From Dryococelus australis (lineage: Eukaryota; Arthropoda; Insecta; Phasmatodea; Phasmatidae): a DNA stretch of 64,000 nucleotides. Positions 1 through 64,000 of the stretch are shown here, one piece after another; within the stretch, counting starts at the first letter, position 1; the number at the start of each line of letters is the position of its first letter. The DNA lies in the NCBI GenBank assembly GCA_029891345.1, contig CM056995.1, forward strand, positions 216,632,547-216,696,546, written 5' to 3'. Made by a program: the position numbers and the translations under genes. Under the pieces are notes generated by a model. It did not search any database. It was given only the letters and a program-made list of their open reading frames with translations, and was not told the origin of the DNA.

Positions 1-195
1 TCGTTAAAGCCGATGAGAGCAAAGCGAGGTGAGTATGGAGCATCACCGGAATGAAGGGGAGAAGGAAAACTGGATATACCCGAGAAAACTTGCCTACATG
101 CGGCATCGTCCAGCACGATTCACACATGCGAAAATCCGGAGGGAGACCCTGCCGGAAATCGTACCGTTTACCTAGGTAGGAGGCGAGTAGTCTAA
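1..195 (-). mobile_element. SINE-A copy, cut by the window edge
   Basis: Reverse-strand copy of the tRNA-derived SINE-A family. On the plus strand one reads the diagnostic body GAGGTGAGTATGGAGC, then CGGCATCGTCCAGCACGATT, then the inverted tRNA-like head ending near GGCGAGTAGTCTAACC. The B-box region is eroded. The tail side is cut at base 1. Confidence 0.75.
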
Positions 196-860
196 CCAAT
201 ACAAACCCCCCCCCCCTCCCTCTTATAAACTCGTGGGAGGTTACACATTTGGTATAAAGGAATATCACAAGCACGGCTTGGAGTGGGTGTTAACCGATGT
301 TTTCCAACCCCAATACAAACACAAATACCTTCTTAATTCTATGCCCAGCTAGGTTATAACATTTAATTGGCTCAAACATGTTGGAAAACAATAATAAATA
401 ATAATTAAAATAAACTATTTCTTCTTAGGCTGCAACTTTTTGAAAAGTAAAAATAGCTTAATAATGTGCGCTCTGAGTTTTTACAATGAGAATAATTACG
501 GGAAAACTGGTTCCTAGCAACATTAACTTACAATAAAATTATACGTAAAAATAATTATTAACTGTTTCATTATTTCTATATAGTCAGCGGTCGTGTACCG
601 AATATATAGATTTTTATATCCCCTAAAAGAATCTTTTTCACTGCGACGTGTTTTGGAGATATATTTCTAGTACTTTTTAAGAAGTTTGATGGAAGATCCT
701 GATCTTAAATAGCTCGTTCATTAAGTTAGTTTATCTAATAAGTTAATGGTTCTTAAATGGTGGCCTTTTCAATTTGACAGTAAGTTATATACTTCTTGAA
801 TCACTGAACGTTTAAGACTGTAGCTCTCAGAACTGTAGATATAATCAATTTTGTAAATAC
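196..860. other. AT-rich stretch, nothing recognised
   Basis: A C10 run lies at about 208-217. The rest is AT-rich unique sequence with no ORF above background and no repeat shared with the rest of the window. Confidence 0.5.
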
Positions 861-997
861 AGGATGTCCATTCGAAACATCCCTGATTTCAAAGTGCAAT
901 ATAAAAAACTATTAAACATATAATCTTGCGGTTTGCATCATCCTGTAAAGCAACTCAAAAATGTTTACACGAATAATCAGTGCACTTCTAAGTGTAC
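861..997. mobile_element. Possible 3' end of a mariner-like element
   Basis: The motif ACAGGATGTCCATTCGAAAC at about 861 resembles the outer end of Tc1/mariner-type elements, and it lies just beyond the transposase stop codon on the minus strand. The opposite terminus was not found, so the element is truncated or too diverged to bound. Confidence 0.35.
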
Positions 998-1309
998 TCA
1001 TTTCGTAGCGCTCAAAATATCTAAGCGATACTGAATCTCAGCCCATGTGCGCCCAAATATGTCTGGGTTGATGGAACTGATTGCATCCACCATTCTTCTG
1101 CGGAGATCGCCAACGTCACGTACAGGCGAGACATACACAATGTCTTTCACATAACCCCACAGGTAAGAATCCAGAGCGGCTATGTCTGGAGATCGCAGTG
1201 GCCACTTGATCGGTCCATCTCGTACTGTCCATCGTTGTGGAAATGTTCTGTCCAAGAACTCACGAACATGTTAACTCCAGTGCGGTGGTGTCTATGCGTC
1301 GTTTTGTGG
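998..1309 (-). pseudogene. Tc1/mariner-like transposase, C-terminal relic
   Basis: The minus strand encodes the C-terminal end of a DDE/D transposase of the Tc1/mariner-IS630 superfamily, which cuts and pastes TIR-bounded DNA. The recognisable block contains VREFLDRTFPQRW, then WPLRSPDIAALDSYLWGYVK and a tail that ends at the stop at 998. In this family the Asp of SPD is the third catalytic acidic residue. Upstream in the same frame, TPPHWS can be read just after DA and a stop codon; this is the degenerate form of the D-x-A-P-P-H motif that carries the second catalytic Asp. A further in-frame stop sits before HVREF. The N-terminal DNA-binding and first catalytic parts are absent. It is a non-functional fragment; a host-gene origin is unlikely. 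Confidence 0.8.
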
Positions 1310-1603
1310 AAAACGCAAGAGAAAACGAATGCCCTACACACCACGCTCACAGCAGGGAAATGCTCTCATGGCGGCGGGATGCGCGGACGGGAAATTATTC
1401 AGGCAAATTTCACTTCAAGAAAAATGAAGCAGTAAGCCTGTGAATTCACGTAGTGTTTTTTCTCAGTTTTAACGACGGCATAGCAAGTAGCGCGTGTCGT
1501 GTCGCTCCGAGTTCTTTCACAGGGAAGTGTGGGTTCGCGTATTTCAACGGCGTGTTAATGCCAGCCTCATGGCTCTGCACCGGTGATGTCAGACGCACCA
1601 TTT

Positions 1604-1675
1604 TCATGGTACTTGTACCATAATTAGACCTTATGTACCATGTACCATGGTCAGGTCATCATGGTACGCAAATGT
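1604..1675. repeat. Cluster of inverted ATGGTAC motifs
   Basis: Within about 70 bp, ATGGTAC or GTACCAT occurs five or six times in both orientations, including ATGGTAC-TT-GTACCAT at 1606-1621 and GTACCATGTACCATGG nearby. A single GTACCAT recurs near 1928. The function is unknown. Confidence 0.5.
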
Positions 1676-1679
1676 ACCG

Positions 1680-2338
1680 TAATTTGATTACAGTAAATAT
1701 ATGAAGCTAATGACTCTAAAATATACTAAAATATGATAAGTTTGTAGCGCTTCGTTTAAGTCTAAAGCCAAACCCGTATAATTTATATGCAAATTAAGAG
1801 TTGAATTTCAGTTGTACTTGAGGTCAGTAGTGCAGCGTTCAAACAATTGTTGTGTAAAATTGTGATTTTATACATTTTTTATAAGTATACTATAAGTGTG
1901 TGTCAGTGTGCCATTATTTGAATGTTCCGTACCATGACACTGACGATATAAAATCCCTGCTCTGCACTGTGTCGCGAACAGTATGCCACGTGGATGAGCA
2001 GTTGTGGGTTACGCCTCTTCCAGGTAGTGACTTATAGGACGATGGGAACAGGATTCGAAAATGGCGCTCGTGGTTTCTCGGGTAGGAATAAAACTATGTA
2101 TCGTTCCTTTCGCAGTCCCTCGATGAACGTATTTCTTTTGAGCAAATATGTCGATTTTTTTTTTAGATCTCGGCAGAGCACAGAGAATAATGCAGAAGTT
2201 TCAAAACAAACCATTACAGATTTGCCGTGTAAAATAACCCACAGCAGAAAACGTCTGAGAAAAGCATGTGAATATTTATTGCAGGCCATTTTAGAGGTGT
2301 GAAAAGCGACATCAGACCTCGCAGGGTGAGACCATATT
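1680..2338. other. Unassigned AT-rich DNA
   Basis: No motif or repeat family was recognised. The open frames on both strands near 1994-2364 overlap each other, have no protein-like signature and partly run into the neighbouring repeat. Confidence 0.45.
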
Positions 2339-2768
2339 GTGTAGTCTATTCCCGGTTTCTTCACACTTTATTAATCAAACCTTTGCGAGAGCACCCCATG
2401 TATGGCATGTTTAGTTATTTCCTGAATATGATATGTATCACAAGCTTTTCATATCTCCGTTAACATGAAAGTATCTTATTTTACCTTAAACTGAAGTGTT
2501 ACCTGTACTTTATTCGTAATTTTTAATATTTCATTTGTAATAACTGTGAATAAAAACAATGGGAAAACATGTATGTTGGTAGCATCCAGTAATAAATAGT
2601 TTTAATATTGTAGCTATCATTACAAATGAGTGCGCACGAATTCGGTGCATCGTCCTTTAGTGTAATTTTCTAGACTTAGTTAAGCTTAGTTTGCATATGA
2701 GGCGGAGGAATAGCCTGATAGTATAACTTCAGCACGGTTTCAGAAAAGATTGAAGTAACCGTGAATGG
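2339..2768 (+). mobile_element. Dispersed TIR element G, copy 1
   Basis: About 430 bp bounded by similar inverted ends: GTAGTCTATTCCCGGTTTCT on the left and the complement of GTAATCCATTCACGGTTACT on the right. The inside aligns by eye with copies at 38725-39153 (reverse) and 51345-51684, and with an end fragment at 54627-54697. It has no coding capacity, so it is MITE-like; the superfamily is unassigned. Confidence 0.6.
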
Positions 2769-3208
2769 ATTACATTTCGGAACAGAGAGGTGAAATATGA
2801 TACTTGTTATAAGTAAAAGTAACACTGGGTTCGACACACTTCGTTTATCATTTCTTAAATATTATTAAGTCTTGGTTTATTTCTTGTAGCTTCAAAGGAG
2901 GGGTTTAAGCCCCAGGCTCTCGTGTCCATGGCTCTGTCACAGAGTAAATAAGTGTACAGAAACGAAACGACGAGGTGGTTCCTTTTATTGAGGCGTGCCC
3001 ATCCTCTGATCGTCTGCGGGGGATTATGTTACCATGCGACGTTACGACATTTTGCTGGCTTGTGACAACATTATGAGTACCCCGTACGACTGGAGTTCAT
3101 GTGTAAGAATTTCACCTCTGTATTTTGAAGTACTATGTGTAGTCTCAACCGGCCAGTTAACGTGTCGCTTTTTACTCCTCTTAAATGGCCTGCAAGAAAT
3201 AATAGGGG
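2769..3208. other. Unassigned stretch
   Basis: No recognised gene or repeat. The ORF that starts at 3034 runs into the SINE-A copy downstream and is not a gene. Confidence 0.45.
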
Positions 3209-3448
3209 CCACGGTGGCTGAGCGGTTAGCCTACTCGCCTCCCACCAAGGCGATCCGGGTTCAATACCCGACCGGGTCACTCCGGTTTTTCTCATGTCGG
3301 TATCGCCGTTGGTCGGAGGGTTTTCTCGGGGATCACCCGTTTCCTCACCTTTCATTCCGGCGCCGCTCCATACTCACCTCATTCACCATCAGCTATCAAG
3401 ACCTTGCTGTTAAGAGCCGCCGAAATCCCTTCACTCACTCACTGCAAG
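3209..3448 (+). mobile_element. SINE-A, full-length reference copy
   Basis: This tRNA-derived SINE begins GGGGCCACGGTGGCTGAGCG. The A box is TGGCTGAGCGG and the B box is GGTTCAATACC, which together form the internal Pol III promoter. A body of about 170 bp follows, with TTTTCTCGGGGATCACCCG, CATTCCGGCGCCGCTCCATA and the tail CAAGACCTTGCTGTTAAGAG. It encodes no protein and would need LINE machinery supplied in trans. Translated ORFs across it on either strand are SINE shadows. Confidence 0.88.
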
Positions 3449-3960
3449 AAATAAATACTCGCTTCTTTTCAGACGTTTTCTGCTATGGATTATTTTACAT
3501 GGCGAATATGTAATGATTTGATTTAAAGTTTGTGCATTATTAGCTATGCTTTGTCGAGATAAAGCAAATTCGATCAATTTTCTTAAAAGAAATATGCTGC
3601 GGAAAATATATATTTCTAAAATATCAGGCTGTTCAAGAGTAAATTTTCTTCTAGATTTTCTGGGTATTTTATGGTTTCTGGTATGATATTGAAAATAAAT
3701 TGATGAAAATACCCAATTCCTGGGGAAAGCGGCACTCTTCGTGTTTGTGTTTTTTAGGTAAATATGAAAATTTTAACTGAACACTATTCATACCAATTTA
3801 AAAAATCAATTTGAACACAAATTTTGGTTTCAGCTGAAGTGTTTATTTAAGTTACAAGAACGAAGTTTTGTTATTTATTCGAAATCCACGCTTTGTTCAT
3901 CTCTAGTAAGGGTTTCACTTATCTACATTTTAACTTTAAATTTAGTACCTATACTTAAGG
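3449..3960. other. AT-rich stretch
   Basis: Unique AT-rich sequence. No recognised feature. Confidence 0.45.
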
Positions 3961-4400
3961 GCCCCTCCTACCTGACCCGCATTTGAGGCCAAGAAGCGTG
4001 GAACCAATAAGGACGAGACTGCCACGCGTATCAAGTGCGTCGTCACCTCTAAGTACAAGGATCTCAACAGCGCGTAGTGTTCTAGTCGCACTGCGTCTAC
4101 CTATGGGACTTTCAGCGGCGACCCTTTGTATTTTGTTGTTGGAAACTCTGCAGGGAAGTTCAGTGCAGGGGCCGTTGAGTAGTTTTGTATGTACCTGATG
4201 TGCATATCTTTAATACAGAGCTTTCAAAAAACCGTTTTTGGTCGTTCCGGAGTGCATGTTTCTAATGTACGGGGCATTTTGAAAGTACTCAAGAGCACTA
4301 GTCTGAAGCGGGTGTTCTTTTCGTAGGTCAGCACATTGGACACACGTTAAGGTTGAAGTAAAGCAACTGCCTATGGAGTAATGCACGCGACTATACAACG
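3961..4400 (+). repeat. Dispersed repeat I, copy 1
   Basis: The segment matches by eye three other places: 32090-32790 (reverse), 44995-45110 and 59465-59880. Shared landmarks, in order, are an ACTGCCACGCGTATCAAGTG-like block, GGGACTTTCAGCGGCGACCC, and AGCTTTCAAAAAACCGTTTT followed by a block about an AGTGCATGTTTCTAATGTAC-like stretch. The class is unknown. It may be an LTR or a long MITE; no clear termini were found. Confidence 0.5.
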
Positions 4401-4867
4401 TGAAGAACTCGCAAAAAAAAGTAGTATAGACACAGAAAAATTGCTAGAAAAGTGAGTTTTAGGCTATATACGAAATAATAATGTATATACTTTGCAACAT
4501 TGTAAAATATCTTACTAAACATAGTTTTTAAAATCTAAAACATGAATCGATCGATAGAGTCCGAATTTTAACCAAATTTAAGCCCATTTCCGTTTTGTAT
4601 GCTTCGAAAAGCAGAATTTACAAGAATACCTTCGTCATGGAATATAGTCATAATATTTACTATTATTGCATGTAAGAAGATTGTAATAATAATATAGGAA
4701 ACATTTTCTTGCGATTCATTTTATGTGCGTCCATTTGTCACAAACAATTATGGCTGGAACTGACGTAAATAAAGTTAATTATACAATTGATGTTATACAT
4801 TGTTACTAAGAAACTTACAGCAATATTTGACATTACATTTTGTGGTTCAGTACCCATAATACGAGCA
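4401..4867. other. AT-rich stretch
   Basis: No recognised gene or repeat. Confidence 0.45.
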
Positions 4868-4990
4868 CCCATTTAGCAGTGGTAAAGTAGGGCAGTGGAT
4901 ATGGCTGATCATGAAAGCCTCAGCATGCTTCGCTTTGTGGGCGGAGGTTCGAGCCCAACCACGTCCAAAAACGCTTTTGTGTAGACAATA
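4868..4990 (+). repeat. tRNA-like segment, possible old SINE
   Basis: The B-box-like stretch GGTTCGAGCCC at about 4947 is preceded by about 60 bp that could be a decayed tRNA-like head (GGTAAAGTAGGGCAGTGG). No other copy was seen in the window and no cloverleaf was established, so this is weak. Confidence 0.3.
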
Positions 4991-5732
4991 TTTGTGTTCT
5001 GCGGCAAAATAATTCGTACCTAACTTACATCACATAGGAATGATCTGTGCTTATTTATTAACCAACTATAAATAAGTATTTCTCTACTACTTGAATTAGT
5101 AGATTTCTTGTAACTGATGATTAAGTGATATATTTTCTACTTATTCCGGATGGAGCAGTTTCAACTGACAATCAGTAAAAAATAACTGATTCCTATTTAG
5201 AGTGTACTACGGCTGTTCGACCACGTCTTACAATTTCTACAAATTCTATACTACTATAATTATTTTTTATATTGTTAGGGCATTTATAATTAAAAGTTTG
5301 GTTTCAAAATGTTTCTCACTGTTATTTATGTTAAGAGTCAGCTTACTTCTTGCCCATACAGAGAGTGTGAACGTAAAGATCAGGTTTAGACATGTGTGAT
5401 GTGGATGCCTGCGCGAAAGTGGCATTCCTATGTTCCGCGACGCTCACCAGCAAACCTCCGTGAAAAGTGGGGCGACGATAAGATGGAACTGGAGATCATA
5501 ACAGGTCTACCATTTGTGAGGCGACGGCGTCAGGCGTGTAGCAATTACCGCGCCGACCTGTGTGTTCACATTTCTTGCAACCTGCAGTTTAAATGTAAGC
5601 TGGTGCGAACAAACTGGAGAGCATCAAAGTCGAAACTGAGCTTTCAGTAACGACACGTCACCTTCGTAATTAAATTTTCTCCAGAAAGGTACTTTGAAAA
5701 ATGCTAATCTGTGCTTGCTTGTCTTCACTTTT
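4991..5732. other. AT-rich stretch with a slightly GC-richer end
   Basis: No family was recognised. The short ORFs at 5202-5399 and 5396-5650 lack any protein-family signature. Confidence 0.4.
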
Positions 5733-5878
5733 ATACAGAATGTTCCCAAATATGTGAGAATTAATCAGGGAGTGGATAGTACACCCCTAAACCACACAAA
5801 ATGTCCTTATGAATCCATGTCTAATGTCGATAGTTTCTAAGTTACAGACCTTCCAACATTGTACCACTTATATTGGTA

Positions 5879-6283
5879 TAGGCTGTTCAAGGTAAAATAA
5901 GCACTTCTGAAAGCCCTGCTTAAGATCTGCTTGTATACACGTTATGTATTCCTCCGCCTTATTTAAAATTGACATTGCGATGGGCCCCATCACTTTATTC
6001 TTACATCAATCAAATGAAACTGGAAAATTATTAGGTAAGTAAATACTTTACAAATCTGCCCATTTTTACACTTCGATGCATTAAAAAAATAGAAAGCGAA
6101 AGAAAGTTATCCCGAATAATTTCCTAAAATTTTTGTTTCGATGTCAAGATATGGAACTACTTTACATCCATCGTTACCAATTTTACTGGACGAATATCAC
6201 CCATTTTAATATATGCATGCAGAGGCAGTGACTTTTTTCATAAGGTGCATTTCTAAAGTGCTCACTTTATCGTGAACAGCCTT
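5879..6283 (+). mobile_element. MITE-1 copy 1
   Basis: It runs from AGGCTGTTCAAGGTAAAATA to GTGCTCACTTTATCGTGAAC plus AGCC. It has the family core CTGCTTAAGATCTGCTTG, ATTAAAAAAATAGAAAGCGA and TCCATCGTTACCAATTTTAC. TA precedes it at 5877-5878. It is nested in the mariner-like element, so it inserted later. Confidence 0.85.
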
Positions 6284-6391
6284 GAATATCTCATCTTCTG
6301 CGAGGTGTGCCTGGTAATGTGATCACCGGAGTGGCCTGAGTTTTGCTATAGGTCTCGCAAAGGTGGAAAGACCGTGCAGGACCAACCGTCT

Positions 6392-6575
6392 GGTTTACAC
6401 GCTCTCCGGATCCCAATCCACAGGACTATTGCCTGTAGGGGCATCTCAAGGACATTGTTTATGCAACTCCAGTTCCGTACGAAGCCGTGCTTCGCCAGCG
6501 AAGCGTGGTGCAGTTCCTTGGAGTACCTCAATGTGTCAGACAATTAATTAAGAGGTGTGTCTATAAGAGGTGTGT
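6392..6575 (+). pseudogene. Tc1/mariner-like transposase, C-terminal relic
   Basis: The plus-strand frame through 6395 reads RSPDPNPQDYCL, a stop, then GHLKDIVYATPVPYEAVLRQ and onwards to about LIKRCV. In this transposase family the consensus is RSPDLNPLDYFLWGHLKD, so the third catalytic Asp (in SPD) is kept while the Trp codon of LWGH has become a stop. Only the last part of the protein remains, inside the TIR-bounded element at 5733-6840. It is a dead remnant. Longer ORFs in other frames here, on both strands, are shadows. Confidence 0.8.
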
Positions 6576-7040
6576 CTAGGCGTGCTTTCAGGCACAAGGT
6601 GGGCATCTTGAGCACTTCTCGTAGAGTGACGTATCACTGCTCGTACACTAATATGGCTACAACTACTCGAACTGGAACGTGCCAGGAAGACTATTAGGAT
6701 TGCATCCAGTACAACATTGGAAGATATGTAACCATGAATCTATCCACTTTAGGACATGTTTATAGTGACATTTTTTGTTGTTTTGGGGTGTCTTATTTAC
6801 TCTCCGATTACTTCCCACACATTTGAGAACATCCTGTATATTAAAGTGTATTAAGTTTTGTTAGAAAAGTAAGTATTCTGAGAAGTGAATTACAGTTCAA
6901 TCATGCTTTATATAAATTAAAATTTATTGTTGATATAAAAATCTTAATATCATTATTTTTTTAACTTGGCACCACATTAAAACTTTCTATTCAAGCACCG
7001 TAAAACTGACAATTATGTACACATGTTTGCTGGAGGCATG

Positions 7041-7282
7041 GTTTTGTAGTCAGACTGCTCGCTCCCACCAAGGTGAACCGGGTTCGGTTCCCAGCGAGGT
7101 CACCCCGATTTTTGCATTAAGAAAACGTGGCGGACACTGCTGCTGGCCGGCGGCAATCCCGTCTCGTCCCCTCCCCCGCTCTTGCATTCCACCGCTGATT
7201 CATTCTCATCACGTGTCACCCTCACTGGTGGAATACAAGACCTCGTTGTTAAGGGGTATCGTGGATTTATGAAATTTTCGCC
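7041..7282 (+). mobile_element. SINE-A copy
   Basis: The head is partly lost (GTCAGACTGCTCGCTCCCAC), then comes B-box GGTTCGGTTCC and a diverged body ending CAAGACCTCGTTGTTAAGGG. Confidence 0.7.
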
Positions 7283-7338
7283 GCAACCTTCCTCACAGAT
7301 TATGTTATTTTTTATTTTAGCGATCGACCGGTCATCGT

Positions 7339-7633
7339 TAAAGACCTGCGAAATTCGCGTTATTATTTAAGGACAGACTGAACTGCAATTTACTGTGCAT
7401 TTGACCGTCTTCAGTCATTTGCCAGAAATATGTTTAGTACGTCTCGGAAAACTCTTGAGCCAATAATATTATATCAGCAATGGAGTGGCCAATGTCTTTT
7501 ATGGAGATCAAGCAGGTAGGTTACGTCGATTAAAGTGCAGCGGCCAATTAAACCACAGACTGGGCTCACATGTTTATAACGCAGTGGATTCTACCCTGTG
7601 ACCGAACGATAATGCGAATTTTGCACGTCTCTA
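7339..7633 (+). mobile_element. T8-C element, copy 1
   Basis: 295 bp with inverted ends TAAAGACCTGCGAAATTCGC and its near complement ending TTTTGCACGTCTCTA. The length matches other T8-C copies. The flanking 8-mers GTCATCGT and AGCATAGG do not match, so the target duplication has decayed or one flank has been rearranged. Confidence 0.7.
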
Positions 7634-7639
7634 AGCATA

Positions 7640-8811
7640 GGGCATTGATTCCCACGTGCTCTAAAATCGGTATTCCTTTATTGCTGTTAATGGCATCATT
7701 TCTGTAATCATCTGCAAAAAAACTACTTATTTCTTGCGGCAGTCCCCAGTAAAAGTTAAGATAGGCAGTGGAGCTGTAATAAAGTGATTCATCTTCGAAA
7801 GCTATCATTTATGCTATGTCGTTCGAGAATTTTCGTTAAACACTCTTAAATGGAACTTAAGGTGAAGAACTGATAAATCTAAAATGGTGTGTAACTCGCA
7901 TTTGACGACAGGTTTCTGACATACAGGTGACCGTCGGTCATATCAGCAAAGCATGAAAAAATGCACTAAGAAGAGCAGAGATGGAGAACACTGACGGGTT
8001 ACGTAGGAATACGACGAGAAATCCCACCCATCATTGGTAAGGTACATAAGTTTTTTTTTCAAACGAAAATTAGGGTTTCAATCTCCCGCGGGTTGGACCC
8101 AAATCAGCCTGATGGAAGATAAATATCTAGATCGTGTATAGTTGCCTTACCTGTCACCTCCATTCCCTTCTTGAAGTCTGTGTGTTTTGGTATAGTGTTT
8201 CCTTCTGTCTTCTCTTTCAATAACTCCTCTAGCTGGAGTACTCCACTCAGTTCGAGGTCAACTTGTAGTCTACCTCGACCTGCGGCGCTGTCCCTACCAC
8301 AGTCTCCTTGGAAACTGTTCTAGTTCATATCTCTCGCAAGTGTCGAAACCAACTCCACATTCTTCTTTCCCTCGCCTTTTCTCTTTATCTTTATTGACAA
8401 TCACGTCAAATCCTTTACTTATTTTCCTCTTGGTAATCACCTTCTAGTTATTCACTTTTCACTGTTTGCCAGGTTTTGCATCATTTACATAGGACATTCT
8501 ATTCGCAGTTATATTAACCTTTGTTCAACTCCCGCAATACTTACCATTTAGCAGTATGGTCTATACAAAGGATCATTTACGCACCGTTTGGTTGGCAGAG
8601 GATAGTTTAATTTTTATGCGTTGTGCTGTACTTTCACACCGAGAAAACCGAAATAGACAAATTAAAAATTACCAGGCGACACCTGTCGAAAATGTACCTT
8701 GTGGGTCCAATTCAGAAAATTATGACAATCCCTGTCAGTCTTTACATAAACACCCCACCCCTTTTTTCTCACGTTTAACTAAATAGTCTCATCTTCCTGC
8801 TTTTAGATACC
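7640..8811. other. Unassigned stretch, CT-rich part at 8150-8480
   Basis: No gene or repeat family was recognised. The sequence from about 8150 to 8480 is pyrimidine-rich on the plus strand. The ORFs at 7566-7808 and 8556-8786 have no recognisable features. Confidence 0.4.
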
Positions 8812-8905
8812 AAACTAACTGAATATAGCAGCACAATTATCCACGTTTCTCCTGGTATTCGAGCGTCGAACATCACGTTCCATAGGTAACGACCTAGCTT
8901 CATAT
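8812..8905 (-). repeat. SINE-D-like repeat, reverse copy
   Basis: The reverse complement aligns with 9155-9251: AGCTAGGTCGTTACC, then GTTCGACGCTCGAATACC, then an AACGTG-to-TTCAGTTAGTTT tail. The GYTCGAATACC part resembles a Pol III B box. This is one of two inverted copies about 250 bp apart. Confidence 0.5.
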
Positions 8906-9154
8906 ACGTTATTATTTCTGAAGAACTAATTGTCAGGTTTCTGTTATAATTCAGGCGGCAATTAATTTCTCGGTTTCTATACTTCAAAAATTTTAATAGC
9001 CTTACGTTGCTGCTCAAGTTATGTAGTCTACCTACGTGATTTGTTGGTTTCCCCAGCTTACTGTATTGGGCGTTTTGGGTTTTCAGGAAGTTGTTGGCGT
9101 ATTATTAGTGACCAAGTTGCAAAATGGTACAAATAGCATAAGTCTATATCTACA

Positions 9155-9251
9155 GCTGTCGGCGCTAGGTCGTTACCTTCGGATCGTGAGATTCTGGGTT
9201 CGAATACCACGTCAAACGTGCATAATTGTGCCGTATACATTCAGTTAGTTT
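9155..9251 (+). repeat. SINE-D-like repeat, forward copy
   Basis: GCGCTAGGTCGTTACCTTCG, B-box-like GGTTCGAATACC and the tail CATTCAGTTAGTTT match the reverse copy at 8812-8905. It is probably a tRNA-derived fragment with no A box left. Confidence 0.5.
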
Positions 9252-9611
9252 GTCATATAAAGCACACTATTCCTATTTTTGATTGGCGCACTAGCCCCGT
9301 ACTCATGAAAACGATGATAAATAAACATGTTAAATAAAAAAGATGAACTAAAAAGTGTGCACACCTTTAGCTCTACTAGAGAACTGCACAGATTTTGCTG
9401 TTCAATCACCGAGTTGTGACGAGACGTTGCCAAATGAGGTACTTGGAATTTGTTGATTTCTTATTTTGGTTAAACAAGATAATCGTTCCTTAGTCCTTAG
9501 TCACAGTGTTCTATATCAATGACGTTGCGTAGAAAGTGTCATCAATGACCTACATTGTACACGGCGTGAAACAATAGTACCATGAGTAACATCCCTTATG
9601 TGTGAGAGGTA
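9252..9611. other. Unassigned stretch
   Basis: Nothing recognised. Confidence 0.4.
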
Positions 9612-10033
9612 TAGGCTGTTCACTGAAAAATAAACACTTTTGAAAGCCCTGCTGATGATCTACTTGTATGCACCTTGTGTATTCTACCGCCTTATGTAAA
9701 TTTAACATTGCCATGAACTTCCTCACTTTATTCATGCGTCGGTCAAGTGCAACTGTGAAATTAAAAGAAAAGTCAATATTTTATAAATCCGTTCATTTCT
9801 ACACTTCGATGCATTAAAAAAAACATAAAATGAAATAAATAATTTAAGTTATCACAAATAGTTGCCTTACACTTTTTATTCGACGTTAAGATATCGAACT
9901 AATATTCTCTCCATCGTTACCAACTTTACTGGGCGCATGTCACCCAGTGCGCCCGTTAAATATATACAGCTTGGGGCAGTGACTTTTTTCTCAGGTTTAT
10001 TTCAAATGTTCTCAATTTATTGTGAACAGCCTT
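9612..10033 (+). mobile_element. MITE-1 copy 2
   Basis: It begins AGGCTGTTCACTGAAAAATA and ends in TTGTGAACAGCCTT. The core ACACTTCGATGCATTAAAAA and TCTCCATCGTTACCAACTTT is well kept. A TA precedes the element. Confidence 0.85.
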
Positions 10034-10795
10034 TATCATTCACTGTTGAGGCTGTATATATCATTCTCTCACAATCAACTGCCGCCAGTTTCATGAATCA
10101 CAAACACAATTTCATTGATCCTAGGTATGACGAAGCGTCATCACGATAGCAGTACAGTTCCATACAAGATTTTTGTTGGTTGCAGCGCCTACAGAGATAT
10201 ATTTATGAGTGACTGAAAGTCTTAATGGCAAGCGTAGGAACTTATGAAGCCGTATTTAGAGAACGGCCACGACAAACAGAAGTCACGGCGTCTAAGGACA
10301 CGCCCAAGTGTGATGAACTTGTGCTGTCGCACTGAGAATGCTGTTGTGGCCGGCTCTTATACCACATGAGGGGCAGTGACCGTATTCATCTGTGGCCAGG
10401 TTACACGAACCACACCCACCCCGGACTGGTAGGCGTGACCTTGTACTGCTCAAAGTTGCGTGTTGCAGGAGGACGTTGGGTGGGTGCAGGTCCCTCCCAC
10501 AGCGGAGTTCGTCGCAGTTCCATGACCCTTGGTTCCCCCCCTCCCACAATCACACACAGTCGCCTCGAACACTTGTTATTCCTGACTTGTCTCCGGGAAC
10601 TACCTGCTTCCTCGCCGCTCGTCAACGTCAGACAGAACAAGCCGGCCCTGCTGTTCATCATCGGGACGCTACTCCTTAGGCACGATCAAGGGGGGGGGGG
10701 GAGTACAAGCCCTTGTGTACCGCTTGTCCTCCCATTATACAGGATGAGTGTGAATTCGATCGACAAACTTAGTGGGAAGATTTCTTATGCAAACT
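10034..10795. other. GC-richer unassigned segment with G10 run
   Basis: Bases 10260-10740 are distinctly richer in GC than their surroundings and open in several frames on both strands. None of the translations matches a family I know. A G run lies at about 10690-10699. It could be a fragment of an unrecognised transposon or a host UTR or exon; I cannot decide. Confidence 0.3.
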
Positions 10796-11036
10796 GAGCG
10801 TGGTGGCACAGTGTCAACTCACTGGACCCGCATTCGGGAGGACCCGGGTTCGATCCCCAGTCCAGCCCTCTTTATTTCGGTTTTCCGTGGTTTTCCGAAA
10901 TCCCTTTAGGTGAATGTTGGAATGGGTCCCAAACAACGATCATGGCAGATTCCTTCCCCCAATCCCTCTTTCCTTTGCAACTTGCACCGTCTCTAATGAC
11001 CTCGCTGTTGACGATACATTAAGCCCAACTAACTAC
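10796..11036 (+). mobile_element. SINE-B (Talua-like) copy 1
   Basis: The tRNA-like head reads GCGTGGTGGCACAGTG, ACTGGACCCGCATTCGGGAG and B-box GGTTCGATCCCC. The body has TTTCGGTTTTCCGTGG and CCTTCCCCCAATCCCTCTTT, and the tail is TAAGCCCAACTAACTACC. The layout resembles the Talua SINE described from termites; that comparison is from memory. Confidence 0.82.
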
Positions 11037-11040
11037 CTAA

Positions 11041-11759
11041 TGCAATACTAGGTAGGGTATAACGAAATTGCATATTAAGGAAGGTACGAGCATATGAAAA
11101 TGGATATTGAGAATATATCTAATTGAAAATATAATAAACCACTTGAGGTAAAAGCATAATTTTCTGCGTACGGTTTTTTCCGATAGAAGACTTCATACCC
11201 CACGACGTTAGGTTCGTAATTATCATCCCCCTTCATTAAGAAATTGGGGTTGAGTGATTCTGATCGCATGTAATTTTATAACCGTAAGGTTGTATTGTAG
11301 ATTGGTGATTGTTCTTGGAAGAGCATGTGTAAATCAACGGAAAAGGTTGCGGTAGTAACAAATCCTCCGGCCAACCGTTCTCCAATAACAGCGACCGTAT
11401 TATCGGAGGAATTGGAGTGGTCTTACCCAAGGCCTGTGCAGGTATGCAATACATATGTGCCCGTCGTAAGTCCTGTACATGCGTGTAAGGTGGGGCAAGG
11501 TCAGTGACAAACACTGGTTACGTTACCGACATGCACTGTGTGTGTGGACTTGTCTGGCAATCCAGGTGCGTCGTTGCCAAATCTGCGTACAACATGGGGA
11601 CTGTGCATCGATACTTTTTTTTGTAAGTGTGTAAGGACGCGCAGTTCGTATACGTTTTTCACTGACTCCACCCCACCTTTCACGCATGAGTGATTCAATT
11701 AATTGCACCCATGGTGAGGGAAGTAGACTCATTAGCTATGTCAGTAACTTCTCGTTAAA
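11041..11759. other. Unassigned stretch
   Basis: The ORFs at 11236-11514, 11501-11698 and 11523-11732 overlap on the same strand in different frames and show no family signature. No repeat was recognised. Confidence 0.4.
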
Positions 11760-12180
11760 AGATGTTCACGATAAAGTAAGCACTTTTGAAATCAACCTTA
11801 GAAAAAAGTCACTGCCCATACCTGCATAGTTTTTAACGGTCGCCCTGAGTGACCTGCGCCCAGTAATGTTGATAACGATGGATGGGAAGTACTTCCGTAT
11901 CTTAACGTCATATAAAAATTGTTAGGTAACAATTTCTGATAACTTAAACTATCTCATTTGCTTTCTGTTTTTTTAAATGGATTTAAGTGTAAAAATGAGC
12001 AGATTTGTTAAATAATTACCTTATTAGTAATTTCACAGTTTCACCTGTCCAACGCATGAATAAAGTGATGAGACCCATGGAAATGTTAATCTTACATAAA
12101 GCGGAAGAATACACAACGTGCAAACAAGTAGATCTTAAGCAGGGCTTTCAAAAGTGCTTTATTTACCGTGAATAGCCTAT
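11760..12180 (-). mobile_element. MITE-1 copy 3
   Basis: Reverse orientation: GATGTTCACGATAAAGTAAG at the left, ATTTACCGTGAATAGCCTAT at the right, and the core in reverse including AGTAATGTTGATAACGATGG. Confidence 0.85.
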
Positions 12181-12224
12181 AGTTACGTTACCAGTGAAAT
12201 AAATGTATTATTAGCCACCATCAA

Positions 12225-12310
12225 GGCAAGTCAAAAGTAAACGATATCTGTAGGAGCTGTGGACTTGGTAGTCCACAGCTCCTACAGATATCGTTTACTT
12301 TTGACTTGCC
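12225..12310. repeat. Perfect 41-bp inverted repeat with 4-nt loop
   Basis: The left arm 12225-12265 is exactly complementary to the right arm 12270-12310; the loop is TGGT (12266-12269). The arms begin GGCAAGTCAAAAGTAAACGA. No mismatch was found, which is striking beside repeats that are all diverged. Transcribed, it would form a long dsRNA hairpin. Real animal pre-miRNAs usually contain mismatches, so a recent foldback event or an assembly artefact must also be considered. Confidence 0.9.
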
Positions 12311-12379
12311 ATATGGCAAACTGTAGACGGTGATAATGTCAGTGGTGGAAAGGAGACATTTTCAGGGAAGCCGAACACC

Positions 12380-12991
12380 TTATACTTGACGCTTTCATTC
12401 CCACATAAGTTTATTGTTTCTGGTGTTGCAAGCAAGAAAAATATGAGTGCTGTACTTCAATTGGCAAATAACTTGTTTCGATATCACAACCAATAAATAA
12501 CCTGTATGCTTTTGTGTTCGGTGATCAGTGATCTGATTCATTCATGAAGTAGCTCAGTAGAAAAGTTTTCAGTTGCGTGTGGTGAACTGTTGCAAGGTAA
12601 GCTGGCGTTAGATTTGTGCTGTACCCTGTGGCTGGCTAGTTTATAATCCCACAGTTAAAATGTAGCTCGGTAGTTCACGCCAGAGTACACGTGTAATGGA
12701 TCTCATTCTACTCGCTTGTGAGCGGTAGGAATAAATTCAGTATCTCTAGACTGCACGGTGGTTACTGACTCCTTCCTGCTGCATGCACCGAGAACGTACA
12801 GCAATGAGCAAGCACCAGCTTACCTTGCAACATTTCACCACACGTCACTGAATGTATACGAATCAGTTACTTCCTGGGAATATCGTTGGGCACTGAGATT
12901 TGTGGTGTACAGTACGGGAGAAATATACGTAACCCTATTTTGCAACATGTACTCTGTCTACAATTGTCTACCAAGGGCATGAAACTGTTAA
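12380..12991 (+). mobile_element. TTAA-2 copy 1, split by a CAGTG element
   Basis: The left part, with GGTGTTGCAAGCAAGAAAAA and ACTTGTTTCGATATCACAAC, and the right part, with GGGCACTGAGATTTGTGGTG and TACAATTGTCTACC, align with the continuous copies at 22356-22659 and 36880-37174 (reverse). They are separated here by the insertion at 12570-12850. The right end reaches TTAA at 12988-12991. The left end is eroded. Confidence 0.65.
12570..12850. mobile_element. CAGTG (hAT-like) MITE copy 1
   Basis: The inverted ends are CAGTTGCGTGTGGTGAACTG and, in reverse from the right, CAGTGACGTGTGGTGAAATG. Both continue into TTGCAAGGTAAGCTGG. It aligns with 29798-30074. It sits inside a TTAA-2 element and is therefore younger than it. 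Confidence 0.7.
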
Positions 12992-13633
12992 TGACTGCTG
13001 GTTTGTCGGAGAAAAAATTTCTAAAATGATAGGTATCTAGCAAGTGAAGTGTGGAGAATCGGTTGGTATGCTATCAGACCTACCTAAACGAGAAGTACTT
13101 GAAGAATACAATGCTTGCCTAATGTAGCTTTCACCAGTTCTGGTGGTAAACACTCAGACTGCGGGAAAATAATAATGGTGCGGTGTAATTATCTATGCCG
13201 CCCGCCTACCTGGGGCGTGATCTGCGATGCAGTGTGATGTAACTGCACAGTTTGTGTTTACTTCGCGCGCCCATGCACGAAAGATAGATACAGCATTTCA
13301 ACACGGGGAACTGTTGTAACCAAGCAACGTCTACAGTGGCCCATGTTTACATTTGCCGTGAACTGACTGACAGGAGTTGATCTCTCACGTCTTTCATTAC
13401 GGATACAACCAGTAAATATTTGTACAGTAGGTTTATTTATTAGTCAGTGTAGCCTACTTCCAATCAAATATTATATGTTAAATATAAATTTTTTAACGTT
13501 TCTTTTTATACTGCTAGTGACTTCTTGGCGATTTACTCTAGCTTTATACATTACCCCTTAATTCAAGCGTAACCAGCATGGTTCTCAACCGAACACGCGT
13601 TTTTTCAAGCGTAGCCAACTTGGGTCGGAGTTA
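12992..13633. other. Unassigned stretch
   Basis: No gene or repeat family was recognised. Confidence 0.4.
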
Positions 13634-14017
13634 CATCGTAGACTGAAGATAGGGTAAACCGATCTCGGTAGATGCGCACAACCACTCTTCGTTTCCAAAC
13701 AGTAAACTGCTTTTATGCCAGTACGACTTGCAAAGACGGCGTGGATTGGATTTGAGGTTAGAACTATGTTTAGTAAACAAGATCTTTGAGATGTTTGTAT
13801 ACTTCCTCTAACCAATTTGAAATACAGTTAGATTAAATTCAAACAGGTGAAAATATTTCATTCATATAGAAGTGCTTGTATGTTAAAAATTAAAGTATAA
13901 GCAAACTCCTTTATCGTTGTTGACCATGTGACTTTGACCGTTGTGTCCTTTGGGGTAGGTCAATGTTAGATACATGTGCAGAAGAATAATAAGATGTCTA
14001 CCCCATGTTTAGCATAC
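13634..14017 (+). mobile_element. CATAG element copy 1
   Basis: It begins CATCGTAGACTGAAGATAGG, then GGTTAGAACTATGTTTAGTA and GTGACTTTGACCGTTGTGTC, and ends in a decayed inverted terminus (GATGTCTACCCCATGTTTAG). It aligns with the copies at 16700-17474, 56307-57580 and 62933-63290. Confidence 0.75.
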
Positions 14018-14587
14018 GCATATGGATTACACAGGACACAGATATACTTCACTTCCAACATTTTCACTGTGCATACGGTTACGCTGGCTCCAAACTTGTT
14101 CCTAGCGCAACCACTACTCGTTCAAAGTAAACAAGTCGTGGAAGTACAACAGAACACATTTTCTTCTGTGTTGCGCACTCATCGGCACTGTAATAAATGG
14201 CTGGAATTGGCGGAACTCTCTGCATTCATTCAAATAAATAATAATACATTGTCAGAAAGTAATACTCGTTATAAATAAAAATAAAGCGAGTTGTATTAAA
14301 ATCATTTAAAAAAACGCTTTACCTTAACACGTAATCGAAGCGATTTAAAATAAACACAGGGGTGTATTTTTAATTTTATGATTTCTTTCTGTTTGAATTT
14401 AGTTACAGAGGTGTAGCCATCGAAACAAATTCTGTCGCAAACGTGATGAAACATGGCTGTAAAACGAATTCATAAGAAATATGAATACAACACTCGTGTG
14501 ACTGCAGCTTAGGTCAACAAGGTAGCTCGAATTTGGCGTAGGACAACAATGCTTCCGAAACTTGGTGTGACTTTCTTGTTAACGCCA
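14018..14587. other. Unassigned stretch
   Basis: AT-rich; nothing recognised. The ORF at 13976-14278 starts in the CATAG element and has no family signature. Confidence 0.4.
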
Positions 14588-15505
14588 TAGACTAAAGACG
14601 AGGTAGACAGATTGTCATCCTCTGCAAAAATCTTCAACATTCACTTGCCTACCGTTCCATCGCCAATACAATAGTTAAAATCACACTGTCAATGGCGAGT
14701 CCATGTTACTATATATTGTTCCCGGTAAAATGAGCACTTTTGAAAGCCCCGCGTAAGATCTATTTGTATGCACGTCACGTATTCCTCCGCCGCCTTATGT
14801 AAACTTAACATTTTGATAGGACTCATCACTTTATTCATGCGCCGGTCAAGTGAAACTGGGAAATTATTAATAAAGTTACATTATTATTATACATAATTAT
14901 TAATAATATTACAAATCTGTCTATTTTTACACTTCGATGTATTAAAAAAATAGAAGGTGGAAGAAATAATTATGCTATCACAAATGGTAACCTAACACTT
15001 TTTACTTGACGTGAAGATATGGAACAACTTTCCATCCATCGTTACCAACTTTACTGGGCGAATGTCACTCAATGCGCCCATTAAAATATATGTAGGCAGG
15101 GACAGTGACTGTTTTCTAAGGTTCATTTCTAAAGTGCTCATTTTATTGTGAACCGCATTTATGATGGTTTACTGACTTTTATTTTCGTTTTTTTTTCTTG
15201 CTCCACAATGGACACTATCTATTCAAACCACCATAATAAATTGATGAACGTGTTTGTTCACTTTTGAATTTTCAACAGACCTAACCTTTCGTATGAATAA
15301 AATACTTATACTAACTTGTGTATGTTCTAGTAGTATTCAAACAAGATTAGAGTAAGAGCACGATCATCTCAAATCACTTGCTCGCATAAACAGAGATTTC
15401 ATATCTAATCTTATCCACGTTGTTTTTAATGGTGCTGTTGGCAGAAAAGCAGTTGAACGTTGAAAACACGGAGAGTGGCTACTGAGCAGCTCCCATGCTC
15501 GCGAA
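14588..15505 (-). mobile_element. Old CATAG element split by MITE-1
   Basis: The left terminus is CCATAGACTAAAGACGAGGT followed by diverged CATAG sequence to about 14712. After the MITE-1 insertion, CATAG sequence resumes with TTGATGAACGTGTTTGTTCA and runs to GGCAGAAAAGCAGTTGAACG near 15440. The right terminus is lost. It is more diverged than the other copies, so probably older. Confidence 0.55.
14713..15158 (+). mobile_element. MITE-1 copy 4, nested in CATAG
   Basis: It runs from TTGTTCCCGGTAAAATGAGC to CATTTTATTGTGAACCGCAT. The core includes GTAAACTTAACATTTTGATA and CCATCGTTACCAACTTTACT. A small TAATATTA-rich expansion lies at about 14870-14910. Confidence 0.82.
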
Positions 15506-15576
15506 GTGATGCCAACCCTGCCGAAAAAGAAATCGGTAGACTTTGCTGAGAAAATCGATAGATGTCGGTAGCAAAT

Positions 15577-15645
15577 AAATTGAACGCTATATATATACAC
15601 ATATACAAACATATTCATATATATATATATACATATCCAAACATA

Positions 15646-15704
<59 letters not shown>
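15577..15704. repeat. AT microsatellite
   Basis: An interrupted tract (ATATAC units) passes into an uninterrupted (AT)n run at about 15648-15704. The apparent ORF of alternating Ile-Tyr here is not a gene. Confidence 0.95.
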
Positions 15705-15705
<1 letters not shown>

Positions 15706-15977
15706 GAGAGAGTCGACGATGGCGCCGACAGGATATATTATTTATAATGCAAATGATTCGCAAACGTACGAAAAGAGCACTTTTTTTTCAATACCACGTG
15801 GCCAAGTTCGTCGATGGCTATTCGCTCTTTTGCCATATTTTTTCCATTTGAAAAAACTGAAATGTGTAATTTTGACTACCGCCACTACTACCATCGTTTT
15901 GCTTTACATATTTGTTTACTTCTTTGGAAGGAAACTTTACAAATCAAAACGCGGCTGAAATAAAACTACGGGATGAT

Positions 15978-16222
15978 TAACCGAGCGAGGTGGCGCAGTG
16001 GTAACACACTGGACTCGCATTCGGGAGCGTCCAGGTTCGAATCCCGGTCCGTCCACCTTGATTTCGGCTTGCCATGGTTTCCAGAAATCACTCCAGACGA
16101 ATGCTGGAATGGGTCGTAAACAAAGGTCAAGGCCCAATCCTTCCCCCAATCCCTCTTCCTTGCGCGACTTGCATCGTCTCTAATGAACTCGCTGTCGAAA
16201 CGTTAAGCCCATTTTCTTACCA
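15978..16222 (+). mobile_element. SINE-B copy 2
   Basis: GCGAGGTGGCGCAGTGGTAA, ACTGGACTCGCATTCGGGAG, B-box GGTTCGAATCCCGG, the body with CCTTCCCCCAATCCCTCTTC, and the tail ACGTTAAGCCC. This is the best preserved head of the family in the window. Confidence 0.85.
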
Positions 16223-16225
16223 ACG

Positions 16226-16699
16226 AAGTTATTGCTTGCAATATTTTTCTCCTACTGCACCTAGATTTGTAGCTTACCCGCTGCTTCTTAACGGATTGAT
16301 TGTGACTTATTATTATTTAACTGCATTAAAAAATTCAGTGGAAATTAAATTATTTCGGTATTTCTGTAGACAAAGATCGGGTTCGATATATATAGGGAAA
16401 AATCTGTACGGTTGGCAACACTAAAACTCGATCCACGCCGATGTCCCTCTACGACTCGGCTGCGATGACGGAAAGCATCTTCCTATCGTAAATTACGTGA
16501 CAAAAAGCCAATCAGAGGTTGCCTTTAATTCTATCTGTCCGTTCGTCAAAACCTTGGCAAGTTTTAAGTTTTGACGGACGAACGGGTGAAATTGCAGCCT
16601 TTTAAACTAGCACGTTTTGTTACTCGTTCATCGCGAGTTCTTTACGAGGTTGTGTAGTGTGTGCAGTGTTTTGTTTTGGCTGCTAGATGCAGGTCGCTC
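16226..16699. other. Unassigned stretch with a short inverted motif
   Basis: CCGTTCGTCAAAAC at about 16540 and GTTTTGACGGACGAACGG at about 16566 form an imperfect inverted pair. Nothing else was recognised. Confidence 0.35.
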
Positions 16700-17474
16700 C
16701 ATAGACTAAAGATGCGGTAGACCGCTTGTTCATCTAATAGACTAAATATGAGGTAGACTGAGCTCGCTGGTTGCGCACAACCTATCTCCGTGTCCCAGCA
16801 TTGAACTGTTGTTCTGCCAGTACGACGTGCAAAAATGGCGTGGACTGGATTTGAGGTTAGAACACTGTTTAGTAAACAATTGCTTTGAGATGTATGTATA
16901 CTTCCTCTAACCAATATGTTATGTATTTTGATTTAATTAAAATTGGTTAAAGTATTTTATTCATACAAAAGTGTTTGTCATTTAAAAATTAAGATATAAA
17001 CACACCCGTTCATCAGTGTTGACTATGTGACTTTGACAGTTGTGTTTCTTTGGGGTAGGTCAATGTTGGGTACATGCGCAGAAGACGAATCATGGACTAA
17101 AGATGAGGTAGACCGCTTATTCATCTTCTGAGCATGTATCCAACAATGACCTACCCCAATCCTACACAACTGTCAAAGTCACATGGTCAACAGTGATGAA
17201 CGTGTTTGTTTACATGTTTATTTTTAAATGGCAAGCACTATTATATTAATAAAATACTTTTACCAGTTTGAATGTAATGAAAAAGCATTACAGATTGACA
17301 AGAGGAAGTATATAAACATCCCAAAAGCACTTGTTTACTAAACAGCGTTCTAACCTCAAATCCAGTTCACGCCATTTTTGCACGTCGTATCGGCAGAATA
17401 GCAGTTCAATGTTATGACACGGAGATCGGTTGCGCGTAGCCAGTGAGACTGGTCTGCCTCATCTTTAGTGTATG
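16700..17474. mobile_element. Two CATAG elements in inverted, nearly palindromic array
   Basis: A plus-oriented copy (about 16737-17090) runs into TCATGGACTAAAGATGAGGT and then a reversed copy up to ATCTTTAGTGTATG at 17474. Both contain GGTTAGAACACTG or its complement, and GTGACTTTGACAG or its complement. An extra CATAG terminus (CATAGACTAAAGATGCGGTA) precedes the first copy. The two units appear to share or abut one terminus in the middle, so the region can fold back on itself. Confidence 0.75.
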
Positions 17475-17868
17475 GGTTGCTCGAGGGCTGGAGCGCGGCT
17501 CCACCATGGAGATTGCATACAGTTATTTACAACCTCATTGGGCGGCATCCACCTCGAGTCCCATCGCACATTCCACCGCACGCGCGTGAAGTCAGAAGGC
17601 ATACTCTGGAACGCGCCGCGTTGTCCACGCGTGCTTCACCGTCGGCCGCTGCAGCCACTAACAACCTGCCATTGCATTCCGCGTGTTCGGGCATTTGTCA
17701 ACGGACCCAACAGTGGTTGATGTATCGGTGTACTCCAGTTGAGGCGTTTCTCGATCATCAGGTTTGTATTCAGAAATATCTTTTTTTCTGCTTCCTAGCG
17801 CAAATTAATGTCAAAACACAAAAATTGTATTTTTTTCACCTACACCATCATTTGTAAAAACTCGACGT
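17475..17868. other. GC-richer unassigned segment
   Basis: Bases 17475-17760 are GC-richer and open in more than one frame, with no recognised protein family. Confidence 0.35.
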
Positions 17869-19019
17869 TCAATTAGTTTTGTATTTTTTTATTAATTTTC
17901 GAAAATTACGAGAAGAGAGTGTGTTAACTTTTATTTTCGAAGTTATCGTTCGAAAATTCATTCGGTTGATGTTTTGGCGCAGATTCACTAGATCCACCCG
18001 AAACTTCAGGGAGGTCGAATTGGTGAACCAATCGGTTCGACCGGACTGAACCGAAACAATAGTTTTCAAACGTCTGGCGTACAGTGGTGGATGCACCGGC
18101 GAATTTTTGAATACACGGACTTGCTCGTGCGTGACCATAGTACTCTTGCCAGTTGGTCTTGATTACAATGTCCTACTGATGACTGCGGGAGGTTAGGAGC
18201 AAGCTTCTCGGTAACCCACTTTATGAAATTAGCACTGTTCATTTGGCCGTGATAGTCGCCACTGACGGTGCCGGCTTTATAGACAAGGAGAGCATTTTCG
18301 ATAAAGCCGTTGATACCCCAGCGTGTACTATAATTAATCGGTTACCCGAACTCACATTAGCTTGTATGCCAAACACTTCTTCATGTTGGCAACATTTGCC
18401 TAACGTTAAATTACCGTCTATCCATGGCACGTCTATGTAGATAATTTGTTTCCCACCTTGTTTGTGGTGTTTCAACTAGATAGTCGTGGCGCCAAGACAC
18501 GGTGTGAGGTCTCTCAATTAGTATCTTCCTGTGACTTTGCGATTTTTTCCACCGAAAACCTATTTGATTTACTACCTTACGCAACGAATTATGCGACCAC
18601 GGAAAGTCTATTTTCCCCTTCACCAAGGGAAGTAATTTGGCAATGGTAGGGACACGTTTTTCCTGAATATAAAAATCCTGAATCGTCCGCCGAATTACAC
18701 ATAGATCAAAGTCATCAATATTCACGACAGTATGTTCCGGCCGAGTTTTCCACCGTTTACCCGGCGTGTGGAAGCTACAGCCCTCCCCACTGTTATTTAG
18801 TTCTTTCTGTTATATCCGTATCTTTTTAACTAACGTCTGCGACACTCTATCGTATTCTGCAGCTCTTGCTGTCGCCTGGTTGACTGTGAAAGCATTACGT
18901 TTTTGTTTCGCCTCTTCATCACACTTTGCAATTATATTCGTTACGTTTCTCCGGCCCTCAGAATGCACGACTGTGTTTTTCTTCCGGACAGATATATCAC
19001 TCGCAGCGGCAATGTTCAC
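17869..19019 (-). pseudogene. Mariner/IS630-type transposase, near complete but frameshifted
   Basis: Read on the minus strand. At 19019-18810 an N-terminal HTH-like part (VVHSEGRRNVTNIIAKCDEE, then ATARAAEYDRVSQT). At about 18777-18411 a linker and second domain (TPGKRWKTRPEHTVVNIDDF, IRRTIQDFYIQEKRVPTIAK, FPWSHNSLRKVVNQIGFRWK). After a frame change at about 18475-18411, the catalytic core: IIYIDVPWIDGNLTLGKCCQ, EEVFGIQANVSSGNRLIIVH, ending near NSANFIKWV at about 18200. In this family the first motif is IYLDETWVD, so the first catalytic Asp is kept but the following Glu is Val. The region after NSANFIKWV down to 17869 is only tentatively the C-terminal third, and the expected catalytic motifs there are not readable. 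At least two frameshifts make it inactive. No TIRs were found. Confidence 0.78.
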
Positions 19020-19139
19020 GACACTTCGGAGCTAAATGTGTTACTGCGGATAGTATATACGTGACCACGCTCCTCACTCCCCACTGTGACTTACTGTCTT
19101 GCCTTCCCCTTTCCTCATACCTCGCGGTTTCAGAGTTGG

Positions 19140-19558
19140 TGCGCGGACAGTATATCGACTACTGCAAGAACACCGGTTATGTTGGGATCTGTGTTAGAAC
19201 TCACAAACGTCCTATTGGTCCATGCCACACCGGACTCCGCCATGGTTTTATAGCATTTACTATTGGTCGGTTATCAACCAATGGAGAACCGAGGTGCTAT
19301 TGACTCAATCAAATATCCTTTATAGTGCAAAAGGATATACAATCAATCATGACCATTTGAGTGGATATATAAAAAAGAACTTCTATCGTAAGCAAAATCA
19401 TTGTTACCTTGCTGTCGTGTTCTTGTGAGGAAATGTTAAACACTAGCCGAACAAAGACAGCATAGCCATGCGAAGCATTGTTCTTGTTCAGAACAACATA
19501 TACATTTTCAAATTAGCTTTGCTCGTGTTACACTCGAGCATAGTCTGCTAAGTGTTAA
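19140..19558 (+). mobile_element. TTAA-1 copy 1, left end missing
   Basis: It has ATATCGACTACTGCAAGAAC, GTTAGAACTCACAAACGTCC and GTTACACTCGAGCATAGTCT, and ends AGTGTTAA at 19558. The expected left end TTAACACNNTGAGGTCTGC is absent. The right TTAA lies exactly at the TTAAC of a MITE-1 body that continues to 19871. Confidence 0.72.
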
Positions 19559-19871
19559 CATTTCCATGGGCCTCGTAACTTTATTCAAGTGAAACTTAAA
19601 TTATTATAAAAGTAAATACTAAGCAAATATGTTTGTTGTTACACTTTTATGCATTTAAAAATAGAAAGTGAAAGAAATAGTTTAATATATAAGAACTGGT
19701 TGCCTAAAACTTTTTATTCAACGTTAAGATACGGAAATACTTCCCATCAATCGTTACCAACTTTACTAGGCTCATGTCACTCAGTAGGCCGATTAAAACA
19801 TGTGCAGGTATGGGTAGTGACTTTTTTCTAAGATTGATTTCAAAAGTGCTCACTTTATCGTGAACAGCCTT
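19555..19871 (+). mobile_element. MITE-1 copy 5, right part
   Basis: From TTAACATTTCCATGGGCCTC to CTCACTTTATCGTGAACAGC. The left third of MITE-1 is missing; the join with TTAA-1 falls on the AATTAACATTG site present in other MITE-1 copies. Confidence 0.78.
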
Positions 19872-20717
19872 TACGAGCACGTTACATCACGACGCTCGCA
19901 CAAACAGACACCAGAGTAAATGCTGCTTTATCAATATCATACAGTTAGTTTTTCATAAGGCGCGATCCGCTGACGAATACTATAGTGTATATTCTATCAT
20001 AGTTCCATTTATATTTATAATAAGATTCATTTGCACTTTTCCCGCCCGGTTAAGCGTAGCCTGATCTCGTGCAATGAAAGGGATACCATCAAGTGTTAAT
20101 TTCCTTCCGTCTGGTAATCAGAGTGTGTAATGCTGAACTTGAATATCAATTAGCTTTTCAGTTAGTGACTTACCCTTCCGATCGGAAACATGCATCGGCG
20201 GCCAGTAGTTTTTCGCCTCTTTTGGAGATACAGCGGTCACATATTATAAACCCGCTGCACTGGGGAGACAGGCTCATTTCCATCTTGAGGTTTCCCGTCC
20301 GCTTTCACAGGAAAGATAAGTACATATCCTAAGCGTCTCCTCACTTTCCTGCCCTTGGCCATTCACGAAGGAAAGAATTACCTATTATTAGAAATGCTGT
20401 ATATTGTGTTTATCTGATGTATGTGAACACTCCTATTATCAAAGCTTGAAACACATAATCTCTTCCTGTGCACCCGTTTATGACGAACGTATCTGGGAAT
20501 ACGAGTATACAACAATATTCTTGGCAGCGAACCATAAAAATATTTTTGTGTCATTACTTTTGTCATTCTTAAATTAGTAGTGGCAAGTGAAATCAGTTCC
20601 CGTTTATTTTAGACATATTAGAAACACTGGCATTAATATTAACATGTGCCTATTTGTTTTCGAAGCGATGTCACATAGTCATTTGATCGCACGAGTGAGT
20701 AAAGAGATTTGGGTGCC
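19872..20717. other. Unassigned stretch
   Basis: No gene or repeat family was recognised. Confidence 0.4.
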
Positions 20718-20945
20718 TCTTAACGTCGAGGTCTTAAGAGCCAATTAGGGTGAGGTGAAGTGAGTATGGAGCAAGCGTCGGAATGAAGGGGCGGGAGAAA
20801 CGGGAGATCCCCAAAAAAACCCACCGACCAGTGGCATCGTCCGGCACGATTCCCACTTGCAAAAATTCGGAGTGAACCGGCCGGGGATTGAACCCTATTC
20901 GCCTTGGTGTGAGGCGAGCAGTCTAACCGCTGAGCCACCATGGCC
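20718..20945 (-). mobile_element. SINE-A copy
   Basis: Reverse copy from the tail (GAGGTCTTAAGAGCC) through GGCATCGTCCGGCACGATTC to the complement of the head, GCTGAGCCACCATGGCCCCC. The inverted B box is GGGATTGAACCC. Confidence 0.85.
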
Positions 20946-21016
20946 CCCAGTTGATAGACACATGGACTCTATTCACTAGGTCCAGCTGATTTCTACACGT
21001 GGTAGAATGATACATA

Positions 21017-21435
21017 TAGGCTGTTCAAGGTAAACTGAGCGTTTTAAAAATTCCTGCTTAAGATGTACTAGTGTTTGTGTGTTCCTTCACCACATTTAAA
21101 ATTAACATTGCCGTGGGCCTTATCTCTTTATCCTAGCGCAGGTCAAGTGCAACTATGAAACTGACAGAAAAGTAAATATTTTACCAATTTGCTCATTCAT
21201 GCACTTACATGAATTAAAAAAATAAACAACTGTAAAATAAATCATTTTAATATACACGCGAGGTTCGCCTTAACATTTATTTCAAAGTTAAGACGTGGAA
21301 ATTCTTTACATACGTCGTCACCGACTTAGCTGGGCGCATTCCACTCAATGTTCTCCTTAAAATGTATGCATTTTGGAGCAGTGGCACTTTTCCGAGGTTG
21401 TTTTTAAAAAGGCTCAATTAACCGTGAAAATCCTA
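21017..21435 (+). mobile_element. MITE-1 copy 6
   Basis: From AGGCTGTTCAAGGTAAACTG to CTCAATTAACCGTGAAAATCC. More diverged in the core (TACGTCGTCACCGACTTAGC). TATA-like bases flank both sides. Confidence 0.8.
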
Positions 21436-22355
21436 TATACATAACTGGATTAAAGAAGAAACTTAGCAGGATTTTGAAACTGCTCTAACATCTGTGAAAG
21501 AGCAACAGCGAGTCTATGATAGGAGCAGATGCACTTCGATAATCAAAACAAGCATTATCCTTCCTTTTTATTTCTTCCCTCTTCGTAAAGTTTTTTGGCC
21601 TACTTTGCATTCGTGCTTTACATGCGGTAGCGTGTATTTCCTTCTGTTTTCTGTAACATCCTTGTCAGAATTTCAGCGTTTCAGCAACGTGCTTTCTTTC
21701 CAGTCCACCTCAAGTGTAGTAGGCAATCATTCATATATACAATCTAGTCATCTAATCTCTTGTAAGCTTCATGTGTGAAGTCATTACACTTTCCCAACAT
21801 GCACTCGTTGTTCATTATGCGCCATCGTCAATAGGCACTGCCATTCCTCCTCTTGTAATTTGGTTGCATGTAAGAAAATATTGGCACACGTTAACAAAAA
21901 ATTCTGAAATAATTTATTTTCATGTACACTCATTTCCGTTATAAAAGTAACTTTCGTGGTGGAAATAGGTGCGAATACAGTCAATCATTTATAGAATTTA
22001 TAAACTGCATTTCAAATTTTATGACTATCAACTAGAGCAAATATTATAATGGTTTTACGCGATAAATTTTATTTCTCAAATGTTCTTTCTAAAAAATTCA
22101 AAATAGATAAACCCCTAAATTTTTGTTAAAAATTTATTGTTATTAATTTTTTATTTTGCAGATTTAAATGAACAAATTCTAGCAAAATAAATTTATCTTC
22201 ATTGATACAAGTAATATTTAGTCTTATTTCATATGCAACATTAATCGTATTTTTGTGACAATTTTGATAGTAGTCTACGTATACTACTTTTCAATGAATT
22301 ATGCATGTCGGACAGTCGGATGCAGTGACCCATTTGACGTCACTCTCGTTATAAT
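21436..22355. other. AT-rich stretch
   Basis: Strongly AT-rich from 21990 to 22290. The ORFs at 21494-21778 and 21784-21984 show no family signature. No repeat was recognised. Confidence 0.4.
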
Positions 22356-22659
22356 TTAAACACCTTTCAGACCCACTTTAATTTATGGTTTTAGGTGTTG
22401 CAAACAAAAAATTTATAATGCATGCTGTACTTAAGTCGACACAAAACTTGTTTCGTTGTCACAGCCAATGAGATGTAGGCGATATGTTCGTCCACAGTAA
22501 TATGAACTAATCATGACCTACACTTATACGATGGTTTGCGAATCATTTACTCACAGATGAGATCATTGGTCACTGAGCTTCGCAGTGTACAGTACAGATC
22601 AAAATTAACTACACATGTGTAATGCACACAATTGTATTTACTAAGTCTGAATGCGTTAA
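22356..22659 (+). mobile_element. TTAA-2 copy 2, complete
   Basis: 304 bp from TTAA at 22356-22359 to TTAA at 22656-22659. Just inside the ends are the inverted AGACCCA/TAAGTCT-like motifs. The core is GGTGTTGCAAACAAAAAATT, TTGTTTCGTTGTCACAGCCA and GGTCACTGAGCTTCGCAGTG. TTAA target duplications and no coding capacity suggest a piggyBac-type MITE. Confidence 0.7.
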
Positions 22660-22932
22660 ACAATCATTATTACTGATTTGCATGTTTTGGATCATTCATT
22701 GGTCTTCTATATCTACGCATTTCCATACTTATCCCTGTATCTTTCACTACGTCAGTTAGTAACGTCTCACCAGGAGCGATACGGTATTATTAGACGCTTC
22801 TAAATTATTTAATGACAAAAATAGTTATCTGCGCGCCATCTGGGGACATTTCATTTCGCCTATAGTAATGTTGTTCTTTCTGCGTAATATTGCCATTCCA
22901 TATGACACATTTACTTCAATTCTTCTTATTAG
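22660..22932. other. Unassigned stretch
   Basis: Nothing recognised. Confidence 0.4.
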
Positions 22933-23152
22933 AGACCGAGTGAGGTGGCGTAGTGGTAAAACACCCGACTCGCATTTGGAAGGATTCGGGTTCGAATCCC
23001 AGTTATGCCGTCTAGATCTCGATTTTCCATGGTTTCACTACAGGAGACTGCTGTGATTGTTCCTCACTACATCCGTGGACTATCCCTTCCCCCGGCCTTA
23101 CTTCTCAAATGACCTTGCCCTCGACGAGACGTTAAGCCCAACCTACCATCAT
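22933..23152 (+). mobile_element. SINE-B copy 3
   Basis: CCGAGTGAGGTGGCGTAGTG, B-box GGTTCGAATCCC, a shortened body, and the tail GAGACGTTAAGCCCAACCTA. Confidence 0.82.
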
Positions 23153-23155
23153 AAA

Positions 23156-24459
23156 TAGAGGACAGATATAGTCGTTTAATTAATCTCGCAAGCAGCCTCC
23201 GAAAATGTTGTCAATTTACGTAAGGGAACCTCTTCCTCATTTGCAACACATTTCACGTATGCTTCAAATCCGAGTTTTTTCGTTGCACGGAGAACTACCA
23301 GCTCATGGGCACTGCCATCTTGTTCTACCTGGTATAAGCCGACCGTCAGTTAGCTGGTAGGCAGGTTATTTCAATAGCTGCTTGTTACGACCGTAATGGC
23401 GGAATTTTAACTGCTCACGGCCGACAAACTACTCGCTGCGGACATCAAGGACGGAGAGCATGCACGAAGTGCCACTTGTACCAGAGATCTCGGTGGAATG
23501 GAGGCTGTTTTCTCGTGTATTTCCGTCTAGCCTTGACAAAGGAGAGCGGCACGAGGCTGCTGCGTGAGTCACGAAGTTACAGCTATGCAGCCGACACGAG
23601 CTCTTAGGTTAATTTACTAGCGTAGTACTTATTATCACTCACCTCTATTAAAGCAGGCTTCACAGGATGCAAGAAGAGTGCCAAAATTGCGCGAGATGCC
23701 AACATTGCACAAGGATTTCTTGCACAAGTTTGTGTGCAAGGCACATCTTGCGCGAAATGAGGAGATAGAGCAGGTCCTGTTTTTTTTTGTGCAAGGCGAT
23801 GCAAGTTGCGATCCTAATGGTCCTTGTATGCTGGTCTTGTGACCTGTTGTGAAATCAACACTAGAGTAAAAGAGAATCATAATCTGAGGTGTACGAAGAG
23901 GAATACAGGAAGATATATCATCGCTGGAAAATAACTTTAGAGCGTGGATTGGAGTTTAGACAGTTCGCTGAGAATAAAATAAAAACAATCGTATTTTGGA
24001 GGGATAGCTTTGAAAGAAATACCTTGTTGAAGTAAGCAACTTCATATTTTGTATTTTAATACCTTGACTGTTTGGTACTTACCAGGGCTATCAACTAATT
24101 TTGATGCGAGACAGTATTCATCTTACTTATCTGTGTGTCAACTCGTTTCGTACGAAATTTAGTAAGCATTCTCGTACGAAAAATTCCGTACGAAATCTTT
24201 CGCGAATTGCGTCTTGCATCGTATGAAGTCTGCTTAAGTTGTAGTTAAAAATATCACGCTGAGCACTACACGATAGCCGCAACACCATTAAAAAAATCGA
24301 GGTGTGTCTGTATCGAGGACAAAGCCGTGGGTTTCGTGTGAATGTTTTCTGTGCGACGTGGGAATGAAATGATGGAGAATAAATGAATACTTCGGTTTTA
24401 TAGCTTAAATAAAGAGCTCTAGCCGACATGTTTCGTCTGGCACTGAAATCAGTTTGACT
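23156..24459. other. Unassigned stretch containing TTTCGTACGAAA palindromes
   Basis: Only one local structure stands out: three copies of a CGTACGAAA palindrome between 24146 and 24195, then TTTCGCGAA. The ORFs at 23604-23804, 23635-23880 and 24127-24429 lack family signatures. Confidence 0.4.
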
Positions 24460-24917
24460 AAGTGTTGTGCAGCATGTGACATCAGCGAAGAGGACGGATG
24501 ACGGTAGTGGAGTGTTTTGTGCGGTGTGGGGTTACGAGAGGGGGCGGTATGTCCGGCTACTGTGCATGAAGGGGCCTGGAGCACTCTAGAACATTCTAAA
24601 CTGGTGTAATGTGTACTGAATTAGAGTAGAGCTGTATGAATGTGTGATACGGACTTTACTGTAAATGTTGGAATTGTCCAACATTGACACATAATTTGTA
24701 AAATAATTCAATAGGCTTCGAGGTACAGATTGTTGGGGCTGATTTTAGTAATCAAGATTAGATTAATTGTTTAGAGGTGATCGTGAATTGAATTGATTAA
24801 ATTGATTAAATGTGAATAGCAAGTGATAGGCATGTATTGCAATATGATAATTCGACGGCATTTGATTTGCAGTGTCTATAAATAAATTAGGAATATATTA
24901 TTAAGGCTTTCATTTAA
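24460..24917 (+). mobile_element. Decayed LTR fragment related to the solo LTR at 56.5 kb
   Basis: Matches 56850-57290 in order: CTACTGTGCATGAAGGGGCC against CTACTGTGCGTGAGGGCGCT, GCACTCTAGAACATTC against GGACTCTAGAACATTG, then TTTACTGTAAATGTTGGAAT against TTTATTGTAAATATTCGAAC. The left half of the LTR, including its TATA box, is missing or unrecognisable. SINE-A follows directly. Confidence 0.65.
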
Positions 24918-24921
24918 TTAT

Positions 24922-25125
24922 GAAAGGGACACGGTAGCTGGGCGGTCAGCCTGCTCGCCTCTCACCAAGGCGAACCGGGTTCAATCCCCGCCCGGATCAC
25001 TCCCGTATTTTCGTAAGTGGAAATCATGCCAGACGATGCCGCTGGTTTGGCGGTTTTCTCGGGGATCTCCCGTTTCCCTCCGGCCATTCATTCCGGTACT
25101 GCTCCATACTCCATACTTTAATTAA
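24922..25125 (+). mobile_element. SINE-A copy
   Basis: GGGACACGGTAGCTGGGCGG, B-box GGTTCAATCCCC, then CCAGACGATGCCGCTGG and TTCATTCCGGTACTGCTCCA. The tail end is missing. Confidence 0.82.
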
Positions 25126-25254
25126 TACATGAGTAGCTTGAAGAACCTATTGAGAAACTGTAACAATACTCTGTGGTGTTGTGATGCTGGAGAAGGTGTT
25201 CGTGGTCGGGCTCGCCTCACTGACACACATGCCGGGCAAGATGCTGGATCCTCT

Positions 25255-25257
25255 CTG

Positions 25258-25297
<40 letters not shown>
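25255..25297. repeat. CT microsatellite
   Basis: About 40 bp of (TC)n with one CTGT interruption near the start. Confidence 0.95.
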
Positions 25298-25298
<1 letters not shown>

Positions 25299-25844
25299 AG
25301 CTCGAGATGGTGCGATGGCGAGCACGAGTCTCTGTCGGCGGACTGAACACGAGTGAGAGTGCAGTGCGCTGCCCGTCAATGTGTGCGAACATTACCACAC
25401 TCCGACCACGGCTGCAGTGGAGACGGAAAGCTCCGAACCACGGTCGTGGAAGACAGATCTGGACACTCGCCTATCTAACAATGTTTAGCGAATTGACCCC
25501 CTTATTGACTGACTTAGTTCATGCAGTAGCCACATATCTCTGCAAGAAAATTTGTGTTGGTAGTATTGCTGGTGTAGGGACAACACCATAGAGGTATGAA
25601 TGTCATTTTCCCATTTTAAGAAAAAAAATAATAGCAATTCCCCTGCCTATGCTAGCCATGTCAACAGCATTACTTCAGTAGCAGTGCTCTGCGGCTGGGT
25701 TCGTGAACTAAATAAGTCAATAAGGGCGTCAACTTTTCAAGCTAGTAGTGATCAGGCCTGTATTCTACGGCCGTGCTCCGAACCACAGTCTTGGCATTTT
25801 ATTCCTCCAACTAATTTTGGGAATCTGAAATTACATAACTTTCT
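25298..25844. other. Unassigned stretch
   Basis: The ORFs at 25181-25591 and 25600-25854 read through the microsatellite or lack any family signature. Nothing was recognised. Confidence 0.4.
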
Positions 25845-25925
25845 ATTAGGTTAGGTTAATTTAGGTTAGGTTAGGTTAATTTAGGTTAGGTACGGTTATG
25901 TTAGGCTAGGATAATTTAGTTTAGG
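25845..25925 (+). repeat. Interstitial TTAGG-type block
   Basis: TTAGGTTAGGTTAATTTAGG occurs nearly twice, followed by degenerate units (TTATGTTAGGCTAGG). (TTAGG)n is the telomere repeat of most insects. Here it is short, interrupted by TTAAT and embedded in unique DNA, so it is an interstitial or repeat-derived tract and not a chromosome end. Confidence 0.75.
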
Positions 25926-26269
25926 TCATATTAGCTTAAGCCATCTCAAGAATTGTAGGTGGGCTTAGAAGACTTCATTATACATACAACATTTGACACA
26001 ATACATTTAACGAATGAATAATACACACATATCTTTAAAATTTATACTTTTTTTCAAATTATTCATACCACGTAACAATTGAAAAAAAAACAAAAAAAAA
26101 CAATTATATTACACTACAAACAATTGAACGCTAACACAATTGTAATATTAACAATAATTGTATGACATCATACAGCCACCTACACAGCCTCAATACTGCT
26201 ACCCCCTTGCTTCTACTCAAACCATTACGTGTGTAGTCATTTTTTTTAAATAAACCTATAAAAAGATAA
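25926..26269. other. AT-rich stretch with A-runs
   Basis: A-rich runs at about 26082-26100. Nothing else was seen. Confidence 0.4.
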
Positions 26270-26377
26270 CCACAAAAGTAAGTAATTGCGCATTATTTTG
26301 CTGACCATTACAGTGTTTTAGTTTATAAATTCCCTTCGCCCATCAATAAAATAATGCGCAATTGCTTACTTTTGTGG
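26270..26377. mobile_element. 108-bp inverted-repeat unit
   Basis: The 30-bp arms CCACAAAAGTAAGTAATTGC... (26270-26299) and its complement (26348-26377) differ at one base. A 48-bp spacer separates them. It abuts the GT/AT microsatellite. A very short MITE is likely; there is only one copy in the window. Confidence 0.6.
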
Positions 26378-26385
26378 TGTGTGTG

Positions 26386-26454
<69 letters not shown>
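26374..26454. repeat. GT then AT compound microsatellite
   Basis: A (GT)n run of about 20 bp is followed by about 58 bp of (AT)n. Confidence 0.95.
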
Positions 26455-26457
<3 letters not shown>

Positions 26458-26642
26458 ATTTGGCAACTTTGCAGTGCACCCCTCTTATCACAATTCCCAT
26501 AGTTTTCTCTGTTTCGCCGCCTGACTGTCTTAAAAAAAACCATGATGGAGCTATATTTGTGCGTTTGTTGTGCAGTTCAGTTGCTTAGCTACTAAAAAAA
26601 TTTTATAATTATTATGTTAAGGAGGAGAGGGAATATATTTTT

Positions 26643-26730
26643 TGACAACTCTTAACAACGAGGTATTGAGACCCGATGAGGGTGATTGAGGTGAGTACGG
26701 AGCAGCGCCGGAATGAAAGGACGGTATTCC
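26643..26730 (-). mobile_element. SINE-A tail fragment
   Basis: ACAACGAGGTATTGAGACCC and GAGGTGAGTACGGAGCAGCG, then CGGAATGAAAGG. The rest of the SINE is absent. Confidence 0.7.
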
Positions 26731-28976
26731 ATTAAACTGAACACATAGTAAACAACTTGTATGCTTTGGGGAATCAAATTAGAAAATGTATACGTTTAGA
26801 CATTCAATAATTACAAACTCATAAGCTATACATGTAACGTAGAGAAACAGACCCCACAGTTTAATTTAGTTACAAATCCTTTTGTTGGACGATCTATTTC
26901 TGCGTAACACTAACACTGAGTTCAGCCACAGAGAGTTCTGAGGAATTCCTCCCACCAGAATCCTCTAGATGGGTTATTAGTAGCTCATACAAAAAAATTA
27001 ACAACTCTCTCAAACCCAGAATGCTAACTAATTTTAATGGTAGTTCCTGGAGTTCCTTTAAGTTATACTATGAATATTAACGTTAGTTAAAATTTCAGCT
27101 AACTTCTACTTTTCTTGTTCGCTGACATTTTCTTCATAGGGCTTACAGGGGCAGATTATCTTATATATCTTTCAAGTTCTCATATGCTGTGTAATTGTCA
27201 TTTCTTTCACAGTCAGGCTTAGATCCAAATACATTAAGTTAGAAGTGGAGTGTCTTACAATGGAGTACTGCACACATTTGGTGAAACGGGAAAGTATTTT
27301 GATATACTCAGATTATTTAAATGTGTTTTTTTAAAATCATTTAAGAAAAGTCTACTTTTGATTTTGATCAAAATATAAGTGCATTTCCATTCTGAATGCT
27401 TTATAAAGCGTATTTAGCAAAATAAAAATATAAAAAAATTTCACTGTGCAACACCATCATAATAATTTCTCTGGTTTTTTATAATAAAATTCGTGATAAC
27501 GTTTACGAATATTTGTAATAATTTAATTAATTCACATCCATTTCAGCCAGGAAATTTATAATTTTTATTAACTAAAATAATGTACAGGAACTATATTATT
27601 AAAAATATTTATGCAATATAATACTGGAATGCATAACTTATATTTTATTATATAGAAGGTAACAATTATGTATATGGATTTTCTTTATGGATTGGGGAGT
27701 TCGTTTGCAAAATGTGTTTTATGAAGCATTTAAATGGAAATCCTTTGAATTTTGAACAAACGTAATATATTATTTTTTTTTTTAGATATTTACATAACCA
27801 AATTCTCTCAATGTATTTCACAGCGTTACAAAACACATGCACTCTTCTTTCAACTGCAACATAAATAGTACTTTTCTGACAATGTTGGTACTTTGTGTAC
27901 AACTTTATTATGACTTCTACATTCTGTACAGTCGGCGCAGCGCTTCAGTGGAAGCTACTCTGCTTCTACTTGAACAGTTAGACTGCGGTTATTTCGTTCG
28001 TTTCCCAGAATGCCGATACATTAGGTTGTATGTGGTTCAAACTCGTAGTCGACAAATATTTATTGCTGTCTAAGGAGTTGCGCGGGGCGTGCCAACTGAA
28101 ACCAGATCTTGTGACGAAATGGAAACAAGTGTAAACAAGTTTGGAATCCAGCCTGGCGCATGCCCACTCTGGTAAGTCGCAAGCTGATGCGAGGTGCGCG
28201 AAACCAGGCCGGAGAAAACAGTATTGCGACACCAGACGTGCTGGACCAAATGAGGGAAGCAGCCGTACATCTTAAGCGAGCACGGCGCGGCGTGATTGAC
28301 CAACCACTACGTAGTTCACATACAGAGTAGCTGGTTGTTATTATTAATAGATTTTAACTCCTCGCATGGGCTATAGTTCAAATGAGACTATAAAGGCGAT
28401 GCAAGTAATTGATAAGAGTTATGTAATGAACATTATATAAAAGGGGTTTATTTAACATTAAGGGTGGGTAATATTATTTCAATATAAATTTTATGAAGTA
28501 TGCACGGAGGGAGCTATACAAATATTGAAGTAATAATTTATATTAAATTATAAAGAATTAACCAGCCACATTCTGAGTAAATTCTAATTCGCGATTCCCC
28601 ACCTTGTTCATGATTCCGGAGGCTGATTAAGATGGCGGAAGATGATGACCCGACATACCCATCTTCAGTGTTCTTCTCGTTCCAAAGGCCCGACGACAAA
28701 AGACACCGTCCGCGGGCTACACTGCCCTATATCAGCTGCGTTGTCCCCGTTCACTGGCCGGCGGAGGGGGTATCTGTGGTTTGCGATTTCATAACTAATT
28801 TCAGCAATCACGACCCTTGTTATGGATTAATAAGTGACGGTGTGATCATGCAGGCCGTTCAGCTAAGGCCTGATCACAACCCATAACAGGGTGACATCGC
28901 GCGTCCAACACGGCAGTTCATTTCAGACTCGAGTCGTGGTTGTCCCTACAAAGTGTTAAACGTGAACCCGGTGTGT
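26731..28976. other. Long AT-rich, largely unassigned stretch
   Basis: No repeat family of the window recurs here and no convincing coding frame exists. Bases 27360-27800 are very AT-rich. Bases 28070-28300 and 28600-28960 are more balanced; the 84-codon ORF at 28632 has an acidic start but no recognisable domain. Confidence 0.4.
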
Positions 28977-29393
28977 TTAACACGTTGAGGTCAGCAGACA
29001 TTTACAAGACAACCAAGACAAGTTATACGAGAGTTACTTATATCCTTCACTGCAGGAACACCGGTTCTATTGGTCTCTGTGTTCCCACTCACTACCGTTA
29101 TAGTGGCTGGTCATCAGTCACTAAGGCGCTGAGTTGGTTTTATCCCAATCAAATATCTTTATTTGTGTACTATGTTTCACAATCACTCCTGTCATTTTGC
29201 GGAGATATAACAAAAATATGTTTTTTTCAGTCAGGAAAGTTATCGTTACTGAGCTGTAGAGTTCTTGTAAGATTCTGTTAAACAAGGGCAGTACAATGAC
29301 TGCGTGAAAATGTTAGTTTTCTTTTCAATGACAAAGAAATTTTCAAAATATTTTTAATCGAGCTACACTCGAGCGTAGTACTCAAAGTTTTAA
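28977..29393 (+). mobile_element. TTAA-1 copy 2
   Basis: TTAACACGTTGAGGTCAGCA at the left; the right end is CTACACTCGAGCGTAGTACT to TTTTAA. Internal CTTCACTGCAGGAACACCGG. The right TTAA is preserved as TTAA in GTTTTAA. Confidence 0.8.
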
Positions 29394-29797
29394 TAGTTCC
29401 GTAAAACAATACGCGTGTATAAAAAAAATTCTGTAACACAGTTAAGGAGCAAGGTAGACAACCGCTTTATGGAACGTGGTCGAAATTTCATTGAGTAATC
29501 TAGGTCGATATTACAATGTAGTGTAAATTCTCACTCAGTACGCGGAAACCAGGTCAATCAACTTAACAGCAAGTTGCTATCCTGTAAGTCCGAGTACGGC
29601 AAATTAGAAGCGGAAACCGTTCAGTTCTTGTATCCATGATCGAGGACACATTGCAGTTAAAGGTGTTTATGGTCGGCACAGTACACAAGAAGTAATCAGT
29701 GGCCAAGTGTTTTGTGTTAGTGAGAAATCAGATTTGTTGAAGTTTCTGCGCCTGTCATTTGGGAATGGATAGTACCGACAGCAACGAACACGCAGTC
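29394..29797. other. Unassigned stretch
   Basis: Nothing recognised. Confidence 0.4.
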
Positions 29798-30074
29798 CAG
29801 TGGCGTGTAGTGAGCTGTTACAAGGCGAGCTGGTGCTTGCTCACCGCTGTACATTCTCGGTGCACTTAGCAGGAGCAAGTAACCACCGCGCAGCCTAGGG
29901 ACACTGATTGCATTCCGACCACTCACAAGCGAGCAGCAAGGGACCCACTACACACGTCCTGTGGCTTCAGCTGCCGAGCTACGTTTTACTGGTGGAAGCG
30001 TAAACTAGCAAGCAACAGGATATACCACACAGTTAGTGCCATCTTACCTTGCAACAGTTCCCCACACGCCACTG
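29798..30074. mobile_element. CAGTG (hAT-like) MITE copy 2 with target duplication
   Basis: 277 bp from CAGTGGCGTGTAGTGAGCTG to CCCCACACGCCACTG. Flanks are ACGCAGTC (29790-29797) and ACGCAGTA (30075-30082), an 8-bp duplication with one difference. CAGTGGCG ends and 8-bp duplications are typical of hAT elements. Confidence 0.8.
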
Positions 30075-30082
30075 ACGCAGTA

Positions 30083-31202
30083 CATTGTTTACACACGGGT
30101 TGCGAAATGCGCACTCGATGCAAGTATAGCAGACACCAAAATTTTAAACAACTGCAACACTTAAGCTCGCGATTTAATTAAATACTGAACAGGTTAACAT
30201 AACGGGTGGAGGAGCGGGAAATGGAAAGCTAAGGGACACCAAATAACTACAGCGGTGTATTCTTGGTATAGGGATGTTGATTAAGAGGTGGGAACATTAA
30301 ACCCAATGCAAGATAAATCCAGACATTTCGCTGAGAAAAAACTATAATGTATTTTACGACGCGTACATTTTTAGAGCAATACTTAATTTGAGTATTTTAC
30401 AAAACGCATAAAAAATTTTCAATTCCGATACCACTGTTTCTGAACGAAAGTTGTTTTAGCAAAAATCACTTAAATTTGTGACCACGGTAAACAATAAACA
30501 ATTATGAATTTTACCACAACTAGTAGTAGTGATAAAATTTAATTATTAATAACGCATCTATGACTCAGATGAGCGAGAGAAGAAATGAAACAGTAGATCT
30601 CCACATTGATCTTTCGAGACGTTAACTAATACTGGAATGAATCCTGTGTAGTGATTGGTTTATTTCCCAAGGATTTTTTTCCATGTTTCTCTAATGGATT
30701 TCCTGGTTACAAAACCACAATAATTTCAATGGAATGAAGTCACAGCTGGAGTCCCAAGACTTTCCACTTTACGTAATAAATAATATAATGTTTGATATAA
30801 ATCGAGTGCCAATTTATTGAACACGAACGAATAGCATAATATATTTTGTACCAAACAAACAGCAGGACCCAAAACTCCGAGAGGCAACGTGACAGTTGAA
30901 GTTGACTTCAGGTAACCTTTCGAATGGCTTTATCTGGTTCATAAATTAAATATGTGGCATCATTCCTGTGACTCAACTTACTGCGTGTCGAGGACGGCCT
31001 CACCTTGCGCAGCTATAGTGTTTTCGAACTGGGATTCCCACCTGCGATGTGCCCACGCTATTTCTAATTTACGTGATTTTCCTGGTCCCAAAGTTGGCTG
31101 GTGGGAAGCCATAGGTGGTCGAGATGTATCCTTGACTTTGATATATGGCAATGAGTTTAGCCAAATTTACCAAATGACTATATAGATTGATGGTAATTTT
31201 TT
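30083..31202. other. Unassigned stretch
   Basis: AT-rich, except 30930-31140 where a 77-codon ORF starts at 30952; its translation is not recognised. Confidence 0.4.
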
Positions 31203-31840
31203 TACGTGAATACGTCATTAAATTCGCTACCATAGTGGGAGGTAATCCAGAAAATCCGATAACAAAATCGTGGGATACAGTTTGGCATTGCAGCTCCGAA
31301 TCTATCGTCTACATTCTAAATTCAATTACACCACTCGATAGCCAAAAGATTGAAGCATATGTTACGTTGAGTGAGGACTGGGAAGAATCGGGGAATCATT
31401 GTGAATTGGGGGGGGGGGGGGTCGCGTGGAGGGAGAGTGGCGCTTCTCATAACTTCCGTGTAGTATAACTTTTGTCTAGGAGAAGTTACGACGCTCCTTT
31501 AAGTTTTAATCGACAGCTCTCGTCAAGATTAATCGATTGCGCGTATAAAAATATTTGTCTGGCGTGGTTTTGGTGAAATTGTAAAAGTTTAATGGAAAAA
31601 ATTAAGAAAACTTAACACAAATTCGGCCTCTACTCGTCACAAAGCTAATTCTAAATACATAAATTGTATACGGTTGGAAAGAGCATCTCAAAATAAATCC
31701 AGTGATACCACGAAACCCCATATGATCAAGTTAAGCGGTGCCGGTAACGTAAAATAAACATCAAGGCGTCCGAGCGCGTCAACGTAGACGTATTCACGCA
31801 AAACAAACGGCCGTGTCCCCAACATAGCCACACCGAATTT
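31203..31840 (+). repeat. Dispersed repeat L, copy 1
   Basis: About 630 bp colinear with 55553-56236 (reverse). Landmarks: CCGATAACAAAATCGTGGGA, GTTACGTTGAGTGAGGACTG, a G12 run at about 31410, CGACAGCTCTCGTCAAGATT and CAAACGGCCGTGTCCCCAAC. CGTGAATACGTC near the left edge recurs inverted (GACGTATTCACG) near 31787. It has no coding capacity and the class is unknown. Confidence 0.7.
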
Positions 31841-32089
31841 TTTGTTATTTTTTTAAAGAGAAGCCCTTGTCTATAGCTTTAGTAACGATGGTGATTCCTC
31901 TTGGATTTTACTGTCTTCATCATCGAAAATATTTGTTGTTTGTAGTTAGATTAGACACTTTTTCAGCACGACAAGGAAAAAAAATTAGTTCACCTATTGA
32001 ACATCGGGATTGACAGCAATCCCCAAGATTTTCGCGAGAAGATCGTTATGTAATGTGGACGTATTCGAACAGCGTTGCAGTGTGTTTGA
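31841..32089. other. Unassigned stretch
   Basis: Nothing recognised. Confidence 0.35.
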
Positions 32090-32790
32090 AGTACAGGTAT
32101 TTTTTTTTACGGAACTATAAAGCGTGTGTCCAGTTTACTGGTCTACGGAAACAACGCACATTTCACACTATGCCTGTCGATTACTTTAAAGACGTCGCAC
32201 ACATTAGAAACACCGTTTCAGAGCACTCAAACACTGCTAAAACTCGCTTTTTTCAAAGCTCTGTATCTCAAAAATATGTATTATTAGGGCCACTTGTTTT
32301 TCGCTAAAATATTTCAGGACTACCTGTACTCCAAAACACTGTAACTTAGATACACTTACGTGATTGGGTGATTTTAACTGTCATGCTTTCAAGGTGTCTG
32401 CCCGCGAATGAAGGACGTCCAGTGTTGGAGTTACCTGATTCTGATTGGCCCAGTCTGGCAAGGAATTGTCTCCCGGCAAAGATACGTGGCCAATAACGAA
32501 GGGAAGACTGTATGTATGCCATAGGATATTGGAGTCTAGCCTTCGCGTAAATCTTTTCGCGAAAAACAGATGGTCCTACGTATTATGTACACACAGGAGT
32601 AATCGAGGGACATACATTAAACCTTTGTACATACTCACCAATAAAATTATAGTGTTTCCGCTTAAAGTCCCATGGTTACACACAGCACTACGTGAACACT
32701 GCATGCCAGTCCAGATACCTGCACGTAGCGGCGTTGGTGCACTTGCAGCGCGTGCCAGTGTAGCCCTTATTAACTCCCGCATTCCTCGGC
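32090..32790 (-). repeat. Dispersed repeat I, copy 2, split by T8-E
   Basis: The reverse complement matches 3961-4400 and 59465-59880. It is interrupted by the T8-E element at 32285-32578, whose 8-bp duplication bridges the two halves. Confidence 0.6.
32285..32578 (+). mobile_element. T8-E element copy 1, with 8-bp duplication
   Basis: 294 bp from TAGGGCCACTTGTTTTTCGC to AAAACAGATGGTCCTA. Flanks TGTATTAT (32277-32284) and CGTATTAT (32579-32586) match at 7 of 8. TCTAGCCT lies 36 bp from the right end and the complement of ATTGG at 85-89 from that end. Confidence 0.88.
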
Positions 32791-33362
32791 CTCCAGGTAG
32801 GAGGTCCCCTTAAGAAGCGTCGTGGTCGTGTAATGCCGGAAATCACGTAGTTCCGACAAGTACGAAACGACGTTTAGAAACAAACAACCAATCAAACGTG
32901 AGACGCCTCTAACGTCAAAATGACGAAAACTGTCGCACGACCAGTCAGTTTTGCATTATATATATATATATATATAATGAAACGGGACAGGGTGTACAAC
33001 TTTGTATCATGAAATATTTCTACTGACATTCCTTACAGTTGAAAATTGGCATCTCATTGCGGAAAAAATATTTTCCACTTATCGGATTGTACTCATGAAA
33101 TTTATATATATACCTTGTCGTGTTTGAAGTAATATCTGCACTCTTTATCAGCATAATGTGATTTTTCGTAGCACATTTTTACGTTTGTTGGGGCTCTGTG
33201 ACTTCATCATAAGGAGGAACCTATTCAAGGCGTGACTTACAAACTGCCTCGCCAACTCACTGACCCAACTTATTCTGTACACTTCAGGAATTCCCCCGCC
33301 TACCTGAAGGTTTTTTTGAGTGACTGAAGCACAGACTAGAAGCCCTTACAGAAATGAAAACT
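32791..33362. other. Unassigned stretch with (TA)n palindrome
   Basis: A short (TA)n run at about 32957-32977. Nothing else recognised. Confidence 0.4.
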
Positions 33363-33895
33363 TTAACATTTGACTTTACGATTTGATTTTATGTTTGCTT
33401 TCCGACATGTTGTTTCTTAAGGAACTTGGCACAATGGAACTGTCAAAGGTAAAGTCAAGTAATTTTGACTTTACGATTTCGAAAAATTGAAATTCAAAGT
33501 AAAAAACAGACAGCCATTTTACCGAATATCTAACAGAGGATATTTGGGATGTGGAGATTTTCACTTCGGTGTAATAAACAAAGCTCCTCTTAAATTAAAT
33601 AAATGACAAACGAATATTATGTGAAGACTAAATCTATACGAATTAATATTTTAAAAAAAGTAAACAAGTGAATTTTTTAAATTTAAAATTAAGTTTAAAC
33701 ATTAACTTGAAGCCTACTTAAAAAAGGGTACGTAAAATGCATTTCCGGAAATATGATAATGCTCTATATATAATAAGACACCCATTTATACGAAGCTCAC
33801 AGAACCGTAGTTCAATTGTCTGAACTCTGATTTTACACTTGTATTGTGTATTGGTGGTTTCGTCAAAGGAAAGGAAGTGCAAAGTCAAATGTTAA
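33363..33895. mobile_element. TTAA-3 element
   Basis: TTAACATTTGACTTTAC at the left and the complement of TTAACATTTGACTTTGC at the right: 17-bp TIRs starting with TTAA, with one mismatch. Inside, GTAAAGTCAA (33449-33458) and its exact complement (33465-33474) form a hairpin made of the same GACTTTAC motif as the TIR. A single copy; probably a piggyBac-type MITE. Confidence 0.65.
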
Positions 33896-34586
33896 AATTT
33901 TCTATTGTGTAGGGACCTTAAGAGGAACACTTCGAACTACGCCATCCTTGTTCGCCTAGGGCAATGCACTGTCGTGCAGTCTTCCCTTCTTGCAACGCGC
34001 AAGTGCGTGACTTCACGGAATGACCTTGATATTTCATGGGGAGAAAGTCTGTTGCAAAGTTCAGCGTCGTCGTTTATCACATTTTCGCACTTACCCAATT
34101 ACGTAGTACGTTATCAGCTCTGGCAGTCTGAAATGGCCGTTCCTCTAAACTGTCATTTATATGTACATTCGGCATGTACTTATGAATATTAACTGGGCAA
34201 TACACATGATGAGTATGGTCCATATCCATACTTAGATAAGGTATAGGCTAAGTAGTGACACTAGTATTGATATATATACATAAATATTTAACACACAACA
34301 GCGTGTGTGATTTTGCTTCCTCTTCTGAAAAAGAAAACAGTTTTTAGATTTTGTGAGCTACAATCTCGTCAAAATTATTATCGATACTCAGTTGGTTTTT
34401 AACGTTAATTAATTATGTTCTTTCGATAGGGATGAGTTTAAACGGCGTCTTTAGGAAGTGATGGTGTTCAATTAAACGTGAAATAGCGACAGTGCACCCG
34501 TATTTCATATCGTGTAGTTATCAGAATGGAAACAGAGAACAAATTGTAGCTCCGTCAGTCTTTACGCCAGAGCTGAAAAACTAATA
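33896..34586. other. Unassigned stretch
   Basis: The ORF at 33905-34192 has no family signature. Nothing else was recognised. Confidence 0.4.
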
Positions 34587-34880
34587 GTCAGAGAAACTCA
34601 AGAATCGCGTTATTATTTGGCATCAGGCTAAACTCCAAAGTACTGTACATACCGGAGCCGGTGTCGTATTCCATTGGCTGTTGCATAGATGTGAAGCCAC
34701 GGCCTGTCTGAATGAGCTAGACGTAATGGAGGCACACTAATGTGAAGTGTTTATTTATTGGTGCAAAGTTACACAGGGCGTGCCAGATAAAGTATGTTCC
34801 AAAGACAAATGTGTTGCAAATGTACACTTGTTTAAAGTTTAATGTGTCCCCAAATACTAACGTGAATTTTGCAGGTCTTT
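34587..34880. mobile_element. T8-C element copy 2, left end eroded
   Basis: GAATCGCGTTATTATTTGGC near the left and CGTGAATTTTGCAGGTCTTT at the right. Internal TTCCATTGGCTGTTGCATAG. Length is about 294 bp if it starts at TAGTCAGAGA. Confidence 0.65.
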
Positions 34881-36879
34881 GCTAATAACATTGTAAATCA
34901 TGCCGCGCCACCAAAGGAGTGCGCCGAACTAGTCTCTCTAAATACAATGTCAAACGATAGACAAACCGGAAGTAACATATTCCATTCCGAAAGAGTTATA
35001 CCCGGAAAAGCGCGGGGAATGAAAGGAGTTGTACCAGGGAAAGTTTCAAACTAGATCATGAAGTGGGCGACATTTACAGTGGTAGAAGAGTTGTAGCAGT
35101 ACTTACAGTTCGGAATTTTAAACTCGTAACTGGTGCTTAAAAACCAGTTTGTTTGAGCAACTGGTCCTTGACTCGAGTAACATTCAAGCCGCACGCTCTG
35201 GATTGCAAACGTAAATAAAGACTGGAACATCTTCTAAAAGCGCACATGGTGTAGTGGCAGTGGATATTATCGAATCAAAAACCAGTAGACCCTATGTGTA
35301 ATAGTATTTTGGGGTATGATTACCACATAACGTTCCGAAGATAATGTCAACAAAATAAACTTTTTTTAAGTTTGTCAGTAAGTAAGGCTCCCCATAATTT
35401 CAGTACATGTTCTGATCCTATGTGAGGAGGCAGTAGAAAACCCCCAGAGCAAATACTTTGTGTTGTTCAGTCATGGAGAATCTCGAATTCAAACGCATTT
35501 CCCTGGGAATTTTTGCTAATTGATGTTACCTTTTAGTTTAATTTTATTGGTTATTTTTATTTTATGTATGTTGCTTTTATGTATTTCGTATAAGCTACTT
35601 TCTAATTTTATAGTAGACATTAAGTTTTGTTTCAGTTTTTCTTTAAAAATTAAGTGTTATGTTTTACTATGTAAAGTGATTAAGTGTAAGAGGTGATAAT
35701 ACCTTAACTTCGACACAAAAAATAAAGACGTCATATTATTATTATTATTACGACAAGCCCTCTTGATTCTACTTCAGAAACCAGTAATATTTGTAAAAAC
35801 ACCAATCCTAACTCTCCAAATCTATCTCAGTTTTCCGTATTATTAAGTAAAGACTCTATATTCTAATTCGGATTACTGTTTCAGAAGTCCCCAGAAAGTT
35901 ACTACACAATTACCAACTTTATGTAACTTTCTACTGTAAATAACGCTCACTTCAACCTGTCTATACGATGTCTAAATTCGTTAGTAGACACGGCTTTTAA
36001 TGTTGAGAGAAGCATGCTAAGACAAAAATGTAAGTCTCTCTTCACGCTACATGAGTTTATGTGATGTTATATACCATAAAAATATGTCTTACGTCTCAGA
36101 TTAGATGATTTCTCTAAAAATATTTTGTAAAGCCCTACCTTCAAATCGCTGGGCTGAGAAGCTCCCACAAAACCAATGGCCACAATATATCTTGACAGCT
36201 CGAAATAGAAATGGTTTCTAATGCCGCCTGCCCAGTGCGTTCATAAATACCAAAGTGAAAGTTTGTCAGCTGACAAGGACTCGGAGCGAACTATTTTACC
36301 CTTACTAGTCTCGAGGCAAAAGCTGGCGGCTAACTTTCAAGCAAAACAAACTATCTGAAATGCATAGTAACCATGTGGGAAACATGTGTCCACCAGGATG
36401 AGAATAAGTTAACTGACGACTCTGTGATGTAGTCATTTGCTGCGTTTACTGCACATTTTGTTTTATAAGATAGTTGTTTCTCAAATTAATTTTGAAACAC
36501 TTGTGTATTCATGCATATTTATACTAACAGGTGTATATATATCCTGTCATTATCATAGTTTAGAAAAACGATAGTAATTTTTGACAGGCTATTTTATATT
36601 GCAGTGCATGTACAGACACGTAGAAATGCTTTGTGAGCTTAGCGGCAAAGAACTTTCTAATTTGAAACCAAACGGTGAGTGTGTAGATGGAACGTTTTAC
36701 TAAATGTTTTCAAATGTGATGCAGACATTTCACTTTGTATTATATTACAGTACAGAGAATGCATGTAAACAGACATTCCATTCATAAACTATAATTTCCG
36801 CATTTGAAAACAGTTACAGTTTCCAATAGCGATCCCTTGTGAGGACACCAGCCAGCACATCGTTTTCAGGCAAACTGTC
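34881..36879. other. Long unassigned AT-rich stretch
   Basis: No repeat family of the window was found. A short (ATT)n tract lies at about 35735-35752. There is no convincing ORF. It is one of the two longest element-poor stretches here. Confidence 0.4.
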
Positions 36880-37174
36880 TTAACCCATTAAGACCCAGTG
36901 TACACAATTGTGTACATTACGCACGTGTAGGCAATTTTTGATCTATACCGTGTACTGCGAAGCTCAATGACCAAATGATAGTACCCGCGAGCAAATTATT
37001 TGCAAACTGTTTTACTGGTCTAGGTAATTATGGATTAATATAACTGCAGCCGAACATTTAGCCTACAGTTCATTGGCTGTGACAACGGAACAAAAGTTGT
37101 GTCAGTACGCATCACAAAATGTTCTGTTTGCAACACCTGAAACTGTAAATTAAAGTGGGTCTGACAGGGCTTAA
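36880..37174 (-). mobile_element. TTAA-2 copy 3
   Basis: From TTAACCCATTAAGACCCAGT to GGGTCTGACAGGGCTTAA. Reverse of the 22.36 kb copy (TTGGCTGTGACAACGGAACA; TTTGCAACACCTGAAACTGT). Both ends keep TTAA and an AGACCCA motif. Confidence 0.75.
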
Positions 37175-37189
37175 ACCCAGTGCTATCGT

Positions 37190-37483
37190 TAGGGACAGGT
37201 GTTTTTTCTCGAAAAGCTTTCAAAACCAGTTGTACTCCAAAACACTTTTGTTCAAATGCACTTTCGTAGTTGGACGATTTTAAATGTCACATGTTTCAAG
37301 TGTCCGCCCACGAATCATGAACCTTCGGTATCGGAGTATTTGATTACGATTGGCCCTGTCAAATAAGAACACGCCTTCTCACGTAGACACGCGGCCAACA
37401 ACCAAAGGAAGTCGTGGTCGTAGACGTAGGATATTGAAATATAGCATGGCTATAAATTTTTTCGCGAAAAACACCTGTCCCTA
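37190..37483 (+). mobile_element. T8-E element copy 2, with 8-bp duplication
   Basis: 294 bp, TAGGGACAGGTGTTTTTTCT to AACACCTGTCCCTA. Flanks GCTATCGT and CCTATCGG share CTATCG in register (6 of 8). Confidence 0.85.
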
Positions 37484-37508
37484 CCTATCGGCAAAGGATA
37501 GGAATGGG

Positions 37509-37794
37509 TAGGACCACCTTTTTTTGGCGAAAAGATTCACGCGAGGGTTAGACTGCAATGTCTTATGGTATACGCGCACTTTTCCCTTGGTTAGTGGCCA
37601 CTGTAGGGAGGCAGTTCCTTATCTGATTGAGCCAATCAGAATTATGTATCTCCGTTACTCAATGCCTGTGATTCGCGATCAGACACCTGTAAAGCGTGAC
37701 GGTTAAAATCATCCAATCCCGAAGTGGATCTGAGATCGAGTGTTTTGGAATGCACGTAGTCCTGAAATATTTTCGCGAAAAACAGGTGGCCCTG
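37509..37794 (-). mobile_element. T8-E element copy 3, inverted relative to copy 2
   Basis: TAGGACCACCTTTTTTTGGC to AAAACAGGTGGCCCTG. It lies 25 bp from copy 2 in opposite orientation. The flanking 8-mers (GGAATGGG, CGTATATG) do not match. Confidence 0.82.
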
Positions 37795-37810
37795 CGTATA
37801 TGGGTATAAG

Positions 37811-38101
37811 TAGAGACCTGCAAAATTCGCGTTATTATTTGAAGACATGTTAAACTTAAAAAACTTTTCTTTTGGAGTATGGTTGTCATTTGACCCTTCT
37901 TAATTTTACACACCCGGGCCACTCTGCACAAATAAATTAACACTTCACAAACGTGTGGCCCAATCACGTGCAGTTCACCCAGGAAGGGAGTGACTCGGCA
38001 TCTAGGCAGCACCCAATGGGGGAACAACGCCGGCTCGGGTATGTATAGTACTGTGAATTTTAGCTTAGTGCTAAAAATAACGTGAATTCTGCAGGTCCCT
38101 A
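37811..38101 (+). mobile_element. T8-C element copy 3, with 8-bp duplication
   Basis: 291 bp, TAGAGACCTGCAAAATTCGC to GAATTCTGCAGGTCCCTA. Flanks GGTATAAG (37803-37810) and GGTATAAT (38102-38109). Confidence 0.88.
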
Positions 38102-38105
38102 GGTA

Positions 38106-38318
38106 TAATCCTTAACGTCTCGTGGACAGCGAAGTCATTAGATACGGAGCAAACTGCTCCAGGATGCCGGATGCCGGAAGGTTTGTAATAATGAATAATC
38201 GCAGCATTCGCCTGGAGTTATTTTGGGAAACTACAGAAAACCTTGGCCGGACTGTGGTTCGAACCCAGGGTCTCCCAAATTAGAGTCCAAAGTTTAACCT
38301 CTGCGCCACCTCGCTAGG
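38106..38318 (-). mobile_element. SINE-B copy 4
   Basis: Reverse copy: GCAGCATTCGCCTGGAGTTA, the inverted B box GGTTCGAACCC and the head complement TCTGCGCCACCTCGCT. Confidence 0.8.
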
Positions 38319-38371
38319 TATATATTGAAATAATGTCTCGCTGTCTGCTGCATTCGCAGACACAGAAACTG

Positions 38372-38712
38372 GAGTTGATGGGACCCGATTACAATGGAAA
38401 CCTGGCGTACGTTGTCACTGGCCGGTGTAGGTTTTCTCCGGGTACTCGCATTTCCTCCCTACCTTGCATTCCGCCGCTGCCTCCGTTCTCAAATAATTTG
38501 ACCTTCAATGACGCTCGAAAACCTCGATGATAAACGCCTGCCGAAACCTCCCATTTCCACTCAGATCAGTGTTTATTGCGAGAGAGATAGCGCCTGTGGA
38601 GTGAACTGGCGTGGAGATGGAGCAGTGACGGAATGCTACTGTAGATAGCCTACAGCAACGATCGTCATGTTTCCCATATACCTCAGCCGAGGATCAAACC
38701 CTCGTCGCCTCG
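38372..38712. mobile_element. SINE-A-derived fragments, both orientations
   Basis: 38410-38500 resembles the SINE-A body (GTTGTCACTGGCCGGTGTAG; TTGCATTCCGCCGCTGCCTC). 38600-38712 resembles a reversed, diverged body and head (GAGATGGAGCAGTGACGGAA; GAGGATCAAACCCTCGTCGC). No complete copy. Confidence 0.45.
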
Positions 38713-38724
38713 TACAAGAAAAAT

Positions 38725-39153
38725 TATCCATTCACGGTTACTTAACACTTTTCTAAAGCCCTGCTAAAGTTATACTTCCAGGATATTCCTCCGTCTCGTG
38801 CAAATTAAGCATAACAATGTCTAGAAAATTACACCAAAGGACGCCGTACCAAATTCGTGCGCACTCAGTTGTAATAATATTTTGCATGAAAACTATTTCT
38901 TACTTGGTGTTACCAACACACACAACTCTTCACTGTTTATATTTATATTTATTATACATGAAATGTTATAATTTATATATAAAAGATAGTTTAAACTTCA
39001 ACTCGAATAAATCAAAAATAATTTTATGTTAACGGAGGCATAACACGGTTGTGATACTTGGCGTATTCAAGAAATAAGTAAACACGTCATACATGGGGTA
39101 ATTTTCCAAAGGTTTGATTCAAAAAGTGTGAAGAAACCGCGCATAGACTGTAG
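38725..39153 (-). mobile_element. Dispersed TIR element G, copy 2
   Basis: ATCCATTCACGGTTACTTAA at the left and GAAGAAACCGCGCATAGACT at the right, reverse of copy 1. Contains ACGGAGGCATAACACGG and CATACATGGGGTAATTTTCC. Confidence 0.65.
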
Positions 39154-39175
39154 TGAGCGATAATAGAGCCATTTG

Positions 39176-39468
39176 TATGTGCACCTACTTTTCGTGAAAA
39201 GTTATCGGGACAATTTGTGCTCCAACGCAGTTTAGTACAGAAACACCTCCATGATTTGATCGTTTGGGTTGTTAGGCGTCTTATCTGTCTGCTCGTGAAT
39301 CACGGACGGTCAGTATCGCAGAAACGTAACTGTGATTGGCTCATTCACATAACAGGCTGCTTCCACTAAGACACGCGAACAATAGTTTAATGAAGACTGC
39401 AAGTGTGCACATATGATATTGAGGTCTGGCCTCCGCGTAAATCCTTTCGGAAAAAACAGGTGGCCCTA
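39176..39468 (+). mobile_element. T8-E element copy 4, with 8-bp duplication
   Basis: 293 bp; the left end is mutated to TATGTGCACC and the right end is GGTGGCCCTA. Flanks GCCATTTG and GCAATTTG. Confidence 0.83.
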
Positions 39469-39476
39469 GCAATTTG

Positions 39477-39700
39477 TAGGGACCTGCAAAATTCGCGTTA
39501 TTATTTTACACTAGGCTAAATTTCACAGAACTGTGCGTAAAGGTGACAACGTCGTTTCTCCATTGGCTGCTGCATAGATGTAAAGTCACTCCATTTTTTT
39601 GTCTGAACTCCACGTGGGTACACAATTGTGAATGTTCATTTATTGGCACAGAGTTACCCAGGGCGTGTCACATGAAGTATGGTCCAATGACAAACATATA
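39477..39700 (+). mobile_element. T8-C element copy 4, truncated
   Basis: TAGGGACCTGCAAAATTCGC starts directly after the right duplication of the neighbouring T8-E. The right third is missing where MITE-1 begins at 39701. Confidence 0.8.
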
Positions 39701-40012
39701 AATGCTGTTCACGACAAAGTGAGCACTTTAGAAATGAACTTTAGAAATGAACTTTAGAAAAATGTCACTGCCCCGGATGGCATGTATTTAAAAAGGCGTC
39801 GTGAGTGACATTCACCCAGTAAAGTTAGTAACGATGGGTGGAAAGTAGTTCCATATCTTAACGTCAAATAGAAAGTTTTAAGTAACCATTAACTTCTGAT
39901 AAATTTAAATATTACTTTCGCTTTCTGTTTTTTTTATGCATCGAAGAGTAAAAATGAGCAGATTTGTATAATACTTATTTACTTTCCTAATAATTTCAAG
40001 TTTAACTTGTAA
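39701..40012 (-). mobile_element. MITE-1 copy 7, truncated
   Basis: Reverse copy from TGCTGTTCACGACAAAGTGA, with a 16-bp internal duplication (GAAATGAACTTTA twice), to about TTTCAAGTTTAACTTG. The outer end is missing. Confidence 0.78.
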
Positions 40013-40464
40013 TTGTTGTCCGGTCTCGCAGATATCTGATGCGTAGTGTAGGAAGGCGGCAGCATGGCGCTGGCAGAGCGTCATCACTGGTGACGTATTA
40101 GCCGGAGGATGAAAAAGAAAAAAAGGGGGGGGGGGTGCAGAAGGCTTGCGCAAGCTCGCCTGAAGTGTGTCGGCCGGCGGCATTCCTGCGTCTTGAGCGC
40201 TGCCCTCAATACGAGGCGAGCCGGATCGCATTCGTCGCCGCCCGCACACATACCAACCACTGAACTACACTCTTCCATCTGCAGCCCCTTGAGCATCGGG
40301 GTTGCCAGGTGGCGCGGGCTATTTACAGTTTCCCGGGCAATTTCGGTAGCTTGCAGGCAAAAGAGTATTGCATTGTATTATATTGTATTGTAAAGGGCTT
40401 ATTTACTTCCACTCGGCGTTAAACCCGAAAGCTTATCAGCGGACTGTTTACAAACTAACATAAC
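40013..40464. other. GC-richer unassigned segment with G9 run
   Basis: Bases 40030-40340 are GC-rich, with a G run at about 40128-40136. ORFs on both strands overlap; none is recognised. Confidence 0.35.
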
Positions 40465-40755
40465 TAGGGACGGGTGGTTTTCGCGGATTTTAATACCAGT
40501 TGTACTAAAAAAAACCTTTTGTTCAAATGCACTTTCGTGATTGGATGAATTTAAATTCCATGTGCCTCAAGTGTCTACCCGCGAATCATGGACGTTCAGT
40601 ATCGAAGTACTTTATTTTGATTGGCCCTGTCAAATAAGAAGATGCCTTGTCACGTAGACACGCGGCCAATAACCAAAGGAAGTCGTGGTTGTAGGACGTA
40701 GGACATTGACGTATAGTATGGCCATAAATCTTTTCATTAAAAACACCTGTTCCTA
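40465..40755 (+). mobile_element. T8-E element copy 5
   Basis: 291 bp, TAGGGACGGGTGGTTTTCGC to AAACACCTGTTCCTA. Flanks AACATAAC and CTTATAAC agree at 5 of 8. Confidence 0.8.
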
Positions 40756-40785
40756 CTTATAACCCAACTTAAACTAACCCCAATG

Positions 40786-40862
40786 CCTTACCGGGGAGTC
40801 GAACCCAGTACCTCCCGCGCCCCAGACAGGCGACGCACCAGCTGACTGCACCACGGGAGGTC
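40786..40862 (-). repeat. tRNA-Arg(TCT)-like segment
   Basis: On the minus strand: A-box-like TGGTGCAGTCAGCTGG, an anticodon-like arm CGCC-TGTCTGG-GGCG with TCT in the loop, and the perfect B box GGTTCGACTCC. The acceptor stem pairs poorly and a T-stem pair is broken, so this is more likely a SINE head or tRNA pseudogene than a working tRNA gene. Confidence 0.5.
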
Positions 40863-42001
40863 GGCAGGAAAACTGAAGAACTTACAAAATTTATTTAAAT
40901 CTAAGTACAGATTTTCACAAGTCTTAATTAAAAAAAGTAATTATTTCTTAGGACATATGAGTATTTTCGATATTTTCAATGCATATTTTAACACAAACAT
41001 TAGCCCTCTAATTGCAATAATTCTTCATTTGTTTACGCTGTGGTTTGTAAATATAAAGTGGAGTAAATAAGCATAAAATACTAACAGGAAACTACATTGG
41101 TCGTACACTTGCCCTTCAAAAGCATTAGAACATGAATCTTGGGAGTAAAGCGTGAATTTTCCTCCAGCCTTGCGGGAATTCGTGCTCGGATTATCTGGCA
41201 ACACTATAGAACATGTAGCTATGGGAGTTGCAAATCAACTCTAGGGGCAGCAACTTCGCGTATAGGAGACGGCTTGAATGGCGATAAAAATGCATTTTCT
41301 TTGAGCTGAGCAATGGAAAATGCTTGGTTCAGTTTTAAGTGACTTTCTTCAACTTAATTATGTAGGTAGCTTATGGGTATAGAACAAATATTGGAAAGTA
41401 GAAACTGCTTCATACGAAACACATAATTTATATTTAAAATTTAACAAAAACTTTCACAAAAATAAATTTTGCCTATGCTCATGGACTAGGTTGTAGATGC
41501 TGTCCCAAGAATTTTTGGCAATATTTATAACAAGGATACCATTAAAAAAATGCATCTATATCACCATGCAACGGGTTCGAAAATCCACCACTAAATGTCA
41601 GCCACTTTGCTTTGTATCTCGTATACGGTGCAACATTATGGCCGCTGTTTCACCCGTGCAGACTGTGTCCTTTCTTTTTTTTCAGGGTCCTACGAGGCAA
41701 AAATACCCATAATTTTATAGGTGTATGGAACACAGTTGAACCTGTACACATGACGTAATATATTTGCAACTAAAACTTTATTATATCTAATCAAAGTAAC
41801 AGTGAACGCACCAACTGGAAGAAGAAAACAAAATGGCACGTTACTCGAACGAAAGCTCCCAATACACAACATTGTGTCTTGTAAGTGTGTCGAGCAGAAC
41901 ACGAAAATACTGCTATTTGACCACGTTGCATAGTATTTGTTGGTGAGGATCTTTACCGAAGTTTTACAAGAAATTCGGATTCAGATAAGAACAACAACAA
42001 T
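40863..42001. other. AT-rich unassigned stretch
   Basis: No gene or family recognised. The ORFs at 41497-41712 and 41690-41902 have no signature. Confidence 0.4.
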
Positions 42002-42295
42002 TAGATACCTGTGAAATTGGCGTTGTTATTTCAGGACACGTTAAACTTAAACCAAGTGTACCTTTGAAATACGTTGGTAATCGGATCATGCTTTATCTGA
42101 CACGCTCTGGGCATCTCCGCGCCATTAAATGAACACTTCACAACCGTGTGCCTCAGTCACGTGCAGTTCAGTCAGAAGGACGTGGCTTCACAGATATGCT
42201 GCTGCCAACAGAGCAAACGACGTCGGCACGAGTATAAACAGTACTGTGAATTCTAGCCTGGTGGCAAATAATAACGCGAATTTTGCACATCCCTA
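42002..42295 (+). mobile_element. T8-C element copy 5, with 8-bp duplication
   Basis: 294 bp, TAGATACCTGTGAAATTGGC to AATTTTGCACATCCCTA. Flanks ACAACAAT (41994-42001) and ACAACAAC (42296-42303). TCTAGCCT lies exactly 36 bp from the right end. Confidence 0.86.
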
Positions 42296-42303
42296 ACAAC
42301 AAC

Positions 42304-42699
42304 CTAAAAAGATATAACCGCAAATAATGGAGGTTGTTTTTCTGAAAAATTATGTATTCAGTGTTTGCGACTAAATGTCTGTGTTCTATTACTGGAAAGA
42401 GTGTCCCTTGACACAGCATCTCAGGCGTAATATTCAACGTGCAGTCGAGTTCTCCCCGCTCTGTGCCTCTGAGTTACCGTTACACTCGGCGATTCTTCTA
42501 CGACGTTTCAACCCACGTGGTCCTCAGGGCACGAGTCTCACCCACCACACACCTCACAACTTAAGAATCCCAAGCAGATATCCCCAGTATTCCTAGTGTG
42601 ATGTCATCTGCGCTGTTCTTTCGCTGCATTGTCATGTGACGTACACCCGGAAAATATCCCCCAGACATGGCAATAAGTGCCGATTCTCAACAGTTATTA
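42304..42699. other. Unassigned stretch
   Basis: Somewhat GC-richer at 42420-42600; no recognised product. Confidence 0.35.
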
Positions 42700-42835
42700 C
42701 GGCGGAGACAAGTTCATGTTAAACACTATCCGAGCAAAAAACTGCACATCAATGCGAGTTTTGTTCTAAACAACAAAGGAATTTTCAAATTAGCTTTGCT
42801 TGAGCTACACTCGAGCATAGTCTACAAAGAACTCA
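42700..42835 (+). mobile_element. TTAA-1 right-end fragment
   Basis: ACTGCACATCAATGCGAGTT, TTCAAATTAGCTTTGCTTGA and ACTCGAGCATAGTCTACAAA match the right third of TTAA-1; the terminal GTGTTAA is lost. Confidence 0.72.
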
Positions 42836-43291
42836 AAACATACTCGTTTGTTTTACAATAAAGGTCTAAATCTATAACGATTTGTTTATAACACTATTGT
42901 ACTTTGTGAAATAAATTCCCTTCTATTCCGGTGAATCTTTCACGGTATTGCTTTCCAAACATGTGTGAATGAGGACGGCTAACCCGTGCCGCTTGTGATG
43001 ATGATGTTATGAATGGACTATAGTGTAACATTCCACTCTGAACATGGCCGCGCACCTTTAGAGTAAACCCAGGACGCCAGGGATTGCGCCAAAGTATTGC
43101 GACAAGAGCCAGCATTTATGACCTCCTCCACTAACCAGGGGAGAAGGCCAGCTATGTCAAAACGTTAAACAACTCACCGGTATAGGTCGATGCGAGGCGC
43201 GGCGCCGCATCTCTCCATGACCTGCCAGACAACAGGGAAGATCAAAGACATGGATGTGTCCGCCATCCGACACTATCATTACAACACGAAA
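42836..43291. other. Unassigned stretch
   Basis: Nothing recognised. Confidence 0.35.
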
Positions 43292-43640
43292 CTAAAACAC
43301 TGGTGACATATCCGCACTCTTTCTCCGCCATGCCGAGTGACTCGCCAAAGACAATGTCTGCCAGAGCTTCTCCCTGTCTACTGGCAAAGGATCGGCAGTA
43401 CGGTGCTCGTCGTCGCTGTACGTGATCGCTGCGTTGCGTCACTGATCATCTCTCGCTCTCTTGAGGTCGTCGAGGAATCTGAAGGACGCTGGGTGCAGCG
43501 GAGGTGATTGGGACGCAACGATGGGCGACAGGACGGGGTCAGGACTCGCCTGGCGCTCGCCCGAGGAGACCGCGCTGTCACGCAGCTCGCAACCATTTCG
43601 GGTTAAGTACATTTCTACCCACGTGGCCTCTAAACTAAGT
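43292..43640 (-). pseudogene. Possible host exon or pseudogene, unrecognised
   Basis: On the minus strand one frame stays open for about 116 codons from near 43640 to the stop at 43292-43294, except for a single TGA at 43439-43441. Readable pieces are MYLTRNGCELRDSAVSSGER, then FRFLDDLKRARDDQ, the TGA, then NAAITYSDDEHRTADPLPVD and LWQTLSLASHS. The composition is hydrophilic and protein-like. The interrupting context CAG TGA CGC is what a CpG transition of CGA (Arg) would give. I do not recognise a domain. No good splice acceptor was seen upstream, and the segment is GC-rich, which makes chance ORFs more likely. It could be a terminal exon ending at the TGA, a decayed retrocopy, or chance. 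Confidence 0.3.
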
Positions 43641-43704
43641 TATTTTGAGGCCACAGATTTTCTGGCCAAGTGAATTTTATGACCAGCGACTTACAACCAA
43701 GGTA

Positions 43705-43740
43705 CTTTTAGCATCATTACTGACGTAATGATGCTAAAAG
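43705..43740. repeat. Perfect 16-bp hairpin
   Basis: CTTTTAGCATCATTAC (43705-43720) and its exact complement (43725-43740) with loop TGAC. A small foldback of unknown origin. Confidence 0.85.
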
Positions 43741-44264
43741 ATTAAATGACTTTTGAATAAGTGCGCTTCAAAAACAGTTCATTTATATTAAAGAAAATAA
43801 TACAATTTGATCTGTTTTGTTTACAGTAGACAATTTTTTTTTCTATACAAGGGAAATTTTAAGAATGCTACGAAATTAATTCTTTATGCATATTGGTTTT
43901 AGGGCAGCAATATCTTTCTGTATAGCAAAACCAAATCTTTCTTAGCCTTTATGTTGACAGTAAATAGATCTGGGTTTACACTAAATGATATAGTTAGGTA
44001 ATATTAAATTTTTTTTGGGCAATCTAATTTAAATGCTTATATATGAATTTATTAATTTAGTTACTTATTCATTTATTTTTGTTATAAATTTTAGTTCGTT
44101 GTTATCTTTATTATTGCGTTTGTTCATTCGAACAAGTCTGTGTAAATAACGTATTTTTCTCGGTATTCGTTTTGAAAATAAAAACGTGCCTCTGAAAAGT
44201 AGCCTTAATAGTGAAAACGTGCCTACCGACTTTTTGATAAATAACAAAAACATCGATGTTTTGA
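43741..44264. other. AT-rich stretch
   Basis: Nothing recognised. Confidence 0.4.
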
Positions 44265-44348
44265 AGTCGACATTATCGTCGCATCGATGTTTCCCTTTCG
44301 ATACATCATCGAGATCCAATATCGATGTTTGTCTTTCGATGACCATCG
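44265..44348. repeat. Short direct repeat with ATCGATG motifs
   Basis: ATCGATGTTTCCCTTTCGAT and ATCGATGTTTGTCTTTCGAT lie about 38 bp apart, with further CATCGAT motifs around. Possibly a two-unit tandem. Confidence 0.55.
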
Positions 44349-44994
44349 TTACTCAGGAAGGACTCTGAGCTCGAATTACGAGCCACGCGTCATGGGCGGA
44401 GCCCCCACGGTCACACCTAATCGCCTCAGCTCTCAAGGCCACCGAACAGACGGCGACGAGGCCTTCACTTCACCTCTCTGGCCTGAGTTCCCCGTACAGC
44501 CATAGGCGAGATATGTTCCTTGGCCATGTTTACAGAAACGTTTTAATTACCCAACTAAGGTATTCTACTCAAGTAGGGAAGATCAATGTTAAAAGTTTGG
44601 CAACCAACAATTTTTCGCTGCTAGGTAAGCGTTAGTGTTGCATGTTCTGCAGATAATTCTCTAGTTTTTACTTTAAAAAGCAGGACAATTAAGATTATCA
44701 CAAAGAAATATTAAATAACTTCGTATCTAAGTAAAATATTTATCTTTTATCATTCGCGTAGCTTAAAATATTAATTAGAGGTTACCTTTTGGAACACTGC
44801 ACACCTACCGGCTGATATTTGCCCCGAGTAAGTCCAAACTCTCCTAAGCTGAGAATAATTAACCTTAACCCAACTGATGACGTGCAGGACACTGACAACC
44901 GTCTACAATGAAAACAGGAACGACATTGATGTTAATGACATTGTGACGCATAATTTGACCTAAGAGTGGAATGAAACCCCGCTTCCAATGTCAA
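44349..44994. other. Unassigned stretch
   Basis: Nothing recognised. Confidence 0.35.
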
Positions 44995-45110
44995 GAAGCG
45001 AGGGAGCGATACTGGCGACACTAACACGCACGCCTAGCGCCTCATCGCTCCTACGCGCAAGGCGTGCAGTGTTTCCGTAGTGACGATGTACTGTGTAAAT
45101 TACACCTGTA
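44995..45110 (+). repeat. Dispersed repeat I, fragment
   Basis: CACTAACACGCACGCCTAGC, ATCGCTCCTACGCGCAAGGC and CAGTGTTTCCGTAGTGACG match the start of the copy at 59465. Confidence 0.5.
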
Positions 45111-45500
45111 ACATAGGGGCTTTATTACACGTGATGAAAGACCACAGATTAAACTACGTCCGTATCTTTGTACTTTTCTCTTGCCACTTAAGGAAACTGC
45201 ATCGGCAAGCTTTAAAAATGCGATATTTAACCACTTTCGCGATTTTTTTCTCCAGGAATGCACTTAATACGACAAAAGTAAAATAATAGGGGCATAGATA
45301 ATTTTTTAAATCTTTTCTGATAAAAAGTCATTTTTGCAGAACACTTGTTTACCTTGATACGCGTATCCGCGCAAACGATTTCCCAAAAAACACGAGAGTT
45401 CATCCGACTCTTAATATGGAAATAATAGCCATAGGTCACGCCATATTATCCAGCTCTTCTGGCGAGTAGTTCGTTCTTTATTGAAAAGATATCAAAGAAA
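45111..45500. other. Unassigned stretch
   Basis: Nothing recognised. Confidence 0.35.
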
Positions 45501-45968
45501 AGGCTGTTCGCGTTAAAGTGAGCACTTTCGAAATTAACCTTAGAAAAAAGTCACTGCCCCTACCTACATATATCTTAACGGGCACCCTGGGTGACATGCG
45601 CCCAGTAAAGTTGGTAACAATGAAGAGAAAGTAGTTCTGTGTCTTAATAACGTCGATAAAAGTGTTAGGTAAACATTCGTGATGATTTTAATTATTTATT
45701 TCGATTTCTGTTTTTTTAATGCATAGAAATTCAAAAATTTGCAAATTTTGTAAAATATTTACTCTCTAATAATTTCACAGTTTTACTTGACCGACACATG
45801 AATAAAGTGACCAGGCGCATGGCTATGTTAATTTTACATATAGCGGAAGAATACGGAAGCATACAAGTATATCTTAATCAGGGCTTTCAAAAGTTCTCAG
45901 TATACTGTGAACAGCTTTTAAGGTTGATTTCAATTCACAAGTGCTCACTTTATCGTGAATAGCCTTTA
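45501..45968 (-). mobile_element. MITE-1 copy 8 plus an extra inverted end
   Basis: A reverse copy spans 45501-45917 (AGGCTGTTCGCGTTAAAGTG to CAGTATACTGTGAACAGCTT). Immediately after it, 45918-45968 is a forward-oriented MITE-1 right end (AAGGTTGATTTCAATTCACA to GTGAATAGCC). This is an end-to-end arrangement of two copies, one reduced to about 50 bp. Confidence 0.8.
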
Positions 45969-45977
45969 TCGAACATT

Positions 45978-46110
45978 CTGCAAAGTAGTTCAAGCACCAG
46001 GCAACTGGCAGCCAGCCAATAAGGAATATTCCACAACACACAGGAACCGATCGGACGCAAGGCCCGTTCCCCAGAGCCTAGCGCAGCCAATCAGAGTGTG
46101 GGTACGGCTG
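45978..46110 (-). repeat. Dispersed repeat M, copy 1
   Basis: The reverse complement (TGATTGGCTGCGCTAGGCTC; GGGCCTTGCGTCCGATCGGT; TTATTGGCTGGCTGCCAGTT) matches 47425-47535. It contains CCAAT-type motifs. Confidence 0.5.
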
Positions 46111-46329
46111 CCGGGGCCGACTATCGTTTTCCAGAAGACGGGGCGGCGAGCACGTATAGTTACGCAACCGCGACGTCGGAACAGACGAAGATCGTACGTA
46201 ACCCGTCGAGAAAGTTCTTTGGTCCGCGCCGCCGACGGTGGACAAACACACAGCTCTCGCGCGTGGGCCGTCGTGTAGTCGGGGGACCGCTCCTAGGTCC
46301 TGCAGATATATGTAGTTGAGTCACTTTCA
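46111..46329. other. GC-rich unassigned segment
   Basis: Strong GC content and several CGNCG runs; open in two frames on the plus strand with Arg-rich, low-complexity translation that is not recognised. Confidence 0.35.
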
Positions 46330-46337
46330 ACTATAGG

Positions 46338-46901
46338 GAGGGACCTGCGAAATTCCCATTATTTAGAGATGATCGAAAATCGCTGAAATGTTGTCAGCCA
46401 ACATGTCTTCTATGACACTTTAACTACGTTATTCTTTTATGATTGGCTGAACAAGGGTTTGACTCGGCTAAGCTGTTTGCAGACCAATCACGGACGTTCT
46501 GCCCTATAGGATTGGAATCCTCATTGGCCCAGTGAAATGGGGTAGTAGCTTCGTACACGCATGCCAGCCAATTAGGAAAGAAATCTGTCCAGACTGTGTA
46601 CAGTGCGTTGAATCCTAGAAAAAGTTAACTTTTCCCGCGATAAACCATCTTCTCTAGCGTTATTATTTGGGGACACGTTAAACTTGAAACATGTGTAACT
46701 TAGCTATACGTTTGTCACTGGACCATACTTCATGTGACACGCCCTCGGCAACTCTGCGCCAATCACATTGAGTTCAGTAAAAAACGGAGTGACTTCACAT
46801 CTGTGCAGCAGTCAATGGAGAAACGGCGCTGTCTCATTTACGTACAATAATGTGAAGTTTAGCCTGATGTAAAATAATAATGGGAATTTTGCAGGTCCCT
46901 G
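46338..46901. mobile_element. Long T8-C type element, perfect 8-bp duplication
   Basis: 564 bp, GAGGGACCTGCGAAATTCCC to GGGAATTTTGCAGGTCCCTG. Flanks ACTATAGG are identical (46330-46337 and 46902-46909). It is about twice the usual length; a second T8-C-like start (TTATTATTTGGGGACACGTT) occurs at 46662, so it is composite. Its target was the TATAGG end of MITE-1 copy 9. Confidence 0.82.
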
Positions 46902-46905
46902 ACTA

Positions 46906-47280
46906 TAGGCTGTTCACGGTATAATGAGACCTTTTGAAATCCCTGCTTGGATCTAATTGTATGTATGATCTGTATTCTTCCGCCTTACGTAAAATTAACG
47001 TTGTCATGCGCCTCATCTCCTTATTCATGCGTCGGTCAGGTGAATCTGTGGAATCATTGGAAAAGTGAATATGTTACAAATTTGGAAATTTTTACACTTC
47101 GATGCATTATAAAAACAGTACGTGAAAGGAATGATTTAAGTTATTACAAATGTTCACCTAACACCAAGTTTACTGGGTGCATGTCCCTCAGTGCGCCTGT
47201 TGAAATATATGTGGGTGGGGTGGGGCAGTGACATTTTCCAAGGTTGATTTCAAAAGTGCTCACTTTATCGTGAACATCCA
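46906..47280 (+). mobile_element. MITE-1 copy 9
   Basis: AGGCTGTTCACGGTATAATG to GTGCTCACTTTATCGTGAAC. An internal deletion of about 45 bp falls before ACCAAGTTTACTGGGTGCAT. Confidence 0.83.
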
Positions 47281-47424
47281 TTCGGCACTTGATGAAGATA
47301 CCTCTGGGGAAAAGTTATCCGTACTCATACTATCTTATTTATCATGTTGACGTAACAACACAAAGTAAATACGAACATGTGGACGAGACGGCGTAGCGGG
47401 GCCCTTTGATGTAGGCGTACCCAT

Positions 47425-47535
47425 TCTCTGATTGGCTGAGTGAATATTCGGATGTTGGCCTTGCGTCTGATCGGGTAATGCGTACTTTGGAAACTTCCCT
47501 ATTGGCAGGGATGCCACCTGGTACTATGTAAGTTT
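47425..47535 (+). repeat. Dispersed repeat M, copy 2
   Basis: CTGATTGGCTGAGTGAATAT, GGCCTTGCGTCTGATCGGGT and TCCCTATTGGCAGGGATGCC align with the reverse of 45978-46110. Confidence 0.5.
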
Positions 47536-47626
47536 CCAGTTGGTGGCAAATGACACCATTTTGCTGGCGTGTGTGGATGGACATCGCGGTACAAGCGGAT
47601 TTCTTACGTCTACATTCTTAAGTAAA

Positions 47627-47700
47627 GGCTGTTCATGGTGCGCACTTTTTTAATCAACCTTAGAAATATGTTCTCTACCCATAATTACATGTACATGTAC
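47627..47700 (-). mobile_element. MITE-1 end fragment
   Basis: AGGCTGTTCATGGTGCGCAC then TCAACCTTAGAAATATG: the right end of MITE-1 in reverse, truncated just before a SINE-A copy. Confidence 0.6.
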
Positions 47701-47717
47701 CTATGCTACAGCACACA

Positions 47718-47985
47718 GGGACCGCCGTGGTATAGTGATCAGACTACTCACCTCCCACTCAGGCGAACCGGGTTCCATTCGCGGCAGGGTCGCTCCCGGA
47801 TTTTCGCAACGTGTGAATCGCTCCGAACGATCCGCTTGTCGGCCAGTTTTCTCGGGGATCTCCCATTTCTCCCACCCCTTGCATTTTGGAGCTGCTCTGT
47901 AACTCGCTTCACCTTCGTCGGCTCACAAGACCTCCTTGTTAACAGCAGCCCAAATATCTCTACTCGACTCGACCTTACCCATTTA
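47718..47985 (+). mobile_element. SINE-A copy
   Basis: GGGACCGCCGTGGTATAGTG, B-box GGTTCCATTCGC (mutated), TTCTCGGGGATCTCCCATTT, and the tail CAAGACCTCCTTGTTAACAG. Confidence 0.8.
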
Positions 47986-48046
47986 AATGTTTCCTGAGCA
48001 AATACAGCAACGCTACTGTGGATGTAAGGGTCATGCGTTCTCAATA

Positions 48047-48385
48047 TAGGCTGTCACGATCAACTGAGGACTTTTGAAATACCTCCTTAATGTCTATTTG
48101 TAGGCACATTGTGCATCCTTCCACCTCATGTAAAATTATTATTACCATGGACGCATCACTTTATTCATGCGTCGGTCGAGTATATCTGTGAAATATTTCG
48201 AAAAGTAAATATTTGACATATTTGTTTATCATTAAATTTGTATGCAATAAAAAACAGGAAACAAAATAGTCTACTTTCTCCCCGTCAACCTCACTAGCCG
48301 TATGCCACTGAGTGTATTCCTTAGAATATATGCAGTTGGAAGTAGTGATGTTTTAGAACATTATTTGAAAAGAATAATCGTGATA
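48047..48385 (+). mobile_element. MITE-1 copy 11, diverged
   Basis: AGGCTGTCACGATCAACTGA to about AATAATCGTGATAAAT. The interior has lost about 80 bp. TA precedes it. Confidence 0.7.
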
Positions 48386-48445
48386 AATTTTCGAATAGTT
48401 TCTTACAGTGAAGTCACGCGCCAGGACCAGCAGAGGAAGTGGAGT

Positions 48446-48655
48446 TGAACAGCGAGGTCTTGATAGCCGAAGAGGCTGACTGAGGTGAGCACGGAACAAC
48501 GCCGGAATGAAAGGGCGCGGGGGGAACGGGAGATAACCGAGAAAACCCGCCGACCAATGGCATCGTCCGGCATGATTCCCACTTGCGAAAATCCGGTGAC
48601 CTCCACCTTGGTGGAAGGCGATCAGGCTAACCGCTGAGCCACCCGGTCCCACGAG
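48446..48655 (-). mobile_element. SINE-A copy
   Basis: AGCGAGGTCTTGATAGCC, GGCATCGTCCGGCATGATTC, and head complement GCTGAGCCACCCGGTCCC. The B-box part is deleted. The 174-codon minus ORF that spans it is a read-through of the SINE. Confidence 0.82.
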
Positions 48656-49120
48656 CCACGAAGGCACGTGCCAGGTGTGCAGGTCGGCGAGTGTAAAGAA
48701 CGAAGTTCCTGTCCCGCGGAAGCAGCACCGCCCACGGTCAGTCCACATCGGAAGTAGAGCCGACATCCACCTTCTGACTCTCCTTCCTTCCTGGAAGGCG
48801 GGCTGTTGCGTAATGCTCAGCGGGTCCTGCCTGGCTTTCCACGCCCCAGGCTGCAGACAGTCCAGTGGCCCGCTCATACAGAGGGATAATCATCCCCGAC
48901 GGCGATGTGCTTCTCCACACGCAGGACATCAAAACTGAAAATACCATTCTCTAGCCTACATACTTGCCATCAATATCTCAGTCTTCATAATGAAACTTCT
49001 CCCCGGACTACTAGTTGTAAACGACTAACGGACACTATAATTTAACGGGAGGTGCGGAATACATAAATTAAATTGCTCATCTTTACAGTTTCGTCGAAAT
49101 GACGTCCAATTTTGTATTAT
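48656..49120. other. GC-richer unassigned segment
   Basis: Bases 48656-48940 are GC-richer with overlapping ORFs on both strands; none is recognised. Confidence 0.35.
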
Positions 49121-49424
49121 TAAGGATAGGTGGAGAACGGAAAAATTCGCGAGTTCAATGACACGTAGGCTAGACTACACAGTCATGTATATACTCGTGC
49201 CTCAGATGTTTGTTCATTGGCTGCTGTCCCGTAGAGTAGCGAGTGTTACTTCGCACCTGGCAGTATGGCATTCCCTCATTCTTTCCTTGCAAGTCTGCTA
49301 TTGGCTTAGAGTCGTCAAAGGCGAGTCTAATAAACTGCGATCCAATTGCAAAGTCAACTTCAGCGTACAAGTGTTTGACGTCTATCTTGTCCTGAAATGA
49401 ACTCGCGAAATTTTCCTATCCCCA
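49121..49424 (+). mobile_element. T8-D element copy 1
   Basis: About 304 bp, TAAGGATAGG... to GCGAAATTTTCCTATCCC. Contains GTAGGCTAGACTACACAG, CATTGGCTGCTGTCCCG and CTATTGGCTTAGAGTCGTC. A second T8-D-like unit begins at its right edge and no matching duplication was found. Confidence 0.75.
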
Positions 49425-49898
49425 GGGATTGTAATATTTCGCTAATTCATTTCGGGACAAGATAGACGTCAATCACATTTACTGCGAAGTCACCTTCGAA
49501 ATTGGATCAACATTTTTTAGACCCGCCCTGCACTCCTCTGAGCCAATAGCAGACTCGTAAGGAAACACCTTGCAAATTCGATAACTTGGTTCAGTGACCT
49601 GCAGGCTAGACTCTGCAATCTTAAGTACAGATATGCTGATATAAACTGCACATTGGTTGTCTGTGGTCACAGTGGAAGGCGACAATTGGACACCATTCTC
49701 CAGGAGGTGTCAAACACCGTGTAGACCAATGCCAAAAGTTATATGAACGCACGTGTTTTTTAATTCTAGCGTGTCCCAAAATGAATTCGCCAATTCTTCA
49801 GTTCTCTACCAATGAACATACAGCTGAGGCTCCGGTATATAGAGGACAAAGGATTCTAGCTTATAGGTCACTGAACTCGCAAATTTTTCCTATCCTTA
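49424..49898 (-). mobile_element. T8-D-type composite
   Basis: Starts AGGGATTGTAATATTTCGCT and CTAATTCATTTCGGGACAAG (reverse of the copy-1 right end) and ends AACTCGCAAATTTTTCCTAT. Longer than normal, with internal T8-D-like boundary sequence near 49577 and 49790, so probably more than one insertion. Confidence 0.55.
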
Positions 49899-50142
49899 TT
49901 TATCAGATATTGAAAGTTGAACTAATATTAATTGAATATACGTATTACTGACTTCCTGAATTCAGAACGTTGAGAACAAAGCCGGAAATAAGTTCGTTGA
50001 CTAATGAAAGACTACAGCCAAAAGAAATACTATATCCAAGCAAAACAGAAACCTTAGCAAAAATATATAGAAGACATCAATACCTTGAAACTCCATTACC
50101 GCTTCTGGGATAAGGCGATCGCTTTACATATAGTGAGTTCAT

Positions 50143-50927
50143 TACTGCTCGCTGTAAACTGAGAACTTTCGAAAGGCCTGCTTAGCATCTTATTTTATGC
50201 CCATGTGTATTCGCACACAATATGTAAAATTGGTATTGTGCCGATCAAGTGAAACTGTGAAATAATGAAAAAAGATTAAATTCTTTACAAATTTCCGTAT
50301 TCTTACGAATGTTTACGAAATATTTTAAATACAACCACAAGACTTTTCCATTTGTCGTTACCAATTTAACACGTTGAGGTCTGCACAAATTTACTGACAC
50401 TTGAGACACATTACAAGTGAATCACCTATATACACTACTGGAAGAACACCGGTTAACACCGGTTCTGTTGGTGTCTGTGTTAGAACTCACCATCGTCCTA
50501 TTGGTTCATGCCACACCGGATACCATCCTGTACTTCATAGTGTTTATTATTGGCCGGTCATCAACCAATGGTAAGCCGAGCTGATACTGACCCAATCAAA
50601 TGTCCTTTATCGAACAAAAGCATTTACAATCAATCATGTCCCTTTGAGTGTCAATAAAAAAATTCTATCGTTAGCAATACCAACGTTACTGCGATGTTGT
50701 GTTCTTGTGGGGTCATGTAAAACACTGGCCGAACAAAGACTGCACATCCATGCGAGTTTTGTTCTGAACAACAAAGACGTTTTCAAATTTGCTTTGCTCG
50801 AGCTACACTCGAGCGTAGTCTACAACGTGTTAACTGTGCGCAAGCCAGTCAGTATTCCATTATATAAGGTCAGTGATATTTTCCAAAGGTTGATTTAAAA
50901 TGTGTTAAATTAACCGTGGGTAGTTTA
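50143..50927 (+). mobile_element. MITE-1 copy 12, host of a TTAA-1 element
   Basis: The left part TGTAAACTGAGAACTTTCGA and GGCCTGCTTAGCATCTTATT runs to TTGTCGTTACCAA. The right part resumes after the insertion with CTGTGCGCAAGCCAGTCAGT and runs to a diverged terminus at about 50927. Confidence 0.75.
50366..50833 (+). mobile_element. TTAA-1 copy 3, nested in MITE-1
   Basis: TTAACACGTTGAGGTCTGCA to AGTCTACAACGTGTTAA, with TTAA at 50366-50369 and 50830-50833. It interrupts MITE-1 at the conserved CCAACTTTACTGGGCGC site. Confidence 0.87.
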
Positions 50928-50956
50928 CAACAAAATTTAAACGAAAAATGAACTAC

Positions 50957-51305
50957 ATATTTGTGTAATTTTACACAAATATACGGGGCAGCACAATCTC
51001 CACACATGTTCGTGTATGTAGGCTACATGCGTACGTGTCATTTTACTGTGTGTCCCATGATTTTTTTACAAATACAATGCCAGTGTAATTTTACTATACA
51101 TATTATTCTGTTTATTAATTATCATGTTAAATCACAAGTACTCTGTATGCATCATTTTACTTTTTTTTTGCTGTCAATATCCAGACACATAATTTAAATT
51201 TACACAAACATTGTTAGTGTAATTTTATCATACCTGTGAGTTTATTTTACTAATCATCACATTATATCACATGTTCTCTGTATTTGTTATTTTATTATGC
51301 TTCCT
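50957..51305. repeat. Three-unit degenerate tandem array
   Basis: Units start near 50962, 51082 and 51216 with TGTAATTTTA; periods are about 120 and 134 bp. Shared later motifs are CATGTT..., CTCTGTAT and CATTTTAC or TATTTTAT. The first unit also holds a 12-bp-arm palindrome, ATATTTGTGTAA with its complement (50957-50982). Confidence 0.55.
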
Positions 51306-51344
51306 ACCAATTTTCTGCCGCACATTGTGTGTCTGTGTGTGTGT

Positions 51345-51684
51345 GTATCTTAAACGTGTTATACTTCTGTTAACACAAAAGAACGGCATCTTATTTTTGG
51401 TAAAATTTAACTTTTGCTCTATATTTCATCTATAAAATATAATATTTTTTCTAATTAATATGAACAAAAACAAGGAGAAAATAGGTGTGTTGATGACGCC
51501 TAGTAAGAAATAGTTCTTATAAAAAATATTATTTAATTAAGTGCTTACCAACGTGGTGCGTTCTCGCTCTGGTGTTATTTTGTAGACTCGGTTAAGCTTT
51601 GTTTGCATAAGGCGGTGTAATATCATGGAAGTAAAACATTAGCTGGGCTTCAGAAAAGTTGGAAGAAGCCGTGAACGGACTATA
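51345..51684 (+). mobile_element. Dispersed TIR element G, copy 3
   Basis: Aligns with 2430-2768: GTTAAGCTTTGTTTGCATAA, GGGCTTCAGAAAAGTTGGAA, then GAAGCCGTGAACGGACTATA. The left end is missing. Confidence 0.62.
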
Positions 51685-51704
51685 ACTTCGAATGGGAAAT
51701 ACTT

Positions 51705-53641
51705 GACTAAGGGCGAATCGTCGAGGGGGGGGGGGGGGTTCAGAATCTTGAACCCTCCAATTGGTGGTTGTTTTAACTTTTAGCATCGGATAAAATGAGA
51801 TTTTTTTAAAACCAGTTACTTGATTAAAATGCAATTTTTATACATACAGTATACCTAAAACATTAAAAGAAAGGTTTAAAATATATTCCGCTTGCCCATC
51901 CATTAAATATTGTTATTAATATGTTTGATCAAAATTTTATGCCCCTGGTAAGCATGTGGAGTGAATGTACAGCACAGTGCCTGTTTCCCCTCCTTCCACT
52001 CAAATTGCCACTGCTGAAGTTGATCTCAGTTACGCCACAGGACGTGACTAACATAATTGATAAGAAAAAAGAAACCAGTTTCATGCCCTCAATTTCATTT
52101 ATTACTTGATATCACAAGGGCGAAGAGATGAAGCTGTTTTTAACTGGACTACAAGTGTCAACTTATATATATATATATGTAGTACCCCACTCGCGACACA
52201 AAGTCGCAATGAAGCGACCGCTAAGAAAAAATTATATAGATATTTTCTGTAGCTGTGTTGTCATATTACATAAGCTCAATCATTTTCGAACTGACGATTT
52301 TTTTATGTTAGTTAATGATTGTCTACCCTTTAAGTAGGTAGGTAACCCTTAATGCCTCGTCAACAGTAGGGTCATTAAAGACGGTACTTTTTAACTATCA
52401 TCTGATAAATCGATGATCTAGTGTTATAACCACGATTAAATTCAGACACGTTGTGTATTATTATCTAAGAAAATATATTCCTTTTATTTTTCGTCCTTTT
52501 TCTCGTTATTCTCGTTGTACAGTATTTGATAATATTAAACTGTATACTTGTTAACCAGTGTTGAGGAAATAAGATTCTTGTGATAAAAGTGAGATCCTAT
52601 ATTTTAAGACCTATTTCGAAACATTATACCTTTGAAATAATTCTCGGGTTACTCACAGTAGCGAATTTTGGTTACCTTGAACACTCTGTAGTTATTAAGC
52701 GAGAACTTGTTAAAAGTCATCGGAAACTCAACCACCACAACGATGTTGCATTGCGAGTCACGCTTGCCCGTCAGTTTTCCGAGAGCCGTACCAATGGGTT
52801 CAGACATTATATGGCTAAGGTTTGGCGCATTTTGATGTCGTATACTCTGATAATTCAGATAAATACTGACTAAAATATATGGTCCGACAGTAATTTAATA
52901 TTTCCGGTGGCAACTGTATTCCTTCCAGTGGTTACATGTGCAATAGACTAATATCGGTGTTGTGTACTACCGTTACTTCAGCATGAAACTGTTTCTTACC
53001 AGTAATTTATCATTCCCTGTGGCGTGAAGTGCGAGATTTTCAACATTTGCATCCTGTTTACACATATCTCGCAGATTTACGGGGACAAAACCCACAAGCG
53101 ACTCCGGCCTAGAAACGTGTTCTGCGGATATGACACCACCCGAAAGCATGTCACGCTCCCAAGCAAAATATGGCGTTCCAAGTCGTTGACCTTCGCGTTG
53201 CCACACAAAACATTCCAGCCGCATGCGAGTTGCCACCCACCGATGGCCATGACTTCTAAGAAGTATAAATGGCAAGTACTTTTCAAACGGGTGAGAATTC
53301 TTCCTCGTCAAATGATAAATTTCTTAACAGAATGATCCAAAATATTTCATTTAGAAAATGGGACAATCCATTTAAGTGCCTAAGGGAGCTGAGACCCCTT
53401 CCCATTGGATATGTTTTTTTACAACTGATAAAATTCGGTTATTATTTAAACTAAATGCATTGTTAATAATGCAGTGTTAACACGTGCGCACAGACGAGAT
53501 TTAAAAATATCTTTAGATAGCCTATCCACGCAGTAATGGTATTTACTCGTATAATGTAGCATAGCGTAATGTTTTAACCAAATTCACAGTATCAAAGCCC
53601 TCAATTATCTCCATCCCTCAAGAATCCCTTGATCCGCCACT
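51705..53641. mobile_element. Possible degenerate hAT element
   Basis: The right edge, read in reverse, is CAGTGGCGGATCAAGGGATT, a typical hAT-type end. At the left edge, AGGGCGAATCGTCGAGGGGG with a G run resembles the same end. No hAT transposase can be read between them, the flanking 8-mers do not match, and the interior is AT-rich with short unrecognised ORFs. The pairing of the two ends is an inference. Confidence 0.3.
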
Positions 53642-53645
53642 GACC

Positions 53646-53862
53646 ATGAGCTGCTCCCTCCCTCCCAGGCGATCCGGGTTCAATCCCCAGCCGAGTCACT
53701 CAGGATTTTCGCATGTGGGAATCAAGCCGGACGATGCCGTTGGTCAGCGGGTTTCCTAGGGGATCTCCCGTTTCCCCCGTCCTTTCATTCCGGCGCTGCT
53801 CCATACTCACCTCAATCGCCCTCATCGGCTGTCAAGACCTCGGTGTTAAGAGCCGTCCAAAT
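53646..53862 (+). mobile_element. SINE-A copy, head truncated
   Basis: CCCAGGCGATCCGGGTTCAA (B box GGTTCAATCCCC), GGACGATGCCGTTGGTCAGC, CTTTCATTCCGGCGCTGCTC and the tail TCAAGACCTCGGTGTTAAGA. Confidence 0.85.
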
Positions 53863-53863
53863 G

Positions 53864-53920
<57 letters not shown>
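53864..53920. repeat. CT then CA compound microsatellite
   Basis: (TC)n followed by (AC)n, directly at the 3' end of SINE-A. Confidence 0.95.
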
Positions 53921-54626
53921 TTCACTGACTATGAGTACCTAGTTGTTCGGGGAAAGTAGTCATTATTTTACCTTCAAATTCTGCTATATTTTGTAACAGA
54001 CTAAACTTATCTGCAAGACCCGAAATAGTCTCCGTACACGCTCAGGGACACACCCAAGGCAGTAAGTCCCGTCCATGAAGAAACATGACTCCATGAAACA
54101 ACTAAGTCCCGGAAGTTACTTTATAACACTATCACTGTTTTCGAAGAGAGATTCCTCTAAGAAGTGACTCAGTAGTATAAAAACGCGCGTTTCGACAACT
54201 AAAGCATTAAGAAATATATAAATTGCAAATGTCTTCAGCAGAGAAAGTTTCGTTAAAAGTTCTATAATGAAACATTTCATTATTTTATATTTGTGCGAAC
54301 TACGGTTCAAATCGTAAACATTACCTAGGACAAAAATAATTCGACTCCATATTTTTTGCACAATAACATGTTAAAATCACAAATCAAGTGTTGTTGAGAG
54401 GTAAAAATAATAAAAACTAGATCGCCTGCTGAAATGTGGTAGACTTATTTCACGTTCAAATAAGATAACATGAGTTACTTCACGAAAGATTTGAAATCGT
54501 GCTATGAAATGTTTCCGTAATATTTAAAAATTGCTAAAATGAAGATTTTTGCATATATTTATGTGCACCAATGTAAGATTTTTTGAAAAACAGTTATGTT
54601 TAAATGAATTGATACATGATATTTCA
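53921..54626. other. AT-rich unassigned stretch
   Basis: Nothing recognised. Confidence 0.4.
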
Positions 54627-54697
54627 CTCATACATGGGGTGATTATTCAAAGGTTTGATTAATAAACGTTTGAAGGAACCGCGAGACTATAATCTGT
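54627..54697 (-). mobile_element. Element G end fragment
   Basis: CATACATGGGGTGATTATTC and AAAGGTTTGATTAATAAACG match one end of element G. Confidence 0.6.
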
Positions 54698-54927
54698 GGG
54701 TGAATGTATGACAATCATCTAAGAAGGCGATGTGAATGGCTAACGAAAGAAAATAAAAATGTTAAAAAAGACTGTCTGTAACCCGGCAAAATAAAGTTAC
54801 GCGGTCCCAACGGCAAGCCAAAAGCCAAATAAAATCAGAGGAGAATAAAGAAGAGCAAAGGGAATAACTTATACCCCTGCATTACTTATAAAGATCACAG
54901 GTGTGTGGGTGATAAGCAAGATAGATA
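54698..54927. other. Unassigned stretch
   Basis: AT-rich; nothing recognised. Confidence 0.35.
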
Positions 54928-55350
54928 TATGCTGTTCATGGTAAACTGAGCACTTTTGAAAGCCCTGCTTATGATCTACTTGTGATACCGTTGTGTATTC
55001 TTCCTGTACAAGTAAAATCAACATTGTCATGAGTCTGATGACTTTATTCATGCGTCGGCAAAGTGAAAGTGTAAAATTATTGATATTGTAAATATTTTAC
55101 AAATGTGGTAATTTCTACAGTTCATTGCATTAAAAAACTTGAAACCAATATAAATCGTTTCAGTATTCACAAATGTTGAACCTAACACATTTAATTCAGC
55201 GTTAAGACTTGGAACTACTTTTCCCTCTGTCGTTACCAGTTTTACTGGGCGCTTGCTAATCAGTGCGCCCGTTAAAACATATGCAGGTAGGGAGAGTGAC
55301 ATATTTCTGAGGTTAATATCGAAAGTGCTCATTTTACTGTGAACCGTCTA
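54928..55350 (+). mobile_element. MITE-1 copy 13
   Basis: TGCTGTTCATGGTAAACTGA to AGTGCTCATTTTACTGTGAA, with the full core (GACTTTATTCATGCGTCGGC; GTCGTTACCAGTTTTACTGG). SINE-B abuts its right end. Confidence 0.86.
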
Positions 55351-55351
55351 T

Positions 55352-55536
55352 AGGTCATTAGAGATGGAGAAAGCTGCTCACAAAAGCAAGAGTTGCCTGT
55401 TATAGGGAACCATTCCAGCATTCGCCTTGATCTCTGGAAACCCTGGAAAACAGAAATTAGGACAGCTGGACCAGGATTCGAACCCGGGTCCTCCCAAATG
55501 CGAGTCCGAAGTTTAACCACTGCGCCATCTCAATCG
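55352..55536 (-). mobile_element. SINE-B copy 5
   Basis: Reverse copy: CCATTCCAGCATTCGCCTTG, inverted B box GGATTCGAACCCGGG, and head complement ACTGCGCCATCTCAATCGG. Confidence 0.84.
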
Positions 55537-55552
55537 GAGTTAATAAGAAAGG

Positions 55553-56236
55553 GTCTCTGGCTGGCCAAGTAAAACTTTGGGTTTGGCTGTGTTGGGGACA
55601 CGGCCGTTTGTTTTGCGTGAATACTTCTACGTTGACGCGCTCGGACGCCTTGATGTTTATTTTACGTTCCCGGTACCGCTTCACTCTATCATATGGGGTT
55701 TTATGGGTATCACTGGATTTATTTTGAGATGCTCTTTCCAACCGTATACGATTTCTGTATTTCTACTTGGCTTTTTGACGAGTATAGGCCGAAATTGTGT
55801 TAAGTTTTCTTAATTTTTTACATTAAACTCATACAATTTCACCATAACCACGCCATACAAATGATTTTATCCACGCAATCGATTGAACTTGAAGAGAGCT
55901 GTCGGTTGAAACTAAAACGAGCGTCGTTGCTTCTCCTAGTCAAAAGTTATACTACGCAGAAGTTATGAGACGCGGCGAAACCAACTCAAAATTGTGGCAC
56001 CTCGCTTCCTCCCCCCCCCCCCCCCCATTTTTTGCCATGACTAAAACCACACGGGTTGCTTCGCAGTCCTCACTCAACGTAACATATTCTTTGATCATTT
56101 GGCAATCGAGTGTTGTAATTTAATTTCGAATGTACGCGATAGATTCGGAGCTGCAATGCCAAACTGTATCCCATTATTTTGTTATCATCGGATTTTCTTG
56201 AGTTCCTCCCTCTAAGGTTGCATACTTAAGGGCGTA
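55553..56236 (-). repeat. Dispersed repeat L, copy 2
   Basis: Reverse of 31203-31840 over its whole length: GGGGACACGGCCGTTTGTTT, GAGAGCTGTCGGTTGAAACT, a C15-type run at about 56011-56026 at the same relative place as the G12 of copy 1, and TCCTCACTCAACGTAACATA. Confidence 0.72.
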
Positions 56237-56463
56237 TTCACGTCAGAAATAGATATTCTCAGTGGCGCCAGGCTGTGAGTGGAACGTTCTGTGGTGGCCT
56301 CGTGACCATAGACTAAATATGAGGTAGACCGTTTATTCATCTTCTGCCCATGTACCTAACACTGCCTAACCCCAAGCCTACACAACTGTCAAAGTCATAT
56401 GGTCAACCGCGATGAATGTGTTGTTTTTACATCATAAATTTTAAATGACAAGCACTATAATAT

Positions 56464-57349
56464 TGTTACGTGCTGCAGCTGGCGCCGACTCCGCTGCCCC
56501 GCGCCGTAATCGGAGACCCACCTCACCCTCCTATCTTCCTGGAACGATGCTCTCGCGGCCTCCTGATCTCCTTCTGGGAATCCTGTGAATTCCGACAGTG
56601 GCGAGACTTTCTGGCATCACAGACCTCCTCTCGCCTGCTAGAATTTCCAACACGTTTAGCGACGACGCAAGAATGTTCTGGTGAGACTGGCTGGCACCTC
56701 AGCCCTCCACGACGCATCACGAGAGTTGGGGAAGATTCTAGCTGGCAGCCTAAGACACTATATATACTGCCGCAACCCAGCGGCCGGCAATCATTGATCG
56801 AGGCCGTCTGGCCGAGCGTGCGCGAGTGAAGTGAGGTGTGGACGACGGATGGAGATTGGGGGACGACGGCGAGTGAGATGTTCGTGGCTTGAATCGACGA
56901 GACGGTGTGAAACCGACGAGTGAAGCCTACTGTGCGTGAGGGCGCTTGGAGGACTCTAGAACATTGCGACTGGCGAGACATGGACTGAATTGAGGTGTTA
57001 CTAAATGGAAGTGTAATACTGATTTTATTGTAAATATTCGAACTGTCAAATATGAACGCATAAATTATATAATAATTGAGTAGGTTGATACTCTGTCTAT
57101 TGGGACTGATCTTTAATTATGTAATTTCATTGATTTCCTTGCCGTAATTACAAATTTTATTAATCGGTGTCAATTGTGAACAGTAAGTGATTTCAATATA
57201 TTACGAGAATTTGAGTTCAGAGAATTTTGCTGCAGTTATTGTAAATAACATATGGAAATTATAATTAATTTTTTGTTTGATTAAAACCTCCATGCCTTAA
57301 CGAACTTGGTATAGCCCACTTAATTTCTAGAGAGAGAGAAATTGCAACA
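56464..57349 (+). mobile_element. Solo LTR with 4-bp target duplication
   Basis: 886 bp from TGTTACGTGC to ATTGCAACA, i.e. TGTT...AACA ends, flanked by ATAT on both sides (56460-56463, 57350-57353). A TATA box (CTATATATAC) lies at 56758-56767, with GC-rich sequence before and an AT-rich 3' half after. The Gypsy-type TG...CA structure with 4-bp duplication is established knowledge; that it is a solo LTR follows from the absence of any internal region or second LTR. The 119- and 152-codon ORFs across 56470-56981 are artefacts of the GC-rich part. A diverged relative lies at 24460-24917. Confidence 0.85.
56758..56767 (+). promoter_or_regulatory. TATA box of the solo LTR
   Basis: CTATATATAC about 295 bp into the LTR, followed by GC-rich sequence, as expected for the U3/R promoter of an LTR retrotransposon. 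Confidence 0.5.
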
Positions 57350-57588
57350 ATATGAATAAAAATACTTGTCCAAATTGGATTTAATCGAACTGCCTTAAAA
57401 ATGGGCTAGTGGAAGCATATATACTTCTCAAAACATTTGTTTGGAAATCAGTTTTCTAACCTAACCTCTAAACCATGCGGTTTTAGCATTACGTGTAGGC
57501 AGAAAAGCAGTTCAATGTTGGGACGCGGAGATTGGTTGTGCGCAGCCAGCGAGATCGGTCTACCTCATCTTTAGTCTATGCTCGTGAC

Positions 57589-58084
57589 GAGGTTGTCAGT
57601 CAACGACCGGTAACCTCACGGTTTCGTGATAGGGTTGTCGTCCTGGACGGAGGTTCGTCGGCCCTCGCTCGGCGGCGCGCGGAGTCGACGTCTGTGTTGT
57701 CGTGGTCGCCGTCGAGATGAGACTGTTCAGGTCCTCCCCCCCCCCCTGCACCATGTCCACGACCTGCGACGACTTCTCTCGCTGCTAAACATGGTCTGGC
57801 TCGAGGAAGCAGCGACCTTCCTTATCCCACCTGCCTACTGCGGTACACGGCGGTGGACGACTCGCAAAAACAAACAGGCTATTCACGAGACAAGCTGGAG
57901 TTTCACGTCGCAGGATTCATCAAGCTGATACCACCTGGTAATTACAGTGACCTCCAGACCACTTGGTGTTCATAAATGTTGTCGTACCGGAGGTTGTGTA
58001 CCATCCATCACCGGGCTCCGTCTCCTCGCCAACAGAGCGTCACGGTTTGGACATAAGGTCGAAAAAAATTTAATAACTTGTTTC
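57589..58084. other. GC-rich unassigned segment with C10 run
   Basis: Bases 57589-58060 are GC-rich, with a C run at 57736-57745. Several frames are open on both strands; translations are Arg-rich and low in complexity and none is recognised. A host exon or UTR is possible but cannot be supported. Confidence 0.35.
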
Positions 58085-58092
58085 CCTATAGG

Positions 58093-58386
58093 TAGGGATG
58101 GGAAAAATTCTCAAGTTCAATGACCTGTAGGCTAGATTCCACAGTCATATGTATACCCGAGTCTCAGATGTTTATTGATTGGCTGCTGCCCCATAGAGTA
58201 GCAAGTGTTACTTCACACCTGGCAGTATAGCACTCGCTACTTGTTTCCTTGCAAGTCTGCTATTGGCTCAGAGTCATCCCGGGCATGTCTAATAAACTGC
58301 GATCCAATTGCAAAGTCGACTTCAGTGTACACTTGCTTTACGTCTATCTTGTCCTGAAATGAATTCATGAAATGTTCCTATCCCTA
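58093..58386 (+). mobile_element. T8-D element copy, with 8-bp duplication
   Basis: 294 bp, TAGGGATGGGAAAAATTCTC to GAAATGTTCCTATCCCTA. Flanks CCTATAGG (58085-58092) and CTTATAGG (58387-58394). AGGCTAGA at positions 38-45 from the left end; ATTGG at 86-90. Confidence 0.88.
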
Positions 58387-58390
58387 CTTA

Positions 58391-58640
58391 TAGGGGGTCA
58401 CGGTGGCTGAGCGGTTTGTCTGCTCACCTCCCACCAAGGCAAATTGGGTTCAATCCCCGGCTGTTACCGGATTTTCGCACGTGGGAATCGTGTCGGACAA
58501 TACCACTGGTAAGTAAGTTTTCTCGGGGGTCTCCCGTTTCTCCCGCCCTTGCAGTTCAGCGCTGATCCATGTCCAGCTCGCTTTATCCTCGCCGGCTCTC
58601 AAAACCTGTTGAGAGCTTTCAATTAAACTCGACTCGCACA
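58391..58640 (+). mobile_element. SINE-A copy
   Basis: GGGGGTCACGGTGGCTGAGC, B-box GGTTCAATCCCC, TTTCTCGGGGGTCTCCCGTT, and a diverged tail. Starts at the right flank of the T8-D element. Confidence 0.84.
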
Positions 58641-59464
58641 GCAACACTTCCGGGAAATCGCGCTGGATGCATGCAGGTAAAGCGACGGATCTGATCCAAT
58701 GGACTGCGATGGCTTCAGTACTGACGTTACATTCGACCGTTTTATTTACGGATATTGAAGCAACTTACTTGTTTTTAATATTGTATCAAGTCAAATTGAT
58801 TATAATAGTCCAATTTATTCCAGTATATAATAGCGTACTGACTTCGGGGATCGATCTTGCTGGACGTATGCATTATTTGGAGTATTTGTATACACAATTT
58901 ACAGCTCACGCCTCTTCAAGATGCGGAGTAGGTGGCCGATAAAGTAGTTAAATTGTGTCCTTCTCGACTTCGAACAACGTTCGCAATGTGGACAATCTCC
59001 TTTGCTTTTCGTGGCAGAAAATCATTTTCACCCACAGAAAAAACGCATCTATAGGCGATATTGATGTGATTCAATTGTGTAGACGAAGAGGTTGCAGCCA
59101 TCGTTGGTTTCATTATCTCTGTACTTCGACACACCCAGTGTGAGACTTCGAGAGTGTTTGGGAAGCACACTTGTTCACCTTGGAACATAGCTACTCCGCC
59201 GGAGGATTCGAGTTGATTGGCTGGTGTTGGAAGGGGAGGGGCGAATCCCTCCTCAGGTTTTCCGTGCCAAATTATGTTCTGGAACATCATCGCCGCCAGC
59301 AACGACAATTCCCACTCGCCGCAGGGAACTACGTTGTGTGGGGTTTAACGAGCGAGAAGTCGTCAGCCGATCTCCTCTGCCAGGTGGCGTTCCAGAGCGT
59401 CACTCCGAGAGTGGAGTGGACAGGTTTGAATGGTTTTTTAGCGCGTTTGAGGCAGGAAAGCGGT
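58641..59464. other. Unassigned stretch
   Basis: ORFs on both strands between 58916 and 59617 overlap in opposite frames (up to 148 codons) but show no domain; the 3' half enters repeat I. Nothing else was recognised. Confidence 0.35.
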
Positions 59465-59880
59465 GGAACGATAAGAGCGGCACTGACACGCATACCTAGT
59501 GCCCCATCGCCCCTACGCACAAGGCGCTCAACTGATGTCCAGTGCTTCCGTCATGTTGCGTATACCTATGAGACATTAAGTGGTGACTCTGTAATTTTAT
59601 TGGTGTGGAATGTCTGAAGCAAAGTTCAATGCAGGTCCCTATAGTAGTTACGCATGTTTCCAACCAGTATATAATGAGAGGGGACACGTCGTTTTGCCTA
59701 ACGCTTTTTTACCTAACGTTAGACAAAACGTCATTAGGTAAAACGATGTAGGGAAGTCGTCTTTAGGCAAAACGCCGTTAGTCAGAACGCCTGGCATTCT
59801 AATGAGATACAGCAGTGTGAAAAAGCCATTTTTAGCTGTGTTGGAGGACTTAAGAATAGTTTTTATAATCTGCATGATGT
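59465..59880 (+). repeat. Dispersed repeat I, copy with insertion
   Basis: CACTGACACGCATACCTAGT and GACTCTGTAATTTTATTGGT, then after the CCTAACG module GAGATACAGCAGTGTGAAAA and AGCTGTGTTGGAGGACTTAA. Colinear with the reverse of 32090-32790. Confidence 0.55.
59690..59800. repeat. CCTAACG / AGGCAAAACG module
   Basis: A roughly 110-bp segment built from CGTTTTGCCTAACG, TTAGACAAAACGTC, TTAGGTAAAACGA, TTAGGCAAAACGCC and TTAGTCAGAACG, in both orientations. It interrupts repeat I. Possibly the subterminal repeats of a DNA transposon collapsed onto itself. Confidence 0.6.
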
Positions 59881-59967
59881 ATTGAGAGCATTATACGTAC
59901 CTTGTTTGAAGTATGTTTTCTTTTCGTATATCTGTGTACCTAATGGGTACACGTAAATGGTTCCGTA

Positions 59968-60839
59968 TAATCCGTTCACGGTAAAATTAGCACTTGTCTG
60001 CTTAGGTTCTACTTGTATGCACGTCGTGTATTCTTCCTTCTTATGTAAGATTAACATTGTCATGGGCCTCATCACTTTGTTCATGCGTCGGTCAAGTGAA
60101 ACTGCGAAACTATTAGAAAAGTAAATATTTAACAAATCTGTCCATTTTTACGCTTCGATCTACAAAAAACACAGAAAGCGAAAGAAATAATTTAAGGTAT
60201 TAAATTGTTATATATCACTTTTTATTTGACGTTAAGTACAGAAACTTCTTCCCATCTATCGTTACCAACTTTACAGGGCGCATGTCACTCAGGGCACCCG
60301 TTAACACTTTGTAGACTATGCTCGAGTGTAGCGCCAGGAAAGCTAATTACAAAAATTTCTTTGTTGTTCAGAACAAAACTCGCATGGATGTGCAGTTTTT
60401 GTTCGGCTAGTGTTTAACATTACCTCACAAGAACACGACATCACAGTAACAACGAAATTGCTGTCGACAAAATTTATTTTCTCATCGCCACAAAAAAGGG
60501 ACATGATTGACTGTAAATCCTTTTGCATGATTAAGGACATTTAAATGTGCGAATATCAACTCGGCACACCATTGGTTGATGACCGGCCAATAATAAAAGC
60601 CATAAAGTACAGGATGGAGTCCGGTGTGGTATGGACCAATAGGACGATGGTGAGTTCTAACAGACAAACCAACAGAACAAGTGTTCTTGCAGTAATGGAT
60701 ATAGATGACTCATTTCTAATTTGTCTAAAGTGCCAGTAAATGTGTGCAGACCTCAATGTGTTAAAATTTATGCAGGCAGGGGAAGTGACATATTTCTCAG
60801 GTTGATTTCAAAAGTGCTCTCTTTATTGTGAACCGTCTT
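59968..60839 (+). mobile_element. MITE-1 copy 14, host of a TTAA-1 element
   Basis: The left part CCGTTCACGGTAAAATTAGC runs to GTCACTCAGGGCACCCG. The right part resumes with AAATTTATGCAGGCAGGGGA and runs to CTCTTTATTGTGAACCGTCT. Confidence 0.87.
60301..60764 (-). mobile_element. TTAA-1 copy 4, nested in MITE-1
   Basis: 464 bp from TTAACACTTTGTAGACTATG to GCAGACCTCAATGTGTTAA, with TTAA at both ends. It interrupts the conserved CGCCCGTTAAAATATATG of MITE-1. Confidence 0.92.
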
Positions 60840-60897
60840 TTAAAAAAATTGTGGATTGCAAACACTCTGCAACACTATTCAAATGTCAGGTAGACGG

Positions 60898-61133
60898 CGT
60901 CCTTAACAGTCGTGTCTTGAGAGCCGATGATACTGTAGTTAGGTGTATATGCGGAACAGCGCCGGAATGCAAGGGCGGAGGAAACGGAAGATCCCCGAGT
61001 AAAACCCGCCAACGAACGGCATCGTCCGGCACGAGTCCCACGTGCGATAACCCGGGAGTAATCCCACCGGGAATCGAACCCGAATCGCCCTGACGAGAGG
61101 CAAAGTGTCTGGAAACTACACCACCGCAACCCT
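60898..61133 (-). mobile_element. SINE-A copy
   Basis: TCTTGAGAGCCGATGATACT, CGGCATCGTCCGGCACGAGT, inverted B box GGGAATCGAACCCG and a diverged head. Confidence 0.8.
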
Positions 61134-61145
61134 GATCGGACATGA

Positions 61146-61438
61146 GAAGAGACATGAACTCACAACATTATTTCAAGACAGAGTAGACTTCAAACACTTG
61201 TGCTTTTGTATCGTGTTTATCATTGGACTGTAGTTTGTCCGGGCACTCTCTGGACGACTTTGCACCAATAGGAAACCACTGACGAGAGGCTTGCTTAATC
61301 AAACCCAACCAAGACGAAAGGGAAAATCGCCCCTCGCAGCTGCAGGAGCCAATAAACAAACTAATACGTCTCGAATGTGTATGGGACGGTGGATTATAGC
61401 GCGATGTCAGAAGATAACGCGAATTTTGCAGGTCTCTA
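61146..61438. mobile_element. T8-C element copy 7
   Basis: About 293 bp; eroded left end GAGACATGAACTCACAACAT and good right end AACGCGAATTTTGCAGGTCT. Internal CACCAATAGGAAACC and GAGCCAATAAACAAAC. Confidence 0.65.
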
Positions 61439-62454
61439 GACATCAGGAATAAAGCAGAAGCACCAACCCACCTCATACTTTAACCTGTCTTACTGAGTAC
61501 GATCAGAATTGGGCAGAAAGAACAACTGCATAAAATTTAAGGTAAACATAAGTGAAATTGATAAACTATGAATTGAAAACCTGATATACAGATATAAAGG
61601 AATTTTAGTATGGTAAAAGGTCCCGTATACTATTTCCGGGCTTTCGAGACCCCAAGACACCAAAAACCTCTCTTCGATTCTCAGCCTGCTCTAGGGTGGA
61701 GTAGATTAAGTGTGGAAAATTTCCTGCCTGTGTTCAAGACTGGGCGTCGCATTTTATTTGGATATATTGTAGTGCGAAAAACATTAGCACAAAATGCCTA
61801 GACTCAAGAAACGTATGTAAAGACTATCACGATGTTACGTAACCAGCCAATGTCTGAGGAGAGTGGGCGGAGCTACCACGATATGGGCAGTGGCAGTTTT
61901 ATTCAGGAAATTCTCAGAGGCGAGGTCATACGGCGAGAGACAGGTCGGTAGTCGTCCCGCTAGACACAAATGAAGGCGCAAAGCGAATCGGTTGATTGTC
62001 CCGGTAATCATTATATACGATTCACGGGTCGTACAAGATATGCTGAAAGAGAAATCTTGAAGAAGCAATTTAGTCGTGGCTTTTCAAGTTCCGGGGACGA
62101 AGATGAATTAACCCGACCGGAGTGAGTGAAAAACACCGATAACTAGTAACGACGTCGTTCAGGAACAGTCATTCGCACTGTCCAGTAGATGGAAGGTGGC
62201 GTGGCAGTACTATATAAAACAGGACTCGAGTTTATCCGTTACAGTCCTAGCGTTCTACACCTGGGGAGTCGCGCAGAAAGTGCCCTATAATGTCCTGAAC
62301 TGCGCACAGTAGAAAACAGCGTCCAATGAGGGAGCTTTGTTACGTGTAGCTGACATTCATCGCTGTTAGGATTAGATGCCATATTCTCACAATCACCTTC
62401 TGCCAATAACAAGAATCACAAGTAGGCCCGATATGTGGTACATACACATTTTTC
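61439..62454. other. Unassigned stretch with one promoter-like site
   Basis: No gene or repeat family was recognised. The only notable signal is the TATA/initiator pair near 62211-62245. Confidence 0.4.
62211..62246 (+). promoter_or_regulatory. Possible Pol II core promoter
   Basis: TATATAAAA at 62211 is followed about 30 bp later by TTACAGTCC, similar to the arthropod initiator (TCAGT type). There is no recognisable transcript or ORF downstream. It could be a chance match or a transposon promoter. Confidence 0.25.
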
Positions 62455-62915
62455 TTAACACACTGAGGTCTGCACGCATTTACTGGCACTTAAGACAAAT
62501 TAGAAGTGAGTCACCTATATCGACTACTGCAAGAACACCGGTTCTATTGGTGTCTGTGTTAGAACTCACAATCGTCCTGTTGGGCCATACCACACCGTAC
62601 CCCACCCTGTTTTATAGCGTTTATTATTGGCCGGCCATCAACCAATGGAGAGCAGAGATGCTAGTGACCCAATCAAATATCCTTTATTGTACAAAAGGCT
62701 ATACAGTTAATCATGACCATTTGAGTGGATATATAAAAAAGAAATTCAATCTTAAGCTAAATAATTGTTACTGTGATGTCGTCTTCTTGTGAGGTTATGT
62801 TGAACACTAGCCGAACAATGACAGCATAGCCATGCGAGTTTTGTTCCGAACAACAAATAAATTTTCAAATTAGCTTTGCTCATGTTACACTCGAGCATAG
62901 TCTGAAAAGTGTTAA
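62455..62915 (+). mobile_element. TTAA-1 copy 5, complete and free-standing
   Basis: 461 bp, TTAACACACTGAGGTCTGCA to AGCATAGTCTGAAAAGTGTTAA, TTAA at both ends. Not inside MITE-1, so it is the best reference for the family. Confidence 0.9.
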
Positions 62916-62932
62916 GGATACAGAGGTGATAC

Positions 62933-63290
62933 CATAGACTAAAGATGAAGTAGACCGATTCCACTGGCTGCGCACAACGAATCTCCGTGTCCCAGCATTG
63001 AACTGTTTTTCTGCCAACAGGTATAGCAAAAACGGCATGGATTGGATTTTATATTAGGAAACTGACATGTATACAAATGTTTTGAGATATATGTCTACTG
63101 CATCTAACCAATTTGTAATGTAGTTTGATTAAATTCAAACCGGTAGAAGTATGTTATTCATATATAGTGCTAATCATTTAAATATTAAGATATAAACAAA
63201 CACATTCATCATTGTTGACCATGTGACTTTGACAGTTATGTTCCTTTGGAGTAGGTCAGTGTTGGGTACATACCTCATATTTAGTCTATG
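62933..63290 (+). mobile_element. CATAG element copy, complete
   Basis: 358 bp, CATAGACTAAAGATGAAGTA to TACCTCATATTTAGTCTATG. Flanks GGTGATAC and GGTAAGAC agree at 6 of 8. Confidence 0.85.
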
Positions 63291-64000
63291 GGTAAGACAG
63301 AACAGAATAGAACATATTAAGACGGCACCAGTACTCAGCAGAAGGTCAGAGTTAGGTCTTAGTTACGTTAATTTAAAATAAATTTGGAAAATAGTCGAAA
63401 CATAAAATTTCTCGCGTTATAAAAATTATATATAAATATAACAATATATATATATTGTTATATTCTAAAAGAGAAAGGTTACGTTGTAATTTTAAAATGT
63501 CAAAACTTAAAATTCCTCTGCCTCCACAATTGTCCGTTATTTGAACGTTACTTGACGCCCATTTTTGTCGTGCACGATTTTGTTTGGTTCAGACCGTCAA
63601 ACATAAAAAAAAATTTAAAACCGGTCCAATTTTAAAAATGTTTGATAGAAACTAAAGCCATGGAACTTACGTAAACAAAAATGGCGGCGTTTATTTATGA
63701 GTTTTCAATAACGTCATAACTATCCAACTTTACTTGACCAAACTAATTGGAAGCAGTTTGACGGAAAAAATTTAACAGTTTGACAAGGGCTTAATAAAGT
63801 GAAGGTATTTAAGTGAGAAATCATGGGCCATTATTAATGCAGACTCATGTCATACTTTCTTATTTAAGTAGGAAGATAGTTATAATAATGATTCAACGTA
63901 ATATAGCAGATTAAGTAAAATACAGTTCTTAAATCATTCTGACCTATTGAGTACAATAAACTGTGAGAATCGGCGACCAATGATCTTCCTTGTCATAACT
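63291..64000. other. AT-rich stretch with a perfect 30-bp palindrome
   Basis: 63435-63464 is a perfect palindrome with no spacer (AATATAACAATATAT and its complement). No gene or repeat family was recognised. Confidence 0.45.

Follow-up and report, generated by a model that had tools for sequence, protein, structure and literature searches.

Related MITE families of Dryococelus australis share modular ends and an AT-centred 8-bp target

Our analysis concerns three families of short transposable elements, T8-E, T8-C and T8-D (E, C and D below), in a 64,000-nucleotide stretch of Dryococelus australis DNA (the window) and in the genome around it. All three are MITEs: short, high-copy elements with terminal inverted repeats (TIRs) and a target duplication, judged non-coding by their length alone. 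Their ends are built from short modules, some nearly constant across families and others specific to one family but matched at both ends of an element, and copies of all three have an AT-centred target in common. We consider it probable that E, C and D, with a fourth family F, are non-coding MITEs of one very large clan with a common ancestor, moved in trans by related transposases that are most likely of the hAT type.

Each of the three named copies in the window is 294 bp long, within the 291-295 bp originally predicted, and is flanked by imperfect 8-bp duplications that agree at 7/8 positions. The E copy (32285..32578, + strand) lies between TGTATTAT and CGTATTAT (32277-32284 and 32579-32586), the C copy (42002..42295, +) between ACAACAAT and ACAACAAC (41994-42001 and 42296-42303), and the D copy (58093..58386, -), which is reversed relative to E and C, between CCTATAGG and CTTATAGG (58085-58092 and 58387-58394). 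In all three the box AGGCTAGA stands at an offset of exactly 36 bp from one of the termini, here called the right end, as the original prediction had it (E, 32535..32542, -; C, 42252..42259, -; D, 58129..58136, +). The opposite, left end carries a second box, ATTTCAGGAC, at offset 26, which that prediction had not listed (E, 32311..32320, +; C, 42028..42037, +; D, 58351..58360, -). Other predicted features hold in part. The TAGGG start recurs with close variants at the family ends, where the consensus is TAGRG, but the C window copy begins TAGAT. ATTGG, placed by the prediction at about 85-90, is found at offset 84 from the AGGCTAGA end in E (32490..32494, -) and at offset 85 in D (58178..58182, +), whereas the C window copy reads GTTGG at 86, unlike the C consensus with ATTGG at 85; E has a further ATTGG at offset 78 from its left end (32363..32367, +). 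The TTCGCG core assigned to the TIRs is present at both ends of all four family consensuses, but in the window copies it is exact only at the AGGCTAGA ends of E and C. The opposite ends of these two carry TTCGCT and TTGGCG, and in the D copy the core is lost at both ends, which show TTCTCA and TTCATG.

Further copies are scattered through the window. A second D copy of 294 bp (49131..49424, -) has both boxes and flanking 8-mers that match at 5/8 positions; an additional C copy of 291 bp (37811..38101, +) is flanked by GGTATAAG and GGTATAAT, and another has partial tips (34599..34878, -). An E copy of 286 bp with a TTTCAGGAC box (37509..37794, -) lies near an E relative (37190..37483, +) with 72.6% identity to the first E consensus, and a 295-bp element with C-type ends (7339..7633, +) has an interior without a match to the first C consensus. 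These first consensuses were of mixed orientation, and blast against them was used only for locating copies in the window. An Rfam scan of the window at gathering thresholds gave no match.

Consensuses for E, C and D were derived from 8, 30 and 30 re-oriented copies (68 in total), the genome-search loci having included reversed copies in 3/8, 14/30 and 10/30 cases, respectively. The consensus for family F is based on 6 oriented copies of an element of about 242 bp, 52 bp shorter than the others. The consensus tips (positions 1-25) match between the two ends at 22-25 of 25 bases, and TAGRG stands at all eight of the eight consensus ends. Had the boxes been absent or variable in position in these genome-derived consensuses, the original prediction would have failed; in the four families tested they occupy fixed offsets, with the variants AGGCTAAA (7/8) and ATTTGAGGAC (9/10) in the C consensus.

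The same spacing is seen across the genome. The pattern TTCGCG-N{0,30}-AGGCTAGA has 14,478 matches compared with 43 for a reversed-pattern control, and TTCGCG-N{0,30}-ATTTCAGGAC has 7,924 compared with 4. Among the 100 listed places for each motif, which are the first along contig C1 and not a random draw, the spacer to AGGCTAGA is N15 in 90, N14 in 5 and of other lengths in 5, while that to ATTTCAGGAC is N5 in 98. Of 20 copies chosen only for having the left motif, 12 carried AGGCTAGA at 7/8 or better (offset 36 in 11, offset 35 in 1) and 2 carried it at 6/8 at offset 36; the remaining 6 had no recognisable right box within the fetched stretch, and for one of these, L103, the listed right motif lies just past it. 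First-look searches returned 5,823 candidates for E, 5,014 for C and 4,764 for D, of which about 40 per family were scored, and for the group as a whole the intact end motifs in the genome number 39,389 or more. Flanking 8-mers are alike at 6/8 positions or better in 49 of the 68 copies (E 7/8, C 19/30, D 23/30), an 8-bp target-site duplication of the kind made by hAT elements.

The inner ATTGG boxes have a reading of their own. CCAAT is a promoter element, and ATTGG faces inward from both ends of all four consensuses, at offsets of 84-85 on one side and 77-78 on the opposite side, despite the 52 bp missing from F; extra copies of ATTGG or CCAAT occur in the interiors of the same four. The boxes may thus be sites for a CCAAT factor, either retained from a parent element or serving the host, and unrelated to transposition, a reading that we hold to be possible if somewhat doubtful. 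A 5-mer is short, and about 0.7 occurrences would be expected per 294 bp from the window's own count, against which the positions agree to within 1 bp across the four families.

The original prediction described the families as sequence-distinct and otherwise diverged, and took identical spacing as a sign of conserved binding sites. The divergence is partly right, but homology between the re-oriented E, C and D consensuses extends over their whole length, and so the shared spacing is in part plain descent. The C-D interior is identical at 130/177 positions (z=12.8); E-C (z=6.3) and E-D (z=5.2) are modest, given that a wrong-orientation control reaches z 2.9-4.0, and E-F is unconvincing (z=2.1). 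Since offsets measured from the end stay fixed barring indels near the tip, the families could be no more than diverged copies of one ancestral MITE, with identical offsets that were inherited and say nothing of binding sites. We regard this account as unlikely, because within 44 bp of the tip segments at or close to chance level alternate with near-invariant ones, and because the diverged segments are still alike at both ends of an element; neutral descent predicts neither the alternation nor the coupling.

The modules were compared over the 68 copies. Positions 1-5 and 16-21 are common to all ends, the latter agreeing at 0.85-0.89 in every comparison, whereas at positions 6-15 and 22-26 different families agree about as often as expected by chance, yet the two ends of one element are alike: 0.74 between an element's own left and right ends versus 0.40 against other families for 6-15, and 0.94 versus 0.22 for 22-26. 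Positions 27-36 are specific to the left end (between families, left-left 0.83, right-right 0.35) and 37-44 to the right (right-right 0.83, left-left 0.58). Invariant columns cluster within the terminal 50 bp with moderate significance (p=0.024 left, 0.035 right). The near-constancy of 16-21, left 27-36 and right 37-44 across families gives indirect support, at the level of sequence, to the conserved transposase-binding sites that had been proposed.

These features suggest a model for the recognition of the elements. The transposase would cut at TAGRG/CYCTA, and its DNA-binding domain would read the universal TTCGCG at 16-21 together with the family-specific 6-15 and 22-26 at both ends, by analogy with the BED finger of Hermes; the left-only ATTTCAGGAC (27-36) and the right-only AGGCTAGA (37-44) would mark the identity of each end for the complex. 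Families would then diverge through joint change of an enzyme variant and the segments at the two ends, with the core and the end-identity boxes staying fixed.

The prediction had gone further, to one shared mobilising enzyme. A single unchanged enzyme could have moved every family through the common boxes, and the universal TAGRG and TTCGCG, the common left and right boxes and the one AT-centred target of pooled E, C and D copies are in keeping with it. However, that 6-15 and 22-26 differ by family and are matched within the element suggests that the enzyme reads them and exists in family-specific variants, and the 3' sides of the 40 hAT loci sampled revealed no such enzyme. The module pattern agrees better with a single system of recognition that comes in family-specific variants, and we consider a single unchanged enzyme distinctly unlikely.

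The target site bears on the kind of transposase involved. The string nnnATnnn precedes 31,247 of the 39,389 motif ends and nnnTAnnn only 417, and A7 is present at 18,598; in 49 copies the frequencies are 0.91 for A4, 0.91 for T5, 0.44 for T2 and 0.51 for A7. The Ac group, with Hermes and hobo, resembles E, C and D in its 8-bp duplication, short TIRs, binding sites just inside them and unequal ends; the BED fingers of Hermes bind a quasi-palindrome at bp 11-27 of the left end, close to TTCGCG at 16-21, and its ends are asymmetric (PMC10368747). The Ac-type target signature is nTnnnnAn (PMC10368747), which E, C and D ends lack, their dominant signal being A4T5. The Buster group makes 8-bp duplications centred on a two-base palindrome and has non-coding MITEs moved in trans, among them Mar, with ends CAG(G/A)GGTAGGC (PMC3517528, PMC3499496 for the group; PMC3517528 for Mar), but the centre is TA (nnnTAnnn; PMC3499496, PMC3517528), unlike that of the present elements. 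Target preference has served to assign hAT elements and orphan MITEs to Ac or Buster, as with Mar (PMC3517528).

Because the target is unlike that of Ac, of Buster or of the local hAT family measured, a non-hAT transposase that makes 8-bp duplications is possible. P elements, in the part of their description consulted, also duplicate 8 bp at a palindrome, but that palindrome is GTCCGGAC (PMC3276498), and the centre here is AT, not CG; none of the matches listed for AT-centred target strings, as seen in titles and the starts of abstracts, concerned transposon targets. The Tip group (Tip100, BuT2) shares the 8-bp duplication and MITE derivatives, and its naming authors state, in the section available, that target preference was not investigated (PMC3942097), leaving room for a hAT element with nnnATnnn; the available description of Tip100 in medaka gives no target motif (PMC12511174).

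Termini argue for the hAT type. hAT elements generally end in TAGNG or CAGNG, as do the elements studied here, and genuine hAT families of the same genome end in TAGTGATGGG, TAGGGGTGTG and, tentatively, TAGAGGCGGA, with the terminal 5-mers TAGTG, TAGGG and, tentatively, TAGAG. The end TAGTGATGGG of one of these, H1, differs from the D end TAGGGATGGG at 1/10 positions, and H1 has an 8-bp target slot as well. Its tip, unlike theirs, is without TTCGCG, and its target is nTnnnnAn (T2 0.71 and A7 0.74, n=95, both in 47), with an AT centre in 7/95; H1 served as the positive control for that signature. We judge a non-hAT mover to be distinctly unlikely.

An autonomous partner with matching ends, which the original prediction proposed to look for, was not found beside the hAT loci sampled. 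These were 40 of 150 listed PF05699 loci, from 6,309 first-look candidates. On their 3' side, the side covered, no convincing element-type end was seen, a result that counts in favour of a non-hAT mover; the only matches to the end motif were four weak ones with 2 mismatches (L074, L081, L110 and L111), none of them convincing. When 20 hAT dimer domains were compared by tblastn with the window and the 68 fetched loci, a single weak match resulted (E=0.006), and a literature text search for six element end strings gave none. When listed left and right motifs on contig C1 were paired, the distances included, in addition to 233-294 bp, longer ones of 452, 498, 898, 903, 1,593, 1,664, 2,297, 3,214, 4,848, 6,147 and 7,936 bp, and none of these qualified as an autonomous candidate: the 452- and 498-bp pairs may be lengthened D-like copies, those of 898 and 903 bp have ends of different types by eye, and in pairs longer than 903 bp a nearer end fits better by eye.

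Returning to related hAT transposases as the favoured movers, it is quite conceivable, though we advance it tentatively, that nnnATnnn represents a third target-site class among hAT-like transposons with 8-bp duplications, used by tens of thousands of MITEs with a four-part end code (a universal core, a family-specific segment identical at both ends, a left-identity box and a right-identity box). If so, new families originate when the specificity segments of the two ends change in concert, and family F, whose outer bases resemble C and whose inner right end resembles D, would represent a swap that occurred in nature. A group of at least 39,389 end motifs that fits neither Ac nor Buster would call for a third slot or else point to a different enzyme. 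Because universal, family-specific and end-specific segments alternate, the elements offer natural, testable data on the means by which a transposase recognises its own elements and distinguishes the left end from the right. They also illustrate that when boxes keep a fixed spacing across 'different' MITE families, common descent and constraint can both be at work.

Two further readings were rejected. A foldback origin, in which C is a full-length inverted repeat, was an artefact of unoriented copies (re-oriented C arm 51-147, z=0.8), and local hopping was considered in view of the 23 of 40 listed D matches that fall in C6:12.4-24.8 Mb, but it finds no echo among 30 fetched D copies, where neighbours within 1 Mb are 0.925 alike compared with 0.923 for copies on different contigs, a difference reached in 107/500 shuffles. 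The flanks of these 30 copies gave a list of 65 similar pairs.

The T8-E (32285-32578), T8-C (42002-42295) and T8-D (58093-58386) MITE copies of the window (G000:C3:216632547-216696546 of the 3.4-Gb genome; CpG ratio 0.99, in keeping with an invertebrate) are each 294 bp long, with 8-bp flanking duplications matching at 7/8 positions and centred on AT in E and D and on AC in C. As the original prediction held, the box AGGCTAGA lies exactly 36 bp from one terminus, here called the right end, in all three, and the opposite, left end has a box of its own, ATTTCAGGAC, at offset 26. The ATTGG box expected in all three at about 85-90 is present in E (84) and D (85), but the C copy reads GTTGG at 86, and the TTCGCG core said to lie inside the TIRs has gone from both ends of the window D copy. 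The window holds 13 more copies or fragments, as counted from the blast table. A 293-bp TAGAG...CTCTA element at 46364-46656, in which ATCGC replaces TTCGC and the flanking 8-mers match at 6/8 (CCATTATT/GCGTTATT), adjoins a C fragment at 46657-46900.

Genome-wide, TTCGCG-N{0,30}-AGGCTAGA occurs at 14,478 places versus 43 for the backwards-read pattern, and TTCGCG-N{0,30}-ATTTCAGGAC at 7,924 versus 4 in the control; these patterns require exact boxes and thus test spacing, not how often boxes survive intact. Among the 100 matches listed for each, the first along contig C1, the right spacer is 15 bases in 90, 14 in 5 and of other lengths in 5, while the left spacer is 5 bases in 98. The usual N15 spacer is AGTTCAATGACCTGT, and 16 of the 90 listed N15 spacers agree at no more than 8/15 positions with the length still kept. 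The longer left motif G-N10-TTCGCG-N5-ATTTCAGGAC occurs at 6,680 places and at none in the control. Twenty copies, selected for variety, were fetched from 100 listed matches to it: AGGCTAGA stands at offset 36 with at least 7/8 bases in 11 and with 6/8 in two, and at offset 35 with 8/8 in one. A recognisable AGGCTAGA box was not found within the fetched stretch of six; for one of these, locus L103, the listed right motifs include one at a distance of 498 bp, just beyond that stretch.

Six of these 20 copies make up a further family, F: the cut copies measure 208-242 bp and their consensus 242 bp, and the end offsets are unchanged despite an interior 52 bp shorter. The consensuses of E (from 8 copies) and of C and D (from 30 each), corrected for strand orientation, are all 294 bp long; their copies were the top-scoring matches to the window copies, so they describe nearby subfamilies. 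With the outer 50 bp removed, and with z-scores from shuffles preserving base composition only, the interiors align at 130/177 identical positions for C-D (z=12.8), 113/187 for E-C (z=6.3) and 110/185 for E-D (z=5.2), versus wrong-orientation controls of 3.5, 4.0 and 2.9. C-F and D-F give z=5.2 and 5.1 (controls 1.6 and 1.2), and E-F, at 2.1 (control 2.4), is not convincing. These alignments beyond the outer 50 bp indicate that the families are homologous and that the identical offsets are inherited in part. Mean divergence from the own consensus is 8.2% for E, 9.5% for C and 4.1% for D; the copies are not very recent, D being the youngest among these samples. A blast with the first, mixed-orientation consensus also returned several stretches (L059, L029, L037) with C-type ends of ~50 bp and unmatched interiors.

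Among the four consensuses, identity is 0.87-0.90 at positions 1-5, only 0.35-0.40 at 6-15, 1.00 at 16-21 and 0.30-0.33 at 22-26; it is 0.95 left and 0.50 right at 27-36, and 0.56 left and 0.94 right at 37-44. Across 68 individual E, C and D copies, own left and right ends agree at 0.74 (6-15) and 0.94 (22-26), versus 0.40 and 0.22 for ends from different families. By these values the ends are built of four kinds of segment: universal ones, left-only ones, right-only ones, and family-specific ones that nevertheless agree between the two ends of an element. The pattern is strong but falls short of formal proof, since the boxes were in part defined from the very sequences later compared and the clustering of conserved end positions is by itself modest (p=0.024 and 0.035). 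The outer bases of F resemble C (ACCTGAAGAA versus ACCTGCAAAA) and its right inner stretch resembles D (AGTTCAATGACCTGCAGGCTAGA versus AGTTCAATGACCTGTAGGCTAGA), as if the outer end part were exchangeable. C ends may be common to further families too.

In Hermes, according to PMC10368747, BED fingers gather on a quasi-palindrome at left-end bp 11-27, and unequal ends are required. The universal TTCGCG at 16-21, with its family-specific matched flanks, sits where that quasi-palindrome does. From this anatomy we infer, as the most likely mechanism, that this segment would be the putative binding place, as in the Hermes BED site, and that the left-only and right-only boxes would confer end identity. 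The universal segments accord with the single shared mobilising enzyme originally proposed, but the family-specific matched segments fit related enzyme variants better; taken together, the two kinds of segment are better explained by an enzyme lineage in which each family has its own variant than by one unchanged enzyme. The literature searched yielded no occurrence of the end strings, and the four families may already be catalogued in Repbase or Dfam.

Target sites were profiled in 49 of the 68 copies, those with flanking 8-mers matching at at least 6 positions (19 were left out). A4 and T5 each reach 0.91, the remaining positions are weak, and the commonest bases approximate the palindrome CTTATAAG. 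The end motif TAGRG-N10-TTCGCG-N5-ATTT occurs 39,389 times genome-wide (control 2), with AT at duplication positions 4-5 in 31,247 ends (79%), TA there in 417 (1.1%) and A at position 7 in 18,598 (47%). Our yardstick was H1, a local Ac-type hAT family; an alignment of loci that carry hAT dimer domains served to map its end (TAGTGATGGG...). It has 342 places, 100 of them listed, with letters visible in 95. Among these 95 listed matches, T2 reaches 0.71 and A7 0.74 (both in 47), with an AT centre in 7 and a TA centre in 13. By these counts H1 leans toward the Ac-type target nTnnnnAn, as given in PMC10368747, whereas the MITE clan follows neither that rule nor the Buster-type nnnTAnnn (PMC3499496 and PMC3517528). 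For Tip, the third hAT group, the naming authors state that they did not investigate target preference (PMC3942097). Among the papers listed, none on an AT-centred rule was found.

The hAT dimerisation domain PF05699 has at least 150 listed matches, from 6,309 first-look candidates. For 40 of these 150 loci, ~1.2-1.5 kb on the 3' side was searched. With up to two mismatches allowed, the end motif matched weakly in four (L074, L081, L110, L111) and convincingly in none, and blast with the first MITE consensuses had no hit; these loci are a minority, searched on one side, so absence of a partner is not established. Family termini among them are TAGTG (H1), TAGGG (L113, L117, L118) and tentatively TAGAG (L084). 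H1 (L072, L073, L078, L079, L083) ends in TAGTGATGGGTAGTTCAYGAACTACC, with a palindrome in the tip centred ~17 bp in, and L084 carries the similar AACTATCGATAGTT near its end; hAT ends in this genome may commonly have an internal palindrome near bp 17-20.

Neighbouring D copies are no more alike than distant ones, and local hopping is thus not supported. Of the 40 places listed as matching the D copy, 23 fall in C6:12.4-24.8 Mb (L041-L067), and C1:3.6-4.9 Mb holds 83 of the first 100 end motifs listed (genome mean ~11.5 per Mb). Directly after the window D copy, at ~58391-58500, stands a tRNA-like stretch (GGTGGCTGAGCGGTTTG...GGTTCAATCCC) that, from its resemblance, we take to be possibly a SINE head. 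A 132-aa open frame at 18411-18809 (-) resembles a piece of a mariner/DDE transposase. A separate diverged repeat of ~200 bp or more, as far as seen unrelated to the MITE clan, is present in about eight copies, roughly 60-82% alike, at 5875, 9608, 14703, 21008, 46901, 48070, 54919 and 59957.
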